Assembly (NCBI GenBank): GCA_028689675.1
Contig: JAQVCS010000004.1
Location: forward strand, 1-64,000
Source of the DNA: Desulfovibrionaceae bacterium
GTDB lineage: Bacteria > Desulfobacterota > Desulfovibrionia > Desulfovibrionales > Desulfovibrionaceae
Length of the DNA stretch: 64,000 nt
Direction: 5' to 3'
Positions 1-64,000 of the stretch are shown here, piece by piece. A model generated the notes under the pieces. That model had not been told where the DNA came from. It did not search any database and saw nothing but the letters and a program-made list of their open reading frames with translations. A program made the translations under genes and the position numbers. How positions within the stretch are numbered: position 1 is the stretch's first letter; each line of letters opens with the position of its first letter.

Positions 1-89
1 TCTTATGTTAAAGCAATGGCGTGGGATTGCAACGCGATATGCTAAAAATTCCGCCTCGTTTTTGGCGGCAGTGCATATCAGATGTATTT

Positions 90-575
90 TTATTTGGGCG
101 TCAATCTCGTGACTACACTATCTAGGGTAATAGAACCTAAAACATATTTTGTATTGGCTTGACCAGTCTTTGTATCAGAAGCCGCAGTTGGCTTTACAGC
201 AGGAGAAGCGCCATTTGTACCATCCGTGGCAGAAGTGTTGCTATTTGTACCATCAGTGCCTGCTATACCAGCATTACCATTGACAACAGTCCCTGTCTCT
301 CCTGCATTGATCCCCACTCCACCTATTCCGCCTGATGTTTGATTCGTTGAGTTTGCATCCCCCCCATTGCGACCTGTAGACACTGTTCCAGTAGCAGCCG
401 CGCCAGCCCCGCCATTAACCCCCACCGGCACATCAGCCACAGCCAGCCCAGCTCCGCCAGCCACCAGCATGGTGGCTATGGCCAATGAGCCAAACGTATT
501 CATTAAGCGACACTTTTTCAGCACCGCTGCATATCTATTGATTAAATTACCTATAGCGCCACGCGTTAACACCAT
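90..575 (-). CDS. Small secreted Gly/Asn/Thr-rich protein, unknown function
   Basis: Encodes 161 residues. I chose the ATG at 575 because GGAGG lies 8 bases before it; an upstream in-frame start at 656 lacks this. The N-terminus has an unusually long basic n-region of about 24 residues (including NRYAAVLKKC), then a hydrophobic stretch and an Ala-x-Ala type cleavage site (GLAVA/DVPVG), so export by Sec is likely. The mature part of about 115 residues is rich in Gly, Asn, Thr and Ala with loose repeats such as GTDGTN and ATDGTN, and ends in a more ordinary segment (YVLGSITLDSVVTRL). Long-n-region signal peptides and Gly/Asn-rich passengers are common in autotransporters, but no beta-barrel follows. 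It could be a truncated autotransporter or a small surface protein. I do not recognise the family. Confidence 0.6.
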   Translation of the reverse strand: MVLTRGAIGNLINRYAAVLKKCRLMNTFGSLAIATMLVAGGAGLAVADVPVGVNGGAGAAATGTVSTGRNGGDANSTNQTSGGIGGVGINAGETGTVVNGNAGIAGTDGTNSNTSATDGTNGASPAVKPTAASDTKTGQANTKYVLGSITLDSVVTRLTPK

Positions 576-800
576 TGCAAAAACCTCCACGACCGTTAAA
601 AAATAAAAAGCACTATACCTAGTGCGATTCATATAGGGTGTTACATGTACATGCAAGCCTTTTCTTGATTTTTTCTAGACTTTTTTTAAAAATTACAAAA
701 TATGGAAATATATGATCCCACCCTTGTATAGAATATGGAATAAAAAAATAGTGCTGCTCTATTTTTAGAATATTTTATTGTTCTTTTAGCAAGAATCATA

Positions 801-872
801 CCTATAGTATAAAAAATAACAGAAATTTTTTACCTATAGGACGATAACTTGTATACAGTACATTGCCTATAG
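801..872. promoter_or_regulatory. Three phased CCTATAG motifs
   Basis: CCTATAG occurs at 801-807, 833-839 and 866-872, giving start-to-start spacings of 32 and 33 bp, about three helical turns. The middle copy is the full palindrome CCTATAGG. They lie 226-297 bases upstream of the start of the secreted Gly-rich gene. Even phasing on one DNA face suggests sites for a cooperative regulator. No known regulator is assigned, and single copies also occur at 550-556 and 1033-1039. Confidence 0.35.
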
Positions 873-948
873 TAAAAATACTGAGGACGCTGTTCTCATA
901 CTCTGGCAACAATATTCTCACTACTCAATAATTGAGTGTACAAATAAT

Positions 949-986
949 AAAAAAGGCGACTTGCCTTGCAGCGTGTCGCCTTTTTT
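949..986. terminator. Bidirectional hairpin terminator
   Basis: Arms AAAAAAGGCGAC (949-960) and GTCGCCTTTTTT (975-986) pair perfectly around a 14-nt loop. The A and T tracts make it usable on both strands. On the minus strand it follows the DUF2325 gene by about 115 bases. Confidence 0.8.
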
Positions 987-1102
987 ATGTAGGTTTTTTC
1001 CTGTATTTTTATGGCTATAGCTTGTGCAAGCCCCTATAGCCACGGGGGCTTGCTTGCATGTGGCCTGCCCAACCTTTGTTTGCAACGGGCAAGCAAGGGG
1101 CA

Positions 1103-1387
1103 TTACGTTCGGGTGTTTTTTTCTAGACAATCCCTCAGGCTGGAAACGCCGCAGGAATGCAGCATATGCAGGGGAATATTACGGTTTTTCGCCACGGCAA
1201 GAGCTTTTTTGCGCGCCTCATGTGAAACCATATTGGTAAAAATGATCAGCATGTCTGGAGAACCCAACTGGTCGGCAATGCCGCGCTCTGAGCCATTAAA
1301 ACAGCGTAAAGTCACCCCGCCGTCTTTTGCGGCACGCATATAATCCCGCTTAAGCCTGTCCATTCCGCCAATAAGTGCTGCGCACAT
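1103..1387 (-). CDS. DUF2325 domain protein
   Basis: Encodes 94 residues. The ATG at 1387 is preceded by GGGAGG at 7-base spacing, whereas the longer frame up to 1456 has no such site. The sequence fits the DUF2325 family in order: MCAALIGGMDRL at the N-terminus, a central GVTLRCFNG, then DMLIIFTNMVSHEARKKAL and IPLHMLHSCGVSSLRDCL at the C-terminus. The role of this small cytosolic family is not established; it recurs in anaerobes including Desulfovibrio. It stands alone between two terminators and so is probably monocistronic. Confidence 0.8.
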   Translation of the reverse strand: MCAALIGGMDRLKRDYMRAAKDGGVTLRCFNGSERGIADQLGSPDMLIIFTNMVSHEARKKALAVAKNRNIPLHMLHSCGVSSLRDCLEKNTRT

Positions 1388-1692
1388 ACGCGCCTCCCGC
1401 TGTTGTATAAAGTTATTGTGTACCTCAGACTTATTGAAAAAGAATTTCAAAGTCAATAACTATTTTTCACAAAACAGGTCAAAAAACACCTCACCAAGGA
1501 ATAAAAATTCGTATGCCACTAAAAATACTGCTTTATTTCTCAAGACCTGCCCGTGAAAAAATAAACAAGGGGCTTTGTGCCGCCAGCGCATTCTTTTTGT
1601 GAACATACGCTGGCAGCACAAAGCCCCCTGCCCTATTCTTTTTTGAGCTTATAGGCAGTATACAAAAGCAAAACTACAGTGGCCTTGCCAGC
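1388..1692. other. Intergenic region between DUF2325 gene and aminopeptidase gene
   Basis: Contains the promoter region of the DUF2325 gene, AT-rich around 1440-1560, and the strong terminator of the aminopeptidase gene at 1569-1627. I see no gene. Confidence 0.5.
1569..1627 (-). terminator. Long-stem terminator of the M18 aminopeptidase gene
   Basis: Arms 1569-1588 and 1608-1627 form a 20-bp stem with one mismatch (GGGGCTTTGTG... against ...CACAAAGCCCC). On the minus strand it is followed by a T-rich run (TTGTTTATTTTTT). It lies 66 bases after the aminopeptidase stop codon. Confidence 0.8.
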
Positions 1693-3081
1693 CTAGGCGG
1701 CGTAAAAAGCCTTGAATGCCTGCACAGAGGCATAAATATCTACCACGCTGGCCAGCTCGAAGGGGCTGTGCATAGAAAGCACAGCGGGCCCAAGGTCAAT
1801 AACGTGCATGCCGTATGCCGCCAAAAAAAGCGCCACTGTGCCGCCGCCACCGTGGTCAACCTTGCCCAGTTCGGCAATTTGCCACGGTATGCCCTTGCTG
1901 TTGTACAGGCTGCGCATCCAGCCCAAAAATTCGGCATCGGCTTCAGAAGCACCATATTTGCCGCGCGAGCCTGTGAACTTGGAAAAGCAAGGGCCATAGC
2001 CCAGTAAAGCGGCATTTTGCTTTTCATGAATTTCTTGAAAATCGGGGTCAAGCGCGGCCTGCACATCGGCAGAAAGAGCCTTGCTTTGCAGCATAATGTG
2101 TGCAGCGCGCTGCCCTTCGCCCCACGCTTCTGCCATATCTTCAAAGCAATATTGCATAAAGCGCGAGCTAGCACCCGTTGCGCCATCTGAGCCGATTTCT
2201 TCTTTATCCCACAGCATCAGTGCAATGGTGCTGTGCGGCTCTTCCACGGCCAGCAGGGCTTCCAGCGCGGTGAAGACGCAAATGCGGTCGTCCTGCCCAT
2301 AGCCGCCCACCAAGGCGCGGTCAAAGCCCACCAGCCTTGCCGCACCAGCGGGCACGGCCTGCAATTCTGCCGAAACAAAATCTTCTTCGGCAATATTGTA
2401 GCTGTGCAATAAAATATCAAGCAGGCGGCTTTTTACGGCTTCTTTGGGCTTTTCGTCGGCCTCTGTGCCTGCGGCTGGCACAAGGGGGCTGTGCCCCAAA
2501 ATGATATTCAGCTTTTCCCCTTCAAAGGCATCGGCCACGCTTTGCAAATTTTGCTTTTGCGCCAAATGCGGCAGCAAGTCGGCAATGGTGAACACGGGGT
2601 CTGTTTCCGCTTCCCCCAGCGTTACAGTAACAAGGCTGCCGTCTTCTTTCACCAGCACGCCATGCAAGGCCAGAGGGCGGGCAAGCCATTGATACTTGCG
2701 AATGCCGCCATAATAATGCGTTTTTGCCTGCGCCACTGTGGGCTGCTCCACAAGGGGGCGCTGCTTGAAATCGAGGCGGGGGGTATCGGCATGGGCGGCA
2801 ATAAGGTGCACACCGCGCGCAAGCGGGGCAGTGCCGCGCCGCGCCACAAACAGGCTTTTGCCGCGCATGGGCAGCATTACCTTGCCGTGCTCAAAACTTT
2901 CGCTAAAGCCAGCTTCGGCAAGGCGCTTTTGCACATAGGCAATAGTTTCCCGCTCGGTTTTGCACTTGGTTAAAAAGGCAAGGTAGCGGCAAACGAGAGC
3001 CTTCATGGCGTCGCGGTCTTCAGGTTTGGTATACACTTCCCAAGCATTTTTGGGACTATAGGCAGAGCTTTCTGTAGTCAT
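1693..3081 (-). CDS. M18 family aminopeptidase
   Basis: A 462-residue zinc exopeptidase expected to remove N-terminal residues (acidic ones in the best studied members) from peptides in the cytosol. The co-catalytic metal motifs are present in order: AAHADTPRLD near residues 95-104 (His97, Asp99), GYGQDDR, DKEEIGSDGA, SEADAEFLG and a C-terminal GPAVLSMHSPFELAS. Length is normal for the family. The start has AAGGAG 7 bases before it. It lies 23 bases after selA on the same strand and probably shares the selA-folC transcript, ending at the hairpin 1569-1627. Confidence 0.93.
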   Translation of the reverse strand: MTTESSAYSPKNAWEVYTKPEDRDAMKALVCRYLAFLTKCKTERETIAYVQKRLAEAGFSESFEHGKVMLPMRGKSLFVARRGTAPLARGVHLIAAHADTPRLDFKQRPLVEQPTVAQAKTHYYGGIRKYQWLARPLALHGVLVKEDGSLVTVTLGEAETDPVFTIADLLPHLAQKQNLQSVADAFEGEKLNIILGHSPLVPAAGTEADEKPKEAVKSRLLDILLHSYNIAEEDFVSAELQAVPAGAARLVGFDRALVGGYGQDDRICVFTALEALLAVEEPHSTIALMLWDKEEIGSDGATGASSRFMQYCFEDMAEAWGEGQRAAHIMLQSKALSADVQAALDPDFQEIHEKQNAALLGYGPCFSKFTGSRGKYGASEADAEFLGWMRSLYNSKGIPWQIAELGKVDHGGGGTVALFLAAYGMHVIDLGPAVLSMHSPFELASVVDIYASVQAFKAFYAA

Positions 3082-3104
3082 AGCAATACTCCTTGTGGCA
3101 AGAA

Positions 3105-4508
3105 CTAATTCTGATGCAGGGCTTCGTCAAGAACACGAACAATATCTGCGCACTCTTTGTCCTGTATAGTGCGCGGGTCTAAGCAAAAGGCGTCTTCTTC
3201 CACCCTGCCAATCAGGGGCGGGTCGGCAGCCAGCAGCCTTTGCTTGAGCTCGGGCACAGAGCAGGCACAGGGCTGCACACGCACCACGCTGGTGGCCAGC
3301 CCGCGCTCGGGAAAAGCCCCGCCGCCCACGCGCGATTCGGCCTCTGCTATGCTGATGTGGGCACGCTCGCCCAGCTTTGCCTTGAGCCTGCGCGCCAATT
3401 TGCGGGCACGCTGGGCGCATTCCTGCCCTGTCATGGTTATCATGCGCAAGGTGGGGATGGTGGCGCACACCGTTTGCTGGTCTGCATACAGGCGCAGGGT
3501 GGCTTCCAGCGCGGCAAGGCAGAGTTTATCCTGCCGCAGGGCGCGGGTAAGCTGGTTGGCATGCAGGGCATCAATATATTTTTTCTTGCCCACAATAATG
3601 CCTGCCTGCGCGCTGCCCAGCACTTTATCGCCAGAAAAGGTTACAATATCCGCCCCCGCCGCCACAACAGACTGCACTGTAGGCTCGTAAGGCAGGCCAT
3701 AGGTGCTGAAATCTATCAGCGAACCGCTGCCCAAGTCTTCAATAACAGGCAGGCCATGCTTACGCCCCAAGATGACCAATTCCTCTACCGAAACGGCTTT
3801 GTGAAAGCCCACAATGCGGTAATTAGACGTATGCACGCGCATAAGGGCGCGGGTGTTCTCGTTCAGCGCCGCAGCATAGTCGCGTATATGCGTACGGTTG
3901 GTTGCACCCACTTCATGCAGCACGGCGCCGCTTTTTTCCATAATATCAGGAATGCGGAACGAGCCGCCAATTTCCACCAGCTCGCCGCGCGAAACCAGCA
4001 CTTCCCCGCCCTTGCACAACGTGTCCAGCACCAGCAGCACAGCAGCGGCATTATTGTTCACCACCAGCGCGGCTTCTGCCCCTGTCAGGCGGCACAATAT
4101 ATCATTGATAATGTTGTAGCGGCTGCCCCGCCCCCCAGTGCTTAAATCCAGCTCAAGGTTGGTATAATGCCCTGCCGCCTGCGCCACGGCCTGCACAGCC
4201 TCTTGTGCCAGCAAAGAGCGCCCCATATTGGTGTGCACCACCACGCCAGCCGCATTGATAGCGCGGCGCAGGCGCGGGCGCAGGGCGGCCTGCACATATT
4301 TTTGAATATGCGGCAATTGCGCGTCAAGGCCAAGGGCGCAGGGCTGGGTGTACAGCCCTGCTTTAATGTCTGCACGCACGCCATTCCAATATGCTGTGAC
4401 GTTTTCACGCACCAAGGCACGCGGCAGGGCACGCCATTCGGGGCGGGCTGCAAACAAAGCCTCTAGGCACACATCCATGGCAGGCAAAGCCTGAAACAGT
4501 GTTTTCAT
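3105..4508 (-). CDS. selA: L-seryl-tRNA(Sec) selenium transferase
   Basis: Converts Ser-tRNA(Sec) to Sec-tRNA(Sec) with selenophosphate, the last step in making the selenocysteine donor. The 467-residue PLP enzyme has the lysine motif TFSGDKVLGSAQAG with the probable Schiff-base Lys295, and the conserved RRAINAAGVVVHTNMGRSLL near residues 81-100. I start it at 4508, where GAGGAGAAGGT precedes the ATG and the ATGA overlap with the folC stop shows translational coupling; a longer frame to 4607 lies inside folC. selB, selC and selD are not in the window, but the selenium-linked yedF lies just beyond folC. This organism therefore very probably makes selenoproteins. Confidence 0.95.
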   Translation of the reverse strand: MKTLFQALPAMDVCLEALFAARPEWRALPRALVRENVTAYWNGVRADIKAGLYTQPCALGLDAQLPHIQKYVQAALRPRLRRAINAAGVVVHTNMGRSLLAQEAVQAVAQAAGHYTNLELDLSTGGRGSRYNIINDILCRLTGAEAALVVNNNAAAVLLVLDTLCKGGEVLVSRGELVEIGGSFRIPDIMEKSGAVLHEVGATNRTHIRDYAAALNENTRALMRVHTSNYRIVGFHKAVSVEELVILGRKHGLPVIEDLGSGSLIDFSTYGLPYEPTVQSVVAAGADIVTFSGDKVLGSAQAGIIVGKKKYIDALHANQLTRALRQDKLCLAALEATLRLYADQQTVCATIPTLRMITMTGQECAQRARKLARRLKAKLGERAHISIAEAESRVGGGAFPERGLATSVVRVQPCACSVPELKQRLLAADPPLIGRVEEDAFCLDPRTIQDKECADIVRVLDEALHQN

Positions 4509-5782
4509 ACCTTCTCCTCTGTTGGCGCAGGGCACAGAGCGCGAGAACGCTCTAAATATTGCGGAAATAGGCGGTAAAATTCTGAAAGCAAATACAGCGA
4601 GCCGCATACAAGCACAGGGCGGCTGCCAAAAGGCACTTCACCTTCCAGCAAAGGAAAAGCAAGGGAAATATCAGCCACAGCGCATACCTGCTGCGCGCCC
4701 AAGCTGTGCAAATGCTGCACCAGCGCATCGGCCTCGGCAGCGCGCTCATTGTGCAGGCTGGGCACAACAATGGGGCATTGCTTGCCCACAGCGTGCAGCA
4801 GCAGGGCAGACATTGCCTGCCAATCTTTATCTTTCAGGCAGGAAAAAATAACAGCCACTGGCGGGCAGGCGGCCTGCTCTATGGCAAGGGCAAGGGCGCG
4901 CATACCATGCTCGTTGTGCGCGCCATCCAGCCACAGGGCAGGCAGGGAGCAAAAAGCCTTGGTTTGCTGCAAGCGCCCAGCAAAAAATGCTTTTTTTAAG
5001 CCCTCTGCACGGGCTGCTGCACGGTTTGGCAGGGCGCAGGCTGCGGCTAGGGCATTCCAGCCAGCCACAGCAAGGGCAGCATTGCCGCGCTGATGCTCAC
5101 CAGCAAGCCCCAGCACTGTGCCCCTAGGCAAGGCAGGGGCAAGGCATAAGGGGGCATGGTGCGCCGCACAGGCAGCCTTGAGCACGGCAAGGGCTTCTGG
5201 CTCTTGCTCGGCGCTGCATACTGGCGCGGCACTGCGTATTGCCCCAGCTTTATCGCTGGCAATGGCATGTAGGCTGTTGCCCAAAATGGCGGTATGATCC
5301 ATACCAATGGGCGCATAGCACAGCACATCGGCCGCAAAGGCTGTGGTGGCATCATGCGCGCCCCCAAGGCCTGCTTCTATTACCGCCACACGCACCTTGC
5401 GTTCACGAAAAGCCAGCAGGGCAAGCAAAGTCATAAATTCAAAATACGTCACATCGGGGCGCACTTCCATAATGGCATTGCCCAGTGCTGCCCAGCGCTC
5501 TTCGGCAAGCATCACGCCATTGATGCGTATGCGCTCGGCAGGAAACACAAAATGCGGCGAAGTATACAAGCCTGTGGTGCATCCCTGCTCTTGCGCCATG
5601 CTGGCAAGAAAGGTTGACGTTGAGCCCTTACCATTGGTGCCCAGCACCTGCACCACAGCAAAGGGCGGGCGCATCAAGCCCAAAGCCTGCAAAGCAGCCT
5701 GCATGCGGTGCAGGCCAAAATCCATATGAAATAAACCCACCTTGTCCAAGTGGGCAAGCACATCTGCATAGGTACTAAACAT
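4505..5782 (-). CDS. folC: Bifunctional folylpolyglutamate/dihydrofolate synthase
   Basis: Adds glutamate to dihydropteroate and to folates using ATP. The 425-residue protein begins MFSTYADVLAHLDKVGLFHMDFGL and has the ATP loop VLGTNGKGSTSTFLASM near residues 45-60 and a C-terminal LWLDGAHNEHGM that marks the Mur-ligase-like domain. The ATG at 5782 is preferred over an upstream one at 5884 because the extra N-terminus is Cys-rich and unlike the family; its ribosome site (CAGGGTG) is modest. The stop overlaps the selA start by four bases. Folate polyglutamylation and selA being coupled is probably operon convenience rather than a shared pathway. Confidence 0.93.
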   Translation of the reverse strand: MFSTYADVLAHLDKVGLFHMDFGLHRMQAALQALGLMRPPFAVVQVLGTNGKGSTSTFLASMAQEQGCTTGLYTSPHFVFPAERIRINGVMLAEERWAALGNAIMEVRPDVTYFEFMTLLALLAFRERKVRVAVIEAGLGGAHDATTAFAADVLCYAPIGMDHTAILGNSLHAIASDKAGAIRSAAPVCSAEQEPEALAVLKAACAAHHAPLCLAPALPRGTVLGLAGEHQRGNAALAVAGWNALAAACALPNRAAARAEGLKKAFFAGRLQQTKAFCSLPALWLDGAHNEHGMRALALAIEQAACPPVAVIFSCLKDKDWQAMSALLLHAVGKQCPIVVPSLHNERAAEADALVQHLHSLGAQQVCAVADISLAFPLLEGEVPFGSRPVLVCGSLYLLSEFYRLFPQYLERSRALCPAPTEEKV

Positions 5783-6278
5783 AACACCCTGTCGCGTAAA
5801 AGAGAACAAAGAGGGCAGCAGGCAGCCACAGCCTGTGCCAGAAGCGGCAAAAACAATGCCATATTGCCCGCACCAGCGCAACATATACCCAAAGGTGGTG
5901 CAGGGCGCGCGGTGGCTTCTTGAGCAAGCATACTACAAAAGCGCGACTATAGGGCGAGCGGCAGCAGGCTTCTATGCCAGCCCAGCACAAAAGCGCACAG
6001 AGCGCAGAGCAGCACCTGCTCAGGCAAGTTCATTGCAAGAATACTCAGGGTGCAGGGCGGGCGGCAGCATATGCTGAAGCGGCAAGCCCAGCATAAAAGC
6101 ACAGGACACAGAGTGGACGGCATATCTTGACAGGGTATGGACTTTACGCCTAGCGTGGCTTTTTTGATTGAGCCTAGTGCTCTCTTGTTGTCTTTGCGCA
6201 CCGCCTGCCCGTGGCTTTTGTTGCACAGCCTGTAGGGCGAGGCGCGCGTATTTTTTCTCTCCAGCCTGTGGAGGCTTT
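5783..6278. other. Divergent intergenic region folC/yedF
   Basis: Separates folC (minus) from yedF (plus). A TTGACA at 6127-6132 could be a -35 box for yedF, but the matching -10 (TAGCGT at 6151) is poor. No RNA gene or credible ORF with a ribosome site was seen. Confidence 0.4.
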
Positions 6279-6893
6279 ATGGACACCCTACTTGATTGCC
6301 GCACCCTTGCCTGCCCCGAACCTGTCCTGCGTACCCGCGCCCTGTTGAGCGAAGGGGGCAGCGAGGATTTTACCGTATTGGTGGATAATGCCGCCGCCTG
6401 CGAAAATGTCTGCCGTTTCTTGCAAAACAAGGGCATTCAAACCAGCATGCGCCACGATGAACAAGCCAAGGAATGGCGCATTGAAACGCAGCGCAGCACA
6501 GCACAAGCCCCCTGCCCCGCCCAGCAGGAACAAGCTATGCCGCAAGCACAGGCTGCTGCCAAAACGCTGGTCTTTATCAGCACCGAAACACTAGGGCGCG
6601 GCGATGATGCTCTGGGCAGCAAGCTGATGGGCAATTTTCTGGCAACCTTACCCGAGCTGGGTGCACGCCTGTGGCGCATTGTGCTGGTGAATGGCGGGGT
6701 AAAGCTGACAGCCACTCAGGGCAAATGCTTGGAAAGCCTACAAGCCTTGGCAGCCGCAGGCGTAAGCATTTTGGTGTGCGGCGCCTGCCTTGAGCACTAT
6801 GGTTTAAGTGCCGCCAAGCAAGTGGGAGAAACCACCAATATGCTGGATATTGTCACCAGCCTTGACATGGCCGATAAAATAATTCGCCCCTAA
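6279..6893 (+). CDS. yedF: Selenium metabolism protein YedF
   Basis: A 204-residue two-part protein. The N-terminal 75 residues are a TusA/SirA-like domain with the sulfur- or selenium-carrying motif LACPEPV (Cys12). The C-terminal part is DsrE-like (TLVFISTETLGRGDDALGSKLM, later VCGACLEHYG with two Cys). YedF of this architecture occurs with selenium-using genes and is thought to handle selenium or persulfide intermediates; its exact reaction is unknown. The ATG at 6279 has GGAGG five bases upstream, which decides the start over an upstream in-frame codon at 6168. The nearby selA supports the selenium link. Confidence 0.88.
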   Translation: MDTLLDCRTLACPEPVLRTRALLSEGGSEDFTVLVDNAAACENVCRFLQNKGIQTSMRHDEQAKEWRIETQRSTAQAPCPAQQEQAMPQAQAAAKTLVFISTETLGRGDDALGSKLMGNFLATLPELGARLWRIVLVNGGVKLTATQGKCLESLQALAAAGVSILVCGACLEHYGLSAAKQVGETTNMLDIVTSLDMADKIIRP

Positions 6894-7146
6894 CTGACAC
6901 TGCTGTTGTTGGCCTTGTTTCAAGCGTGGTTACAAATTCGCCCTTAGCTTTGTGCTCACACGCAGGGCACAGCGCTGTTGCAGCATAAGTGCGGTTTCAG
7001 CGTACAGTGCGGTAAGCCCTGCCAGCACGGAAAAGCAGCGCTGGCACAAAACGCACCCCTAGCCGAGCAGCCACACCGCAGGGAAAAACAGCCCTTATTT
7101 TAGTTTTCTACATTTTGGTAGAACTATAAAGTACCGCCTCCCACTG

Positions 7147-7180
7147 GCTCGCGTTCCTGATAAAGAACGCGAGCTTTTTT
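7147..7180 (+). terminator. Rho-independent terminator after yedF
   Basis: Arms GCTCGCGTTC (7147-7156) and GAACGCGAGC (7165-7174) form a perfect 10-bp stem with an 8-nt loop and a T6 tail (7175-7180). Confidence 0.9.
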
Positions 7181-7268
7181 ATTGCAACAGCTCAATTTAT
7201 TCATTTTTTTATACATTCCTTCTCTTCTTCCTTTTTTACACTGCCTTTGCCTTTGCAGCATGTACGCT

Positions 7269-7292
7269 ATTATCTACCCATATGTAGATAAT
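7269..7292. promoter_or_regulatory. Operator-like dyad upstream of amtB
   Basis: ATTATCTAC (7269-7277) and GTAGATAAT (7284-7292) are perfect inverted 9-mers around CCATAT. No T tract follows, so it is not a terminator. It lies about 220 bases before the sigma-54 promoter, a distance typical of enhancer-like activator sites. It does not match the NifA site TGT-N10-ACA, so the binding protein is unknown. Confidence 0.4.
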
Positions 7293-7510
7293 TCTATAAT
7301 ATACTAAAATATTTTATTTTTACTCTATTTTAGCCCCTCATAGCTGCATTACTTTGCTGTATAGGCAAAAGCCTCTTTCTACCAAAATGTATTTTTTAAA
7401 CCGTACTGCTCTTGCTTTTCCCCCCTGCGCAGTGTGCCCACTGATAATTTTAAAAAAATATACACAATAAATTTAGTAAATTATAAGAAATATTTTTTAT
7501 AATCGCTCTT

Positions 7511-7527
7511 TCGGCACGCTTTGTGCT
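7511..7527 (+). promoter_or_regulatory. Sigma-54 promoter of amtB
   Basis: TCGGCACGCTTTGTGCT has the invariant GG (7513-7514) and GC (7525-7526) separated by ten bases and closely fits the -24/-12 consensus (GGCACG-N4-nTGC). Transcription would begin near 7538, 80 bases before the amtB ATG. rpoN is encoded in this window (29946-31379), as is a NifA-type activator (18422-20035) that may act here. Confidence 0.8.
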
Positions 7528-7617
7528 CATACGCAGCTATCCGGCGCTTTTGGGAAGAGGCGCAGGGAATTGGTCACTATAACAGGGCATAAGCGCCCGT
7601 TAAGAGGAAGGATTGTT

Positions 7618-8823
7618 ATGAACGCTGCGGATACCGCTTTTGTTATCATTTGCGCTGCTATGGTCATGCTTATGACGCCAGCGCTGGCACTGTTTTATGG
7701 TGGGCTTGTACGCTCGCGCAACGTACTTTCCACATCAATGCACAGCTATGCCTCTTTGGGCTTGATTACTGTGCTTTGGGCTGTGGTGGGCTACACATTG
7801 GCTTTTGGGGGGGATGTAGGCGGCCTTATTGGCAACCTTTCGTACCTCTTCCTGAACAATGTGGGGGCTGCCAACAATGGCCCTGTGGATAACCTGCCAC
7901 ACACTGCCTTTATGGCTTTTCAGTGCATGTTTGCTGTGCTGACCGTAGCGTTGATTTCGGGCTCGTATGCTGAGCGCATACGCTTTTCTGCCATGCTGCT
8001 CTTTTCTGCCTTATGGCTTATTTTTGCCTATTGCCCCATGGCGCATTGGGTATGGGGCGGCGGCTGGATGGCACAAATGGGGGCGGTAGACTTTGCTGGC
8101 GGTGCTGTTGTGCACATGGCCTCTGCGGCAGCGGCTTTGGCCTGCGCCCATGCTGTGGGCCCGCGTCTGAACCTTGGGCGCTCCATGTCGCCCAACAACC
8201 TGCCCATGACCTTGCTTGGCGGCGGCTTGCTGTGGTTTGGCTGGTTTGGCTTTAATGCTGGCAGCGCCTTGGCCGCCAATGAACTTGCAGCACATGCACT
8301 GGTAACCACGCACCTTGCCACGGCTGGCGGCATTTTGGGCTGGATGCTGGTGGAATGGAAGCGCACGGGCAAGCCCACAACCTTGGGTGTTATTTCTGGT
8401 GCTTTGGCTGGTTTGGTTGCTATTACCCCTGCGGCTGGCTTTGTGGGCATTATGCCTTCCATCTTCATCGGCTTTGTCGGCGGCATTATTTGCTATGGTG
8501 GCGTGCTGCTCAAGAACCGCCTTGGGTACGATGATGCTTTGGACGTGGTGGGCATTCATGGTGTGGGCGGCACATGGGGCGCGTTTGCCACAGGCGTGTT
8601 TGCCATTGCTTCAGTAAACAAGGTGGATGGCCTTTTGGCTGGCAACCCGCATCAACTCTGGGTTCAAGTGGTTTCTATAGTGGCAACATGGGTTTTTGTG
8701 TATGTCGTCAGCCGCATTCTGCTCTGTATTGTTAATGCCCTTGTGGGGCTGCGTGTCACCCCCGATGCCGAACTGAGCGGGCTTGACTTAAGCGAGCATA
8801 ATGAACGTGGCTACTCCCTCTAG
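7618..8823 (+). CDS. amtB: Ammonium transporter
   Basis: A 401-residue inner-membrane Amt/Mep/Rh channel with about eleven membrane helices starting at the very N-terminus. Family features include ALFYGGLVRSRN near the N-terminus, AHWVWGGGW, GAVVHMASAAAALA (first pore histidine) and a GIHGVGGTWG segment with the second histidine. AGGAAGGA precedes the ATG at 7618; the upstream frame to 7570 starts inside the leader. It is followed 23 bases later by glnK, the usual pairing in which GlnK plugs the channel when nitrogen is plentiful. Expression is expected from the sigma-54 promoter under nitrogen limitation. Confidence 0.95.
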   Translation: MNAADTAFVIICAAMVMLMTPALALFYGGLVRSRNVLSTSMHSYASLGLITVLWAVVGYTLAFGGDVGGLIGNLSYLFLNNVGAANNGPVDNLPHTAFMAFQCMFAVLTVALISGSYAERIRFSAMLLFSALWLIFAYCPMAHWVWGGGWMAQMGAVDFAGGAVVHMASAAAALACAHAVGPRLNLGRSMSPNNLPMTLLGGGLLWFGWFGFNAGSALAANELAAHALVTTHLATAGGILGWMLVEWKRTGKPTTLGVISGALAGLVAITPAAGFVGIMPSIFIGFVGGIICYGGVLLKNRLGYDDALDVVGIHGVGGTWGAFATGVFAIASVNKVDGLLAGNPHQLWVQVVSIVATWVFVYVVSRILLCIVNALVGLRVTPDAELSGLDLSEHNERGYSL

Positions 8824-8846
8824 CCCTTATGTAAGGAAGAAGAGAA

Positions 8847-9185
8847 ATGAAGAAGATTGAAATCATTATACGCCCTTCCAAGCTGGAAGATGTAAAGCAA
8901 CAGCTTTCTGCCATAGGCATTCACGGTATGAATTACACAGAAATCCGCGGTTTTGGACGGCAGCGTGGGCACACAGAAGTGTATCGCGGTTCAACCTATG
9001 AAGTGGATTGCCTGCCCAAGATAAAGCTGGACATTGTTATTCACGATGAAGCCTTAGACAAGGTGCTGGCTGCCGTTACCAGCTCGGCACGCACTGGCAA
9101 TATAGGCGATGGCAAAATCTTTATTTACGACGTGCTGGATGCCATGCGCATACGCACAGGTGAGCGCGGCAACGCCGCCTTATAA
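8847..9185 (+). CDS. glnK: Nitrogen regulatory protein PII
   Basis: A 112-residue PII signal protein that senses 2-oxoglutarate and ATP/ADP and docks on AmtB. It starts MKKIEIIIRP, has the T-loop RGSTYEVDCLPK with the usual modification site Tyr51, and the nucleotide-binding RTGNIGDGKIF near residues 82-92. AAGGAAG precedes the start. Pairing with amtB supports the name glnK over glnB. No uridylyltransferase gene (glnD) is in the window. Confidence 0.94.
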   Translation: MKKIEIIIRPSKLEDVKQQLSAIGIHGMNYTEIRGFGRQRGHTEVYRGSTYEVDCLPKIKLDIVIHDEALDKVLAAVTSSARTGNIGDGKIFIYDVLDAMRIRTGERGNAAL

Positions 9186-9318
9186 CAAAGGCATTCGGGC
9201 TGGCAGTAAGGGCATACCAACTATGTTTTCACTGCCAGCCGCAAAAAACACTTTCTCCCGTTATTGTGCTTTTACTATGTTCACTTATGACATGGTGTAA
9301 ACCATAAAGGATGTTTTT
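9186..9318. other. glnK-glnN spacer with hairpin
   Basis: A 10-bp perfect stem (GGCTGGCAGT 9198-9207, ACTGCCAGCC 9231-9240) with a 23-nt loop lies between glnK and glnN. There is no T run, so it may stabilise or partly separate the two messages rather than terminate. No sigma-54 site was found before glnN. Confidence 0.4.
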
Positions 9319-11481
9319 ATGAATTCGCGCACTCAGGCCGTGCTTGATATTGCTGCAAGCCACCCAGCACCCGCAAGCTTCCCCTCCGATATTGAATCCA
9401 TTTATGGCAAAAAGGTTTTCTCTCTTTCCATGCTGCAAAAGCGCCTGCCCAAGGCGGTGTTTAAGAAGCTGGAAAAAATTATTCGCGATGGCGCCCGTCT
9501 TGACCCAGATATTGCCGATGTGGTTGCCAATGCCATGAAAGATTGGGCTTTAGAGCTGGGGGCTACGCATTACACCCATTGGTTCCAGCCCATGACAGGC
9601 CTGACGGCTGAAAAGCATGATGCCTTTATTAACCCCACAGGCGAAGGGCATGTGCTGAATGAATTTTCAGGCAAGCTGCTTATTTCTGGCGAGCCCGATG
9701 CCTCTTCGTTCCCTTCTGGCGGCATACGCTCCACCTTTGAAGCGCGCGGCTATACAGCGTGGGATCCCACCGTGCCCGCTTTTGTTATTGGCTCTACCCT
9801 GCACATCCCCACCCTGTTCTATTCCTATTCTGGTGAGGCTCTGGACAGAAAAATTCCGCTTATGCGCTCTATTACGGCTTTGTCGCGTCAGGCTTTGCGC
9901 ATTTTGCGCCTGTTTGGCAACACCACGGCCACCTATGTTCGCCCCAATGTAGGGGCTGAACAGGAATATTTTTTGGTTGACCGCCGCCTTGCTGCCCTGC
10001 GCCCCGATATTTTGCTGGCTGGGCGCACCCTGATGGGTGCTCCTTCACCCAAGGGGCAGGAAATGGAAGACCATTATTTTGGCGCTATTCCTTCCCGCGT
10101 AATGGCCTTTATGCAGGATGTGGAAAACACCCTGTTTGAGTTGGGCATTCCTGCCAAAACCCGCCACAATGAAGTAGCCCCCGGGCAGTTTGAGCTCGCG
10201 CCCCTGTATGAAGATGCCAATATGGCTACAGACCACAATATGCTTATCATGAACCTGCTGCGCCACTTGGCAGCCAAACATGATTTCATTTGCCTGCTGC
10301 ACGAAAAGCCCTTTGCTGGCGTGAATGGCAGCGGCAAGCATAATAACTGGTCTATGAGCGACTCAGACGGCAACAATTTGCTCAACCCCGGCTCTACCCC
10401 GCAGGACAATGCCCAGTTCCTCGTCTTTTTGGCTGGCGTGCTGCGCGCTGTGCACAAGCACAGCAAAGCTTTGCGCTTGGGCACGCTGGGTGCTGGCAAT
10501 GACCACCGCCTTGGCGCCAATGAAGCACCGCCTGCTATTATTTCTGTGTATCTTGGCGAACAGCTTGCCGATGTACTGGATGTTATCATTCATGGCAAAT
10601 CTCGCTCTGTGGCGCACAAGAGTGCCTTTATGGAAATTGGCGTCTCTTCACTGCCGCCCCTGCCTGTTGATTTGTCTGACCGCAACCGCACCAGCCCCTT
10701 TGCCTTTACAGGCAATAAGTTTGAGTTTCGTGCCACGGGTTCGTCGCAGTCTATAGCGCCTATCAATATTTCATTGAACAGCGCCATGGCCTGCGCCCTT
10801 GATGACATTGCCACCGAGCTGGAAGCCGTGCTGGCCAATGGTGTCAGCCTAAACGAAGCCCTGCAAAGCCTGCTGCCGCGCCTGTTCAGCGAACATCAGG
10901 CCGTGGTCTTTAATGGTAATGGCTATGCCGCTGCATGGACAAAAGAAGCCGCTACCCGTGGCCTGCCCAACCTGACCAACACCGTGGAAGCGCTGGAACA
11001 ATACAGCCAGCCCGAAGTGATGGATGTCTTCCTGCGCCAGCAAGTGCTTTCTGAACGTGAAATGATGGCTCGTCAGGAAATATTGCTGGAAAGCTATATC
11101 AAAACTCTGCATATTGAAGGTATGCTTATGGTAGATATGGCAAGCACCACTGTGCTGCCTGTGGCCTACAAAGCGCAGGGGCAGGCTGCCGATGTAGCCT
11201 TTAAAACGCGCTCTGTGCTGGGTGAAGCCGCCGCCGAAGAGCAAATTTTTACCACATTGCGTGAACACACACAGGGGCTCAGCACTGGCATAGCCACCCT
11301 GAAAGAAGCCCTGCAAACGCTGGATACCTGCTCAGACACATTGGAATGTGCCCGTATGGCGCGCGACTGCGTGCTGCCTGCCATGGCAACATGCCGTGAA
11401 CATTGTGATGCTTTAGAGCAAAGCATCAGCAAAGATGATTGGCTTTTGCCCAGCTATGCCGAGCTGCTGTGGCTGCATTAA
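9319..11481 (+). CDS. glnN: Glutamine synthetase type III
   Basis: Makes glutamine from glutamate, ammonia and ATP. The 720-residue length and N-terminal FPSDIESIYGKKVFSLSMLQKRLPK identify the large GSIII (GlnN) class rather than the 450-470-residue GSI. Seen motifs include THWFQPMTG, the glutamate metal ligands in GAEQEYFLVD, HNEVAPGQFELAP, the catalytic loop NGSGKHNNWS and a helical C-terminal extension. AAGGAT precedes the ATG. GSIII is not adenylylated like GSI. Placement after amtB-glnK and before gltB makes this a complete ammonium uptake and assimilation block. Confidence 0.95.
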   Translation: MNSRTQAVLDIAASHPAPASFPSDIESIYGKKVFSLSMLQKRLPKAVFKKLEKIIRDGARLDPDIADVVANAMKDWALELGATHYTHWFQPMTGLTAEKHDAFINPTGEGHVLNEFSGKLLISGEPDASSFPSGGIRSTFEARGYTAWDPTVPAFVIGSTLHIPTLFYSYSGEALDRKIPLMRSITALSRQALRILRLFGNTTATYVRPNVGAEQEYFLVDRRLAALRPDILLAGRTLMGAPSPKGQEMEDHYFGAIPSRVMAFMQDVENTLFELGIPAKTRHNEVAPGQFELAPLYEDANMATDHNMLIMNLLRHLAAKHDFICLLHEKPFAGVNGSGKHNNWSMSDSDGNNLLNPGSTPQDNAQFLVFLAGVLRAVHKHSKALRLGTLGAGNDHRLGANEAPPAIISVYLGEQLADVLDVIIHGKSRSVAHKSAFMEIGVSSLPPLPVDLSDRNRTSPFAFTGNKFEFRATGSSQSIAPINISLNSAMACALDDIATELEAVLANGVSLNEALQSLLPRLFSEHQAVVFNGNGYAAAWTKEAATRGLPNLTNTVEALEQYSQPEVMDVFLRQQVLSEREMMARQEILLESYIKTLHIEGMLMVDMASTTVLPVAYKAQGQAADVAFKTRSVLGEAAAEEQIFTTLREHTQGLSTGIATLKEALQTLDTCSDTLECARMARDCVLPAMATCREHCDALEQSISKDDWLLPSYAELLWLH

Positions 11482-11504
11482 AAAAGAAAAAAAGGGAACA
11501 AAGG

Positions 11505-11539
11505 GGCAGAGCAAGACTACAGGCCTTGCCCTGCCTTTT
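11505..11539 (+). terminator. Possible terminator or attenuator between glnN and gltB
   Basis: GGCAGAGCAAG (11505-11515) pairs with CTTGCCCTGCC (11525-11535) with one mismatch, followed by TTTT. It could partly uncouple glnN from gltB. Confidence 0.45.
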
Positions 11540-11575
11540 CCCGCCTGCGCTTTTGCTGGAATAAAGGAGCATACT

Positions 11576-14500
11576 ATGAAAGGACTTTTTGACAGCCGCC
11601 GCGAACATGACGCCTGCGGTGTGGGTTTTGTGGCCTACCTTGATGGTCAGGCTCGCCACGAAGTGATGCAAACTGCGCTCACAGCCATGGCGCGCATGGC
11701 GCACCGCGGGGGCGGTGACGGCAAAAGCGGCGATGGCGCAGGTATGCTCTTCCCCCTGCCCAAGGCATTTTTTCTGCGTCAATGGCCGCAGCTTGCCCAG
11801 TGCAAAAGCCTGTGGGCAGTGGGGCAGTTTTTTTTGCCGCAGTCTGCCCCCTTGCGTCAGCAGGTTTTGCAAAGCCTGCACCAATGCCTGAACGCCTTTG
11901 GCCTTACTGTGGCTGATGGGCGCGATGTGCCCGTCAATGCGGGCATTTTGGCGCAAGCTGCACTGGAAAGCATGCCCATAATGCAGCAGCTTTTGGTGCT
12001 GCCAGCCGCCGCAAGCCCCGCCGCGACTGATGCCGAAGCCTTTGAACGCATTCTCTTTCTTGCCCGCCGCACAGCAGAAAACACCATTTGGGCATCGCTC
12101 AAGCAGCGCGGCATAGACCCGCGCGCCTTCTATGTGGTTAGCCTTTCCTGCCGCAGTATTATTTACAAAGGTATGCTGCCCGGTGCACGCATTGGGGAAT
12201 TTTATTCCGATGTGCTTGAGCCCGACTGCGCTGCCCCCTTTGCCGTTTTTCACGAGCGTTTTTCCACCAATACCATGCCCGCGTGGCCGCTGGCGCAGCC
12301 CTTCCGCCTTGTGGCACATAATGGGGAAATAAACACCCTGCGCGGCAATGTGGCACACATGCAGGCACGAGAAACCCTGCTGCATTCAGATCTGCTGGGC
12401 AAAGACCTGAGGGCGGCGCTGCCCATTATTACCGACTTTATTTCAGATTCTGGCATGTTTGATAATGTGCTGGAGCTTTTGGTGCGCGGGGGCAAAAGCC
12501 TGACCCATGCCCTTATGATGATGGTGCCCGAGCCCTTTGGCTCTGCCTTTGTCATGGGCGACAACAAACGGGCTTTCTATGAATTTCATGCCAGCTTACT
12601 TGAACCTTGGGATGGGCCTACGGCGCTGGTCTTTACCGATGGCTACCGCCGCGTGGGGGCACTGCTGGATAGAAACGGCCTGCGCCCTTGCCGTTACAGC
12701 GTCAGCCGCGATGGCTTGGTGGTACTGGGCTCTGAAAGCGGCATTGCCGACCTGCCCGAAGAATCCATTATTCAGCGTGGGCAATTGCGCCCCCGCCGCA
12801 TGATTATGGCCGATGTGCAGCGCCACCACCTTGCCCCCGATGCCGAGCTTAAAGGGCAGGTCATTCGTGCTCAGCCCTATCGCCGCTGGTTGCAGCAATA
12901 TGCCATTCGTCTGGAAAATTTGCACAGCAATGCCGCATTGCAAAGCCCCCTGCCCCCGCTGCCCCAGCGTCAGGCCTCTGCTGGCTGTGATGCCGCATGG
13001 ATAGAGCGCGTGCTCATTCCTATGGCCAACAGTGCTCAAGAACCTGTGGAATCTATGGGCAACGACTTGCCCTTGGCCTGCCTTGATGCCAGTGCACAGC
13101 CCTTGTTCCGCTACTTCAAGCAGCACTTTGCCCAAGTGACCAACCCGCCTGTAGACCCCTACCGCGAGCAGCTTTCTATGTCGCTTATGGGCTTTGCGGG
13201 GCGCGAGGGCAATATGCTTGAAACCAAGCCCGAAAGCTGCGCCACCCTGCGCCTGCCCCACCCCTTTTTAACTGCTACAGACATGCAATGCCTGCGCGCT
13301 TCTGAAAAGCCCGAAGTGCGCGCCATTACGCTGGATGCTACCTTTCCCGCCAAGGGGGGCGGCGCTGCCTTGGCCGCGGCCTTGGAAGAGATGTTTAATG
13401 CCGCAGCCGATGCCGTCAAGCAAGGGGCAACCCTGCTTATTATCAGCGACACCGCCGCCACGGCACAGCGTGCGCCCATTCCTGCCCTGCTGGCAACAGC
13501 AGGCCTGCACCATGCCCTCATGCGCCGCCGCCTGCGCCATGCCTGCGGCATTATTGTTGAATGCGGTGAAGCCTGCGAAGTAATGCACATGGCACAGCTT
13601 ATTGGCTATGGTGCAAGTGCCATTTACCCGCATACCGCGCTGGACACTTTGCACACGCTGGCACTGGAAGGCCGCCTTGCCACCCACAAGCCGCACGAGG
13701 CACAAGAAGCCTATATTGCGGCTTTGAAAAAAGGTCTGCTCAAGGCCTTTGCGCGCTTGGGCATTGCCACCCTGCGTTCCTTCCGCGGTTCGCAGCCCTT
13801 TGAAGCTGTGGGCTTGAGCCAGCAGGTTATTGATACCTATTTTACTGGCACGCCCAGTTCCATCAATGGCATAGGTTTGGATTTGCTGGCACAAGAAGCG
13901 GCTGCCCGCCATGCACGCGCTTTTACCAAAACAGCAGAAAGCAAAGAAAAATCTTCCCCCTGCCATTTGTGGAGCAAGCCCGCTATCCGCGCCCTGCACG
14001 AAGCGGTACGCACTAAAAATATCGAAGCTTATCAGCGCTTTGCCGCTACAAGTGATGTGCAGGAGCAGCCCTTTACCTTGCGCTCGCTCTTGGGCTTTGC
14101 CCCTACCAAAGCTATTCCGCTGGTAGAGGTAGAGCCTGCACAAGCTATACTAAAGCGCTTTGTAGGGGCGGCTATTTCCTTTGGGGCTATCAGCAAGGAA
14201 GCGCATGAAACCATTGCCGCGGCCTGCAACGGCCTTGGGGCGCGCTCCAATTGCGGGGAAGGGGGCGAAGACCCGCAGCGCAGCCAAACGACAGCGCAAG
14301 GCTATGATGTGCGCTCGCGCATACGGCAGGTGGCCTCGGGGCGCTTTGGCGTGACAGCCCGTTATCTGCTGGACGCAGAAGAAATACAAATTAAGGTGGC
14401 GCAGGGCGCAAAGCCAGGCGAAGGCGGGCAGCTGCCAGCCTATAAGGTAACGGCAGAAATCGCACGCGCACGCGGCACGCTTTCTGGTGTTTCCCTTATT

Positions 14501-16090
14501 TCGCCGCCGCCGCATCACGATATTTATTCTATTGAAGACCTTGCCCAGCTTATTTATGACTTTAAGCGCCTCAACCCCAAGGCAAAAATTTCTGTTAAGC
14601 TGGTGGCAGAAAGTGGCGTGGGCACTATTGCCGTGGGCGTTGCCAAGGCTGGCGCGCACAGCGTGCTTATTTCTGGTCACGATGGCGGCACAGGCGCCAG
14701 CCCGCATTCTGCTATTAATTATGTAGGGCTGCCGTGGGAGCTGGGGCTGGCAGAAACCCAGCAGGCCTTGGTGGCCAGCGGCCTGCGTTCAAGCATTGCC
14801 GTGCAGACAGATGGCCAATTGCGCACAGGGCGCGATGTGGTTATTGCCGCTCTGCTGGGTGCAGAAGAATTTGGCTTTGGTACAGCCCTTATGGTTGCCA
14901 TGGGATGTGTACTGTGCCGCAAATGTATGAAGGGGCGCTGCCCTGTGGGCATTGCCACGCAAGACGCTGCCCTGCGCTGCAAATTTGCGGGCACAGTGGC
15001 ACAGGTGCAGGCCTATTTGCGCTTTGTGGCAGAAGATGTGCGCCAGCACATGGCCGCACTGGGCTGCCGCACCATGAATGAGCTCATTGGCCACACCGAG
15101 CTTTTGCAGCAAGTGCCCACAGCCAGCACAAAGGCCGCCACGGTGGATCTTTCCCGCCTGCTGCACAAGCCCGCTGGCCTGCACACGCCGCATTGCCTGC
15201 ATCAAAAGCTGGAAAGCCCCAATACGCCGCTTGAGCAGGCCTTGTTCACGGCTGCCCAGCCCTTGCTGCAAGGGGATACCAGCCCCATTGCGTATACTGG
15301 CAGCATTCACAATACAGACCGCAGTGCCGTCAGCCGTCTTTCTGGCGCGCTGCTGCAACATTATGCACAGGGCTTGCCCCAGCACAGTGTGCATTTGCGC
15401 CTGCGCGGGCAGGCTGGGCAAAGCTGCGGGGCATTCCTTGCCGCTGGCATTACTTTGGAAGTGCAGGGTGCGGCTAATGACTATGTGGGCAAGGGGCTTT
15501 CGGGCGGCATCATTATTGTTAAGCCCGATGCCAAGGCACGTTTTGTGGCAGCAGACCAAGCTATTATGGGCAATGTTGCCCTGTATGGGGCAACCAGCGG
15601 GCAAGTGTATTGCTGCGGGCAGGCTGGGGAGCGCTTTGCCGTGCGCAACTCTGGCGCTTCTGCTGTTGTAGAAGGTGTGGGCGACCATGCCTGTGAATAT
15701 ATGACAGGGGGCACAGTGGTGGTGCTGGGCTCCACGGGCTATAACTTTGCTGCTGGCATGAGCGGCGGCATTGCCTTTGCTTACGATGTAGATGAGCATT
15801 TCCAAAACCGCTGCAATATTGAAAGTGTTGATTTGGAATCTGTTTGGCAGGAAGAAGACCGCCGCCTGCTCCGTCACCTGCTTGAGCAGCATGTCTTGTA
15901 CACTGGCAGCCCCAAGGCCGCGACCCTGCTGGACAACTGGGATGCCGCCCTGCCCCTTTTTGTGAAAGTTATGCCGCTGGATTATAAAAAAGTGCTGCAA
16001 AAGCATGATGAAGCCGCAAGCCACGCTTCAGAAACCGTTGCCGCCACTGAAGAAGTCTTTCATGATACAGGAGAAGCAGACCATGCGTAA
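11576..16090 (+). CDS. gltB: Glutamate synthase large subunit
   Basis: Full-length 1504-residue GOGAT alpha subunit: glutamine plus 2-oxoglutarate gives two glutamates. The N-terminal class II amidotransferase domain carries the nucleophile in REHDACGVGF, exposed after removal of a short propeptide. The central FMN/synthase part contains SGHDGGTGASPHSA and the 3Fe-4S motif C-x5-C-x4-C in CVLCRKCMKGRCPVGIA. The C-terminal GXGXG beta-helix is visible (GGTVVVLGSTGYNFAAGMSGG). AAAGGAG precedes 11576; the longer frame begins inside glnN. No gltD follows. The stop overlaps the dapF start by 8 bases. Confidence 0.95.
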   Translation: MKGLFDSRREHDACGVGFVAYLDGQARHEVMQTALTAMARMAHRGGGDGKSGDGAGMLFPLPKAFFLRQWPQLAQCKSLWAVGQFFLPQSAPLRQQVLQSLHQCLNAFGLTVADGRDVPVNAGILAQAALESMPIMQQLLVLPAAASPAATDAEAFERILFLARRTAENTIWASLKQRGIDPRAFYVVSLSCRSIIYKGMLPGARIGEFYSDVLEPDCAAPFAVFHERFSTNTMPAWPLAQPFRLVAHNGEINTLRGNVAHMQARETLLHSDLLGKDLRAALPIITDFISDSGMFDNVLELLVRGGKSLTHALMMMVPEPFGSAFVMGDNKRAFYEFHASLLEPWDGPTALVFTDGYRRVGALLDRNGLRPCRYSVSRDGLVVLGSESGIADLPEESIIQRGQLRPRRMIMADVQRHHLAPDAELKGQVIRAQPYRRWLQQYAIRLENLHSNAALQSPLPPLPQRQASAGCDAAWIERVLIPMANSAQEPVESMGNDLPLACLDASAQPLFRYFKQHFAQVTNPPVDPYREQLSMSLMGFAGREGNMLETKPESCATLRLPHPFLTATDMQCLRASEKPEVRAITLDATFPAKGGGAALAAALEEMFNAAADAVKQGATLLIISDTAATAQRAPIPALLATAGLHHALMRRRLRHACGIIVECGEACEVMHMAQLIGYGASAIYPHTALDTLHTLALEGRLATHKPHEAQEAYIAALKKGLLKAFARLGIATLRSFRGSQPFEAVGLSQQVIDTYFTGTPSSINGIGLDLLAQEAAARHARAFTKTAESKEKSSPCHLWSKPAIRALHEAVRTKNIEAYQRFAATSDVQEQPFTLRSLLGFAPTKAIPLVEVEPAQAILKRFVGAAISFGAISKEAHETIAAACNGLGARSNCGEGGEDPQRSQTTAQGYDVRSRIRQVASGRFGVTARYLLDAEEIQIKVAQGAKPGEGGQLPAYKVTAEIARARGTLSGVSLISPPPHHDIYSIEDLAQLIYDFKRLNPKAKISVKLVAESGVGTIAVGVAKAGAHSVLISGHDGGTGASPHSAINYVGLPWELGLAETQQALVASGLRSSIAVQTDGQLRTGRDVVIAALLGAEEFGFGTALMVAMGCVLCRKCMKGRCPVGIATQDAALRCKFAGTVAQVQAYLRFVAEDVRQHMAALGCRTMNELIGHTELLQQVPTASTKAATVDLSRLLHKPAGLHTPHCLHQKLESPNTPLEQALFTAAQPLLQGDTSPIAYTGSIHNTDRSAVSRLSGALLQHYAQGLPQHSVHLRLRGQAGQSCGAFLAAGITLEVQGAANDYVGKGLSGGIIIVKPDAKARFVAADQAIMGNVALYGATSGQVYCCGQAGERFAVRNSGASAVVEGVGDHACEYMTGGTVVVLGSTGYNFAAGMSGGIAFAYDVDEHFQNRCNIESVDLESVWQEEDRRLLRHLLEQHVLYTGSPKAATLLDNWDAALPLFVKVMPLDYKKVLQKHDEAASHASETVAATEEVFHDTGEADHA

Positions 16091-16970
16091 TCATATTCCC
16101 TTCACCAAAATGGAAGGCTTGGGCAATGACTATGTATATGTCAACGGCTTTGAAGTAAACCTGCCCGATCCTGCTTCAGTAGCGCGCGCTATCAGCGACA
16201 GGCACTTTGGCGTGGGCTCTGACGGGCTGGTGCTTATTTTGCCCTCTGCCGTGGCCGATGTGCGTATGCGCATGTTTAACAGCGATGGCTCTGAAGCCGA
16301 AATGTGCGGCAATGCCTCGCGCTGCGTGGGTAAATATGTGTATGAGCACGGGCTGGTTATCAAGCCTGTTATTCGCTTGGAAACCAAGGCAGGCATTAAG
16401 GTTCTGCACCTTATTTTTGAGCATGATGAAGTTGTGGGCGCGCGCGTAGATATGGGCGAACCAGAGCTGGCCGCAGGGCGCATTCCTGTGCAAACAGGCT
16501 TAGACGCAGCGCTGCCGCAAGAGCACGAACATGTTATCAATAAAACACGTATGATAGATGGGCAGGCATGGGAAATAACGGCTGTTTCTATGGGCAACCC
16601 CCATGCCGTTACATTTGTGGATGATGTTGATGCCCTCAACCTGCCACAGCTGGGGGCGGCCTTTGAGCACCACAGCTTTTTCCCAAAAAGGGTCAATACA
16701 GAATTTGTGCAAAAACTCAGCCCCAGCCATGTGCGTATGCGCGTGTGGGAACGCGGTGCGGGGGAAACTCTGGCCTGTGGCACAGGGGCTTGCGCCACTG
16801 TGGTAGCCTGTGTGCTGACAGGGCAATGCGAACGCCGTGTGCGTGTTGACTTGCTGGGCGGTTCGCTTGATATTGAATGGAACGAAAAAGACAATCATGT
16901 GTATATGACAGGCGCAGCCCGCACCGTTTTTGACGGTATCTACCACTTCACAGAAGACTGTAAGCCCTAA
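16083..16970 (+). CDS. dapF: Diaminopimelate epimerase
   Basis: Interconverts LL- and meso-diaminopimelate for lysine and peptidoglycan. The 295-residue cofactor-free enzyme has both catalytic cysteines: [18 protein letters not shown] in the first half and [10 protein letters not shown] in the second. The N-terminal [14 protein letters not shown] is typical. AGGAGAAG lies before the ATG at 16083, inside the end of gltB; the 8-base overlap implies coupling. With dapL directly after it, the pair completes the aminotransferase route to meso-DAP. Confidence 0.95.
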
Positions 16971-16981
16971 AGGATAGCTTT

Positions 16982-18211
16982 ATGATTCGCAGTAATGAAA
17001 ATTTTTCCAAAATGTCCGATTCATACCTCTTTGCCACCATTGCTGCCAAGGTGGCTGCCCACAAGCAGGCACACCCGCAAGAACAAGTTATCAGCTTGGG
17101 CATTGGGGATGTCACCCGCCCCATTGTGCCCGCTGTGGTGCAGGCCATGCACGCAGCTGTAGCAGACATGGGGCAGGCGGCCTCATTTCACGGCTATGGC
17201 CCAGAGCAGGGCTATGCTTTTTTGCGTGAAGCCATTGCCAAGCACGACTTTCATGCCCGCGGCATTGCCATTGATGCAGACGATATTTTTATTAGCGATG
17301 GTTCAAAATGCGATGTGGGCAATATTCAAGAACTCTTTGCCCATGATTGCAAAATTGCCGTCACCGACCCGGTGTACCCTGTGTATGTGGATTCAAACGC
17401 CATGGCTGGCCGCGCAGGGAATTGGACAGGAACACATTGGGATAACTTGATTTATTTGCCCTGCACCGAAGAAAATGATTTCGTGCCCGACTTCCCCAAA
17501 GAACAGCCCGACATTATTTATTTGTGCTATCCCAACAATCCCACGGGCACAGTGCTGCACCGTGAGGCCTTGCAGGCATGGGTAGACTATGCCCGAAACC
17601 ACAAGGCGCTGATTATTTATGATGCCGCCTACGAGGCTTTTATTAGCGAGCCTGACGTACCGCACAGCATTTTTGAAATTGACGGCGCGGCAGAAGTGGC
17701 CATTGAATGCCGCAGTTTTTCAAAAACAGCGGGCTTTACTGGCGTGCGCTGTGCCTATATGGTTATTCCCCGCACGGTGCAGGTAAGCGCGCCGCAGGGC
17801 AAAATGGTGCGCCTGCGTGATTTATGGCATCGCCGCCAGAGCACCAAATTCAATGGCTGCTCCTATATTGTGCAGCGCGGTGCAGAGGCTGTTTTCACCC
17901 CGCAGGGGCAGCAGCAAGTGCGCGCTGTTATTCAGGAATATATGGATAATGCCGCCAGCATCTGCACAGGGCTGCGTGCTTTGGGGCTGCGCTGCTTTGG
18001 CGGTGTAAATGCGCCCTATATTTGGACAAAAACGCCGCAGGGCATGGCTTCGTGGGAATTTTTTGAAAGCCTGCTCAAGCAAGCTTCGCTGGTGTGCACC
18101 CCGGGCGCTGGCTTTGGATTCAGTGGGGAAGGCTATGTGCGCTTTACCGCCTTTGGCACGGCAGAGCAAAGCGCACAGGCATTGCAGCGCATAGCGCACT
18201 TGTCTTTATAA
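16982..18211 (+). CDS. dapL: LL-diaminopimelate aminotransferase
   Basis: Converts tetrahydrodipicolinate directly to LL-diaminopimelate with glutamate as amino donor, bypassing the succinyl and acetyl routes. The 409-residue fold-type I PLP enzyme has [10 protein letters not shown] near residues 39-48, the PLP contact YPNNPTGT (183-190), YDAAYEAF and the Schiff-base lysine in [10 protein letters not shown] (Lys248). AAAGGA precedes the ATG 11 bases after dapF. DapL is common in Desulfovibrio, chlamydiae, plants and methanogens. Its glutamate demand fits its place behind gltB. Confidence 0.95.
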
Positions 18212-18218
18212 AGAAAGA

Positions 18219-18248
18219 GGGGCAGGCGGTTGTACACCCGCCTGCCCC
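18219..18248 (+). terminator. Hairpin terminator after dapL
   Basis: GGGGCAGGCGG (18219-18229) and CCGCCTGCCCC (18238-18248) form a perfect 11-bp stem with an 8-nt loop, 8 bases after the dapL stop. The T tract is weak (TTGC). Confidence 0.65.
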
Positions 18249-18421
18249 TTGCACTCCCCAATAAAAACCAGCACGCTCTAACGAAAGCAGGTTGCTCTGT
18301 GCCCAGATACCAGCAACACAATGAGGCTTATTCCTACAACAACCCGCAGCAAAAGCAGATAGGCTCAAGCTAAGGTAGAGCCCTGTGGCCAACCTGTTTT
18401 GCAAAGCCCTGCCCCCAAGCC

Positions 18422-20035
18422 TTATTCTGCTTTCTTCCTAAATTCTTTATAGCCTATACCATATTTTTTCATGCGCAAAGCCAGCACGCGCTCTGTCAAG
18501 CCCAAGGCCTGCGCTGTGTGCCCCATGTGCCCCGCATGATGTTCCAGTGCTTCGGCAATGCTGGCACGCTCCAGCTCGTCTAGCCTTTGCTGCAAATTCC
18601 CCACCAGCGGCACGCAATGCTGCTTGTTCTCTTCCCCCACGCCGCACACAGGGCAATGCGAACTATGCAGATTGGCGGGCAAATGCTGGGGCAAAATAAG
18701 CCCTTCATGCCCTGTCAGCAGCACAGCGCGTTCCATAATATTTTCCAACTCACGAATATTGCCAGGCCAAGAATAGCGCTGGAGCATGTCCATAACCGCC
18801 AGCGAAAGGCGCTTGGGCTCGTGCCCATTGGCAAGGGCATATTTTTCCATAAAATAGGAAGCCAGCGGCAAAATATCATTCTGCCTATCGCGCAAAGGCG
18901 GCATAAAAATGGGGAACACATTCAGGCGATAATATAAATCGCGGCGAAAGCGCCCTTCTTCCACCATGGTTTGCAGGCTGCGGTTAGTGGCTGTGATAAT
19001 GCGCACATCCACCTGCCTTGTTTCCATAGCGCCCAAGCGTTCAAAACGGCGTTCTTGCAAAACGCGCAGCAATTTTGCCTGCGTTAAAGGCGAGAGCTCG
19101 CCCACTTCATCCAAAAAAAGCGTGCCTGTATCGGCCAGCTCAAAGCGCCCCTTGCGCACACTGTTTGCGCCTGTAAAAGCCCCCTTTTCATGGCCAAACA
19201 GTTCACTTTCTATCAAATTTTCTGGCAAAGCGGCACAGTTTAGCGAAATAAAGGGCTTATCCCCGCGCCCACTGGCAGCATGAATGGACTGCGCGGCCAA
19301 TTCCTTGCCTGTGCCGCTTTCGCCATGCAAAAATACTGTGGTGGCGGAGGGGGCAACCTGCGCAATTTGTTCATACACCATGCGCATCACTTCAGAATTG
19401 CCCACAAAACCGCGCGGCCGCAAAGGCTTGGCAAGCGAGTTGCGCAAACGCATATTTTCCTCAATGGCGGCAGAGCGCTCATCCATAGAATCTTGCCGCA
19501 CCTTGGCCACACGCGCCAGCATGGATGCAATAATAGTGAGCAGGCGTTCATCATCTTCCAGCGTGGCTGTATCGGCAAAAAGCCTGTCCACCGAAAGTGC
19601 CCCCAGCACTTGGTCTTCCAGTTTAATGGGTACACACAAAAAAGCTATGCTTTCTTTCTGCACATTGCGCGAGCGTGTGCGGTTTAAAAAGAAAGGATTA
19701 TTGCTGATATTAGAAACAAGCATGGGCTTGCCTGTTTGAATAACGCGCCCTGTCACCCCTTCCCCTAGGGCATAGCGCCCGCGCTGCTGCTCTGCTGGCT
19801 TTAGGCCATAGGCTGTTTCTATGCGAATTTCTCCACTATGCGGTGAAACAAGGGTAATTATGCCGCGCATCATGCACATATATTGCGCCATAAGCGCAAG
19901 GGCAGCATCTAAGGTGTGCACAAGCTTGGTAGAGCTGTCTAGCACGCGCGACAGCTCAAAAAGCAGGCGTAAAGCCTGCCCCTCATCATGCAGCGTGCCT
20001 TCGCCCTGCGGGGGGTACGATATATTTTTCATCAT
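18422..20035 (-). CDS. NifA-type sigma-54-dependent activator
   Basis: A 537-residue enhancer-binding protein. Order: GAF sensor domain (about 22-185), AAA+ ATPase with Walker A GESGTGKE (238-245), intact sigma-54 contact loop GAFTGA (285-290) and [11 protein letters not shown], a linker with HCPVCG and a third Cys (Cys461, Cys464, Cys474), and a C-terminal Fis-type helix-turn-helix ([23 protein letters not shown]). GAF-AAA-HTH with a Cys-containing linker is the NifA layout, but no nif genes are in the window. It lies convergent with dapL next to the nitrogen block, so control of the amtB sigma-54 promoter is plausible. The start is uncertain: MMKN at 20035 or 20032, with a weak ribosome site. 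Confidence 0.85.
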
Positions 20036-20415
20036 AAAACAAAGCTCATAGCGTAAAATATATAACATCTATTGTCTTTTGGCAAAAAAAATGTAGCGTG
20101 TGAAGGCAATTTCGGCAAATATAAAACACACAAGCCCGCACTGGCTTTCTGACCACTTTTGCGCCCTATACAGCGCAAGCACAGCTTGAACTGTGGCATA
20201 AAGCGTCCTATACTAGCCTAGGACGTATGAACATTCTGTTGTTCTTTTCCCCCAGTGGCGTTAGCCTTCACCTTTTATTCCAGCCGAGTACCATCGCGGG
20301 CTGCCTGCATACAAGCCCCGTCTTCCTTGCCAGCAAACAAAATTCCTGTAATGTTCGCACGTCTTGGCAGGCATGATATATATTGTTTACGCCCACAACA
20401 AAAAAGGAGAGCATT
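20036..20415. other. Divergent intergenic region with repeat element
   Basis: Lies between the NifA-type regulator (minus) and ridA (plus). It holds the 150-bp element copy at 20218-20367. The rest is AT-rich near 20036-20110 without a clear promoter match. Confidence 0.5.
20218..20367 (-). repeat. 150-bp inverted-repeat element, family 2, copy a
   Basis: Shares with copies b-d the blocks ACAGGAATTTTGTTTGCTGG, AAGGAAG, GGCTTGTATGCAGGCAG and CTCGGCTGGAATAAAA, read on the minus strand. Ends are imperfect inverted repeats (CTAGGACGTATGAACA against CCAAGACGTGCGAACA, 12 of 16). This copy sits in a divergent promoter region, not at a stop codon. It carries no ORF, so it is best described as a MITE-like element. 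Confidence 0.75.
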
Positions 20416-20793
20416 ATGAAAACTCTTATTAGCACCCCCAAAGCCCCTGCTGCCATTGGCCCCTATTCCCAAGGCACGCGCGCGGGCAACCTTGTGTTCC
20501 TTTCTGGTCAATTGGGCATAGACCCTGCCACAGGCGCTCTGGCTACAGGCGGTGTGGCGGCACAGGCTGTGCAAAGCTTAAAAAATATTCAAGCATTACT
20601 TAAAGAAGTGCAGGCCTCGCCCGAAGACATTGTTAAAACCACCGTCTTTTTAACTGATATGGCCGATTTTAAGGCTGTGAATGAAGCCTATGCTGCGGTT
20701 TTCAGCCAAAATTGTCCTGCCCGCTCATGCATTGCCGTTGCCCAATTACCCTTGGGCGGCCTTGTTGAAATTGAAGCCATTGTAGCGCTTTAG
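20416..20793 (+). CDS. ridA: RidA family enamine/imine deaminase
   Basis: Hydrolyses reactive enamine/imine intermediates such as 2-aminoacrylate released by PLP enzymes. The 125-residue protein has the family marks APAAIGPYSQGTRAGNLVFLSGQLGIDP near the N-terminus, the arginine in CPARSCIAVAQLPLGGLVEIEAIV, and normal length. AAGGAGAG precedes the ATG at 20416; the upstream frame to 20383 lacks a ribosome site. Its TAG stop is the first base triplet of the family 1 element. It is probably transcribed alone. Confidence 0.92.
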   Translation: MKTLISTPKAPAAIGPYSQGTRAGNLVFLSGQLGIDPATGALATGGVAAQAVQSLKNIQALLKEVQASPEDIVKTTVFLTDMADFKAVNEAYAAVFSQNCPARSCIAVAQLPLGGLVEIEAIVAL

Positions 20794-20907
20794 AGCAGAT
20801 TCACTTTCAAAGCACACCTAACGGGAAAGTACCTTCCCCTTGTGAGCTTTGCATGGCAAGGATTTCTTACGAAACCTTGCAGGTATTTTCAATAGTAAAA
20901 TGCTCTA
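20791..20907 (+). repeat. 117-bp inverted-repeat element, family 1, copy A
   Basis: Begins with TAGAGCA, which includes the ridA stop codon, and ends with TGCTCTA. Inside are two hairpins: GGGAA-aagtacc-TTCCC and GCAAGG-a-TTTC-ttac-GAAA-CCTTGC. Copy B (40267-40381) matches it along its whole length on the opposite strand. Flanks TTAG and CTAG resemble a YTAR target duplication. Confidence 0.75.
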
Positions 20908-21162
20908 GCCTGTTCACCTACGGCTGGGGGCAGGCCTCGCTGCTACAATGCGGCTGCCCCCGCCACGGCTGTGCAGCTTTGTATAGAAATAGAGTGCGCT
21001 ACGAGCTTTTAGTAGCAATAGATTCTTTCTCTGACTGCTGCAAAATAGGCTTCATCCATATTGCTTTTGGGCTGATATGTATTTATATTCTATGCAAATG
21101 TTAGCCGTTATTTTTATTGTTTAACAAAATCATATCTACCCTTATCCAGCCAAAGGCGTACT
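20794..21162. other. Intergenic region ridA/diguanylate cyclase
   Basis: Element copy A fills 20791-20907. After it lies an 8-bp stem (GGGGGCAG 20926-20933, CTGCCCCC 20954-20961) and AT-rich sequence leading to the cyclase gene. I see no further gene. Confidence 0.45.
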
Positions 21163-22728
21163 ATGTATTCTGGTTCACTCACTATTCTTCTTTGCAGCGA
21201 CAATACCGCCTTAAAACGTGCCGTGCATGCCTGTCCAGCATTACCTAGCTTCAGCCATACTATTCTGGAAGAATCACCTAGTGAAAGCACACAGCTTGCC
21301 AAGCTTGATGTGCTTATTTTTAGCAGCATACCCGCCAATCTGCAAAAAATAAAAAACTCTTGTAAAAAAAGTGCTCTTCTTGTGCTCTGCCTGCCGCCAG
21401 AAAGACTGGCAACCCTTGATGAAGAAAGCGTTGACTGTGCCACAGAGCTGTGGTGTGCAACAGGCTCTGACGCCTACCTTGCTGGCTGCTGCCGCAAGCT
21501 TTTTGCCTTGCTGCGTGAAAGAAAAGAAGCGCAGCTTACCAGCATTTATTTAGAAAGCACCATTAATAGCGTACCTGATTTAATTTGGTATAAAGATTGT
21601 GCAGGCAAGCATTATAAAGTAAACAACAGCTTTTGCCTTGCAGTTGGTAAAGAAAAAGATCAAATTGAAGGGCGCGGGCATTATAATATTTGGGATATTG
21701 AACCAGAAGACTATGCTAAAGGTAAATATATTTGCCTTGAATCTGAAGAAACCGTTATGCAAACGGGCAAAACATGCCTTTTTGACGAATGCGTTAAAAG
21801 CAAAGCTGGTATGCGCCAGTTTAAAACCTATAAAACACCATTGCGGGATGAAGACGGCACCATTATGGGCACTGTAGGCGTTGCCCATGATGTTACCAAT
21901 TTTGCCAATATGGGCGTGGAGCTTGATTTATTATTGCGCAATCTTCCTTTTGGCATTCTTATTGTGGGTGCAGATGGCCGTATTGTGCGCAGTAATGAAT
22001 ATTTTCAGCACTATTTTCATCTCGAACAGGACGATATTGTAGGGAAAATCTATAAAGAATGGTGTAAGAATTTCTTTCTTGCTGTTCGCCCCCACACTCA
22101 TGATAACCTTGCTGACGTTGACGTGTGCATTCAGGGTAGCATGCGCGTGTTTGAAATGTTGACCGCTGTTATTTATGATATTTTTAAAAACCCTGCTGGT
22201 GCATTTATTCTTTTTTCTGACGTCACCAAAGCACGAGAAAATGAAAAACAAATCCAAATAATTGCCGACACAGATGTGTTGACCAATGCCTATAATCGCC
22301 ACTATTTTTATGAGGTTATGAATAAGAAAGGCCGAGAGCAGCTTTCTGCCCTCGTTTTCCTTGATTTAGATAATTTCAAGGGAACAAACGACACCTATGG
22401 CCATTTGGAAGGGGACAAGGTGCTGCAAACCACAGCAACCCTTGTACGACAGATTTTTCCTGACGATATTCTGGTGCGCTTTGGCGGCGATGAATTTTTG
22501 CTGTGCATCACCCATGATATAAGCATGAACGCCCTGAGCGAAAAAATAACGAGTTTGCTGCACGCTGTGCACAATACATTGTATACCTCAACTATTTCTG
22601 CCAGCGTGGGCATAGCCGATGCCCGTGACCAAAGTATTTCCCTTGATGAGCTGGTGCACAGGGCAGACGTTGCCATGTACCGTGCCAAAAAATCTGGCAA
22701 AAATCGTTTTTGTTTGTACAAGCCCTAG
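21163..22728 (+). CDS. PAS-domain diguanylate cyclase (GGDEF protein)
   Basis: A 521-residue cytosolic signalling protein with no membrane segment seen. The N-terminal 120 residues look like a degenerate response-receiver fold. Two PAS-like domains follow: one from about residue 130 (SIYLESTINSVPDLIWYKDCAGK), ending in the PAC-type segment LRDEDGTIMGTVGVAHDVT, and one from about 260 (LLRNLPFGILIVGADGRIVRSNEYF). The C-terminal GGDEF domain starts near DTDVLTNAYNRHYF, contains LVFLDLDNFKGTNDTYGH and an intact RFGGDEF. It should make cyclic di-GMP. The inhibitory RxxD site before GGDEF is absent (FPDD). No EAL domain is present. AGGCG precedes the start. Confidence 0.88.
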   Translation: MYSGSLTILLCSDNTALKRAVHACPALPSFSHTILEESPSESTQLAKLDVLIFSSIPANLQKIKNSCKKSALLVLCLPPERLATLDEESVDCATELWCATGSDAYLAGCCRKLFALLRERKEAQLTSIYLESTINSVPDLIWYKDCAGKHYKVNNSFCLAVGKEKDQIEGRGHYNIWDIEPEDYAKGKYICLESEETVMQTGKTCLFDECVKSKAGMRQFKTYKTPLRDEDGTIMGTVGVAHDVTNFANMGVELDLLLRNLPFGILIVGADGRIVRSNEYFQHYFHLEQDDIVGKIYKEWCKNFFLAVRPHTHDNLADVDVCIQGSMRVFEMLTAVIYDIFKNPAGAFILFSDVTKARENEKQIQIIADTDVLTNAYNRHYFYEVMNKKGREQLSALVFLDLDNFKGTNDTYGHLEGDKVLQTTATLVRQIFPDDILVRFGGDEFLLCITHDISMNALSEKITSLLHAVHNTLYTSTISASVGIADARDQSISLDELVHRADVAMYRAKKSGKNRFCLYKP

Positions 22729-22743
22729 GGCAAGGTTACTGCG

Positions 22744-22787
22744 AAATAGGCATGTGAGAGCAAGAAAAAGCTCGCCCAAGCCTATTT
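22744..22787 (+). repeat. Hairpin after the GGDEF gene
   Basis: AAATAGGC (22744-22751) pairs with GCCTATTT (22780-22787), with an inner GAGC/GCTC pair (22758-22761, 22770-22773). It lacks a T run; it may protect the 3' end ahead of the terminator at 22826-22860. Confidence 0.4.
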
Positions 22788-22825
22788 GGTAGTAGGTATT
22801 GGCAAAAGCTGCTACAAATGCGGTA

Positions 22826-22860
22826 AAAAGCTCTTCACACCGCATGGGTGAAGAGCTTTT
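22826..22860. terminator. Bidirectional terminator between convergent genes
   Basis: AAAAGCTCTTCAC (22826-22838) and GTGAAGAGCTTTT (22848-22860) form a perfect 13-bp stem with a 9-nt loop. It serves both the GGDEF gene (plus) and the FMN reductase gene (minus). Confidence 0.85.
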
Positions 22861-22909
22861 GCATGCTATGAGGTATAAAAATTACAGCGCCCTCTTCATA
22901 CCCACACCC

Positions 22910-23458
22910 TTAGCAGGGCTGGCATTGCTTTGCCAAAGCCTCCAGCAGCTGCCGCACCTGCCCTTTCACCTTATCATCAAGCACATCGCCATTGGCGGCA
23001 AAAGAGCCTGTAAAGGCATTCACAAAAACCTCTGGCTTATTCAAAGGCAGCAAATTCAAGTACACGCACACCTGACGCAAATGATATTGAGAACGCGCCG
23101 TGCCCATGCCGCCGCCAGCGCCCATAATAGCCACATGCTTGCCGTTCAGCACAGCATTGGCTGGCACTCGTGAAGCCCAGTCCAGCATGTTTTTCAGGGC
23201 TGGTGCCATGGAATAATTATATTCTGTGCTGGCAAATAAAAAAGCATCGGCGCTTTGCATGGCATCGAGCACGCGGCGCACCGCTTCGGGCGTTCCCGCA
23301 GTGGCCACATCTTCATTATACAAAGGCACATCGCCAATATCGGCAGTAATAATTTTCATGTTCTCGGGGGCAAGCTGCATAGCGCAGCGAATAAGCCCTT
23401 TATTGGTCGAAGCAGCGCGCAGGCTGCCCGATAATGCAAATACGGTTAATGAAGACAT
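22910..23458 (-). CDS. NAD(P)H-dependent FMN reductase
   Basis: A 182-residue flavodoxin-fold protein of the NADPH-dependent FMN/quinone/chromate reductase family. Visible are the FMN phosphate loop LSGSLRAASTNKGL near residues 9-22, the ASTEYNYSMAPALKNMLDW motif that contacts the flavin ring, and the later GAGGGMGTARSQYHLR. It transfers electrons from NAD(P)H to quinones or metals; the substrate cannot be told from sequence. AAGGAG precedes the ATG at 23458, which decides against the longer frame to 23500. Confidence 0.88.
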   Translation of the reverse strand: MSSLTVFALSGSLRAASTNKGLIRCAMQLAPENMKIITADIGDVPLYNEDVATAGTPEAVRRVLDAMQSADAFLFASTEYNYSMAPALKNMLDWASRVPANAVLNGKHVAIMGAGGGMGTARSQYHLRQVCVYLNLLPLNKPEVFVNAFTGSFAANGDVLDDKVKGQVRQLLEALAKQCQPC

Positions 23459-23528
23459 GCTCACTCCTTCACACTGCGTGTGATAGCTACAGGGTGGCAA
23501 CTTTTATGCCGCATGCCTTGGGCATGGG

Positions 23529-24002
23529 CTACCCTGCCCCTTCTTCTGTGTGGGCGGCAAGCCACAGCTCCACACCTTCGCGAATAATGAGTGTTTCGCT
23601 CAGGCCAAAGTGGGCAGCAGCAGCTTTTAAGCGCATGCAATCAACATGAGACAGCATAAAAGCCTTTAATTTTTCTTTACCCTTTGATTTTTCCTTGGCT
23701 TTTTCTTTTGTTTTTGTTTTTTCCTTAATTTTTTCTTTACTTTTTACTTTTTCTTTTTGCTTTTCTTTGGATTTTTCTTTATTTTTTTCTTTATTTTTAT
23801 CTTTCATTTTATCTTTGGCTTTAACTTTTTCCTGTGCTTTGGGGCTGACTGCTGTTTTTGTTTCTACCATAACAGGTTCGAGGCTTACAGGGGCAGCAGC
23901 GCCAAGGGCTGGCTCATCGACAGTTGTTTTATCAAATACCGATTGCGGCACAGCCACGACAGGGTTCACACGCTTTGCGGGGCGTGATTTTAATCCACTC
24001 AC
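23529..24002 (-). CDS. Lys/Glu-rich protein with C-terminal helix-helix domain, ParA partner
   Basis: About 157 residues. GAGGAGG touches the ATG at 24008 but lies 6 bases from a GTG at 24002, so I prefer the GTG start. After a basic N-terminus (SGLKSRPAKRVNPVV) and a spacer, residues of roughly 60-110 are an uninterrupted series of KEK/KDK repeats, likely a long charged single alpha helix. The last 45 residues (KLKAFMLSHVDCMRLKAAAAHFGLSETLIIREGVELWLA) resemble a ribbon-helix-helix or similar small DNA-binding unit. It lies 27 bases after parA on the same strand. I infer a ParB-like or adaptor role for the ATPase. No ParB N-terminal nuclease motif is present. Confidence 0.65.
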   Translation of the reverse strand: MSGLKSRPAKRVNPVVAVPQSVFDKTTVDEPALGAAAPVSLEPVMVETKTAVSPKAQEKVKAKDKMKDKNKEKNKEKSKEKQKEKVKSKEKIKEKTKTKEKAKEKSKGKEKLKAFMLSHVDCMRLKAAAAHFGLSETLIIREGVELWLAAHTEEGAG

Positions 24003-24029
24003 AATCATCCTCCTCAAATTCCTTACTGG

Positions 24030-24800
24030 CTATCGGTGCATATTTGTTGCCCTGTGCAAATATGTTTGCACGGCATCACGGTAATCGTGCGCCCCATTAC
24101 TGCCTGCATAATAGGCAAGAATGCTTTGCCCAGCCGAGGGGGCTTCGGCCAATTTTACATTGGTGCGCACGGGCTTTGGAAAAAGAGCATCCCCCCACTG
24201 GTCTTGATGCAAGGCTTGTGCCACATCAAGGTGCAATTTTTTGCGGGCATCATACAGGGTGATGAGCAGCCCATCTAAAGCAAGGCTGGGGTTCAGTGCT
24301 TGACGCACTTTTTCCACAGTGCGGCGCACAAGGCGCACCCCTGCAAGGGCATGATATTCTGCCTGCACGGGAATAAGCACACCATGCGCGGCAGTAAGGG
24401 CATTGATAGTCAACAAACCCAGCGAAGGGGGGCAATCTATCAAAACAAAATCATACTCCACATGGGCAAGGGCGTTTTTCAGTAAATTTTCACGACCATA
24501 GGCCGCCATAAAGTTCAGCTCTGCCTCGGCAAGGTTAATATTGGCGGGCAGCAAGTCAATATTCTGCGCCACGGGCAGCACGGCCTGCTGCACAGTGTTT
24601 GCCTGCGCCATCACTTCATAGGTGGTGATGCTTTGCGCCAAAGGGTCAAAACCGCAGGCATCAGTCAGGTTACCTTGCGCGTCCAAATCAAGCAGCAAGA
24701 CTTTTTTATTATGCTCTGCCGCCAGCAATGCACCCATATTATGCACTGTTGTTGTTTTGCCCACGCCGCCCTTTTGATTAAACACTGCTGTAATATACAT
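24030..24800 (-). CDS. parA: ParA-family ATPase
   Basis: A 256-residue P-loop ATPase of the ParA/Soj/MinD class used in DNA or cargo positioning. The deviant Walker A KGGVGKTTTVHN sits near residues 10-21, LLDLDAQGNLTDACG follows near 40-55, and YDFVLIDCPPSLGLLTINAL marks Walker B. I start at MYITAVFNQKGG (24800), the usual family N-terminus; the ribosome site there is weak, and an earlier ATG at 24857 would add a hydrophobic leader. The gene next to it lacks ParB motifs, so this may be an orphan ParA rather than the chromosomal Soj. No origin or gidAB genes are nearby. Confidence 0.85.
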   Translation of the reverse strand: MYITAVFNQKGGVGKTTTVHNMGALLAAEHNKKVLLLDLDAQGNLTDACGFDPLAQSITTYEVMAQANTVQQAVLPVAQNIDLLPANINLAEAELNFMAAYGRENLLKNALAHVEYDFVLIDCPPSLGLLTINALTAAHGVLIPVQAEYHALAGVRLVRRTVEKVRQALNPSLALDGLLITLYDARKKLHLDVAQALHQDQWGDALFPKPVRTNVKLAEAPSAGQSILAYYAGSNGAHDYRDAVQTYLHRATNMHR

Positions 24801-25107
24801 ACTTGCCCCCACAGCTTGCCTTGCCTTTTGAAAAAAATATGGCATGGAAAGCTGCATAAGTCAAAAACAGAGCCGGCAATACAATACATTTGTAACCAAA
24901 AAGACACAAAGCAATGTGTCGCCCCTCTGTCTTTTTGCCTAGCCTGTACTTATTTTGCTACTGTTTGTTCACGCAATATATATTTATGCACCTGTGTGGC
25001 ACTTCCTGCCCAAGCAGCTTGTGCACTTGGGTCTTGCTTCGCAAGCGCTTTCAGCATAGTATTTGGTCACATTTTTTTGCCTTGGGCTATGAATAAAGGA
25101 GTATTGC
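24801..25107. other. Divergent intergenic region parA / 131-residue gene
   Basis: Contains the hairpin at 24898-24936 and otherwise mixed sequence. I see no convincing -35/-10 pair and no RNA gene. Confidence 0.4.
24898..24936. terminator. Terminator-like hairpin in divergent region
   Basis: AAAAAGACA (24898-24906) pairs with TGTCTTTTT (24928-24936), and an alternative inner stem GACAC/GTGTC exists (24903-24907, 24916-24920). It lies between two divergent genes, so its target transcript is unclear. Confidence 0.4.
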
Positions 25108-25503
25108 ATGAAACCAGAAGCCGCACTTCCTCTGGAAGAAATTGATGCCATTGTTGCCAAAAATTTTTCTTCAAGCCCAGACAGGGTAGAAATAACACAG
25201 GCCGTTATCAACACAGTGCTTTCTATGCTCAATGCCAAATTGGCTGACAATGCAGAAACAAAAGGGCTGTTTCAGGCTGGCGTGGCTCAGGGCAAAATTG
25301 TTGCCGCCCCCTGCCTTGAGCTGGGCGCCTGCATTCAGCAGCATGTGCACAAGGCTGGCTGCCCTGCCGAGGAAATAAAAGAAGCCATACGGCAGGAATA
25401 TTTACGCAAAACGGCCTGTGCGCAAGCCGTGCTGCAAGCCACGCTGGCAGAGGCAAAAGACAAATTTTATACCCCGCAAAATCCAGCAGATTTTACATTT
25501 TAA
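25108..25503 (+). CDS. Conserved-looking hypothetical protein, 131 residues
   Basis: A strong ribosome site (AAAGGAG) 9 bases before the ATG and normal codon use support a real gene. The product is soluble and mostly helical by composition, with a mid-protein Cys pair (PCLELGACIQQHV) and two further Cys. I see no known motif. It ends 31 bases before a hairpin and is divergent from parA, so it is probably monocistronic. Confidence 0.65.
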   Translation: MKPEAALPLEEIDAIVAKNFSSSPDRVEITQAVINTVLSMLNAKLADNAETKGLFQAGVAQGKIVAAPCLELGACIQQHVHKAGCPAEEIKEAIRQEYLRKTACAQAVLQATLAEAKDKFYTPQNPADFTF

Positions 25504-25533
25504 ATTTTCTGCCCCGCAGACTCTTTTGTATGC

Positions 25534-25567
25534 TTGCCCCTGCCTCGTTATTTGACGGCAGGGGCAA
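25534..25567 (+). terminator. Hairpin between hypothetical gene and pseudouridine synthase
   Basis: TTGCCCCTGCC (25534-25544) and GGCAGGGGCAA (25557-25567) form a perfect 11-bp stem with a 12-nt loop. There is no T tract, so termination would be inefficient. Confidence 0.5.
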
Positions 25568-25656
25568 AGGTAGCTATACAAGCACGCCGCGCATCAGTGC
25601 GGCATCACTTTTTTTCAGCCATACGGGGCAGCGTGCCCTTGGGCACAGGTACAAGC

Positions 25657-26583
25657 ATGAATACTTTCCACCGCTCTTCCAAAAGCACCCCAGCCAGCGC
25701 ATCACACCCACGCAGCGGCACAGCTGCCCAACAAGGCGAAGCCAAGCCTGCACGGCAAAGGCAAAGTTCACAGCGCGATGAACGCAGGCCAAAGCACAGC
25801 AGCCCACGCCATGAGCAGCAGCCAGCCCATGCGCCCAGCCCGCAGCCCACAGCCCCAAGTAGCGTACGGCTGAACAAGGCCTTGGCAGATGCTGGCATAT
25901 GCTCGCGCCGCAAAGCCGATGAGCTGATTGCACAGGGGCGCGTTATGGTCAACAACAAAACGGCCGATATGGGCACGCGTGTGCAGCCCGAAAAAGACAG
26001 CATTGTGGTGGATGGCAAGGCCTTGCGCACAGATACAGAGCGCTGCTATTTACTTATGCATAAGCCCGTGCAGGTAATGTGCACTGTTAGCGACCCAGAA
26101 AAACGCCCTACGGTTATTGATATTTTGCCGCCAGAATGGCAGGGCTTGCGCCTCTACCCAGTGGGGCGGCTTGATTATTTTTCTGAAGGGCTGATTATTT
26201 TAACTAATGACGGTGACTTAACGCAAAAGCTGGCGCACCCCAGCCACCATCAGCCCAAGGTGTACAGGGTGCGCGTGCGCGAAGCTGTCAGCCCCGAAAT
26301 GATAGCCACCATGCAGGCTGGTATGACCCTTGCTGAAGGCGAAAGGCTTGCACCCATTGAAGTGACCCTTGTACCCTACCAAGGCACAGGCACGGTGCTT
26401 GAGCTGGTGCTGCATCAGGGCATCAACCGCCAAATTCGCCGTATTTGCCGCGATTTTGGGCTGACAGTGCTCAAGCTGGCGCGCATAGCCCAAGGCTCTC
26501 TGCGCCTAGGTGACCTTCCTGTGGGGGCAGTGCGCCCTTTAAGCGAGCAGGAGCTGGCAGCATTACGCGCCGCGGCAGAATAG
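25657..26583 (+). CDS. RsuA/RluB-family pseudouridine synthase
   Basis: Isomerises a uridine in ribosomal RNA, most likely 23S (RluB-like) given the S4 domain plus basic extension. The product is about 308 residues. An N-terminal Pro/Ser/Arg/Gln-rich disordered stretch of roughly 70 residues precedes an S4 RNA-binding domain (VRLNKALADAGICSRRKADELI) and the catalytic domain with GRLDYFSEGLIILTNDGDL, whose Asp is the nucleophile, and later INRQIRRICRDFGL. The ATG at 25657 is the best candidate but its ribosome site is poor, and an upstream frame begins in the preceding hairpin. The TAG stop lies 7 bases before repeat element copy b. Confidence 0.88.
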   Translation: MNTFHRSSKSTPASASHPRSGTAAQQGEAKPARQRQSSQRDERRPKHSSPRHEQQPAHAPSPQPTAPSSVRLNKALADAGICSRRKADELIAQGRVMVNNKTADMGTRVQPEKDSIVVDGKALRTDTERCYLLMHKPVQVMCTVSDPEKRPTVIDILPPEWQGLRLYPVGRLDYFSEGLIILTNDGDLTQKLAHPSHHQPKVYRVRVREAVSPEMIATMQAGMTLAEGERLAPIEVTLVPYQGTGTVLELVLHQGINRQIRRICRDFGLTVLKLARIAQGSLRLGDLPVGAVRPLSEQELAALRAAAE

Positions 26584-26589
26584 CGCAGG

Positions 26590-26740
26590 CTCAGGGCATT
26601 TGAGCACTATAGAAATTTTGTTTGCTGACAAGGAAGGTGCGGCTTGTATGCAGGCAGTGTACTCTTATACTCGGCCAGAATAAAAGCAAAACTCTGCCGC
26701 CGCCAGTGAGCAACAAAAGGAAGTGCCAACACGCCCTAGG
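26590..26740 (+). repeat. 151-bp inverted-repeat element, family 2, copy b
   Basis: Contains the family blocks AAATTTTGTTTGCTG, AAGGAAG, GGCTTGTATGCAGGCAG, CTCGGCCAGAATAAAA. Ends are CTCAGGGCATTTGAGCA and, inverted, CCTAGGGCGTGTTGGCA. The right-hand CTAG contains the stop codon (TAG, 26736-26738 on the minus strand) of the PTS EIIC gene, and the left end starts 7 bases after the pseudouridine synthase stop. It therefore fills the whole space between two convergent genes. Confidence 0.75.
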
Positions 26741-27362
26741 CCAGAAAAAAGACATGCAGCACAATAAGCACAAGCAAAGCGCCCAGCAAAATATAGGCAC
26801 GCTGTGTGCGCAGCGAAAGCACAGCCCCCACAGCCGCCACGGTATACACCACAGGCCACGTTAAGCCCGCAGCCACAGGCAGCCAATTCTGGGCATACAG
26901 CAAAGCCACACTGTGCATATACAGCGCAGCAAGCCCGCTGTAGACAAGCATGTGCATAACAAAGCGCTGCCCAATGGCGGTATAAGTGAGCCTGCGCGGG
27001 CTTTGCTTGACCCCTGCCCCAGCAAGCCAGCGCTGCACAGGTTCCAGCCCTGCATTATGCCACAAGCGTAGGCGGCACTCTAACCACGAGCCCAAATAGG
27101 CGCAGAGTAAAGCAAGAAAAAGAGGCAGCATGAGGGCTTCTGGTGTTGTCCAGCGGTAATGCAAGCACAAAGGCACAAAAAGCCAAAAGGAAAGGAAGTT
27201 CAAAGGCGGCACAACGCTGCCCAGCGGCACAACATCAAGCCAGAGCAATTCCAGCACAATGCCCGCAGGCAAAACAACATCCCACGCGCCTGTGGCATAG
27301 CCAAACACCAAGGCGAGAAAAAGGGGGCGATCAAGCAGGCCTATACAAAAAGAATGCCGCAC
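26736..27362 (-). CDS. PTS mannose-family EIIC-like membrane protein
   Basis: A 208-residue protein with about six hydrophobic segments, matching the sorbose/mannose-type EIIC permease (GLLDRPLFLALVFGYATG at the N-terminus, LELLWLDVVPLGSVVPP, a polar middle loop, C-terminal membrane segments). The start is a GTG at 27362 with GGGG close upstream, so it is somewhat uncertain. EIIB and EIIA lie directly upstream on the same strand, but an EIID subunit normally needed for transport is absent. The stop codon lies in the end of repeat element copy b. Sugar specificity cannot be told. Confidence 0.75.
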   Translation of the reverse strand: MRHSFCIGLLDRPLFLALVFGYATGAWDVVLPAGIVLELLWLDVVPLGSVVPPLNFLSFWLFVPLCLHYRWTTPEALMLPLFLALLCAYLGSWLECRLRLWHNAGLEPVQRWLAGAGVKQSPRRLTYTAIGQRFVMHMLVYSGLAALYMHSVALLYAQNWLPVAAGLTWPVVYTVAAVGAVLSLRTQRAYILLGALLVLIVLHVFFLA

Positions 27363-27413
27363 TGCCCCTGTCAGGGCAAAAAAAAAGCGTAGAGCACTGT
27401 GTTTATGATAGGG

Positions 27414-27872
27414 TCATAATTGAACATCAAGGCCTCGCACTGTTTCGGTAGGCACACAACGAAAATCAAGCAGCACGTCTGCCGCGCGCAGGGCACACAA
27501 GGCGGCTGTGTCTTCGGCAGAAACAGCCACATGGGGCAAAAGCTGGCGCTTGCCCTCGGCATAATGCAAATTCCCTATGTTCAGCTCTGGCATGGCAACA
27601 CCGTTTTGGTATGCTGTGTAGGCATCCTGACAGCTGGCAAAAAGCACAAACGATTTGTCGCCACAGCGTGACAGCGTTTCTGCAAGCTGGCTGAGCGGAA
27701 CAAAATGTATTGTCACCCTTTGCGGCACTGCCAGCGAAATTATTTGCTGACAAAAAATATTTTCTGCCAAATCATCATTGGCCACTATGAGGTGACGGGC
27801 ATCAGTGTAGGGCAGCCATGCTTCAATGACTTGCCCATGTACAAGGCGGTTATCTATACGAAAACACGCCAT
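27414..27872 (-). CDS. PTS mannose-family EIIB component
   Basis: A 152-residue cytosolic phosphocarrier. It begins MACFRIDNRLVHGQVIEAWLP, with His12 in RLVHGQ as the phosphorylation site, and continues with the family IVANDDLAENIFCQQI and LNIGNLHY. AGGTG precedes the ATG at 27872, and the start is 8 bases past the EIIA stop. It accepts phosphate from EIIA and either passes it to sugar or signals. The 51-base gap to EIIC suggests one operon. Confidence 0.88.
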   Translation of the reverse strand: MACFRIDNRLVHGQVIEAWLPYTDARHLIVANDDLAENIFCQQIISLAVPQRVTIHFVPLSQLAETLSRCGDKSFVLFASCQDAYTAYQNGVAMPELNIGNLHYAEGKRQLLPHVAVSAEDTAALCALRAADVLLDFRCVPTETVRGLDVQL

Positions 27873-27879
27873 GCAGCAC

Positions 27880-28302
27880 CTATTTTGATTTTTGCCGCAG
27901 CATAGAGCCTGCAACAACAATGCCGTTTTTTCCCGCTTCGCCAGCAGTACGCGCCAGCTCTGCCAAGGGTAATGTGCGGGAAGCAATCACCTTCAGCACC
28001 ATAGGCAGGTTTACCCCTGTCACCACTTCCACATTGTGCGAAGAAAGCAGCGACAAAGCCAAATTGGTGGGTGTTCCGCCAAACATATCGGTTAAAATAA
28101 TAACACCAGCACCCTTATCAAGCCTTTGGGCAGCATCATTCAAGCGCCCTACAGTTTCTGAAACTTCCAGCGCCACATCCACGCTAATAGAGCTGCAATC
28201 TGCCACAGGCCCCAAAATAAATTCTGCCATGCGCAAGATTGCAGAGCCATAATCAGCATGTGCTACAATAATAATGCCTACTTCCTGAGCTTCCATAGTC
28301 AT
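27880..28302 (-). CDS. PTS mannose-family EIIA component
   Basis: A 140-residue phosphocarrier with the active histidine in IIIVAHADYGSAIL (His15 with the 28302 start) and the family segment VIILTDMFGGTPTNLALSLL. GGGAG lies 10 bases before the ATG at 28302; a second ATG six bases on is also possible. HPr and enzyme I, which would phosphorylate it, are not in the window. Placement downstream of rapZ and rpoN resembles Desulfovibrio, where this PTS may be regulatory. Confidence 0.88.
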   Translation of the reverse strand: MTMEAQEVGIIIVAHADYGSAILRMAEFILGPVADCSSISVDVALEVSETVGRLNDAAQRLDKGAGVIILTDMFGGTPTNLALSLLSSHNVEVVTGVNLPMVLKVIASRTLPLAELARTAGEAGKNGIVVAGSMLRQKSK

Positions 28303-28440
28303 AGCAACAATCTCCCTGCGCGGCAGTGCTTTTTATGCACCTGCACAACAGCATACAATACTATTCCAAGGGCATATATCTTTTCCCGCATGGGGGCAAC
28401 CCAAGGGGGCGCTTTCCCTTTTTTGGGGCGGCATGCCCTG

Positions 28441-29316
28441 CTAACCCAATTCCAAATGCCTGTGCTCCACACGCACAGGGTATGCATATTGCTTTAATTT
28501 GCGGCACAAACTTTCTACCAAGGCAACAGAACGATGCCTGCCGCCAGTGCAGCCCACACAAAGAGTAATGCGAAAGCGCCCCTCTGCTTCCATTTGCGGC
28601 AAAGTCAGCACCAATAATTCAAATAATTTCTGGCGAAAATTCCGCGCTGGCTCATCGGCAAAAATATACTCTGCCACGGGGGCATCTTTGCCAGAAAAGG
28701 GGCGCAGGTCGGGCACAAAATAGGGGTTGGGCAAAAAACGCACATCCACCACCATGTCGGCATCACGAGGCACGCCATATTTAAAGCCAAAAGACACAAT
28801 ATTGACCCGTAGGGAATGGGCTTCTTTGCCGCTCCAATGCTGCTGTATAGCACGGCGTAAATCATGAATGGAAAATTGCGAAGTATCAAGCACCATAGAG
28901 GCCATTTGGCGAAAGCGTGCCAAGCGCTCAATTTCTGTAAACACCGCGGCTTCCAGCCCCATGCCTTCGCGCTCTAGCGGGTGTGGGCGGCGCGTGGTGG
29001 CATAGCGGCGCATAATAACCTGCGGCTCGGCCTCTAAAAAAAGCAAGGTCATGGGCAGGGCATCGGCCGCCATGGCATCTAGCGCATCGGCCATTTCCTG
29101 AACAAAATTTTCCTGCCGAATATCCAGCCCAAGCGCAATGCCCTTAAAGTGCGCCATAGAAGGTTTGGCCATCATGGCTATCATGTCAAGGGCAAGGCTG
29201 GCGGGCAAGCCGTCCACAGTAAAATAGTGCAGGTCTTCAAACACAGCAAGGGCTGTGCTTTTGCCAGCGCCAGAAAGTCCAGTTACTATGCACACAGGGC
29301 AGCAAGAACGTTCCAT
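28441..29316 (-). CDS. rapZ: RNase adaptor protein RapZ
   Basis: A 291-residue P-loop protein. The N-terminal kinase-like domain has VTGLSGAGKSTALAVFED (Walker A near residues 12-19) and VDGLPASL. The C-terminal domain has the signature ITLCVGCTGGRHRSVALVE. In enterobacteria RapZ binds small RNAs and controls glucosamine-6-phosphate synthase; in other phyla (YvcJ) the role is less clear. It lies 57 bases after hpf in the usual rpoN neighbourhood. The start is conventional though its ribosome site is weak. Confidence 0.92.
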   Translation of the reverse strand: MERSCCPVCIVTGLSGAGKSTALAVFEDLHYFTVDGLPASLALDMIAMMAKPSMAHFKGIALGLDIRQENFVQEMADALDAMAADALPMTLLFLEAEPQVIMRRYATTRRPHPLEREGMGLEAAVFTEIERLARFRQMASMVLDTSQFSIHDLRRAIQQHWSGKEAHSLRVNIVSFGFKYGVPRDADMVVDVRFLPNPYFVPDLRPFSGKDAPVAEYIFADEPARNFRQKLFELLVLTLPQMEAEGRFRITLCVGCTGGRHRSVALVESLCRKLKQYAYPVRVEHRHLELG

Positions 29317-29373
29317 GCAACCAATCCCATGGCGGGCAGGGTTACTATGCCCCTGCCCGCCTCAAAGTCTAAC

Positions 29374-29904
29374 TTATACAACAGGGTCAATTAAGCCATA
29401 GTTCCCATTCTTACGCCTATAAATAACATTAATGCGCGAAGAATCAGCATTCAGGAACACCAGAAAATCATTGCCTATGGAATTGAGCTGAAGCACAGCT
29501 TCTTCCAAAGCCATGGGCTTGGGCGAAAAACTTTCTGTGCCTATACTTTGCTCTTCTTCCCCATTAAAAGCCAGCGTGAATACATCCACATCGGCCTGCG
29601 CTGTTTGGCGGCGCTGCTCCTTATTGCGGGCAACATACTTCTTGATTTGCGATTCCAGCTTGTCACTAATCAGGTCAATAGAAGCATACATTTCTTGGGA
29701 GCTTTCTGTAGCAGCAAGGTGCAGGCCTTCCCCAACCACGCTCACGTCACAAATATGGCGGAACTTGTCCAGCGTCATGACAACCTGCAATTCCAAGCCA
29801 GCGGCCTTGCCAAAAAAACGCCCCAGCTTTTCCATACGGCGGCGGGCATACTTCTTCAGGTGATCAGAAGGCTCAAAATTCTTGAACGTAAAGGTGATAT
29901 TCAT
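29374..29904 (-). CDS. hpf: Ribosome hibernation promoting factor, long form
   Basis: A 176-residue protein that pairs 70S ribosomes into inactive dimers in starvation. The N-terminal domain (MNITFTFKNFEPSDHLKKYARRRMEKL) has the beta-alpha-beta fold residues, and the C-terminal dimerisation domain (KPMALEEAVLQLNSIGNDFLVFLNADSSRINVIYRRKNGNYGLI) marks the long form. GGGAG precedes the ATG. It lies 41 bases after rpoN. The gene ptsN, often between hpf and rapZ, is missing here. Confidence 0.93.
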   Translation of the reverse strand: MNITFTFKNFEPSDHLKKYARRRMEKLGRFFGKAAGLELQVVMTLDKFRHICDVSVVGEGLHLAATESSQEMYASIDLISDKLESQIKKYVARNKEQRRQTAQADVDVFTLAFNGEEEQSIGTESFSPKPMALEEAVLQLNSIGNDFLVFLNADSSRINVIYRRKNGNYGLIDPVV

Positions 29905-29945
29905 ATATCGCTCCCGCGTTCTGCCCTTTTGTATAAAAGGGACGG

Positions 29946-31379
29946 TTAAAAATGCTGCTTGCGCCGAGAAGATGAAGGAATATCAAGGGCTGTGCGGTAT
30001 TTAGCCACAGTGCGCCTTGCTATGCTTACCTTCAACTCTTCCTTTAAGAGTTCCCCAAGGCGTTCGTCACTTAAAGGGTTTCTGGCATCTTCTTCGCCAA
30101 TGAATTTCTTTAATAAGGCTTTGACACTTTCAGAGCCAACTTGGCTGCCGTCATCCAAGGCCAAAGCACTGTTAAAGAAAAATTTCAATTCAAAAATGCC
30201 ATGCGGCGTGGACACATATTTATTGGTTGTAATGCGGCTTACGGTGGATTCATGCATGCCAATATCATCGGCAATATCTTTCAAAATGAGGGGAGCCAGC
30301 TTGCTCACACCCTCTTCAAAAAAAGCGTGCTGCTGCTTTACTATGCTTGCCACCACCTTGTACAGGGTGCGCTGGCGCTGGTAGAGGCTTTTTATCAGCC
30401 ATGAGGCCGAGCGTATTTTTTCTGCACAATATTCTTTTTCTTTGTCGGTTGCCAGTGGAATGCTTTCTTCATACAAGCTGGAAAGCTGCAATTGCGGCAG
30501 GCCATCTTCATTTAAAAAAATAATAAATTCACCATCAATATTGCGCACATACACATCGGGGCTTACATAGCTGGGCTCTCCGCTGCCAAAGCTTGAGCCC
30601 GGCATGGGGTCTAGGCTTTGAATAATATCAAGATACTCATGAAAATCTTCCATGCTCAGCTTAAACTTGCGCAGCAAAGGCTTGTAGCGGCGGGCTTCCA
30701 AATCTTCCAAATGCTCACCCACCAGCGCCACCAGCACAGGGTCACGGTCATAACCAAGCCCGCGCAATTGCACCAGCAGGCATTCCTGCACACTGCGTGC
30801 CGCCACACCCACAGGGTCAAAATTTTGTATGCGCTCAAGCACGGGGGCAACGTCTTCTACCGTGCTTTCGGTAAATTCGGCAATTTCCTCAAGCGAAGCC
30901 TGCAAATAGCCAGAAGAAGAGAGGTTGCCAATAATAGCTTCGCCAACGGCCATTTGCCTTTCTGTCAGCTGAGAAAGGCGCAGCTGCCACAGCAAATGCC
31001 CATCCAGCGAAGGCTTAGAGGCATAGCGCGCCTCAAGCGAAGTCATATCTTCGGGCATTTCAAATTCATGCTGCTGTGCACCACGCGGCGCACTGGCAAA
31101 TTCACCCAAATAATCTTCCCAATCGGCATCGCGAGACAGCTCATTGCTATACACATCTTCGCTTTGAACTTCTTTACGGGCTGTTTCATTATTTTCAAGG
31201 TGATCCACATCTGGGTTTTGCTGCACTTCTTCCAGAAAAGGATTTTCCATGAGTTCCTGTTGCACAGTCTCCACAAGTTCCAAACGCGAAAGCTGTAATA
31301 ACTTGATAGCCTGCTGTAGCTGGGGCGTCATGACCAACTGCTGGGCCAATTTAAGTTGCTGCCGTAATTCCAATGCCAT
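29946..31379 (-). CDS. rpoN: RNA polymerase sigma-54 factor
   Basis: A 477-residue sigma factor for -24/-12 promoters. Region I is glutamine- and leucine-rich (QQLKLAQQLVMTPQLQQAIKLLQLSRLELVETVQQELMENP), an acidic stretch follows, the core-binding region lies in the middle, and the C-terminus has the helix-turn-helix and the RpoN box ARRTVAKYR. It heads an rpoN-hpf-rapZ-PTS run. Its targets in this window should include amtB, and its partners the activators at 18422-20035 and 46024-47019. A hairpin with a T tract lies in its leader. Confidence 0.95.
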   Translation of the reverse strand: MALELRQQLKLAQQLVMTPQLQQAIKLLQLSRLELVETVQQELMENPFLEEVQQNPDVDHLENNETARKEVQSEDVYSNELSRDADWEDYLGEFASAPRGAQQHEFEMPEDMTSLEARYASKPSLDGHLLWQLRLSQLTERQMAVGEAIIGNLSSSGYLQASLEEIAEFTESTVEDVAPVLERIQNFDPVGVAARSVQECLLVQLRGLGYDRDPVLVALVGEHLEDLEARRYKPLLRKFKLSMEDFHEYLDIIQSLDPMPGSSFGSGEPSYVSPDVYVRNIDGEFIIFLNEDGLPQLQLSSLYEESIPLATDKEKEYCAEKIRSASWLIKSLYQRQRTLYKVVASIVKQQHAFFEEGVSKLAPLILKDIADDIGMHESTVSRITTNKYVSTPHGIFELKFFFNSALALDDGSQVGSESVKALLKKFIGEEDARNPLSDERLGELLKEELKVSIARRTVAKYRTALDIPSSSRRKQHF

Positions 31380-31407
31380 GGTACAATTTTCTGCCGTGTA
31401 AAAGGGT

Positions 31408-31470
31408 TAAAAAAAGGCTGAGCAAAAAAGCACATGCCGTTTTCTGCTTAATGCAAATGTGCCACAGCCT
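31408..31470 (-). terminator. Terminator-like hairpin in the rpoN leader
   Basis: On the minus strand AGGCTG and GCACAT pair with ATGTGC and CAGCCT (arms 31465-31470/31415-31420 and 31457-31462/31430-31435), followed by a T7 run (31408-31414). It lies 29-91 bases before the rpoN ATG and after the pyrG terminator. It could be an attenuator for rpoN or simply a second terminator. Confidence 0.45.
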
Positions 31471-31535
31471 GCCTCATGTTGCAAGAAAAGATACGCATAA
31501 AAGCCAAGGCTTTTTGTGGTATGCCCTTGAAAAAA

Positions 31536-31568
31536 ACAAAAAAAGAGCGGGAAGTTACCCCCCCGCCC
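31536..31568 (-). terminator. Rho-independent terminator of pyrG
   Basis: On the minus strand GGGCGGG (31562-31568) pairs with CCCGCTC (31545-31551), one G-T pair, followed by a T run. It lies 12 bases after the pyrG stop. Confidence 0.75.
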
Positions 31569-31579
31569 TGTATGGTCAG

Positions 31580-33292
<1,713 letters not shown>

Positions 33293-33299
33293 CTAGTCA

Positions 33300-33328
33300 T
33301 TGACGTCTGTTGGCGTCACCTTTACACT
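33300..33328 (+). promoter_or_regulatory. Sigma-70-type promoter with inverted repeat before the PurQ-like gene
   Basis: TTGACG (33300-33305) and TACACT (33323-33328) are 17 bases apart. TGACG at 33301-33305 and CGTCA at 33314-33318 form an inverted repeat around the -35 and spacer and could be an operator. The predicted start near 33335 leaves a leader of about 130 bases. Confidence 0.5.
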
Positions 33329-33468
33329 ATCTCCCCTATGTACGTCAAAAACTAAAGCTGGACTTTTCGCGCCAAAGCGGGAAAAACATGCCAACAACAC
33401 GCGGCAAACACCGCGTTTCATTACAAAAAAACTGTGTTCCTCAAAGGATATAAGGAGGCGACAGCCAA

Positions 33469-34278
33469 ATGGGCAAGGTCAATACGCTGGTCATCACAGG
33501 CTATGGCACAAACTCTCATATGGAAACAGCACACACCGCACGCTTGGCGGGCTCGGACAAAGCCGATGTGGTGCATTTTTCTGATATTGTTGAGGCAAAG
33601 GTAAGCCTGCAAGACTACCATTTTCTTATCTTCCCCGGTGGTTTTTTAGACGGTGATGACTTGGGTGCAGCCCATGCCGCCAGTATGCGCTGGCGCTATT
33701 TGCACGACGCCAAGGGTAAAAGCCTACTTTCAAGCCTGAAAGAATTTATTGATGAAGGTAAGCTCATTTTGGGCATTTGCAATGGCTTCCAGCTTTTAGT
33801 TAAGCTGGGCGTGCTGCCTGCTTTGGATGGCAAGCGCTTTGAACGTCAGGTTTCGCTTGGGCATAATGACTCGGCTCGTTATGAAGACCGCTGGGTCTAC
33901 TTAAAGCCCAATGCCGCCAGCCCCTGCATTTTCACCCGCGGGCTCGAGCGCCTGCACATACCCGTACGCCACGGTGAAGGCAAGCTTATCCCCATGGATG
34001 AAGCCACCCTGCAACGCCTGATGGATGAAAATTTGGTTGCGCTGCAATATATCAACCCAGAAACCAATGCCGTCACGCAGGAATACCCCTACAACCCCAA
34101 TGGCTCGCCCCTAGGCATTGCTGGCTTAACAGACCCCTCTGGCCGCGTGCTGGGGCTGATGCCGCACCCTGAAGCTTTTCACCATGTTACCAACCACCCC
34201 GCGTGGACAAGCGGCGAGCTGGATGCCCCAGGCACATTGCTCTTTGCCAATGCCGTTAAATACCTGCGCCAAGGCTAA
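33469..34278 (+). CDS. purQ: Phosphoribosylformylglycinamidine synthase glutaminase subunit (PurQ-like)
   Basis: A 269-residue class I amidotransferase. FLIFPGGFLDGDDLGAAHAA, the nucleophile motif LILGICNGFQLLVKLG (Cys near residue 104) and the catalytic RVLGLMPHPEAFHHVTNHP match the PurQ/FGAM synthase glutaminase domain, which supplies ammonia for purine synthesis. Other pur genes are not adjacent. AGGAGG lies 10 bases before the ATG. It is slightly longer than Bacillus-type PurQ, in line with the form found in Deltaproteobacteria. Confidence 0.85.
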   Translation: MGKVNTLVITGYGTNSHMETAHTARLAGSDKADVVHFSDIVEAKVSLQDYHFLIFPGGFLDGDDLGAAHAASMRWRYLHDAKGKSLLSSLKEFIDEGKLILGICNGFQLLVKLGVLPALDGKRFERQVSLGHNDSARYEDRWVYLKPNAASPCIFTRGLERLHIPVRHGEGKLIPMDEATLQRLMDENLVALQYINPETNAVTQEYPYNPNGSPLGIAGLTDPSGRVLGLMPHPEAFHHVTNHPAWTSGELDAPGTLLFANAVKYLRQG

Positions 34279-34398
34279 GCCTGCCAAAAAAAACTTGACA
34301 AGGGCAAGCCTCTTGCTTCAAGTAAGGCGGCTTTATCGAAAAGACCCTTGCCTGTTCCGTTGAGGGCAAGGCAATACATACTGTAACAGTCTGTGTAG

Positions 34399-34437
34399 GG
34401 TGCTTTTTTCTGCCTTGGGAGGGAAAAGCACCTTTTT
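34399..34437 (+). terminator. Terminator after the PurQ-like gene
   Basis: GGTGCTTTT (34399-34407) and AAAAGCACC (34424-34432) form a 9-bp stem followed by T5 (34433-34437). It ends only 15 bases before the ATG of the Nif3-family gene, so either it attenuates that gene or that gene is read through. Confidence 0.7.
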
Positions 34438-34452
34438 CATGAGGGCTATGTC

Positions 34453-35217
34453 ATGCAACTAGCTGAAATTATTGCGCAGATTGAAAATGTCGCCCCTTTG
34501 TGTGCCGCCGCCCCGTGGGATATGTCTGGCATGCAGGTGGCAGCAAGGCGCACCGAAATACAGCACCTTGCCCTTTGCCTTGACCCCACGCCGCAAAGCC
34601 TTGCCGCTGCCGTGGCCTTGGGGGCAACGCTGGTGCTTTCGCATCATCCGCTGGCGCTCAAGCCGCGCCTGCCCGCCCAGCTTGATAGCTACCATGCAGC
34701 GCTTTCGCTCTTGTTTCAGCATGATGTGGCACTGTATGCGGCGCATACTTCGCTTGATGCCAACCCTGAAGGCTGCGTAAGCTGGCTGGCGCAAGAGCTG
34801 GGGCTGACAGAAAAGAAAATACTTGAGCCCACAAGCCAAGGCTATGGCTTTGGCTTGTGCGGCAACTGCCCCCCCTGCACGCTTGAGGGGCTGCTGACCA
34901 GCCTGAAGCAGCATGTGCACCTAGGCACAGCCACCCTCAGTGGTTCTTGCCCTACCCGCATACAGCGCATAGCCTATTGCACTGGCTCTGGCGCTTCGCT
35001 TATTAATGCGGCCAAAGCTGCTGGTGCCGATATTTTTATTACAGGTGATGTAAAATACCATGCAGCGCTTGAGGCTGAAGTATGCGTGCTTGATGTGGGT
35101 CACCACAGCTTGGAAGAAGAAATGATGCGGCGTTTTGCCGCCCTGCTTGCCCCGCGCCTTGCCGCCGTGCGCGTAAGCTTTATACCGTCGCAATCTCCCT
35201 TTACGCATGTGTCTTAA
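34453..35217 (+). CDS. Nif3-family dinuclear metal-centre protein
   Basis: A 254-residue member of the widespread Nif3/YbgI/YqfO family, hexameric proteins with a two-metal site and uncertain function. Candidate ligands are in LVLSHHPLALKP, ALYAAHTSLDANPEG and a C-terminal DVGHHSLEEEMMRRF (His and Glu). The central part is short and has no inserted PII-like domain. GAGGG precedes the ATG. It is followed 18 bases later by the zinc-ribbon protein gene, an order common in Desulfovibrio. Confidence 0.88.
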   Translation: MQLAEIIAQIENVAPLCAAAPWDMSGMQVAARRTEIQHLALCLDPTPQSLAAAVALGATLVLSHHPLALKPRLPAQLDSYHAALSLLFQHDVALYAAHTSLDANPEGCVSWLAQELGLTEKKILEPTSQGYGFGLCGNCPPCTLEGLLTSLKQHVHLGTATLSGSCPTRIQRIAYCTGSGASLINAAKAAGADIFITGDVKYHAALEAEVCVLDVGHHSLEEEMMRRFAALLAPRLAAVRVSFIPSQSPFTHVS

Positions 35218-35235
35218 GGGCACAGGAGGATATGT

Positions 35236-36015
35236 ATGAGCATGTATTTGGAACAAATTAAGCAGCTTGTTGACCTGCAAAAAGTGGATGATATCATCCA
35301 CACCGTTAAAAAAGAATTGCACGACGCCCCGCAGGAATTGCAATCCCTCGAAGCACGCTATGCCGAGGCTGAAAATAACCGCAATAAGGTGCTGGAAAAG
35401 CTGGAGCATTTGCAGGAACAGCAAAAGCGCCTTTCAGGTGAAATTGATGACGATTCTGCCCGCCTAAAAAAGAGCAAAAGCAAGCTTATGCAGGTGGAAA
35501 ACACCCGTGAATACCATGCTATGATGCGCGAAATGGACAGCATGGAAAAAATGAACCGCTCGCGCGAAGAAGAAAAATTTGCCCTGCTTGAAGAGCTGCA
35601 ACTGCAAAATGACCGCTTAGCAGAAATAGACCTGACCTTTACAGGAATTAAAGCAGAGCTTGAAGTAAAGCGCGATGGGCTGGAAGAAAAAATGGTGGCC
35701 GCGCAGGCCAAGCTGGAATCGCTTGAGCGCCAGCGTACGGAAGCCAGCAGCCATGTGCCCGCCCCTGTGTTTCAGCGCTATGAATTTATACGCAAGCGCC
35801 TTGAACACCCTGTTATTGTTTCTGTTAAAGAAGGCATTTGCACTGGCTGCAATATTGCCATTCCGCCGCAGGCTTTTGTGGAATTGCAGCGCGGTCAGCA
35901 AATTTTAAGCTGCCCCAATTGCCAGCGCCTTATTTACTGGTGCGAACATTTTTCGCAGCCAGTGGAAGAAAGTGCTGCAAAGAAACCCGAGCTGAAATTC
36001 TTCATTAACGACTAA
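35236..36015 (+). CDS. Coiled-coil zinc-ribbon protein (C4-type, DUF164 family)
   Basis: A 259-residue protein. Residues of about 10-185 form long charged coiled coils (LEARYAEAENNRNKVLEKLEHLQEQQKRL and similar). The C-terminus carries a C4 zinc ribbon in GICTGCNIAIPP and ILSCPNCQRLIYW. Such proteins pair with Nif3-like genes and are thought to act in nucleic-acid-related or regulatory complexes; the role is not settled. AGGAGG lies 7 bases before the ATG. The 3' end terminator overlaps the promoter of rnpB. Confidence 0.9.
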   Translation: MSMYLEQIKQLVDLQKVDDIIHTVKKELHDAPQELQSLEARYAEAENNRNKVLEKLEHLQEQQKRLSGEIDDDSARLKKSKSKLMQVENTREYHAMMREMDSMEKMNRSREEEKFALLEELQLQNDRLAEIDLTFTGIKAELEVKRDGLEEKMVAAQAKLESLERQRTEASSHVPAPVFQRYEFIRKRLEHPVIVSVKEGICTGCNIAIPPQAFVELQRGQQILSCPNCQRLIYWCEHFSQPVEESAAKKPELKFFIND

Positions 36016-36031
36016 ATTTTATACGAATATC

Positions 36032-36071
36032 AAAAAAAGCTCCTGTGCCACTAGGCAGAGGGGCTTTTTTT
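36032..36071 (+). terminator. Terminator of the zinc-ribbon gene
   Basis: Arms AAAAAAAGCTCCT (36032-36044) and AGGGGCTTTTTTT (36059-36071) pair over 13 bp with one G-T pair. Confidence 0.8.
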
Positions 36072-36080
36072 CGTTACACT
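36052..36080 (+). promoter_or_regulatory. Probable promoter of rnpB
   Basis: TAGGCA (36052-36057) and TACACT (36075-36080), each four of six to consensus, are 17 bases apart. The predicted start at about 36087-36089 coincides with the 5' end expected from the P1 helix of RNase P RNA. The -35 box lies in the loop of the upstream terminator. Confidence 0.5.
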
Positions 36081-36088
36081 TCCCCACG

Positions 36089-36443
36089 CAAGAGCTGGAC
36101 AGGCCACCGCTGCAAACGCATGTTTGGGGAGGAAAGTCCGGGCTTCACAGGGCAAGACGCCGGATAACGTCCGGGAGGGGTGACCCTCGGCTAGTGCAAC
36201 AGAAAGTAAACCGCCACGCATGTGGTAAGGGTGAAACGGTGGTGTAAGAGACCACCAGATGGCACGGTAACGCGCCATGATCGGTGTACCCCGTCTGAAG
36301 CAAGACCAAATAGGAAAGGAGGTTTGCCCGACCAATCCTTTCGGGTAGGTTGCTTGAGGGTGCAGGTAACTGCACTTCTAGAGGAATGGTGGCCTCCCAC
36401 TCGCAAGAGTGGTGACAAAACCCGGCTTATCGTCCAGCTCTTG
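36089..36443 (+). ncRNA. rnpB: RNase P RNA (type A)
   Basis: Catalytic RNA that matures tRNA 5' ends. The ends pair as helix P1 (CAAGAGCTGGAC 36089-36100 with GTCCAGCTCTTG 36432-36443). Conserved landmarks appear in order: GAGGAAAGTCCGGGC (P4 5' side), ACAGAAAGTAAACCGCC, GGTAAGGGTGAAACGGTG, TAAGAGACCACC, AGAGGAATGG and ACAAAACCCGGCTTATCG (P4 3' side). Length of about 355 nt is normal for type A. It is followed by its own terminator. The reading frames that cover this region are spurious. Confidence 0.96.
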
Positions 36444-36451
36444 TCTTTATT

Positions 36452-36475
36452 TTGTGCCCTCTGGCACAATACTTT
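36452..36475 (+). terminator. Terminator of rnpB
   Basis: TTGTGCC (36452-36458) and GGCACAA (36463-36469) form a 7-bp stem with a CTCT loop followed by TACTTTTT. Confidence 0.7.
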
Positions 36476-36614
36476 TTGTGCAGTAGCGCAAAAACGCCCC
36501 TTTTTTGTTGGCAGGCCTCTGGCATGGCGGCTTTTGCCGTATGCGGGGCATTTGTGGTGCACTGGGGGCTTTTTGTTTGTTTCTTATCCAATCTATTTGG
36601 GGTGAACTGGTATA

Positions 36615-37823
36615 ATGGCGCTCTCCTTTCAACCATGGGTCGTGCTGGTAGCAGCTGGCAGCGGCAGCCGCATGGCACAGGCCACAGGCGGCACAGCCAA
36701 ACAATTTATATCATGGCAGGGCGCTCCTTTGTACTGGCATGCTGCCAAGGCCTTGGCAAGCTGCCCTGCGCTAGCAGGTATTGTTTTTGTCTTCCCCGCT
36801 CCTTGCCTTGATGAAGAAAAGGCAAGGCTGGCAGCGCTGGATGCTGGCGCTGTGCTGGGTGTGCGCTGGCTGGCTGTGGCTGGTGGTGCGCGCAGGCAAG
36901 ATTCTGTCTATCAGGGTTTGTGCGCCCTGCCGCCAGAATGCCGTCATGTGCTGGTGCACGATGCCGCCCGCCCCTTTGTGAGCCCAGCGCTTGTGCAGCG
37001 TGTATGCGCTGCCTTGCAGGCAGGGGCAAGGGGCGTTATACCTGCTGTAGCCTTGAGTGATACCATCAAGCAGGTGCAAGACAATATTGTGCTGCGCACC
37101 CTGCCGCGCGAAAGCCTTGCCGCGGTGCAAACGCCACAGGGCTTTGCCCTACCCGCGCTCAAGCAAGCCCACGAGGCGGCACAGCAAGAGCAATGGGCTG
37201 TTACAGACGATGCCTCCTTGCTTGAAGCCTGTGCCCTGCCCGTCACTGTGGTGGCTGGAGATGTGAACAACAGCAAAATAACCTATGGTGAGGATATTGC
37301 CATGCTCTGCCCACAGGCACAAAACGCCCTGCCCTGCACAGGCTTTGGCTATGACGTGCACCGCTTTGGCACAGGCCGCCCCATGAAACTGGGGGGGGTG
37401 CTCATTCCCAACGCGCCCGAAGTGCTGGCACATTCTGATGGCGACGTGCTCTTGCATGCCCTTATGGATGCCCTGCTGGGGGCTGCCTGCTTGGGTGATA
37501 TTGGGCAGCATTTCCCCGATACAGCCGCACAGTTTGACAATATTTCTTCTGCCGTGCTGCTCAATACTGTGCTTGGCATGGTGCAAGAAGCTGGCATAGA
37601 GCTTGTGCAGGCTGACCTGACCATCATTACACAAGTGCCAAAAATTTCCCCACATCGTGATGCTATCAAGCGCAATATTGCCCGTTTGCTTGGCCTTGAC
37701 CCTGCTTTTGTGAATGTCAAGGCAAGCACAGAAGAAGGCTTGGGCTTTACTGGCGCGCGTGAAGGCATCAAGGCTGTGGCGCAGGTAACTGCCCTGCGCC
37801 GCCCCTTATCTGGAGTTGCATAA
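36615..37823 (+). CDS. ispDF: Bifunctional IspD/IspF isoprenoid enzyme
   Basis: A 402-residue fusion covering two non-adjacent steps of the MEP pathway. Residues 1-232 are the IspD cytidylyltransferase (VVLVAAGSGSRM, HVLVHDAARPFV, VQTPQGF). Residues 241-402 are the IspF cyclodiphosphate synthase (GFGYDVHRFGTG with metal ligands Asp247 and His249, LAHSDGDVLLHALMDALLGA, KASTEEGLGFTGAREGI). No ribosome site stronger than GGGGTG is seen upstream. The stop overlaps the acyl-CoA ligase start by one base (TAATG), so the two are coupled. Confidence 0.94.
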   Translation: MALSFQPWVVLVAAGSGSRMAQATGGTAKQFISWQGAPLYWHAAKALASCPALAGIVFVFPAPCLDEEKARLAALDAGAVLGVRWLAVAGGARRQDSVYQGLCALPPECRHVLVHDAARPFVSPALVQRVCAALQAGARGVIPAVALSDTIKQVQDNIVLRTLPRESLAAVQTPQGFALPALKQAHEAAQQEQWAVTDDASLLEACALPVTVVAGDVNNSKITYGEDIAMLCPQAQNALPCTGFGYDVHRFGTGRPMKLGGVLIPNAPEVLAHSDGDVLLHALMDALLGAACLGDIGQHFPDTAAQFDNISSAVLLNTVLGMVQEAGIELVQADLTIITQVPKISPHRDAIKRNIARLLGLDPAFVNVKASTEEGLGFTGAREGIKAVAQVTALRRPLSGVA

Positions 37824-39520
37824 TGGAAGCTACCTCACAACGCCCTTGGCTGAGCAATTACCCGCCTGCTGTGCCCAGCGATGTTGAGCACTTTAGCCAG
37901 CCCCTGTTTGCCCTGCTGGATGAAGCCGCACAGCACTACCCTGACCGCAAAGCTCTTATTTTTCAAAATACCAGCTATACCTACCGCCAGCTACAAGAAA
38001 AGGCTGAACAATGCGCCGCCGCCCTACGCGGGCTTGGCATACAGGAAGGGGATAAGGTGGGCGTGCTTTTGCCCAACCTGCCGCAAACCGCCGTGGCCTT
38101 TTGGGGCATTCTCAAGGCTGGGGCTATTGCCGTTATGACAAACCCGCTGTATCAGGAAAAAGAGCTTGTGCATCACTTTAACGATGCTCAGGTCAAGTGC
38201 CTTATTTTGCTTGATTTATTATGGCCGCGTGTGGCTTCTTTGCGCTCGCGCCTGCCTATTGAAACCTATATTGTCACCAGCGTGGGCGAAGCCTTGAGCT
38301 TCCCGCTCAATTACCTGTATTCGCTGAAAATGTGGCGGCAAAAATCCAGCCACACCCTGCCCAGCAATGACCCGCATGTGCTTGCTTGGCGCACTATAAG
38401 CAAAGAACGCCGCCGCTACAGTGCCACCATTGCCGACCCTGCCCACCAGCCAGCCCTGCTGCAATATACAGGCGGCACAACAGGCCTGCCCAAGGGGGTT
38501 ATGCTCAGCCATGCCAACCTTGGCACAAATGCCACACAAATTCTCAGTATTATTCAAGAAACTGCGCAAAAAGAACATCGCTTTATTGCGCTTTTGCCCT
38601 TTTTTCATGTGTACGGGCTGGCAACAGGCTTGGTTATTCCCGCGGCACTGGCAGCCACCACCCTGCCCCTGCCCCGCTATGTGCCGCAAGATATGCTGCA
38701 ACTTATAGCCAAACATCGCCCCACCATTTTCCCCGGTGCGCCTTCAGTCTACACTTCTTTGCTGCAGCAAAAAACCCTGCCCCAGTACGACTTAAAAAGT
38801 ATTCAAATTTGTATTTCGGGCTCTGCACCGCTGGCACACGAGACATACCGCCAATTCCAAAAACTCACTGGCGCGGCTATTTTGGAAGGCTATGGCCTTA
38901 CCGAAGCCTCACCTATCACGCATATCAACTATGCAGGGGAAATAGGCTCTATTGGTGTGCCGCTGCCCTCTACCCAAGCCCGCCTAATTGATACAGAAAC
39001 AGGCGAAGACGTGACAGCCTCAGGGCAAAAAGGTGAGCTCATTATCCGCGGCCCCCAAGTAATGCAGGGCTATTGGAACCATGCTGAAGAGACAGCCCAA
39101 ACCCTGCGCGATGGCTGGTTATACACTGGTGACATAGCCACTATGGATGAAAAAGGCTTTTTCACTATTATTGACCGCAAAAAAGATTTGGTGCTGGTGG
39201 GCGGCTATAATGTGTACCCGCGCGAAATTGATGAAGTGCTGCTTGAGCACCCCAAAATTTTGGAAGCTGTTGCCGTGGGCATTGACGATGCCGTGCGCGG
39301 CGAAATTTTAAAAGCCTATATTGTGCCCAAAAAAGGGGAAAGCCTCACCAAGGCAGAGGTCACCGCGTGGTGCCGTGAAAAACTGGCCAGCTATAAAGTG
39401 CCGCGGCATGTGGAATTTCGTCAGGAATTACCCAAAACCATGGTGGGCAAGGTGCTGCGCCGTGCCCTGCGTGAAGAAGAGCTGGCCAAACATGCCAGCA
39501 AAAACAAACATGTAGCCTAA
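37823..39520 (+). CDS. fadD: Long-chain acyl-CoA synthetase
   Basis: A 565-residue AMP-forming ligase activating fatty acids to acyl-CoA. The AMP signature LLQYTGGTTGLPKGVMLSH lies near residues 211-229, ILEGYGLTEASP is the A5 motif, GWLYTGDIATMDEKGFFTIIDRKKD the A7-A8 region, and the C-terminal lysine motif PKTMVGKVLRRAL is present. This length and the family match FadD-like ligases; chain length preference cannot be read from sequence. It follows ispDF with a one-base overlap and is closed by the hairpin at 39699-39741. Confidence 0.88.
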   Translation: MEATSQRPWLSNYPPAVPSDVEHFSQPLFALLDEAAQHYPDRKALIFQNTSYTYRQLQEKAEQCAAALRGLGIQEGDKVGVLLPNLPQTAVAFWGILKAGAIAVMTNPLYQEKELVHHFNDAQVKCLILLDLLWPRVASLRSRLPIETYIVTSVGEALSFPLNYLYSLKMWRQKSSHTLPSNDPHVLAWRTISKERRRYSATIADPAHQPALLQYTGGTTGLPKGVMLSHANLGTNATQILSIIQETAQKEHRFIALLPFFHVYGLATGLVIPAALAATTLPLPRYVPQDMLQLIAKHRPTIFPGAPSVYTSLLQQKTLPQYDLKSIQICISGSAPLAHETYRQFQKLTGAAILEGYGLTEASPITHINYAGEIGSIGVPLPSTQARLIDTETGEDVTASGQKGELIIRGPQVMQGYWNHAEETAQTLRDGWLYTGDIATMDEKGFFTIIDRKKDLVLVGGYNVYPREIDEVLLEHPKILEAVAVGIDDAVRGEILKAYIVPKKGESLTKAEVTAWCREKLASYKVPRHVEFRQELPKTMVGKVLRRALREEELAKHASKNKHVA

Positions 39521-39698
39521 GCAGAGCTTTTTTGCTCTAGGCCTGCTCCTCTGCTTGCACGCTGCGGCACGCGCATTTGCGGCTGCCAACGTGCTTTGGC
39601 TTTGCCCTGCCTTGGCTGCCTTGGCTTCCTTGGCTTTGCAACCTCCACCTGTAGTGGCAGGCCATTCCTCCCCCCTCTTTCTATCGTATGCAATAACT

Positions 39699-39741
39699 AA
39701 AGCCCCTTGCTTACAGCGCACGCCGCCAAGCAAGGGGCTTT
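39699..39741. terminator. Hairpin terminator after the acyl-CoA ligase gene
   Basis: AAAGCCCCTTGCTT (39699-39712) and AAGCAAGGGGCTTT (39728-39741) form a perfect 14-bp stem with a 15-nt loop. Confidence 0.7.
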
Positions 39742-39982
39742 GTGTTGCTTGACCTGCTGCATACAGTTTACTTTTCCCCCTCCTTTGTCTTGCTGTTCTC
39801 TTTTCGTGGCTTGGCTTATTCCTTTTCTTTTTTTACTACAATATACAGGAAATATACTTCTATAACCATGCGCTATTTTCGTCTTATTAAAGAAAAAAAT
39901 TACCTAAATAGAGAAAATAATATTGACAAAAGAGAAAATATACCGCACATAGAGCACAGGGATAGTGTTACCTACTGCGTTA

Positions 39983-40026
39983 ATTACAGCATAATATACT
40001 AAAATAAAAGTATATTATGCTGTAAT
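39983..40026. repeat. Perfect 18-bp-arm palindrome
   Basis: ATTACAGCATAATATACT (39983-40000) and its exact inverse AGTATATTATGCTGTAAT (40009-40026) flank AAAATAAA. It is AT-rich, so not a strong terminator. It lies 49 bases before the start of the small ORF at 40075 and could be an operator, a leader hairpin or the remnant of a mobile element. Confidence 0.7.
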
Positions 40027-40074
40027 ACCCACAATATGCTTATATAGAAAAAAAATTTCTAAAAAGAGGGAAGT

Positions 40075-40269
40075 ATGCATCAGATAAATCATGCTGCTGT
40101 GCGCGCCATGCTTATTGCCAACCTTGCCGCTGCAGGGGTGACAGATTGGCCAGAGGCTGTTCACATTTTACATTCGGTCATCAACAGCCTGAGCAATACA
40201 CATGGCGTGGAAGCCGTGCTTGTTTTGCGCACCACCACCCCCCTGCCCGGTGCTGAAATTCCCTGCTAG
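40075..40269 (+). CDS. Small orphan protein, 64 residues
   Basis: GAGGGAAG lies a few bases before the ATG, which supports translation. The product (MHQINHAAVRAMLIANLAAAG...) is soluble with a mostly helical appearance and a single Cys as last residue. I recognise no domain. The stop codon TAG is supplied by the end of repeat element family 1 copy B, so the protein may have been longer before insertion. An isolated location behind an AT-rich island with a large palindrome suggests a small accessory gene. Confidence 0.5.
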   Translation: MHQINHAAVRAMLIANLAAAGVTDWPEAVHILHSVINSLSNTHGVEAVLVLRTTTPLPGAEIPC

Positions 40270-40381
40270 CGCATTGTAACTTTAAAAATACTCGCAAGGT
40301 TTCGTAAGATATCCTTGCACTTAAAGCGCACAGGGGAATGTACTTCCCCGCTATATGCGCTTTGAAGATCAACCTGCTTAA
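40267..40381 (-). repeat. 115-bp inverted-repeat element, family 1, copy B
   Basis: Read on the minus strand it matches copy A from end to end: CTTCAAAGCGCA, GGGGAAGTACATTCCCC hairpin, GCAAGGATATCTTACGAAAC and CCTTGC hairpin, ending AATGCGCTA. The final TAG (plus strand 40267-40269) is the stop codon of the small ORF. Confidence 0.75.
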
Positions 40382-40595
40382 GATACCCGCACAGTACAGT
40401 GCATAAAAAAGCACAAGGCTTTTGGCTTGCCTTGTGCTTTTTTTATATGCTCATATGCCACGCACGAGGGCTTGTGAACACTACAGAATTTTTTTTACTA
40501 GCAAGAAAGACGAAGCGTTTATGGAAAGTGCGCTCTTATCATACCCACCCCTAATAAAAGAAAAGCCAAACGCCGCCAGCGGAAAAAATTCAGGT
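40270..40595. other. Intergenic region made mostly of two repeat elements
   Basis: Family 1 copy B fills 40267-40381 and family 2 copy c fills 40465-40606. The 80 bases between carry an imperfect hairpin around AAAAAGCACAAGGC...GCCTTGTGCTTTTTT (40407-40442) that can act as a terminator. No gene is present. Confidence 0.55.
40407..40442 (+). terminator. Terminator between the two repeat elements
   Basis: AAAAAGCACAAGGC and GCCTTGTGCTTTTT pair perfectly around a short loop, followed by further T residues. It can stop transcription of the small ORF on the plus strand and, with its A tract, also the minus strand. Confidence 0.75.
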
Positions 40596-40606
40596 TCACA
40601 CGGCCT
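40465..40606 (+). repeat. 142-bp inverted-repeat element, family 2, copy c
   Basis: The most diverged copy: CGAGGGCTTGTGAACA at the left and, inverted, CAGGCCGTGTGAACC at the right. It retains CTACAGAATTTT, AGCAAGAAAGACG and CGCCGCCAGCGG. The right end encodes the last codons and the TGA stop (40596-40598) of the bioD-bioA gene. Confidence 0.65.
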
Positions 40607-42950
40607 GATAATGCTTGCCTGCAATAGCCTCCACAACAGCGGCGCACAGGCAGGCTATATCCTGCGGGGGGCTTATGTAGGGCGGCATAACATAAACCAG
40701 CCTGCCAAAGGGGCGTATCCACACGCCGCGCTGCACAAAAAAAGCCTGCAAGGCTGCCATATCCACAGGCTGTTCCAATTCCACTACGCCAATTGCCCCC
40801 AGCACGCGCACATCCTTTACGCCGTGCAGGGCGCGGCATGGGGCAAGCCCTTGCTGCAAGCCTGCCTCTATGCCTGCCACGGCCGCCTGCCAATTGCTGT
40901 CCAGCAGAGCTGTAAGGCTGGCCAAGGCCACAGCGCAGGCCAAGGGGTTGGCCATAAAGGTAGGGCCGTGCATAAAAACATTGCCCCCAGCGCAAATGCC
41001 CTCTGCCACCCGCTGTGTGCAGGCAGCAAAAGAAAAGGTCATAGTGCCGCCAGTAAGTGCCTTGCCGCCGCACAAAATATCGGGATGTATATCTGCCCAT
41101 TCTGCGGCAAACATTGTACCCGTGCGTCCAAAGCCCGTGGCAATTTCATCAAGAATGAGCAGCACGTCATAGCGGCGGCATAATGCTGCCACCCTACGCA
41201 AATAGTCAGGATGATAGAAATGCATGCCGCCAGCGCCCTGCACCACAGGCTCAACAATAAATGCCGCCAGCTCACTGCCATGCTGGGCAAAAGCCTGCTC
41301 TACAGCCGCAACCGAAGCAGGGTCAAAGGGCTGGTCAAAGCGGCATGAGGGGCGCTCAATAAAAATCTGCTGCGGCAAAAGCCCTGTAAAGAGGCTGTGC
41401 ATGCCATTGATAGGGTCGCAAACAGACATAGCACCCACAGTGTCACCATGGTAGCCGCCGCGTGGCACAAGCACCTTGGTGCGCTTGCTGTGCCCTTGTG
41501 CCTGCCAATATTGCAAAGCCATTTTCAGGGCAACTTCCACCGCTACCGAGCCAGAATCGGCATAAAAAATGCGCTCCAGCCCGCGCGGCAGCAGGGGCAG
41601 CAGCACACGCGCCAAATCCACAGCTGGCCTGTGCGTTATGCCGCCAAACATCACATGCGGCATACTGGCTGCCTGCTGCTGCAAAGCCTGCACAAGGCGC
41701 GGGTGACCATAGCCGTGCAGGGCGCACCACCACGAAGACATCCCGTCAATAAGCTCGCGCCCATCCCGCAAGCGCAGCCTGTTGCCCTGTGCCGAAAGCA
41801 CTTCATACACAGGCAAGGGCTGGGTGGCACTGGTGTAGGGGTGCCAAAGATGCTTTTGGTCAAAATCCAGCAAGGCCTGAGGGCTAAGCTCTGGCAGGCG
41901 TGTAGCATGCGGCACTGCCCCCTGCGGGGCACTGTGCTGCATAGGGGCTGACACTGAATGCGGGGGAACAGGGGCTACCCCTGCTGGCGCTGAGGGCAAG
42001 CCCCCCCTGCGTAAAGGGGTGAGCGCTACATTATGGCCTGTACCCGCGGGCATTGTGCGGGAAAATACTGCTGCTGTACTGGGGAAAGGCTCTGCACAGG
42101 TTTGGGGCAGGCCAGAGTGTGCAAGCGCTGCTGGCTTTGTTGCACCTGCTGGCGCTGAGCCAAGCTGCGTCAGCAATTTTTCCACAAAAGGCTGCAAGAC
42201 CTGCGCCATGCGTTGCCACACAGCCGCATTGCCCAAGGGCACAGAGCCCTGTGCCGCAAGTGCGGGCTCATAGGGCAGCACAGCCAAAGGGGCAACATCG
42301 GCCAGCACACGGCTGTTTTCTTGCTGCACAAGGCGGGCATGCTCCTGCTGTGGCTCTGGTGCTGTGCGTACCAGCACAATGCCCGCCACAGGCACAGCAC
42401 GGGCACGCAAGGCCGCTATACTGAGCAAAACATGGTTGATAACCCCTAATTTATCGGCAGCAGCGATAATGACAGGCAAGCCCAGATGCTGCGCCAAATC
42501 AAGCATGGTTTCGCCGCCAAAATCAGTGCAGGCCTGCGCTTGCCCCATGGTTGCGCTGGCCACATGCCAATTCAGGGGCACAAGCAGCCCGCCAGCCCCT
42601 TCAACCAGCACAGGGCTGTGCCCACAAGCGGCCTTATGCACGGCGGCGGCCACGTCCTGCACCTGTAAAGAAGCCCCTTCAGCCGCAGCCGCAAGGTGCG
42701 GTGAGGCTGGTAGCGGAAAATGGCTCAGGCTTTGCCAGCAGCGCACTGCTGTCACATCGGCCACGGCCATGGCATAGCGGCAGGTGTCGCATTCGGGGTC
42801 ATCGTCCCCCAGCACCCCTGTTTGCACAGGCTTGATGGCCAAAGCTTTGCTGCCGCGCAGTAAAAAAGCGCGCAGCAAGGCGGCCGTCAGCGTTGTCTTA
42901 CCTGCGTCGGTATCCGCACCGCTAATAAAAAAACCACGCAGCCCGCTCAT
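40596..42950 (-). CDS. bioDA: Fused dethiobiotin synthetase - DAPA aminotransferase
   Basis: A 784-residue fusion of two consecutive biotin steps. Residues 1-262 are BioD, an ATP-dependent carboxylase with P-loop GADTDAGKTTLTAALL (11-26) and VLVEGAGGLLVPL. Residues 263-352 form an Ala/Pro/Ser-rich linker. Residues 353-784 are BioA, a PLP aminotransferase using S-adenosylmethionine, with HLWHPYTSATQPLP, DGMSSWWCALHGYGHP and the lysine motif ILCGGKALTGGTM. The order is the reverse of the reaction order. The ATG overlaps the bioB stop by four bases. The same D-A order is known from plant BIO3-BIO1. Confidence 0.93.
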   Translation of the reverse strand: MSGLRGFFISGADTDAGKTTLTAALLRAFLLRGSKALAIKPVQTGVLGDDDPECDTCRYAMAVADVTAVRCWQSLSHFPLPASPHLAAAAEGASLQVQDVAAAVHKAACGHSPVLVEGAGGLLVPLNWHVASATMGQAQACTDFGGETMLDLAQHLGLPVIIAAADKLGVINHVLLSIAALRARAVPVAGIVLVRTAPEPQQEHARLVQQENSRVLADVAPLAVLPYEPALAAQGSVPLGNAAVWQRMAQVLQPFVEKLLTQLGSAPAGATKPAALAHSGLPQTCAEPFPSTAAVFSRTMPAGTGHNVALTPLRRGGLPSAPAGVAPVPPHSVSAPMQHSAPQGAVPHATRLPELSPQALLDFDQKHLWHPYTSATQPLPVYEVLSAQGNRLRLRDGRELIDGMSSWWCALHGYGHPRLVQALQQQAASMPHVMFGGITHRPAVDLARVLLPLLPRGLERIFYADSGSVAVEVALKMALQYWQAQGHSKRTKVLVPRGGYHGDTVGAMSVCDPINGMHSLFTGLLPQQIFIERPSCRFDQPFDPASVAAVEQAFAQHGSELAAFIVEPVVQGAGGMHFYHPDYLRRVAALCRRYDVLLILDEIATGFGRTGTMFAAEWADIHPDILCGGKALTGGTMTFSFAACTQRVAEGICAGGNVFMHGPTFMANPLACAVALASLTALLDSNWQAAVAGIEAGLQQGLAPCRALHGVKDVRVLGAIGVVELEQPVDMAALQAFFVQRGVWIRPFGRLVYVMPPYISPPQDIACLCAAVVEAIAGKHYQAV

Positions 42951-43876
42951 TGCACAAGCTCCAGACCACAGGCTTCAATCATGGCAATGTCCTGAGCCAG
43001 CCCTTCACCCTGCGTGGTGAGGTAATCCCCCGTCATCAAAGCATTGGCACCTGCGGCAAAAAGCTCATGCTGCCTGCTCCCCAGTACCAAGGGTCTGCCA
43101 CCGCAAACGCGCAGCGTTGCCTGCGGCAGAATATGCCGAAACACGGCAATAATGCGCAAAGCTTCGCTGGCTGGCAGGGGTGCTTGCCCGCCCAAAGGCG
43201 TATGCGGATGCGGGTACAAAAAATTCAGCGGCACATTTTCCGCCCCTTCTTCACGCAGGCGCAGGGCAAAATTGATGCGGTCTGTCCACGTTTCCCCCAT
43301 GCCAAACAGCCCGCCGCTGCACAGGGCAAGCCCAGCCGCCCGCACATTGCGCGTTGTCGCCAGCCTGTCCTGCCAGCGCTGCGTGGTGCACACCTGCGGG
43401 TAATAGGCCTCATCCGTTTCCAAATTATGGTGAAAGCGTGTCAGGCCAGCCTCGCGCAATTGTTCTAATTGCGTTAAGGAAAGCCGCCCCAGCGAGGCGC
43501 ACACCTTAGCCCGCAAAACTGGGGGGCAGGCGGCAACAAGCTCGCGCAGGCGCTCAAATTCTTCCCCAGCCAAAGCGCCGCCGCTGGTCACAATGCCCAC
43601 ATGGCGCACGGGCTGGTCTGCAAGCATGGCAAGGCGCTCACGCAAAACAGCCTTATCTAACAAAGGAAATACCGCCACATGGGTGGGGTTGTGCCTGCTT
43701 TGGGAACAAAAACGGCAATCCATAGAACAATTACCGCTGCGGGCATTAATAATAGCGCACAGCTCCACACGCTTGCCAAAGGCAGCCTCGCGCAAACGTG
43801 TGGCACTGGCAAACAATTCCTGCTCTGAACAATGCAAAGCCAAATCCAAGGCTTCTTCTTGAGAAAGACGAGTCAT
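42947..43876 (-). CDS. bioB: Biotin synthase
   Basis: A 309-residue radical SAM enzyme that inserts sulfur into dethiobiotin. The 4Fe-4S/SAM motif is in NCSMDCRFCSQS (C-x3-C-x2-C) near residues 49-60, followed by the family GIVTSGG, LETDEAYYPQVCTTQ and NFLYPHPHTPLGG. AAGGAA precedes the ATG. It is translationally coupled to the bioD-bioA fusion. No clear BirA operator was found in the 65-base upstream gap. bioF and the pimeloyl genes are not in the window. Confidence 0.95.
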   Translation of the reverse strand: MTRLSQEEALDLALHCSEQELFASATRLREAAFGKRVELCAIINARSGNCSMDCRFCSQSRHNPTHVAVFPLLDKAVLRERLAMLADQPVRHVGIVTSGGALAGEEFERLRELVAACPPVLRAKVCASLGRLSLTQLEQLREAGLTRFHHNLETDEAYYPQVCTTQRWQDRLATTRNVRAAGLALCSGGLFGMGETWTDRINFALRLREEGAENVPLNFLYPHPHTPLGGQAPLPASEALRIIAVFRHILPQATLRVCGGRPLVLGSRQHELFAAGANALMTGDYLTTQGEGLAQDIAMIEACGLELVQ

Positions 43877-43941
43877 ACAATTCCTTATGCGCGGCCATAA
43901 AGACTGCGCAGCAAAAATAATGCGTAAACAGCCCTTGTGTT

Positions 43942-44664
43942 TTATCTATCCCACGGCAAGCTCGGGGGCACGGCTTCACCCAAAAAGCGCTCATCCATAT
44001 AGCGCACGGCCAGCCCTTCCAGCTTGTTTTGCCCCACAGTAAGCGCGCTTGGGGCAGGGTCTGCCACAAAGGCAAGGGCAGCACGCTGCTCAAAAGCATT
44101 CACGGCACTCAAGCTGAGGTTGTCGTGCACAGCGGCACTGGTGCCCGTATTGGCAATACGCTCACGATATTCCAGCGTCAATTTTTCTCTGTCACTGCTG
44201 TTGAAGCGCACAAAGCGGCGCACCAGCCAGCGCACCTCTGCGGGCTTTTCTGCTGCCAACGGGGCAAAGGCGTCACGCTGCCCATTCTGAATGTATGTTC
44301 CTGCGCGGAAATTGTACCCAGCAATACTGGCTGACCCTTCATTAACCGTAAAGGGCGGCATGCCATCGCCAGACCAGCGCCAATTTTCTGGCAGGGAGCT
44401 GTAGGCAACAAGAGCAAGCTTTTGAGCCTCGGGGGCAGCGTACACAGACAGCCACATGTGCAGGGGCAAGCCCCCCATCATATCCGCACTATGTAAACTG
44501 GGGGAAGCAGAGCCAGCCGTACGCAGGGGCAGCTCTGCCGCACGCAGGGCAAAGACCTGCTCTGGCACAAACAAACCATTTTTCACCAAACCGTTTTGCG
44601 AAGGTTGGCACGCGCCCAACAGCAGAGCAGCAAACACAGTCAGCACAAGGACGAATGATTTCAT
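43942..44664 (-). CDS. Putative lipoprotein, unknown function
   Basis: Encodes 240 residues. The N-terminus MKSFVLVLTVFAALLLGACQPSQ is a lipoprotein signal with lipobox LGAC, so the mature protein starts at Cys19 and is anchored to a membrane. GAGGAAAG precedes the ATG at 44664, deciding against the longer frame. The mature part has a central WSGDGMPPFTVNEGSASIAGYNFRAGTYI and a likely beta-rich composition; I recognise no family. It lies 65 bases upstream of bioB on the same strand but need not be linked to biotin. Confidence 0.75.
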   Translation of the reverse strand: MKSFVLVLTVFAALLLGACQPSQNGLVKNGLFVPEQVFALRAAELPLRTAGSASPSLHSADMMGGLPLHMWLSVYAAPEAQKLALVAYSSLPENWRWSGDGMPPFTVNEGSASIAGYNFRAGTYIQNGQRDAFAPLAAEKPAEVRWLVRRFVRFNSSDREKLTLEYRERIANTGTSAAVHDNLSLSAVNAFEQRAALAFVADPAPSALTVGQNKLEGLAVRYMDERFLGEAVPPSLPWDR

Positions 44665-45047
44665 GGTCTTTCCTCGGTAAAAAAGGGGACAAGAAATAAG
44701 GCAGGCTCGTGCCAACACAAGGCTTGGCAAAGCAATGCCTGACAGCAAAGAGAATACCGCCCCTTGCGGCAAAAGGAAAGGCCTAGATGCTGTCATCAAA
44801 AGAACTCTAACCCATTGAAAATATTGATAGAATTATAAAATTTGCAAATAAAATTTTCTTAATTAAATCAATGTATTATATCTATATGTCGACAGTATCT
44901 AGGGCGTGTTTACCACTACAGGAATTTTGTTCGCTGGTAAGGAAGATAAGGCTTGCATGCAGAGAGTGTACTTTTATCGCATTCGACTGGAATAAAAACT
45001 AAAATCTAAGGCCGCTAGCGGGTAAAAGACCCTTATGGCAACACGCT
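44665..45047. other. Intergenic region with AT-rich stretch and repeat element
   Basis: About 80 bases (44815-44895) are very AT-rich and may hold the promoter of the lipoprotein gene. The family 2 element copy d fills 44899-45051. No other gene is seen. Confidence 0.5.
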
Positions 45048-45051
45048 CTAG
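44899..45051 (+). repeat. 153-bp inverted-repeat element, family 2, copy d
   Basis: The best preserved ends: CTAGGGCGTGTT (44899-44910) and AACACGCTCTAG (45040-45051), 11 of 12 inverted matches. Both ends show CTAG, which could be a target-site duplication as in IS5-type insertion. Shared blocks include ACAGGAATTTTGTTCGCTGG, AAGGAAGATAAGGCTTGC and CTGGAATAAAA. The right CTAG contains the stop codon of the AEC transporter gene (TAG, 45048-45050 on the minus strand). Confidence 0.8.
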
Positions 45052-46016
45052 AGCAAAGGCAACAGCCACAAGACCACAGGCAGTACCAGCACCAAGGCCG
45101 CCGTGCTGGTGAGCCAGCAGGTATTGGCCAAATCCAAATCGAGGCCGTACAAGGAAGGGGGCACAAGGGCATTCATAGCAACGGGCATGGACGAAAGCAC
45201 CAGCACCACTTGCAGGGGCAGCCCCCCTTCCACAGCCCCCAAGCCCAAATACCAAGCAAGCGCCGTAATGCAGCAAGGCGCAAGGGCAAATTTAATGCAC
45301 GCCACAGCCAACCACTGCCGTGTGTATGCCTTCATGCGCGAAAGCCGCAAGCTCATGCCTATACCCGTTAAAAAAAGTATGGTGGCAAGCAGCACCAGCC
45401 CGCTGGCCAGCGTGCCGCACCATGCAGGGCGGGGAAGCGCTGCCCAGCGCAGGGCAAAACCTGTACCCAAGGCCGCCAGCACCCACAAAAAAACAGGCTC
45501 GGCCAGCACAGCATACAGGGGCTTGCCGCCGCCAGCCTTTGCCGTTCCAAAAGAGCGCGCCACAGGCAGCCCCACGGCAAAATAGTAGACATCCTCACAC
45601 AGCCTGTACAAAGCCACAAGGGCAATAGTGCGCTCACCAAGGGCAAGCACACAAATAAGGCCGCCCAGCGCGCCAATATTGGTAAAGGTACCGCAGCAAA
45701 ACAGACTGCCAGTCTGGGCACGGTTCAAGTGTAAAAGACGGGCAGCCCCAAGCGCCAGCATGCCCCCAACCACCCAATTAGCAACACCAAGCAGGGGCAA
45801 AGCCAGCAAGCGGGCATCGGGCTGCGGCAAGCCCCACAAGGAAAGTAAAGCCGCACAAGGTATGCAGCCAAACAAGGCAAGCAATTGCATGCGCTGGCGC
45901 AAAACCGGCAACGAGCCCGAAAACACTATAAAGCCAGCCTCTACGCCACGGCGCAGGGTATAGCCAGCAGCAAGGCTGCCCACAATAAGCGCAAAGGTAA
46001 GGAACAGTGTTCCCAT
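45048..46016 (-). CDS. AEC-family transporter
   Basis: A 322-residue inner-membrane protein with about ten hydrophobic segments in two halves, matching the auxin efflux carrier (AEC) family, which in bacteria includes malate and malonate permeases. FTNIGALGG in the first half and SSMPVAMNALVPP in the second are the characteristic half-helix breaks. It lies 7 bases after the sigma-54 activator gene and is surely co-transcribed with it. The substrate is unknown. The stop codon comes from the end of repeat element copy d. Confidence 0.82.
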   Translation of the reverse strand: MGTLFLTFALIVGSLAAGYTLRRGVEAGFIVFSGSLPVLRQRMQLLALFGCIPCAALLSLWGLPQPDARLLALPLLGVANWVVGGMLALGAARLLHLNRAQTGSLFCCGTFTNIGALGGLICVLALGERTIALVALYRLCEDVYYFAVGLPVARSFGTAKAGGGKPLYAVLAEPVFLWVLAALGTGFALRWAALPRPAWCGTLASGLVLLATILFLTGIGMSLRLSRMKAYTRQWLAVACIKFALAPCCITALAWYLGLGAVEGGLPLQVVLVLSSMPVAMNALVPPSLYGLDLDLANTCWLTSTAALVLVLPVVLWLLPLL

Positions 46017-46023
46017 AGCAAAC

Positions 46024-47019
46024 CTATGCCTGCCGTTTTTTTAATTTTTCAATCAAGGTGGTGCGCTTAATGCCCAAAAAGGCTGCTGCCTGATTTTTTA
46101 TGCCGCCAGCCTGTGCAAGGGCTGCATCAATCAGGCTGTTTTCCATACTTTCCAAAAAATCTTTCAAGGTCATGCCTGTTGCGGCAAGCTGCTGCACCGT
46201 GGGCGGCACAAAGTCGGGCACGGCCGCGGGCGCAGCAGGCTGCCCTGCCCTTTTTCCCTGCATGGCAAGGGGCAAATCATGCACCTGCACAAGTGCCCCT
46301 TCGGTCAGCACGCTCAGGCGCTCCATGCAATTTTCCAGCTCGCGCACATTGCCCGGCCAAGCATAGGCCATAAGCAAGGCCTGCACCTCTGGCGAAAGGC
46401 GCAGCACAGCCCGCCCTTCTCTTTTGCAAAAAAATTGCAAAAAATGGCTGGCCAGCAAAAGAATATCTTCTCCACGTTCACGCAGCGGGGGCAAATGCAC
46501 GGGTATAACATTCAGCCGATAAAATAAATCTTCACGAAAACGCCCCGCCGCTACATCGGCCGCCAGATTACGGCTGGTTGCTGCCACAAGGCGCACGTCT
46601 ATTTTTTTGCCGCCCACCCCGCCCACGCGCTCAATAACTTTTTCTTGCAGCACACGCAGAATTTTTACTTGCAGGGCAATATCCATTTCGCCAATTTCAT
46701 CAAGAAATATCGTACCGCCATCGGCCTGTTCAAAACGCCCGGGGTAAGCACGCAGGGCATGGGTGAAAGCACCCTTCTCATGCCCAAACAGTTCCGATTC
46801 AAGCAATTCCCGCGGTATTGCCCCGCAATTGATGGGCACAAAAGGCATAGAAGCACGCTTGCTTTGCTGGTGCAGGGCGCGCACAAAAAGTTCCTTGCCC
46901 GTGCCCGACTCGCCCGTAATCAGCACGGTGCATTCTGTGGGGGCAACCTTGCGCAACAGGCTAAAAACCTCGCGCACAAGGCTGCTTTGCCCTATAATTG
47001 TGCTGTGCTCTGCCTCCAT
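46024..47019 (-). CDS. Sigma-54 activator lacking a sensor domain
   Basis: A 331-residue protein consisting only of the AAA+ domain (Walker A GESGTGKE, residues 36-43; FLDEIGEMD) and a C-terminal Fis-type helix-turn-helix (IKNQAAAFLGIKRTTLIEKLKK). There is no receiver, GAF or PAS domain. The sigma-54 contact loop reads GAFTHA (83-88) instead of GAFTGA; I have seen this variant in related activators, so it may still work. AGAGGG precedes the ATG. It lies upstream of, and nearly touching, the AEC transporter gene, which it may share a transcript with or regulate elsewhere. Confidence 0.88.
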   Translation of the reverse strand: MEAEHSTIIGQSSLVREVFSLLRKVAPTECTVLITGESGTGKELFVRALHQQSKRASMPFVPINCGAIPRELLESELFGHEKGAFTHALRAYPGRFEQADGGTIFLDEIGEMDIALQVKILRVLQEKVIERVGGVGGKKIDVRLVAATSRNLAADVAAGRFREDLFYRLNVIPVHLPPLRERGEDILLLASHFLQFFCKREGRAVLRLSPEVQALLMAYAWPGNVRELENCMERLSVLTEGALVQVHDLPLAMQGKRAGQPAAPAAVPDFVPPTVQQLAATGMTLKDFLESMENSLIDAALAQAGGIKNQAAAFLGIKRTTLIEKLKKRQA

Positions 47020-47042
47020 ACCGCCCTCTTTCTTTAGCTCTT

Positions 47043-47071
47043 TCTATACTGTCAATACACTGACACATCAA
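47043..47071 (-). promoter_or_regulatory. Promoter and dyad for the activator-transporter operon
   Basis: On the minus strand TTGATG (47066-47071) and TATAGA (47043-47048) are 17 bases apart. The spacer contains TGTCA-N6-TGACA (47050-47065), a CRP/FNR-type dyad. A bound protein would sit between the boxes and probably repress. The ATG lies 24 bases beyond the -10. Confidence 0.55.
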
Positions 47072-47162
47072 GAAAAGCTAGTGAAATGTCTTGAATTTCT
47101 TGCATACATAGTTCAAATTGAGAAAAGTATACTTGCCCCTGTGTCATTTTTTTGGAGCGTGC

Positions 47163-49691
47163 ATGAGTTCTTCCTTCCTTCCCGATGAAAACCACCTGCC
47201 TATTGATGGCCTGCTGCCTGCACTACAGCAGCATTTGACCGCACAAGCCTTGCTGGTGCTTTCTGCCCCCCCAGGGGCTGGCAAAACCACGCGCATTCCC
47301 CTTGCTTTGCTTACTGCCCCGTGGCTGGCAGGCAAGCAAATTATTATGCTTGAACCACGCCGTTTGGCGGCAAAGGCCGCGGCAAGGCGTATGGCCGCCA
47401 GCCTGAGCGAGCCCTGCGGGCAGCGTGTGGGCTATTGCATGCGCATGGAACGCTGCTTCAGCCCGCAAACGCGCATTCTGGTGGTGACCGAGGGCGTGCT
47501 GACGCGCATGCTGCACGATGACCCCGAGCTTGCCAAAGTGGGCTGCCTTATTTTTGACGAATTTCACGAGCGCTCATTGCATGCCGATGTGGGGCTGGCG
47601 CTGGCGTTGGAATGCCACCATGCTCTGCGGCCAGATTTGCGCCTGCTTGTGATGTCTGCCACGCTGGAAACTGAGGCTGTGGCAGCCCTGCTGGGGAATT
47701 GCCCTGTGTTGACCAGCCAAGGGCGGGCATACCCCGTAGCCTTACGCTATATGCCACCGCGCCCCAATGCCCGCGGTTTTATGCCGCGCATTGAAGAGCA
47801 GGTTGCGGCCGCCATTCTGCTCTTGCTGCGCGAGGAAGAAGGCAGCCTGCTCGCCTTTGTGCCCGGTGCGGGAGAAATTCGTGCTGTTCAAGCACTACTT
47901 GAAGAACAGTTACCGCCAGACGTGCAGCTTTACCCCCTGTATGGCGACCTGCCCCCAGCACAGCAAGATGCCGCCATTGCCCCAGCCGCGCCGCAGCAGC
48001 GTAAAGTGGTGCTGGCAACAGCCCTTGCCGAAACATCTCTGACCATTGAAGGCGTGCGCCTTGTGGTGGATAGCGGCCTTGCCCGCAGCCTGCGCTATGA
48101 CAGCAGCACGGGCATGAGCACCCTAGTAACCCAGCCCCTTTCTTTGGCACAGGCAGCACAAAGGGCAGGGCGAGCTGGGCGCACAGCAGCGGGGCTATGC
48201 CTGCGCCTGTGGAAAAGGGAAGAAGAAATAAACTTTCGCCCCCACTCTGCCCCCGAAATAAGCATGGCCGATTTAAGCCCTCTGTGCCTCAACCTTGCCG
48301 TGTGGGGGGCACAGCCCGAAAGCTTGGCATGGCTTACGCCGCCCCCTGCCAGCGCATTTGCCCATGCCCGCAACAGCTTGCAGGCCTTGCATGCGCTCGA
48401 TGCCCAAGGGCGCAGCACTGCCATGGGGCGCGCCATGCTGCGCCTGCCCCTGCACCCACGCCTTGCCTGCATGGTATTGCAAGCCAGCACACTGGGCTTT
48501 GCCGCCTGTGCCTGCTGCCTTGCGGCTTTGCTTGAAGAGCGAGATTGCCTGCCCGCTGCGGCTGGGCACACAAGCAGCGACATAGGCCTGCGCCTGCATG
48601 CTGTGTGTACAAACAGGCCACATACGGCCTTGGTTGCCCGCATTCGCCGTGCTGCCGAGCAGCTTTTCCGCCTTTGCGGCGGGCAGGGAGCGCTGTTTGA
48701 GCACGCTCTCCAGCAGGAAGAACAATGCGGGCTTTTGCTTAGCCTTGCTTGGCCAGAGCGCCTTGCCCAGCAATGCGGCGGCGGGCGTTTTCGCCTGCGC
48801 GGGGGGCGTGCTGCCAGCCTGCCCCAAACAGACCCCCTTGCCCGCGAAGCTTTTCTTGCCATTGCCACGCTGGATGCCGTGCGCGAGTGCATTTTTTTGG
48901 CCGCACCCATCAGCAAGGCCACGCTGGAACAATACTATGCAACCGAAATAAGCCAGCACGAGCTTGTGTACTGGGATGTGCGCGAAGAAGCCGTGCTGGC
49001 GCGGCAGCAGCATCAGCTTGGGGCATTACTGCTGCATGATGCCCCCCTAAGCACAGCAGATCCGCAAGCCCTTGCCCAAGCCCTGTGTGCTGGCATTCGC
49101 CACATGGGCATAGCCTGCCTGCCATGGACAAACACCCTGCGCCAATGGCAGGCGCGCGTGCTGCTGTTGCGCCAGCTCCAGCCCGAGCTCTGGCCTGATG
49201 TATGTGACGCCACCCTTGAAGCACAGCTTGAAGAATGGCTTGCCCCTTTCCTGACGCAATGCACACGCAAAAGCCACTTAAAACAGTGCGACCTCAAGGC
49301 CGCATTGCACAGCCTGCTCAGCTATCAGCAAGGGCGCGATTTGGAAAAATTAGCACCAGAGCGGCTTATTGTGCCCTCTGGCTCAAGCATCAGCATTGAT
49401 TATTGCCAACAGGGGCATCCTGTTCTGGCGGCTAAGCTGCAAGAGCTTTTTGGCTGGGAAGAAAGCCCGCGCATTGCTGGCGGCGCTGTGCCCCTTACCC
49501 TGTACCTAAATTCCCCAGCAGGCCGCCCCCTGCAAATTACCCAAGACTTGGGGCACTTTTGGCGTAATGGCTATGCGCAGGTGCGTGCCGATATGCGCGG
49601 ACGCTACCCCAAGCACCCATGGCCAGAAAAGCCCTTGCAGGCACAGGCTACCAAGTTAACCAAGAAAAAGCTGGAAGCCCTGCACAAATAG
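47163..49691 (+). CDS. hrpB: ATP-dependent helicase HrpB
   Basis: An 842-residue DEAH-family RNA helicase of unknown cellular task. The motifs are in order: LSAPPGAGKTTRIP (motif I), LEPRRLAAKAAARRMA (Ia), DEFHERSLHAD (II), VMSATLE (III), and RAGRAGRTAAG (VI), then the HA2 region and the HrpB C-terminal domain (LQITQDLGHFWRNGYAQVRADMRGRYPKHPWPE). GGAG precedes the ATG at 47163; the longer frame to 47118 lacks a ribosome site. Its stop codon TAG is the first triplet of repeat element family 1 copy C. Confidence 0.94.
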   Translation: MSSSFLPDENHLPIDGLLPALQQHLTAQALLVLSAPPGAGKTTRIPLALLTAPWLAGKQIIMLEPRRLAAKAAARRMAASLSEPCGQRVGYCMRMERCFSPQTRILVVTEGVLTRMLHDDPELAKVGCLIFDEFHERSLHADVGLALALECHHALRPDLRLLVMSATLETEAVAALLGNCPVLTSQGRAYPVALRYMPPRPNARGFMPRIEEQVAAAILLLLREEEGSLLAFVPGAGEIRAVQALLEEQLPPDVQLYPLYGDLPPAQQDAAIAPAAPQQRKVVLATALAETSLTIEGVRLVVDSGLARSLRYDSSTGMSTLVTQPLSLAQAAQRAGRAGRTAAGLCLRLWKREEEINFRPHSAPEISMADLSPLCLNLAVWGAQPESLAWLTPPPASAFAHARNSLQALHALDAQGRSTAMGRAMLRLPLHPRLACMVLQASTLGFAACACCLAALLEERDCLPAAAGHTSSDIGLRLHAVCTNRPHTALVARIRRAAEQLFRLCGGQGALFEHALQQEEQCGLLLSLAWPERLAQQCGGGRFRLRGGRAASLPQTDPLAREAFLAIATLDAVRECIFLAAPISKATLEQYYATEISQHELVYWDVREEAVLARQQHQLGALLLHDAPLSTADPQALAQALCAGIRHMGIACLPWTNTLRQWQARVLLLRQLQPELWPDVCDATLEAQLEEWLAPFLTQCTRKSHLKQCDLKAALHSLLSYQQGRDLEKLAPERLIVPSGSSISIDYCQQGHPVLAAKLQELFGWEESPRIAGGAVPLTLYLNSPAGRPLQITQDLGHFWRNGYAQVRADMRGRYPKHPWPEKPLQAQATKLTKKKLEALHK

Positions 49692-49756
49692 AGCAGATTC
49701 ACTTTCAAAGCTCACGCAGCGGGGAAGTGCATTCCCTTTGTGCGTATAGAGCATTG
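49689..49756 (+). repeat. Truncated inverted-repeat element, family 1, copy C
   Basis: TAGAGCAGATTCACTTTCAA matches copy A closely and begins with the hrpB stop codon. GGGGAAGTGCATTCCC follows as in copy B. The second half (GCAAGG...CCTTGC hairpin) is missing and is replaced by a tail ending TAGAGCATTG, the first of the three direct repeats at 49729-49878. Confidence 0.65.
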
Positions 49757-49878
49757 CGCGATTATGGGCTTGAATAATGAACTGGCGCAGCATTCCCTTT
49801 GTGCGTATAGAGCATTGTCACACACCTATGACAGCATACGGCAAAAGCTCGCATTCCCCTTGTGCGTATAGAGCATTG
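49729..49878 (+). CRISPR. CRISPR-like array: three 28-nt repeats, two 33-nt spacers (uncertain)
   Basis: Repeats lie at 49729-49756, 49790-49817 and 49851-49878. They start GCATTCCC, continue TTTGTGCGTATAG and end AGCATTG; the third differs by one base (C for T at position 9). The period is exactly 61 bp both times. The two spacers (49757-49789 and 49818-49850) are 33 nt each and unrelated. These dimensions match type I-E arrays. Against a true CRISPR: no cas gene in the window, no dyad in the repeat, only three repeats, and the first repeat is part of mobile-element copy C. The call is therefore structural only. Confidence 0.35.
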
Positions 49879-50087
49879 CCTGTGCCCTGCGCTGCGTACA
49901 GAATATTTTAACGGGCAACACCCTGCACACAGCGACAGCATGATACTCCAGCATACGGCAATGCCCATTCCATGCCCCAAGCCACAGGCAAACAGCGCCG
50001 CAGCAGCCCTGCTGTGCTAAGCCTACGCTGCGCCCTGCCCCGCCCCCTGTTTGTAAGCTCTTGGGCTGTGCAGGCAGGATAGCACGC

Positions 50088-50128
50088 ATAAAGAAGCCTC
50101 TGTACAGAGAGTACAGAGGCTTCTTTAT
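50088..50128. terminator. Strong bidirectional terminator
   Basis: Eighteen-base arms (50088-50105 and 50111-50128; core AAAGAAGCCTCTGTAC) pair perfectly around AGAGA. It terminates ugd on the minus strand. Confidence 0.85.
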
Positions 50129-50191
50129 CAATAAACTACAGGCTGTTGTGCCTATGCAGGGCTTGCAGCCAGTATAGCTGCCTGTGCTACG

Positions 50192-51526
50192 CTACTCAGG
50201 CTTTTTGCCCACACAGAAATAGGCAAAGCCATGGCGCGCCACGGTTTGGGCATTAAATAAATTGCGCCCGTCAAAAAGCACTGGAGCATTCAAAGCACTG
50301 TGCATACGCCCAAAGTCGGGATTGCGGAATTGATTCCATTCCGTCACCACCAGCAGGGCGTCTGCCCCCTCGCAAGGGGCATATTGATCATCTACAATTT
50401 CAACAAGGGCATTATCTTTCAACAAATTACGGGCATTGGCATGTGCCACAGGGTCGTAAGCACGAATTTTCATGCCCGCGGCGGTCAAGTCGGCAATGAT
50501 AGAAAGCGAGGCCGCTTCGCGCATGTCGTCTGTATTCGCCTTAAAAGCCAAACCCCACAGAGCAAGGGTTTTGCCCTTCACGCCACCCTGCGGCTCAAAG
50601 TATTCTATAATGCGCTTGGCCATAGAACGCTTTTGGCGGGCATTGACCCCTTCCACAGCATTCAGCAGCATGGGCTCAACGCCTGCTTCTGTGGCGGTGC
50701 GAATAAGCGCCTTCACATCTTTGGGGAAACAAGAGCCGCCATAGCCCACCCCGGGGTAAATAAATTGATAGCCAATGCGGGAATCGGAGCCAATGCCCGT
50801 GCGTACTTCACGCACATCAGCACCAACTTTTTCGCACACCGTGGCAATTTCATTGATAAAGGATATTTTTGTTGCCAGCATACAGTTGGCGGCATATTTG
50901 GTCATTTCTGCGCTGCGCACGCTCATGATAATAAGCTTTTCGCGCGTGCGGGCAAAGGGGGCATAGAGCTCGTGCATAACAGCGGCGGCATGGTCAGACT
51001 CTGTGCCAATCACCACGCGGTCTGGCTTCATAAAGTCAATAATGGCGTCGCCTTCTTTCAAAAACTCGGGGTTGGAAACAACCTCAAAGTCAAAGCGCAC
51101 GCCGCGCTTTGCCAAGGCCGCCGCCACAGTGGCACGCACTTTATCGGCAGTGCCCACAGGCACGGTGGATTTATCAACAATAACCAAAGCATTGTTCATA
51201 AATTCACCAATATTGGCAGCTACTTGCAGCACATATTGCAAATCGCACGAGCCGTCTTCCTGCGGAGGTGTGCCCACACAAATAAAAGCGCACTCTGCCC
51301 CTTTAAGCCCTTCAGCAAGGTCTGTGGTAAAGTGCAAACGCCCTTCGGCATAGCTGCGCTTTACCATAGGCTCAAGGCCGGGCTCAAAAATATGCACATA
51401 GCCGCTTTTTAATTTTTCAACCACGGCTGGGTTCACATCAACGCAGGTAACCGTATTGCCCATTTCAGCAAAACAGGCAGCACTTACCAAACCAACATAG
51501 CCAGTTCCTATAATACAAAGTTTCAT
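50192..51526 (-). CDS. ugd: UDP-glucose 6-dehydrogenase
   Basis: Oxidises UDP-glucose to UDP-glucuronate with two NAD, feeding surface polysaccharide synthesis. The 444-residue protein has the Rossmann start MKLCIIGTGYVGLVSAACFAEMG, SNPEFLKEGDAIIDFMKPDRVVIG, the catalytic-cysteine motif GYGGSCFPKDVKAL and a C-terminal UDP-binding domain. AAGGAATAA precedes the ATG at 51526; upstream in-frame codons to 51676 lie in the shared promoter region. It is alone on the minus strand, divergent from acpS. No glycosyltransferase genes accompany it. Confidence 0.95.
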   Translation of the reverse strand: MKLCIIGTGYVGLVSAACFAEMGNTVTCVDVNPAVVEKLKSGYVHIFEPGLEPMVKRSYAEGRLHFTTDLAEGLKGAECAFICVGTPPQEDGSCDLQYVLQVAANIGEFMNNALVIVDKSTVPVGTADKVRATVAAALAKRGVRFDFEVVSNPEFLKEGDAIIDFMKPDRVVIGTESDHAAAVMHELYAPFARTREKLIIMSVRSAEMTKYAANCMLATKISFINEIATVCEKVGADVREVRTGIGSDSRIGYQFIYPGVGYGGSCFPKDVKALIRTATEAGVEPMLLNAVEGVNARQKRSMAKRIIEYFEPQGGVKGKTLALWGLAFKANTDDMREAASLSIIADLTAAGMKIRAYDPVAHANARNLLKDNALVEIVDDQYAPCEGADALLVVTEWNQFRNPDFGRMHSALNAPVLFDGRNLFNAQTVARHGFAYFCVGKKPE

Positions 51527-51685
51527 AATTATTCCTTTTTCAGCGCACAAGCCTAACGTTTTCTCATTCTTTTTCAGTGCGCAGGGCAAGCCAGTCAGGC
51601 CATAAGTCTCTTGACGGCAATGCTTTCTCTCGTCAAACTGAAGGTCTTCTATATCGTGAATAGTGCTGATAGGCAAGGGGTGAGT

Positions 51686-52057
51686 ATGATAGCAGGTTTA
51701 GGCATAGATGTGGTGGAAATTGGCCGCATTCAACAATCATTAACACGCTTTGGCGGGCATTTTCTGCACCGCGTGCTGACCGAAAAAGAAAGAGCTGCCC
51801 TGCCCGTCAGCCCAGCAAGCTATGTTGCCGCACGTTTTGCCGCCAAAGAGGCTGCTGTAAAAGCGCTGGGCACAGGCTTTGCCCAAGGCATTACCTTGCA
51901 GGATGTGGAAATAAGTAATGGGCAGAATGGTGAGCCGCATATCTGCCTGTACGGGGCAGCATTGCTGCGTATGCAGGCTTTGGGCGCAAAGCATATTCAT
52001 GTTAGCCTTACCCACAGCCGACAAACAGCCGCCGCCGTGGTTATTCTTGAAGCATAA
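51686..52057 (+). CDS. acpS: Holo-[acyl-carrier-protein] synthase
   Basis: A 123-residue enzyme that transfers 4'-phosphopantetheine from CoA to ACP. It begins MIAGLGIDVVEIGRIQQSL, with the metal-binding Asp, and has the second motif RFAAKEAAVKALG near residues 51-63, and SLTHSRQTAAAVVI at the end. AAGGGG precedes the ATG at 51686; a GTG two codons earlier is possible. It heads the acpS-nnr-tsaE-lysC-cimA run, which is conserved in Desulfovibrio. Confidence 0.94.
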   Translation: MIAGLGIDVVEIGRIQQSLTRFGGHFLHRVLTEKERAALPVSPASYVAARFAAKEAAVKALGTGFAQGITLQDVEISNGQNGEPHICLYGAALLRMQALGAKHIHVSLTHSRQTAAAVVILEA

Positions 52058-52073
52058 CTTGAAGGAATTGCCC

Positions 52074-53696
52074 ATGAACAGGCTTTTTGAATATTGCCCC
52101 CTGCCTACAGCCCAGCAAATGCGGCAGTGGGATGCTGGCGCGGCAGAGGCTGGCCTGCCCACGCTGCTGCTTATGGAAAATGCCGCTCATGCCGCGCTGG
52201 AGGTCTTGCAGCAATGCACTGGCGCTGTGCGGGGTAAAACAGTGTGGCTTACCATGGGCAGCGGCAACAATGGCGGGGATGCCGCAGCGCTGGCACGCCT
52301 GCTTGATGATGCTGGGGCATACCCCTTGCTTTTGCACAGCAAGCCCCTGCATGCCTACACTGGCGCGGCTGGCAAGCACCTAAAGTTGGCGCGGGCGGCT
52401 GGCATTGCCTGCTGCCCCGTGGCGCGCCACCCATGGAATGGCAGGCCGCCGCATATTCTTATTGACGGGCTGCTGGGCACAGGCCTGCAAGGGGCAATGC
52501 GCCCTGCCTCGGCTGCTGTGGTGGCGCAGTGCAATGCCCTGCGTGCGCATTCGTTTATTCTTGCCCTTGATATTCCTTCGGGCATGGAAAGCCTGAACGG
52601 CCTGCCCTGCCCCGATGCTGTGCGCGCCCACGCCACGGTGACATTTGAAGCGGCCAAGCCTGCCCTCATGCTGCCGCATGCTGCCGCTTTTACTGGGCAG
52701 GTATACACGCGCCCTGTGGGCATTCCCCGCCGTGTGCGGGCAGCCCTGCCCCCTGCCTATTATGGTATTGTGCCTGCCTGCGCTGCACTGCTGCCCGCAC
52801 CAGCAGCCCAAAGCCACAAAAACAGCTTTGGGCATGTGCTTGTGCTGGGCGGTGCTGAGGGTATGCGCGGCGCGGCGCATTTGGCAGCCCGCGCGGCTTT
52901 GCGCTCTGGCTGCGGGCTGGTCAGCATTGCCGCCCCTCATGGGGAACAAGGCAGTGCCTGTGCCGAGCTGCGCCTCGATATTCCCGACATTATGACTCTG
53001 CCCCTGCACAGTACATGGTGGCCAGAGCAACTGCCCAGCGCGTGGCAACAGGCTCTGCTTGCCAGCAATGCCGTGGTGCTGGGGCCGGGCATGGGGCGCA
53101 GCCCGCAGGCAGCAGCCCTGTGTGCCGCCGTGCTGGCGCTGCCGCAGCGCCCCCGTGCCGTGGTGGATGCCGATGCCCTCTTTGCCCTTGCCCATGCTGC
53201 CCCCTTGCTTGCCCCCCACCTGCGTGCAGACGATTGCATCACCCCGCACCCAGGGGAAGCCGCCCGCCTGCTTGGCATAAGCAACACTGCCGTGCAGGCC
53301 GACCGTTTTGCCGCCCACCAAGCCTTGCAGCAGCGCTATGGCTGCCTGTGTGTGCTGAAAGGGGCAGGCACGCTGGTGGGCAGCGCTGGGCAACCCTGCG
53401 GCATTGCTCCCTATGCTGTGCCCAACCTTGCTTTGGCAGGCTCGGGGGATATTCTAGCAGGCTGCATAGCCTCGCTTATGGCGCAGGGCATGGAAACAAC
53501 GCTGGCCACGGCACTGGCTGTGCTGCTGCATGCCACAGCAGGCACTCTGCTGGCAAAAGCATACCCGCAGCGCGGCAACCTTTCACGCGATACAGCCGAT
53601 GCCTTGCCCGCCGCCAGAGCTTTTTTGCACAGCGGCAGCCTTTCACAAAATAGGGTCGATACGCTGCCCCCTGCCAGCACTTTTTTACAAAATTGA
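52074..53696 (+). CDS. nnr: Bifunctional NAD(P)H-hydrate repair enzyme
   Basis: A 540-residue fusion repairing damaged NAD(P)H. The N-terminal epimerase domain (YjeF_N, about 1-225) has MRQWDAGAAEAGLPTLLLMENAA and GSGNNGGDAAALARLL. The C-terminal ADP-dependent dehydratase (about 235-490) has FGHVLVLGGAEGMRGAAHLAA, VVLGPGMGRS, HPGEAARLLG and NLALAGSGDILAGCIASLMAQG. GAAGGA precedes the ATG at 52074, 16 bases after acpS. The last 40 residues are an imperfect tandem pair of about 20 residues each (GNLSRDTADALPAARAFLHS and GSLSQNRVDTLPPASTFLQN), unlike the usual family end. Confidence 0.92.
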   Translation: MNRLFEYCPLPTAQQMRQWDAGAAEAGLPTLLLMENAAHAALEVLQQCTGAVRGKTVWLTMGSGNNGGDAAALARLLDDAGAYPLLLHSKPLHAYTGAAGKHLKLARAAGIACCPVARHPWNGRPPHILIDGLLGTGLQGAMRPASAAVVAQCNALRAHSFILALDIPSGMESLNGLPCPDAVRAHATVTFEAAKPALMLPHAAAFTGQVYTRPVGIPRRVRAALPPAYYGIVPACAALLPAPAAQSHKNSFGHVLVLGGAEGMRGAAHLAARAALRSGCGLVSIAAPHGEQGSACAELRLDIPDIMTLPLHSTWWPEQLPSAWQQALLASNAVVLGPGMGRSPQAAALCAAVLALPQRPRAVVDADALFALAHAAPLLAPHLRADDCITPHPGEAARLLGISNTAVQADRFAAHQALQQRYGCLCVLKGAGTLVGSAGQPCGIAPYAVPNLALAGSGDILAGCIASLMAQGMETTLATALAVLLHATAGTLLAKAYPQRGNLSRDTADALPAARAFLHSGSLSQNRVDTLPPASTFLQN

Positions 53697-53720
53697 ATAT
53701 ATTGAATAAGAAGGATTGCT

Positions 53721-54206
53721 ATGCTTACCATACACAGCACCTCGCTTGAGCACACTGCCGCCTTGGGGCGTGCCCTTGCTGTGGCGCTTATTCATTCCCC
53801 AGTGCGTGCCCTGCTTTTGCGGGGCGACTTGGGCAGCGGCAAAACCACCCTTACCCGAGCCTTGGTAGAAGCGCTGCCGGGGGGCACAGAGGCGGAAATC
53901 TGCTCCCCTTCCTTCACTATTTGCAACCAATACCCCACCCAGCCCCCTGTGCTGCATTGCGACTTATACCGCTGCCCCCAAAGCCCGCCCGATGATGTGC
54001 TGGATGCCCTTGATGATGCTGACGGCATGGATGTGCTGACCATTATTGAATGGGCAAATTTTTTGCCAAGCTCTGCTTTACCTCAAGAATATCTGGACAT
54101 TACTTTACAAACCTGTAAAAATAATCACTCATTGACGCTGCAAGCGCATGGTGCGGCAGCCGAAATGCTTCTTAGAGGACTGCAACAGGAATCACAGAAA
54201 TCATGA
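53721..54206 (+). CDS. tsaE: tRNA threonylcarbamoyladenosine biosynthesis ATPase TsaE
   Basis: A 161-residue P-loop protein needed with TsaB and TsaD for the t6A37 modification of ANN-decoding tRNAs. Walker A is LRGDLGSGKTTLTRAL near residues 34-49, followed by CSPSFTICNQY, HCDLYR and IIEWANFLP, all family marks. AGAAGGA precedes the ATG. Its TGA stop overlaps the lysC ATG by four bases. tsaB and tsaD are not in the window. Confidence 0.93.
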   Translation: MLTIHSTSLEHTAALGRALAVALIHSPVRALLLRGDLGSGKTTLTRALVEALPGGTEAEICSPSFTICNQYPTQPPVLHCDLYRCPQSPPDDVLDALDDADGMDVLTIIEWANFLPSSALPQEYLDITLQTCKNNHSLTLQAHGAAAEMLLRGLQQESQKS

Positions 54207-55432
54207 AAATCCTCGTACAAAAATTCGGCGGCACATCCGTTGCCACCCTTGAGCGCATGAAGCAAGTGCGCGCCAAGGTGCAGGCTGGCCTTGACCGTGG
54301 CTTCAAAATGGTGGTCGTGCTTTCTGCCCGAGCAGGAGAAACCAACAGGCTACTGGCGCTGGCGCAAGAGTGGTCTGCTTCTCCTGATCTGGCGGAATGC
54401 GATTCCTTGGTGTCTACTGGGGAACAAGCATCTATTGCGCTCTTCTCCATGCTCTTAAATGATTCTGGCATTAAAGCCCGCTCCATGCTTGGCTTTCAAG
54501 TTCCCATTACCACCGATGATGATTTTGGCAATGCACGCATTCGCTCCATTGACAGCGAAATTCTGCTTCAGGCTTTAGAGCAGTATGACGTGCTGGTGGT
54601 GGCTGGCTTTCAGGGCTGCACAGAAGATAAACGCATCACCACACTGGGGCGCGGCGGCTCAGACACCTCTGCCGTGGCACTGGCAGCGGCCTTGGGCTCG
54701 GTGGAATGTGAAATTTACACTGACGTGGACGGGGTGTACACTACAGACCCCAACCTTTGCTCCACAGCCCGCAAAATGGATCGCGTTGCCTATGATGAAA
54801 TGCTGGAAATGGCCAGCATGGGCGCAAAGGTTTTGCACATACGCTCTGTAGAATTTGCCAAAAAATACAAAGTTCCCGTGCATGTGCGTTCTACTTTTAC
54901 TGATAATCCCGGTACTTTGGTCACTCAGGAGGACTCCACAATGGAAGCCGTGCTCGTTTCAGGCATTGCATACGATAAAGATCAGGCTCGCGTTTCTTTG
55001 CGCGGTGTGCCAGACCAGCCCGGCATTGCCGCCGCTATTTTTGGCCCGCTTTCCGAACAAGGCGTGCTGGTGGATATGATTGTGCAGAACACTGCTTTTG
55101 ATGAACCCACTACAGACATGACCTTTACCGTTTCGCGCAAAGAACTGCCCAAAACGCTGGCCATTTGTGAAGAAATCAAGCAGAAAATTGGCGCAAAAGA
55201 ATTATTGCATGATGCCACCGTGGCCAAGGTTTCGGCCATTGGCGTGGGCATGCGCAACCATTCTGGCGTGGCAGCACGGGCTTTTTCTGCCCTGCAAGCT
55301 GAGGGTATCAATATTTTGATGATAGGCACGTCTGAAATTAAAATCACCATTCTTATTCAGGAAAAATATGTGGAGCTGGCCGTGCGCATTCTGCACGACA
55401 CCTTTGGGCTTGACTGGGACCTTGGCGTATAG
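54203..55432 (+). CDS. lysC: Aspartate kinase
   Basis: Phosphorylates aspartate, the first step to lysine, threonine and methionine. The 409-residue monofunctional enzyme opens MKILVQKFGGTSVATLERM, has SARAGETNRLL, the active-site FQGCTEDKRITTLGRGGSDTSAVALAAAL, and two C-terminal ACT domains (from about 265 and 345) that give feedback control by lysine and/or threonine. It is coupled to tsaE by an ATGA overlap and lies 9 bases before cimA, so amino-acid synthesis from aspartate and pyruvate is co-expressed. Confidence 0.95.
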   Translation: MKILVQKFGGTSVATLERMKQVRAKVQAGLDRGFKMVVVLSARAGETNRLLALAQEWSASPDLAECDSLVSTGEQASIALFSMLLNDSGIKARSMLGFQVPITTDDDFGNARIRSIDSEILLQALEQYDVLVVAGFQGCTEDKRITTLGRGGSDTSAVALAAALGSVECEIYTDVDGVYTTDPNLCSTARKMDRVAYDEMLEMASMGAKVLHIRSVEFAKKYKVPVHVRSTFTDNPGTLVTQEDSTMEAVLVSGIAYDKDQARVSLRGVPDQPGIAAAIFGPLSEQGVLVDMIVQNTAFDEPTTDMTFTVSRKELPKTLAICEEIKQKIGAKELLHDATVAKVSAIGVGMRNHSGVAARAFSALQAEGINILMIGTSEIKITILIQEKYVELAVRILHDTFGLDWDLGV

Positions 55433-55441
55433 GCCGCCGTC

Positions 55442-57064
55442 ATGAAAAATATCGTCATATATGATACCACATTGCGTGACGGGGCGCAAAGCGAGGACGT
55501 GAACCTTACCACTGCCGATAAGGTTAAAATTGCCTTGCGCCTTGATGCACTGGGCATTCCCTTTATTGAGGGCGGCTGGCCTGGCTCTAACCCTGTAGAT
55601 GACGGATTTTTTCAAGAAATTCAAAACTATAAGCTGCACCATAGCACCATAGCCGCCTTTGGCAGCACGCACCACCCCGCCAGCAAGGCAGAAGAAGACC
55701 ACACCCTGCTGGCACTCATCAATGCTGGTGTGAGCGTGTGCTCTATTTTTGGCAAGGCTCACGAGCAGCATGCCCGTGAAGCGCTGCGCATTGCCCCAGA
55801 AAAGAATTTGCAAATTATTCAAAATTCTGTGGCTTTTCTTGCCAAAAGCATGCAAAAAGTCTTTTTTGATGCCGAGCATTTTTTTGATGGCTTCAAAGCA
55901 GACAAAGCCTATGCACTGGCGGCGCTGAAAGCAGCCCACGAGGGCGGCGCGCACACGCTTGTACTGTGTGACACCAATGGCGGCACGCTTACCAATGAAA
56001 TAAGCGATATTATTGCTGAGGTGCGCCAAGCCCTGCCCACTGCCCTTTTGGGCATTCATGCCCACAACGATTGTGAGCTGGCCGTGGCCAATTCGCTGGC
56101 CGCAGTGCAGGCTGGTGTGGAGCAGGTACAGGGCTGTATTAATGGCTATGGCGAGCGCTGCGGCAATGCCAACTTGTGCTCTGTCATTCCTTTATTGGAA
56201 TTAAAAAGCAGCAATGCCTATACCTGCCTGCCGCAGGGCTTTGTGGCGCAGCTGGCTGGGGCTTCTTCTTTTGTTTCAGAAGTGGTCAACCTCACGCCCT
56301 TTGCCCGCCAGCCCTTTGTGGGCAAGTCGGCTTTTGCACACAAGGGCGGCATTCATGTCAGCGCTGTAAACCGTAATTCCAGCCTGTATGAGCACATCAG
56401 CCCCGATGCGGTGGGCAATAACCAGCGTATTCTCATCACAGAGCTTGGCGGGCGCAGCAATATTGTTTCGCTGGCACGCCGCTTTGGCTTCCATTTGGAA
56501 AAAGATGAACCTGTGGTGAAGGGGCTGTATACAGAACTTAATAAAAAGGCCAGCTTAGGCTATGACTATGCCTCGGCCGAAGCCAGCGTGGAATTGCTCA
56601 TTCTGCGCAAATTGGGGCGGCATGGTGCACGGGAATTTTTTAAATTACTGCAATACCATGTTTCTGAAATTCGCCGTGCCGATGACGACGCCCCCATGAC
56701 TGAAGTAAGCATTCGTGTGGATGTAGAAGGCACAGAAGAACATACCGCAGCAACAGGCAATGGCCCTGTCAATGCGCTTGATTCTGCCCTGCGCAAGGCT
56801 ATTTCGCAGTTCTACCCGCGCCTAAAAGAATTACACCTTATGGACTATAAGGTGCGCGTGCTTTCCGCAGCCGATGGGCACGGCGGCACAGCTTCAGTTG
56901 TGCGCGTGCTTATTGAATCGGGCGATGCCAATGCGCGCTGGGTGACTGTGGGTGTTTCACACGATATTATCGAAGCAAGCTGGCAGGCTTTGGCTGATTC
57001 TGTTACCTATAAATTATACCGTGATGAATACGAACAGCGCAAAAAAAAGCCTGCTCTGCAATAA
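55442..57064 (+). CDS. cimA: (R)-citramalate synthase
   Basis: Condenses pyruvate and acetyl-CoA to citramalate, giving threonine-independent isoleucine synthesis. The 540-residue protein starts IVIYDTTLRDGAQSEDVNLTTADKVKIALRLD with the catalytic Arg/Asp pair, has GIHAHNDCELAVANSLAA with the metal-binding histidines, HKGGIHVSAV, and a C-terminal LeuA-type allosteric domain. The first motif and the IPFIEGGWPGSNPVDDGFF segment separate citramalate synthase from isopropylmalate synthase and homocitrate synthase. Close linkage with lysC supports an amino-acid role. Confidence 0.93.
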   Translation: MKNIVIYDTTLRDGAQSEDVNLTTADKVKIALRLDALGIPFIEGGWPGSNPVDDGFFQEIQNYKLHHSTIAAFGSTHHPASKAEEDHTLLALINAGVSVCSIFGKAHEQHAREALRIAPEKNLQIIQNSVAFLAKSMQKVFFDAEHFFDGFKADKAYALAALKAAHEGGAHTLVLCDTNGGTLTNEISDIIAEVRQALPTALLGIHAHNDCELAVANSLAAVQAGVEQVQGCINGYGERCGNANLCSVIPLLELKSSNAYTCLPQGFVAQLAGASSFVSEVVNLTPFARQPFVGKSAFAHKGGIHVSAVNRNSSLYEHISPDAVGNNQRILITELGGRSNIVSLARRFGFHLEKDEPVVKGLYTELNKKASLGYDYASAEASVELLILRKLGRHGAREFFKLLQYHVSEIRRADDDAPMTEVSIRVDVEGTEEHTAATGNGPVNALDSALRKAISQFYPRLKELHLMDYKVRVLSAADGHGGTASVVRVLIESGDANARWVTVGVSHDIIEASWQALADSVTYKLYRDEYEQRKKKPALQ

Positions 57065-57141
57065 ATTACGCCTGAGTGCTGCCCTGTGCTTGTAGCCAGA
57101 GCCAGCCTTGGGCTATCTCACTGCAAAAGAAGGATTATGCC

Positions 57142-58176
57142 ATGGATATGAAAGAAGTCCGCACCACTGCTCGTGAACGCATGAAAGGCTTTTGCCGCGT
57201 CTGCCCCAATTGTGATGGCCGCGCCTGTGCTGGCGAAACCCCAGGCATGGGCGGCTGTGGCACTGCCAGTGCCTTTCGCAATAACATCAGTGCCTTGCAG
57301 CAGGTACGCCTGAATATGCGCCTTGTGCACGAGGTAAAAACCCCCTCCACTGCCTGTACTCTCTTGGGGCTGGAGCTAGCGCTGCCCGTTATGGCTGCCC
57401 CTATTGGCGGTGTTTCGTTCAACATGGGTGGTGCACTTACCGAAGAACAGTATATTGATGCTATTGTGTCGGGCACAAAAGCAGCCGGCACTATTGGCTG
57501 CACAGGCGATGGCGTGCCCGCATGGCTGCATGAGGCAGGTTTTAATGCCATTGTGCATGCTGGCGGCTATGGCATCCCCTTTATCAAACCTTGGGACAGT
57601 GCCGAGCTGGAAGATAAGCTGACCAAGGCCGCCGCCACGGGCTGCCCCGCTATTGGCATGGATATTGACGCCGCAGGGCTTATTACTTTGGCCAAAATGG
57701 GTCGCCCTGTTTCGCCCAAAAGCGCTGGCGAGCTGGCTGCCGTGGTAGACCGTGTGCACAGCATGGGCTTAAAGTTTATCTTGAAGGGTGTCATGACCAC
57801 AGAAGATGCCACGGCTGCTGTGCAGGCTGGCTGTGATGCTATTGTGGTTTCAAACCACGGTGGGCGCGTGCTTGACCACACCCCCGGCACAGCAGAAGTG
57901 CTGCCTGCCATTGCCGCTGCCGTTAAGGGCAAGCTGGCTATTTTGGCTGATGGCGGCGTGCGTGACGGCGTGGACGTTTTAAAAATGCTGGCTCTGGGCG
58001 CAGACTGTGTGATGATTGGCCGCCCCTACAGCATTGCTGCCTTGGGCGGTGAAGCTGAAGGCGTGACCTTATACACCGAAACCCTCAAAAGCCAATTGAC
58101 TGCCGCCATGGTGCTGACTGGCTGCCCCTCGGTGCATGAAGCTGGTATGAACTTGGTGAGCATAGCTCGCGTATAA
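57142..58176 (+). CDS. FMN-dependent alpha-hydroxy-acid dehydrogenase
   Basis: A 344-residue TIM-barrel flavoprotein of the lactate/glycolate oxidase family. The FMN and substrate motifs are VMAAPIGGV, the lysine in FILKGVMTTEDA, VVSNHGGRVLDHTPGT with the active His, and ILADGGVRDGVDVLKMLALGADCVMIGRPY. The N-terminus carries a Cys-rich segment (FCRVCPNCDGRACAGETPGMGGCG) not found in aerobic oxidases and typical of forms in anaerobes, which suggests an Fe-S cluster or an electron-transfer partner rather than oxygen. AGAAGGA precedes the ATG at 57142. The physiological substrate is unknown. Confidence 0.85.
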   Translation: MDMKEVRTTARERMKGFCRVCPNCDGRACAGETPGMGGCGTASAFRNNISALQQVRLNMRLVHEVKTPSTACTLLGLELALPVMAAPIGGVSFNMGGALTEEQYIDAIVSGTKAAGTIGCTGDGVPAWLHEAGFNAIVHAGGYGIPFIKPWDSAELEDKLTKAAATGCPAIGMDIDAAGLITLAKMGRPVSPKSAGELAAVVDRVHSMGLKFILKGVMTTEDATAAVQAGCDAIVVSNHGGRVLDHTPGTAEVLPAIAAAVKGKLAILADGGVRDGVDVLKMLALGADCVMIGRPYSIAALGGEAEGVTLYTETLKSQLTAAMVLTGCPSVHEAGMNLVSIARV

Positions 58177-58221
58177 CAAGCCCTTTTCCCAATAAAAAAC
58201 ATGGCATAGTGAGTAGAGTAT

Positions 58222-58263
58222 AAAAAATGCGCCTCATCGTTACGGAATGAGGCGCATTTTTTT
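58222..58263. terminator. Terminator at the end of the acpS-cimA run
   Basis: AAAAAATGCGCCTCAT (58222-58237) and ATGAGGCGCATTTTTT (58247-58262) form a perfect 16-bp stem with a 9-nt loop. It can also serve glk, which ends at 58393 on the other strand. Confidence 0.9.
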
Positions 58264-58392
58264 ATGCGCAGAAAGCAGGATGTGCAGTGAAAATAGGTAT
58301 CTATTTTGCAAAAATTTGCCTGCCACTGCTTACCACAAAAGCGCCTGTGCCCGCTTTGCCTGCCTTTATCTAATTCTTTTACCCTGAAATTG

Positions 58393-59358
58393 CTACAGGC
58401 TGGCGGCATAGTGCGCTGCCCCCCAAAGCCCCGTGTCATCGTGGCTGCTGTGCCACAGCGGCAGGCTGCGCAGCCATGCCGCATAGGCTGGAGTGCCGCC
58501 GCAATGCAGCGCTTTGGCAAAGGCAGGGTGCTGCACCAGCGCAGGGCAGGCCGCGGCCACCCCACCCGTCAGCACAATGCCGCTACGGCTCAGGCTTTGC
58601 AAGGCCACATCGTGGCAATAACGCCCATAAAAAAGGGCAAATAAGGCGCAGGTTTTACTGCGTGCAAAGCCTTGCTGGGCTGTAATGGCCTGCGGCTGGC
58701 TGGCTTCACCAGTAAGCCATTCATGCAGTAAAGCAAGGCCAGAACCACTCAGCACATCTTCCCAATACAAAAAATCTTTGCCCTTGCGCTGGCAGAGAAA
58801 TTCCCCCAGCGCTAGCTCTTCCCTGCTGAGCAGGGGCAGGGTGGCATGCCCCCCTTCCGAAGCAAAAACCTGCCAGCCTGTGTGCTCTTCTTTATGCAAA
58901 AAGGCCGTGCCAAGCCCCGTGCCAGCGCCAATAACAGCATAGCGCCCCGCTGCCACGACTTTGGGCTTATGTGCCCCGCTGCCAGCCCAAAGCAGGGCAG
59001 CCCCTTGCAGGGCAGAGCCAAGGCAAGCATAGGCCTGTGCTGCAAAGTCATTGATAAAAACAACTTTTTCTGCCACAGCTTGGCATTGTTCCGCGCTGAT
59101 TGTATAGGGCAAATTGCTTAAGGCCACGCTGTGCTGGCCAAGCACAATCCCAGCCACTGCCAGCACGCACAGCTGTGCCTTGTGCTCAAAAAGAGCAGGC
59201 CGTGCCAAGCGCGCGCGATCCAGCACAGTATCAAAAGAAATGCCCGCGCTGGGCACGCGGCATTGCCCCAGCATGCGCAGCGGTGCGGCAGAAAAAAGGG
59301 CAAAACGGCAATGCGTGCCGCCAATATCGGCCACCAGAAATCTTGCTTGGTTTTTCAT
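58393..59358 (-). CDS. glk: Glucokinase
   Basis: ATP-dependent phosphorylation of glucose. The 321-residue ROK-unrelated Glk-type enzyme has the phosphate motif FLVADIGGTHCRFALF near residues 7-22, VVFINDFAAQAYACL with the catalytic Asp, YAVIGAGTGLGTAFL, and ASEGGHATLPLL. GGAGGG precedes the ATG at 59358. It lies 172 bases after recQ on the same strand, probably a separate unit. With the PTS genes it hints that sugars are used or sensed, though no other glycolytic gene is present. Confidence 0.92.
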   Translation of the reverse strand: MKNQARFLVADIGGTHCRFALFSAAPLRMLGQCRVPSAGISFDTVLDRARLARPALFEHKAQLCVLAVAGIVLGQHSVALSNLPYTISAEQCQAVAEKVVFINDFAAQAYACLGSALQGAALLWAGSGAHKPKVVAAGRYAVIGAGTGLGTAFLHKEEHTGWQVFASEGGHATLPLLSREELALGEFLCQRKGKDFLYWEDVLSGSGLALLHEWLTGEASQPQAITAQQGFARSKTCALFALFYGRYCHDVALQSLSRSGIVLTGGVAAACPALVQHPAFAKALHCGGTPAYAAWLRSLPLWHSSHDDTGLWGAAHYAASL

Positions 59359-59530
59359 AGCCCTCCTGACAAGGCAAAGGCAGAGGCAAAGCATGTACAG
59401 ACAGCATTACAGAGAACAAAAGCTCTCAGACTGCGCCGCAAAGCAAGGGCTTTGTGTGCCCAAAAAAGCAAAGCAGCCTGCTGCCCCTATACGCATAATA
59501 CAGCTGCATTGTGCAGCTTTCAGCCCTTGC

Positions 59531-61357
59531 TTATGCCTGCGTGCCTCTGCGCTCTGGCAGGGCTCTGCAATGTTTATCGATAACGCCGAGAAAAATTTCG
59601 CCATATTTTTCCCATTTTTTTTCACCCATACCGTTAATTTCCAGCATTTGGCGGCGATTGCGCGGCAGTAATGCGGCCATAGCCCGCAGCACGGCATCGC
59701 TGGCTATCATATAGGCAGGAACATGTTCTGCTAGGGCAAGCTCATGGCGGCGGCTGCGCAGGGCTTCAAAAAGTTCAGCATTATAGCTGCTTACTTCATT
59801 TTCTAGTTTTTTCGTTATCTGTTTGCGCTGCAATTGTTTTTCTGCCGCCTGTAAAATAAAGAAATGATCATCACTGCGCATAAAGAGCTTGCCCTTGGCG
59901 GTGATGCTCAGGGTGGGGTATTCAGGGTCGTGTATGGCTGTCATTCCTTGAGTAAGCAGCGCGCTCAATAAAAAAAGCCAAAACTTGCGCGTGGCATGTT
60001 TTCCTGCGCCAAAGCCTGCCAGCTCTGTATGCCCATTTTCCACAATCCTGTCACTGCTCACACCCATAAGCAGGTCAACTATATACATTTTGCCAAAACG
60101 GCAGCCGCTGGCCTGTATAAGCTGCAATGCCAAATGCGCGCTTTGTGTGGCATCATCGCGGGCTACTTCCCCCGTGCACACATCGCAAGCGCCGCAATTG
60201 TGCTCGGCATAGTCTTCGCCAAAATAGGCCAGCAGGCTTTTGCGGCGGCAGCAATCGGTTTGCACAAAATCAAGCATGGCATAAATTTGCGCTTTGGCAG
60301 CGTCTCGGCGTGTTTCATCCTCTTCTGCTGCGGCAAAGCGTAATAATTGCGCTATGTCCTGCGCATCAAAAAAGAGCACACAGCGGGCAGGGCTGCCGTC
60401 GCGCCCAGCACGCCCTGTTTCCTGATAATAGGCTTCCATGCTGCGCGGCATATCGGCATGCAGCACATAGCGCACATTGGGCTTATCAATACCCATGCCA
60501 AAAGCAACCGTTGCCACAATGACCTGACAAACATCATGGCGAAAATCTTCTTGCGCCAGACTGCGCTCTTCTTCGGACAAGCCAGCATGGTAGGCGCGCA
60601 CCTTTATGCCCTGCTCTGCCAGCCATGCAGCATATTCGTCCACTTTTTTGCGCGTGCTGCAATAAATAATGCCCGACTCATCAGCATATTGCCGTAGCAC
60701 ATACAGCACTTGCTTTTTCACATCCCGCTTGGGCATAATTTGATAATACAAATTCGGTCTGTTGAATGAGGCGCGCACTTCTAAGGGGGAGCGCAAATGC
60801 AATTGGTCAATAATATCAGAGGTTACTTGCTGGGTTGCTGTGGCGGTAAAGGCAGCCACGGGGCATTGGGGAAATTCTTCCGCCAAGAGCGACAAGGCCA
60901 AATAGTCTGGCCGAAAATCATGCCCCCATTGCGAAATGCAATGCGCCTCGTCAATGGCAAAAAAGGCAATGTTCACCTGCTTCATATAGTTCACAAAAGC
61001 GGCACTGCCCAAGCGCTCTGGCGAAATATATAATAAATCAAGTGTATTATCCTGCAAGTCATGATGAAGCTGACGGCGCTCGGCCTGTGTAGAGGTAGAA
61101 TTGAAATAGGCGGCACTCAGGCCATTGGCGCGGGCATTTTCCACCTGATCTTTCATTAAAGAAATAAGAGGGCTGATGACCACACAAACACCGTGCAGCA
61201 CATGCGCTGGCAATTGATAACACAGCGACTTTCCTCCGCCTGTCGGCATAACAGCAAAAACATCCTGCCCACGGCACAGGCTGGTGATAATTTCCTGCTG
61301 GTAGGGGCGGAATGCTGTATAGCCAAACAAAGCTGAAAGGGCTGGCAGCAAATCCAT
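59531..61357 (-). CDS. recQ: ATP-dependent DNA helicase RecQ
   Basis: A 608-residue 3'-5' helicase for recombination and repair. Motif 0/I: FGYTAFRPYQQEII and MPTGGGKSLCYQLPA; motif II DEAHCISQWGHDFRPDY; motif III AFTATAT; motif VI HADMPRSMEAYYQETGRAGRDG. A zinc-binding region follows with CRRKSLLAYFGEDYAEHNCGACDVC, then a winged-helix RQC domain and a C-terminal HRDC domain (from about 525). The ATG at 61357 has GGGAGGA upstream. Confidence 0.95.
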   Translation of the reverse strand: MDLLPALSALFGYTAFRPYQQEIITSLCRGQDVFAVMPTGGGKSLCYQLPAHVLHGVCVVISPLISLMKDQVENARANGLSAAYFNSTSTQAERRQLHHDLQDNTLDLLYISPERLGSAAFVNYMKQVNIAFFAIDEAHCISQWGHDFRPDYLALSLLAEEFPQCPVAAFTATATQQVTSDIIDQLHLRSPLEVRASFNRPNLYYQIMPKRDVKKQVLYVLRQYADESGIIYCSTRKKVDEYAAWLAEQGIKVRAYHAGLSEEERSLAQEDFRHDVCQVIVATVAFGMGIDKPNVRYVLHADMPRSMEAYYQETGRAGRDGSPARCVLFFDAQDIAQLLRFAAAEEDETRRDAAKAQIYAMLDFVQTDCCRRKSLLAYFGEDYAEHNCGACDVCTGEVARDDATQSAHLALQLIQASGCRFGKMYIVDLLMGVSSDRIVENGHTELAGFGAGKHATRKFWLFLLSALLTQGMTAIHDPEYPTLSITAKGKLFMRSDDHFFILQAAEKQLQRKQITKKLENEVSSYNAELFEALRSRRHELALAEHVPAYMIASDAVLRAMAALLPRNRRQMLEINGMGEKKWEKYGEIFLGVIDKHCRALPERRGTQA

Positions 61358-61453
61358 TCTTCCTCCCTTATGGGCAAAGCACAAAACAGACCTGCCCCAA
61401 GCCCCCCAAAAAAACAGGGGCAGGGGGCAGCACGCACAGGCCTTACATGCGTA

Positions 61454-61798
61454 TTATACAAATAAAATGAGGGCGATAAATTCCAAATCTTCCTTGCTGG
61501 TATTTTCCAGCATATGGCTTTCGCCATCGCGGCACAGGGTCACATCGCCAGCCACCACAGGCTCAAGCGTGCCATTGTTGTCATAGTGCCCCTGCCCTTT
61601 AAGGATGTAAATCACCTCCATTTCACCATCATGCCTGTGTGCGCCCACAGAACAGCCGGGCTTGAGCACGCTGTGGCTAAACAAGCGCCCCTTGCCGTTA
61701 AAGTCGGCCAAAGCAAGCAGGCTGGCGGCGGCTACAGTGCCTTTGCCGCCCTTTAAGGGGGCATCGGACTTTGCTAAGTCTGCAAAATGTTGAATCAT
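61454..61798 (-). CDS. Small cupin-domain protein
   Basis: A 114-residue single-domain cupin. The first cupin motif is GCSVGAHRHDGEMEVIYILKGQGHYDNNG with two His and one Glu as probable metal ligands, and the second is SHMLENTSKEDLEFIAL. Function cannot be inferred beyond metal-dependent binding or sugar/small-molecule chemistry. AAGGAG precedes the ATG at 61798. It lies 60 bases after gcvPB on the same strand. Confidence 0.88.
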   Translation of the reverse strand: MIQHFADLAKSDAPLKGGKGTVAAASLLALADFNGKGRLFSHSVLKPGCSVGAHRHDGEMEVIYILKGQGHYDNNGTLEPVVAGDVTLCRDGESHMLENTSKEDLEFIALILFV

Positions 61799-61858
61799 AC
61801 AAGTCTCCTTCCTTGCCGCCCCCGCCACAGCCTTGTGCCTGCGGCAGGGGCTTGTGTA

Positions 61859-63295
61859 CTATGCCATATCTTCTGTCAGCACCATTTGGCGGGCAGCAGC
61901 GGTTTCATCAAGCCTGCGTATAGGCAGGGTCACAGGGGCTTCATGGGCTTTTTCTGGCGTGTCGCGCCCTTCGGCAACGGCATCCATCAGGGCTTCCACA
62001 AAGGCATCCAGCGTTTGTTTGCTTTCTGTTTCTGTGGGCTCTGGCATCAGGCATTCTTTAACAATAAGGGGAAAGTAGATGGTGGGCGCGTGATAGCCAC
62101 GGTCGAGCAGGCCTTTGGCAATATCCAGCGCACGCTGCCCTTCGGGGGCAGAGGCCACAAATTCGTGCATGCACACGCGGTTATAGGGGATGTCCAGCGT
62201 ATCTTGCAGCACCACGCGCAAGTAGTTGGCATTCAGCACGGCAAAGGTAGATGCACGCCGCAAGCCCTCGCCACCAAGGCGCTCAATATAAGCAAGGCCG
62301 CGCACCACTATGCCAAAATTGCCATAAAAAGGAGCAATATGCCCTATACTTTTGGGGTAATCAAAGTTTAAAAAGAAGCTGTCATCGGCACGCTTTTCCA
62401 CCCTGCCCACGGGCAGATAGGGCAGCAGCTTTTCGCTTACGCCCACAGGGCCTGCGCCAGGGCCACCGCCACCGTGGGGGGTGGCAAAGGTTTTGTGCAC
62501 ATTCAAATGCACCACGTCAAAGCCCACATCGCCCACGCGCATCTGCCCCAACACGGCATTCATATTGGCGCCGTCATAATACAACAGGGCATCAACCTTG
62601 CGTAATTTCTCCACAATTTGCGGCAAATGCGTTTCAAACAAGCCCAAGGTATTGGGGCAGGTCATCATTAAAGCAGCCACATCGTCATCAAGGGCGGCTT
62701 CCAGCGTTTCTGGGTCGATCATGCCGTCTTTTGATTCAATATTAACAATATCATAGCCAGCCAGCACGGCAGAGGCTGGGTTTGTGCCATGGGCAGAATC
62801 GGGCACAATAATTTTTGTTTTCTTGTTGCCCTTGTCTTTATGATACGCGGCAATAAGCTTAACGCCAGTAAATTCGCCATTAGCGCCAGCCATGGGCTGC
62901 AAGGTATAGCCAGCCATGCCCGTAATTTCTTTCAGCGCCTGCTCCATATCCCACAGGCATTGTAATGCGCCCTGCGTGTAGCGCTCCCCTTCGGGCATTT
63001 GCGCCAGCAGGGGGTGCAGGCGGGTAAAGCCGGGCAAGGCCGCCGCCTGCTCGGTAAACTTGGGGTTATATTTCATGGTGCATGAGCCAAGGGGGTAAAA
63101 ATGGCTGTCCACACCAAAATTTTGCTGTGAAAGGCGGGTGAAATGCCGCACCACGTCCAGCTCGGAAAGTTCGGGCAGCTGCGGCTCTACTTTACGCAGC
63201 AAGTGCGCGGACAAAAGCTCTGCCGCACTTTTTTCTGGTTTTTCAGGCAAATAGCCCACGCGACCCGCTACAGATTGAGCAAAAAGGCTTTTCAT
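61859..63295 (-). CDS. gcvPB: Glycine dehydrogenase (decarboxylating) subunit 2
   Basis: The PLP-bearing half of the split P-protein of the glycine cleavage system. It has 478 residues, with FYPLGSCTMKYNPKF near residue 65, DSAHGTNPASA and the Schiff-base lysine in LNVHKTFATPHGGGGPGAGPVGV. With subunit 1 it decarboxylates glycine and passes the aminomethyl group to lipoyl GcvH; in anaerobes the system can also run in the reductive direction. GGGAGG precedes the ATG, which overlaps the gcvPA stop by four bases. gcvH and gcvT would lie beyond the window. Confidence 0.95.
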   Translation of the reverse strand: MKSLFAQSVAGRVGYLPEKPEKSAAELLSAHLLRKVEPQLPELSELDVVRHFTRLSQQNFGVDSHFYPLGSCTMKYNPKFTEQAAALPGFTRLHPLLAQMPEGERYTQGALQCLWDMEQALKEITGMAGYTLQPMAGANGEFTGVKLIAAYHKDKGNKKTKIIVPDSAHGTNPASAVLAGYDIVNIESKDGMIDPETLEAALDDDVAALMMTCPNTLGLFETHLPQIVEKLRKVDALLYYDGANMNAVLGQMRVGDVGFDVVHLNVHKTFATPHGGGGPGAGPVGVSEKLLPYLPVGRVEKRADDSFFLNFDYPKSIGHIAPFYGNFGIVVRGLAYIERLGGEGLRRASTFAVLNANYLRVVLQDTLDIPYNRVCMHEFVASAPEGQRALDIAKGLLDRGYHAPTIYFPLIVKECLMPEPTETESKQTLDAFVEALMDAVAEGRDTPEKAHEAPVTLPIRRLDETAAARQMVLTEDMA

Positions 63296-64000
63296 TGTGC
63301 ACCTCCCAAGGCGCTGGCAAGAGCAGAGGCCAGTGCATCAACCTGCTGGCTTGACGTAAGCTCTGTGCAGGCCAGCAGCAAAACATTGTCCATGCCAGCA
63401 TACAGCCCGCCCAAGGGGAAGCCGGGCACAATGCCCTGTGCCATTAGGCTGGCGGCCACGGCTGCGGCAGGCTTGGGCAGCACCAGCGCCACTTCATTGC
63501 CAAAGGGCGCGTCATTGAGCAGGTGCACCCCTGAAATGGCGGTGAGTTTTTCCACAGCCTTACGCGCCATAACCATGCTGTTTTCTGCCACGCGCATCAG
63601 CCCCTGCCGCCCAACAACCGCAAGGTAAATAAGTGCCCGCAAAGCACACAAAGCCTGATTGGAGCAGATATTGGAGGTTGCTTTAGCGCGGCGTATGTGC
63701 TGCTCGCGCGCTTGCAGGGTGAGCACATAGCCTGTTTCCCCGTCCACATCCTTGGTGCGCCCCACAATGCGCCCGGGGAATTGGCGTATGCAATCTTTAC
63801 GGCAGGTCATTATGCCTAAATAGGGGCCACCAAAGTTCAAATATTGCCCTAAAGACTGCCCATCGGCCACGGCCACATCAGCACCCATTTCGCCAGGGGT
63901 TTTGAGCACGCTTTGCAGCACAGGGTACACAGAAATAACAGAAAGCACCTTGTGAGCACGGGCATGGGCAAAGAGCTCGCTAAAATCTTCTACTGCGCCA
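63292..64000 (-). CDS. gcvPA: Glycine dehydrogenase (decarboxylating) subunit 1, partial
   Basis: Only the C-terminal 235 or so residues are inside the window; the frame remains open to the last base (VEDFSELFAHARAHKV...). Seen are GADVAVADGQSLGQYLNFGGPYLGIMTCRKDCIRQFPGRIVGRTKD, characteristic of the N-terminal-type P-protein half, and CSNQALCALRALIYLAVVG. Its stop overlaps the gcvPB start (ATGA), so the two subunits are made in equal amounts. Confidence 0.93.
   Translation of the reverse strand, partial: GAVEDFSELFAHARAHKVLSVISVYPVLQSVLKTPGEMGADVAVADGQSLGQYLNFGGPYLGIMTCRKDCIRQFPGRIVGRTKDVDGETGYVLTLQAREQHIRRAKATSNICSNQALCALRALIYLAVVGRQGLMRVAENSMVMARKAVEKLTAISGVHLLNDAPFGNEVALVLPKPAAAVAASLMAQGIVPGFPLGGLYAGMDNVLLLACTELTSSQQVDALASALASALGGAQ

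Follow-up and report, generated by a model that had tools for sequence, protein, structure and literature searches.

The window analysed here, the first 64,000 nucleotides of a contig from a draft genome of the Desulfovibrionaceae (the source genome), contains seven short repeats that belong to two families, F1 (copies A, B, and C) and F2 (copies a, b, c, and d), most of them lying at the ends of genes (Table 1). F1 is 119 bp long with the ends (C/T)TAGAGCA...TGCTCTA(G/A), F2 is about 150 bp long with the ends TAGGGCGTGTT...AACACGCCCTA, and both have the general traits of MITEs in that they are short, non-coding, bounded by terminal inverted repeats, and present in many copies. The sequence-only reading of the window had noted that element ends coincide with stop codons in six of the seven copies. 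The coincidence is exact in five of the seven, but copy a touches no stop and copy c merely contains a TGA. The starts that it had assigned to the three F1 copies, at the TAG of ridA, of a 64-residue ORF, and of hrpB, agree with the coordinates, and of the three F2 copies that it described as supplying or containing stops, b and d provide an exact TAG while the TGA of c lies 12 nt inside. RidA reaches profile position 120 of 121 in its Pfam match (PF01042) and hence is untruncated, the HrpB_C domain of HrpB is complete (Pfam match), the transporter at F2-d has the same length as its ortholog, and the bioD-bioA protein at F2-c is 4 aa longer than an element-free ortholog. There was no Pfam match for the 64-aa ORF at F1-B or for the gene at F2-b, which had been read as a PTS EIIC gene. 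Downstream of hrpB the sequence GCATTCCCTTTGTGCGTATAGAGCATTG occurs in three near-tandem copies, the first of them within F1-C.

Table 1. Repeat copies, insertion sequences, and other features discussed in the text. Coordinates with no prefix are those of the window; C and L prefixes denote contigs and extracted loci.
Feature	Coordinates	Strand	Relation to stop codons or other remark	Basis
F2-a	20218-20368	+	between divergent genes, touches no stop	family-model match, gene distances
F1-A	20790-20908	+	left TA coincides with that of the ridA stop TAG (20791-20793)	
F2-b	26590-26739	-	5' end gives the TAG of minus-strand gene 26736-27308	
F1-B	40266-40382	-	TA coincides with that of TAG 40267-40269, stop of the 64-aa ORF 40075-40269	
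F2-c	40464-40608	-	bioD-bioA TGA (40596) 12 nt within the element, not at its terminus	
F2-d	44898-45051	-	5' end gives the TAG of minus-strand transporter gene 45048-46016	
F1-C (degenerate)	49688-49785	+	starts at hrpB TAG 49689-49691	
GCATTCCCTTTGTGCGTATAGAGCATTG repeats	49729-49877		3' of hrpB	
IS630-family IS	C8:46962-47951 (L078 about 9855-10843)			
IS630-family IS	C8:167858-168846		contig end	
IS5-type (DUF4096) IS	L146 970-1815; L147 921-1758		two IS, L146 from the source genome; ends TAGATAGTGTCGTCAATT and TAGGGTCAGGACTCATT	
Mini-elements	C22:45576; C22:60248; C20:238477			
Third repeat family	C16:139043; C22:6003; C23:104586; C13:11739			
Adjoining F1 and F2	C26:6946-7212			
F2 cluster, G113	L339 2501-3259			

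Covariance models of the two families identified at least 67 copies of F1 and at least 53 copies of F2 in the 2.36-Mb draft genome, both numbers being minima because the best 150 candidates were scored, and genes were called with a coding-model script in about 4.5 kb on either side of each copy. An element end falls exactly on the TAG or TAA of a flanking gene in 48 of the 120 copies (26 of 67 for F1 and 22 of 53 for F2), and as three copies have both ends on stops there are 51 stop-matching ends overall. Stops 1-6 nt outside an element were found in none of the 120 copies and stops inside an element in four, and no copy lies within a called gene. Since stops make up just 7.1% of the noncoding-plus-stop TA sites (513 of 7226), the enrichment is real (binomial p = 4e-24), and the tabulation against a TA expectation that the sequence-only reading had called for thus confirms that the coincidence of element ends with stop codons is a genome-wide property. 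That it arose by chance is a notion that can be given almost no weight: the original observation did concern just seven copies, but the pattern holds in 48 of 120 and is repeated in other genera. Elsewhere in the genome there are mini-elements of about 36 bp that resemble two F1 ends joined without the interior, and a third repeat family that starts with TAGAGCAATTTT..GAAATTGCTCT(G)GCAAGAGCGGG.

The placement of the elements is readily understood from their target. Both families are flanked by YTAR, with C or T before and G or A after the two TAs and with TTAA being rare, and the outer base on one side varies independently of that on the other, so that the duplicated target is the TA rather than a 4-mer; F1 likewise has a TA at either end with independent outer bases. 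Stop codons are rich in YTAR. The preferred sites CTAG and CTAA/TTAG are occupied at 26 of 193 stops (13.5%), compared with 10 of 89 other noncoding preferred sites up to 60 nt downstream of a stop (11.2%; Fisher p = 0.70), 4.7% of 5'-proximal sites near gene starts, and 3% of other intergenic sites, these rates being subject to the caveat that neighboring repeats widen some intergenic regions. Hence stops are taken like any nearby 3' site and the depletion concerns everything else. A strong excess at stops beyond target preference, considered for F1 and F2 pooled in the source genome, disappears when other 3'-proximal sites are used for comparison. One of the two explanations originally put forward for the window, that the elements insert into CTAG/YTAR targets and that these comprise stop codons, is therefore borne out by the YTAR flanks, the TA duplication, the equal rates, and the stops of orthologs described below, and YTAR targeting is sufficient to account for the stop placement of F1. 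One F1 and one F2 copy adjoin each other with a common end (C26), so that the end of any element in turn offers a target for the next one.

Comparison with element-free loci shows that the stop can be older than the element. Genome G002, of the same genus as the source genome, gave no F1 or F2 match, and among the 14 element-ended genes that have a homolog in the G002 stretches compared, nine have exactly the same length as the homolog and ten are within 1 aa (the ridA match, at just 51% identity, could be to a paralog); several of these G002 homologs stop at CTAG. A scan of genome contigs for HrpB gave no match. A direct case is pyrR, where a site filled by F2 in G078 (...TCACAC-TAGGGGCTG...F2...CAGCCCC-TAGGGGCG...) is empty in seven genomes of the same genus (for example ...TCACACTAGGGCGGCG...), all with the stop TAG in the context CTAG or TTAG. 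In G078 the element is bordered by C-TA on one side and TA-G on the other, and the TA is duplicated. At this one filled/empty locus, the stop was already present when F2 inserted into its TA, doubled the TA, and rebuilt the TAG with its first G. Integron attC-like cassettes and insertion of the Y1/REP type were considered while the 3' TA seemed to be missing in G078 and G047, and both were rejected; the empty pyrR site and the TA duplication argue against a Y1-type mechanism. That the elements instead truncate genes by creating an in-frame TAG in coding DNA, the coincidence being a by-product of pseudogene formation, is highly improbable. As a TAG is present at every F1 and F2 end, one insertion frame in three would yield a stop in this way, but the other two frames would put stops inside the element, and there are only the four such stops against 51 exact ends. 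Furthermore, the proteins are full length relative to their homologs and the RidA and HrpB domains are complete. A truncation origin is thus rejected by both the distribution of stop positions and the lengths of homologs.

Candidates for the transposases that mobilize these elements are found in the source genome itself. It has two IS630-family IS copies (DDE_3 match) with the ends (TA)GAGCATTTCAACTTT, one of which has an apparently split transposase frame and one of which adjoins an F1 copy with a single TA common to both. The F1 ends share 14 and 15 of 18 bases with those of the resident IS. The nearest named relatives of this IS are in Desulfovibrio, and IS630 relatives with recognizable ends from many phyla mostly start with TAGAGC and lie within CTAG or CTAA (32 of 36). 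One IS5-type (DUF4096) IS of the source genome (L146) is similar at its ends to F2 of other genera. Its end TAGATAGTGTCGTCAATT matches the F2 end TAGACAGTGTCGTCACGA of G010 at 14 of 18 bases, and its ends match those of F2 in G047 at 12 of 18 but those of F2 in the source genome at just 10 of 18. From these similarities we infer that F1 is probably moved by an IS630-type transposase and F2 possibly by one of the IS5/DUF4096 type.

While F1 is adequately described by its target, F2 is distinct in its distribution and orientation. Among 149 genomes of the family, a merged model found F2 in 45, representing 15 of 44 genera and many with at least 20 copies, and in each of eight genomes from a single genus a DNA query with F2 gave 41-50 matches, which were almost all copies of the element. 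The fraction of copies on stops reaches up to about 90%, with 14 of 15 in G047, 11 of 13 in G078, and about 15 of 18 full-length copies in G111, although in the source genome 31 of 53 copies are off stops. At stops F2 is overwhelmingly in the sense orientation, with a sense to antisense ratio of 74:5 (p = 8e-17) pooled over seven genomes: the source genome (21:3), G010 (7:0), G047 (14:0), G078 (11:0), G148 (5:0), G033 (1:0), and G111 (15:2, with two more copies that have possible stops at both ends). G078 and G111 are congeneric and have some orthologous sites in common (e.g., GcvT), and so these orientation events are not all independent; the G078 genes (PhnE, GcvT, PyrR, phosphofructokinase, MoeA, FlhA, and others) were recognized by reading the proteins, without a family search. 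Thirty further loci, each from a different genome, partly overlap the seven-genome set and include some orthologous sites; here 22 copies are sense and two antisense. By comparison, F1 at stops is 14:13 and F2 copies off stops in the source genome have no bias (eight sense and seven antisense between tandem genes). The polarity of F2 is therefore a real and replicated pattern that the target and simple purging do not explain, and together with the very large share of copies on stops in some genomes it exceeds what the target and purging from coding regions predict. A polar target was rejected as its cause because the four-base targets of F2 (TTAG 7, CTAA 5, and CTAG 8) have no polarity. In G113 a stretch of about 760 bp has four F2 copies, of which three follow one another directly, head to tail. 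In G078 and G111 (loci L320-L332 and L379-L398) the TA at the 3' end of F2 is frequently replaced by TG or CA (CTAG to CTGG or CCAG), a change resembling the loss of CTAG by very-short-patch repair, and in the same copies the 5' TA, being the stop, is retained.

Selection for a function at the 3' end such as message stability, the other explanation initially offered, has to be considered separately for the two families. For F1, orientation is unbiased and covariation is barely above shuffles and comes mainly from a few column pairs, so that RNA selection finds no support. The F2 core, in contrast, is conserved across genera, and its outer stem varies between copies but remains paired, with covariation far above shuffles and slides (89 doubly changed stem cells vs. 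21 in shuffles, and 71 vs. 15 in a second comparison), the alignments having been fitted to the structure. G-U intermediates are few in the F2 stems, and an excess of G-U over A-C was seen in one alignment, that of the source genome (A7, 107:48), and not in two others (A5, 14:10; A6, 29:26), so that concerted copying between the arms is no less possible than RNA selection. That F2 is better preserved at stops was rejected since copies there score no differently from others in the source genome (p = 0.95). There was no relevant Rfam match for F1 or F2 in the window or for F2 in seven loci, and no intrinsic terminator (a GC-rich stem followed by a T run) in the two F2 copies scanned. Hence a 3'-end function is unsupported for F1, while for F2 the sense orientation and the conserved, covarying stem are in keeping with it.

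How the polarity of F2 arises may be viewed in more than one way. The possibility that we tentatively, and with rather low confidence, place ahead of the other two is that F2 has been domesticated or selected as a 3'-UTR RNA element, in which the long sense hairpin at the stop would stabilize, process, or insulate the upstream message, copies being kept for that reason. Such a role would accord with the sense bias in both the pooled and the one-per-genome sets, the wide distribution in the family, the paired but variable stem, and the situation in G047, where F2 occupies the gap between operon genes, reaching from the stop to about 20 nt ahead of the next start, with the next gene in most copies beginning about 14-36 nt later (L340-L354). 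Set against it are the few G-U intermediates with no excess over A-C in A5 and A6, which copying of the arms could mimic, the equal scores of copies at and away from stops, the majority of source-genome copies that are off stops, and the lack of a terminator or an Rfam match noted above. An extended version, which is somewhat more doubtful, would see in F2 a palindromic, mobile 3'-UTR module of the whole family. With its conserved core and with terminal repeats that can be exchanged, it would spread among the Desulfovibrionaceae by entering stops and be kept only or mainly in sense, and compensatory change would maintain its stem because of a role in the mRNA of the gene or operon upstream. 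Similarly doubtful, and in our view rather unlikely, is that polarity is set at insertion by a complex that reads the direction of the gene or of transcription or an asymmetric stop context. The bias is present in genomes with many similar and presumably young copies (G078 and G111) and in the source genome is confined to stops, but the same terminal repeat is found at both ends of F2, the target is palindromic with no polarity between CTAA and TTAG, and F1 with the same targets is unbiased.

REP/REPIN and ERIC sequences are, like F1 and F2, palindromic repeats found at the 3' ends of genes and between the genes of operons. Unlike F1 and F2, REPs depend on Y1 transposases and are not known to duplicate a TA.

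Among the closest known counterparts is the RUP element of Streptococcus pneumoniae, a 107-bp sequence mobilized in trans by IS630-Spn1 (PMC2229807, PMC3049150), which is similar in being about 110 bp long with no gene, in having terminal repeats like those of a resident IS630-family IS, and in its TA duplication, about 100 copies, and stable hairpins. To judge from the descriptions, RUP differs in that its core is, as far as known, unrelated and its host is from another phylum, and we found no description of exact stop-codon placement in the RUP papers (PMC2229807, PMC3049150). The Correia/NEMIS elements of Neisseria are likewise 100-155 bp, folded, and intergenic with TA at the termini, but as described they have other ends, a 107-bp form is reported as fused into ORFs, and stop-codon anchoring was not found described for them (PMC2229807). 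IS630 itself prefers the TA in CTAG (Tenzen and Ohtsubo, 1991, as cited in PMC2170065) and, according to that account, has the same target and TA duplication as F1 and F2, although the IS630 elements are autonomous whereas F1 and F2 are short and non-autonomous, with a consequence for the stop codon. MITEPsy1 of Pseudomonas syringae is a 100-bp MITE of queried IS5 assignment that inserts at CTAG or YTAA, but it has a 4-nt target duplication and few copies, and these are inside genes and transposons as well as intergenic (PMC3189936). The term 'stop codon' is absent from a 2024 review of prokaryotic MITEs (PMC10969869), and no description of stop-anchored, sense-oriented MITEs was found in a search that left the subscription literature mostly outside.

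We propose, with considerable confidence, that F1 and F2 are non-autonomous MITEs and that insertion at the TA of YTAR, restoration of the stop, and purging elsewhere explain the coincidence of their ends with stop codons. The elements would insert at the TA of YTAR, best at CTAG and next at CTAA or TTAG, with duplication of the TA, and any TAG or TAA stop with C or T immediately before it would constitute such a target. With G as the first base of the element at both ends, the gene after insertion would read ...Y-TA-G, and thus an in-frame stop would be restored in either orientation and whether the original was TAG or TAA. Insertions in genes or far from their 3' ends are presumably purged by selection, so that the surviving copies would be concentrated on stops and just downstream of them. 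The target, the TA duplication, the greater age of the stop relative to the element (at one locus), the equal rates, and the unchanged protein ends have all been shown above, and to these would be added for F2, as we think, selection on the 3'-UTR RNA, with antisense copies being harmful or sense copies being tolerated or even useful.

Hence a mobile element may become nearly harmless by simple means, as a TA target combined with G as the first base rebuilds the stop that it enters. This gives a testable neutral baseline for the positions of short repeats in compact genomes. The polarity of F2 lies outside that baseline, and whether F2 is a passenger or a regulator at the 3' ends of genes becomes a question that can be tested in cultured relatives within Desulfovibrio.
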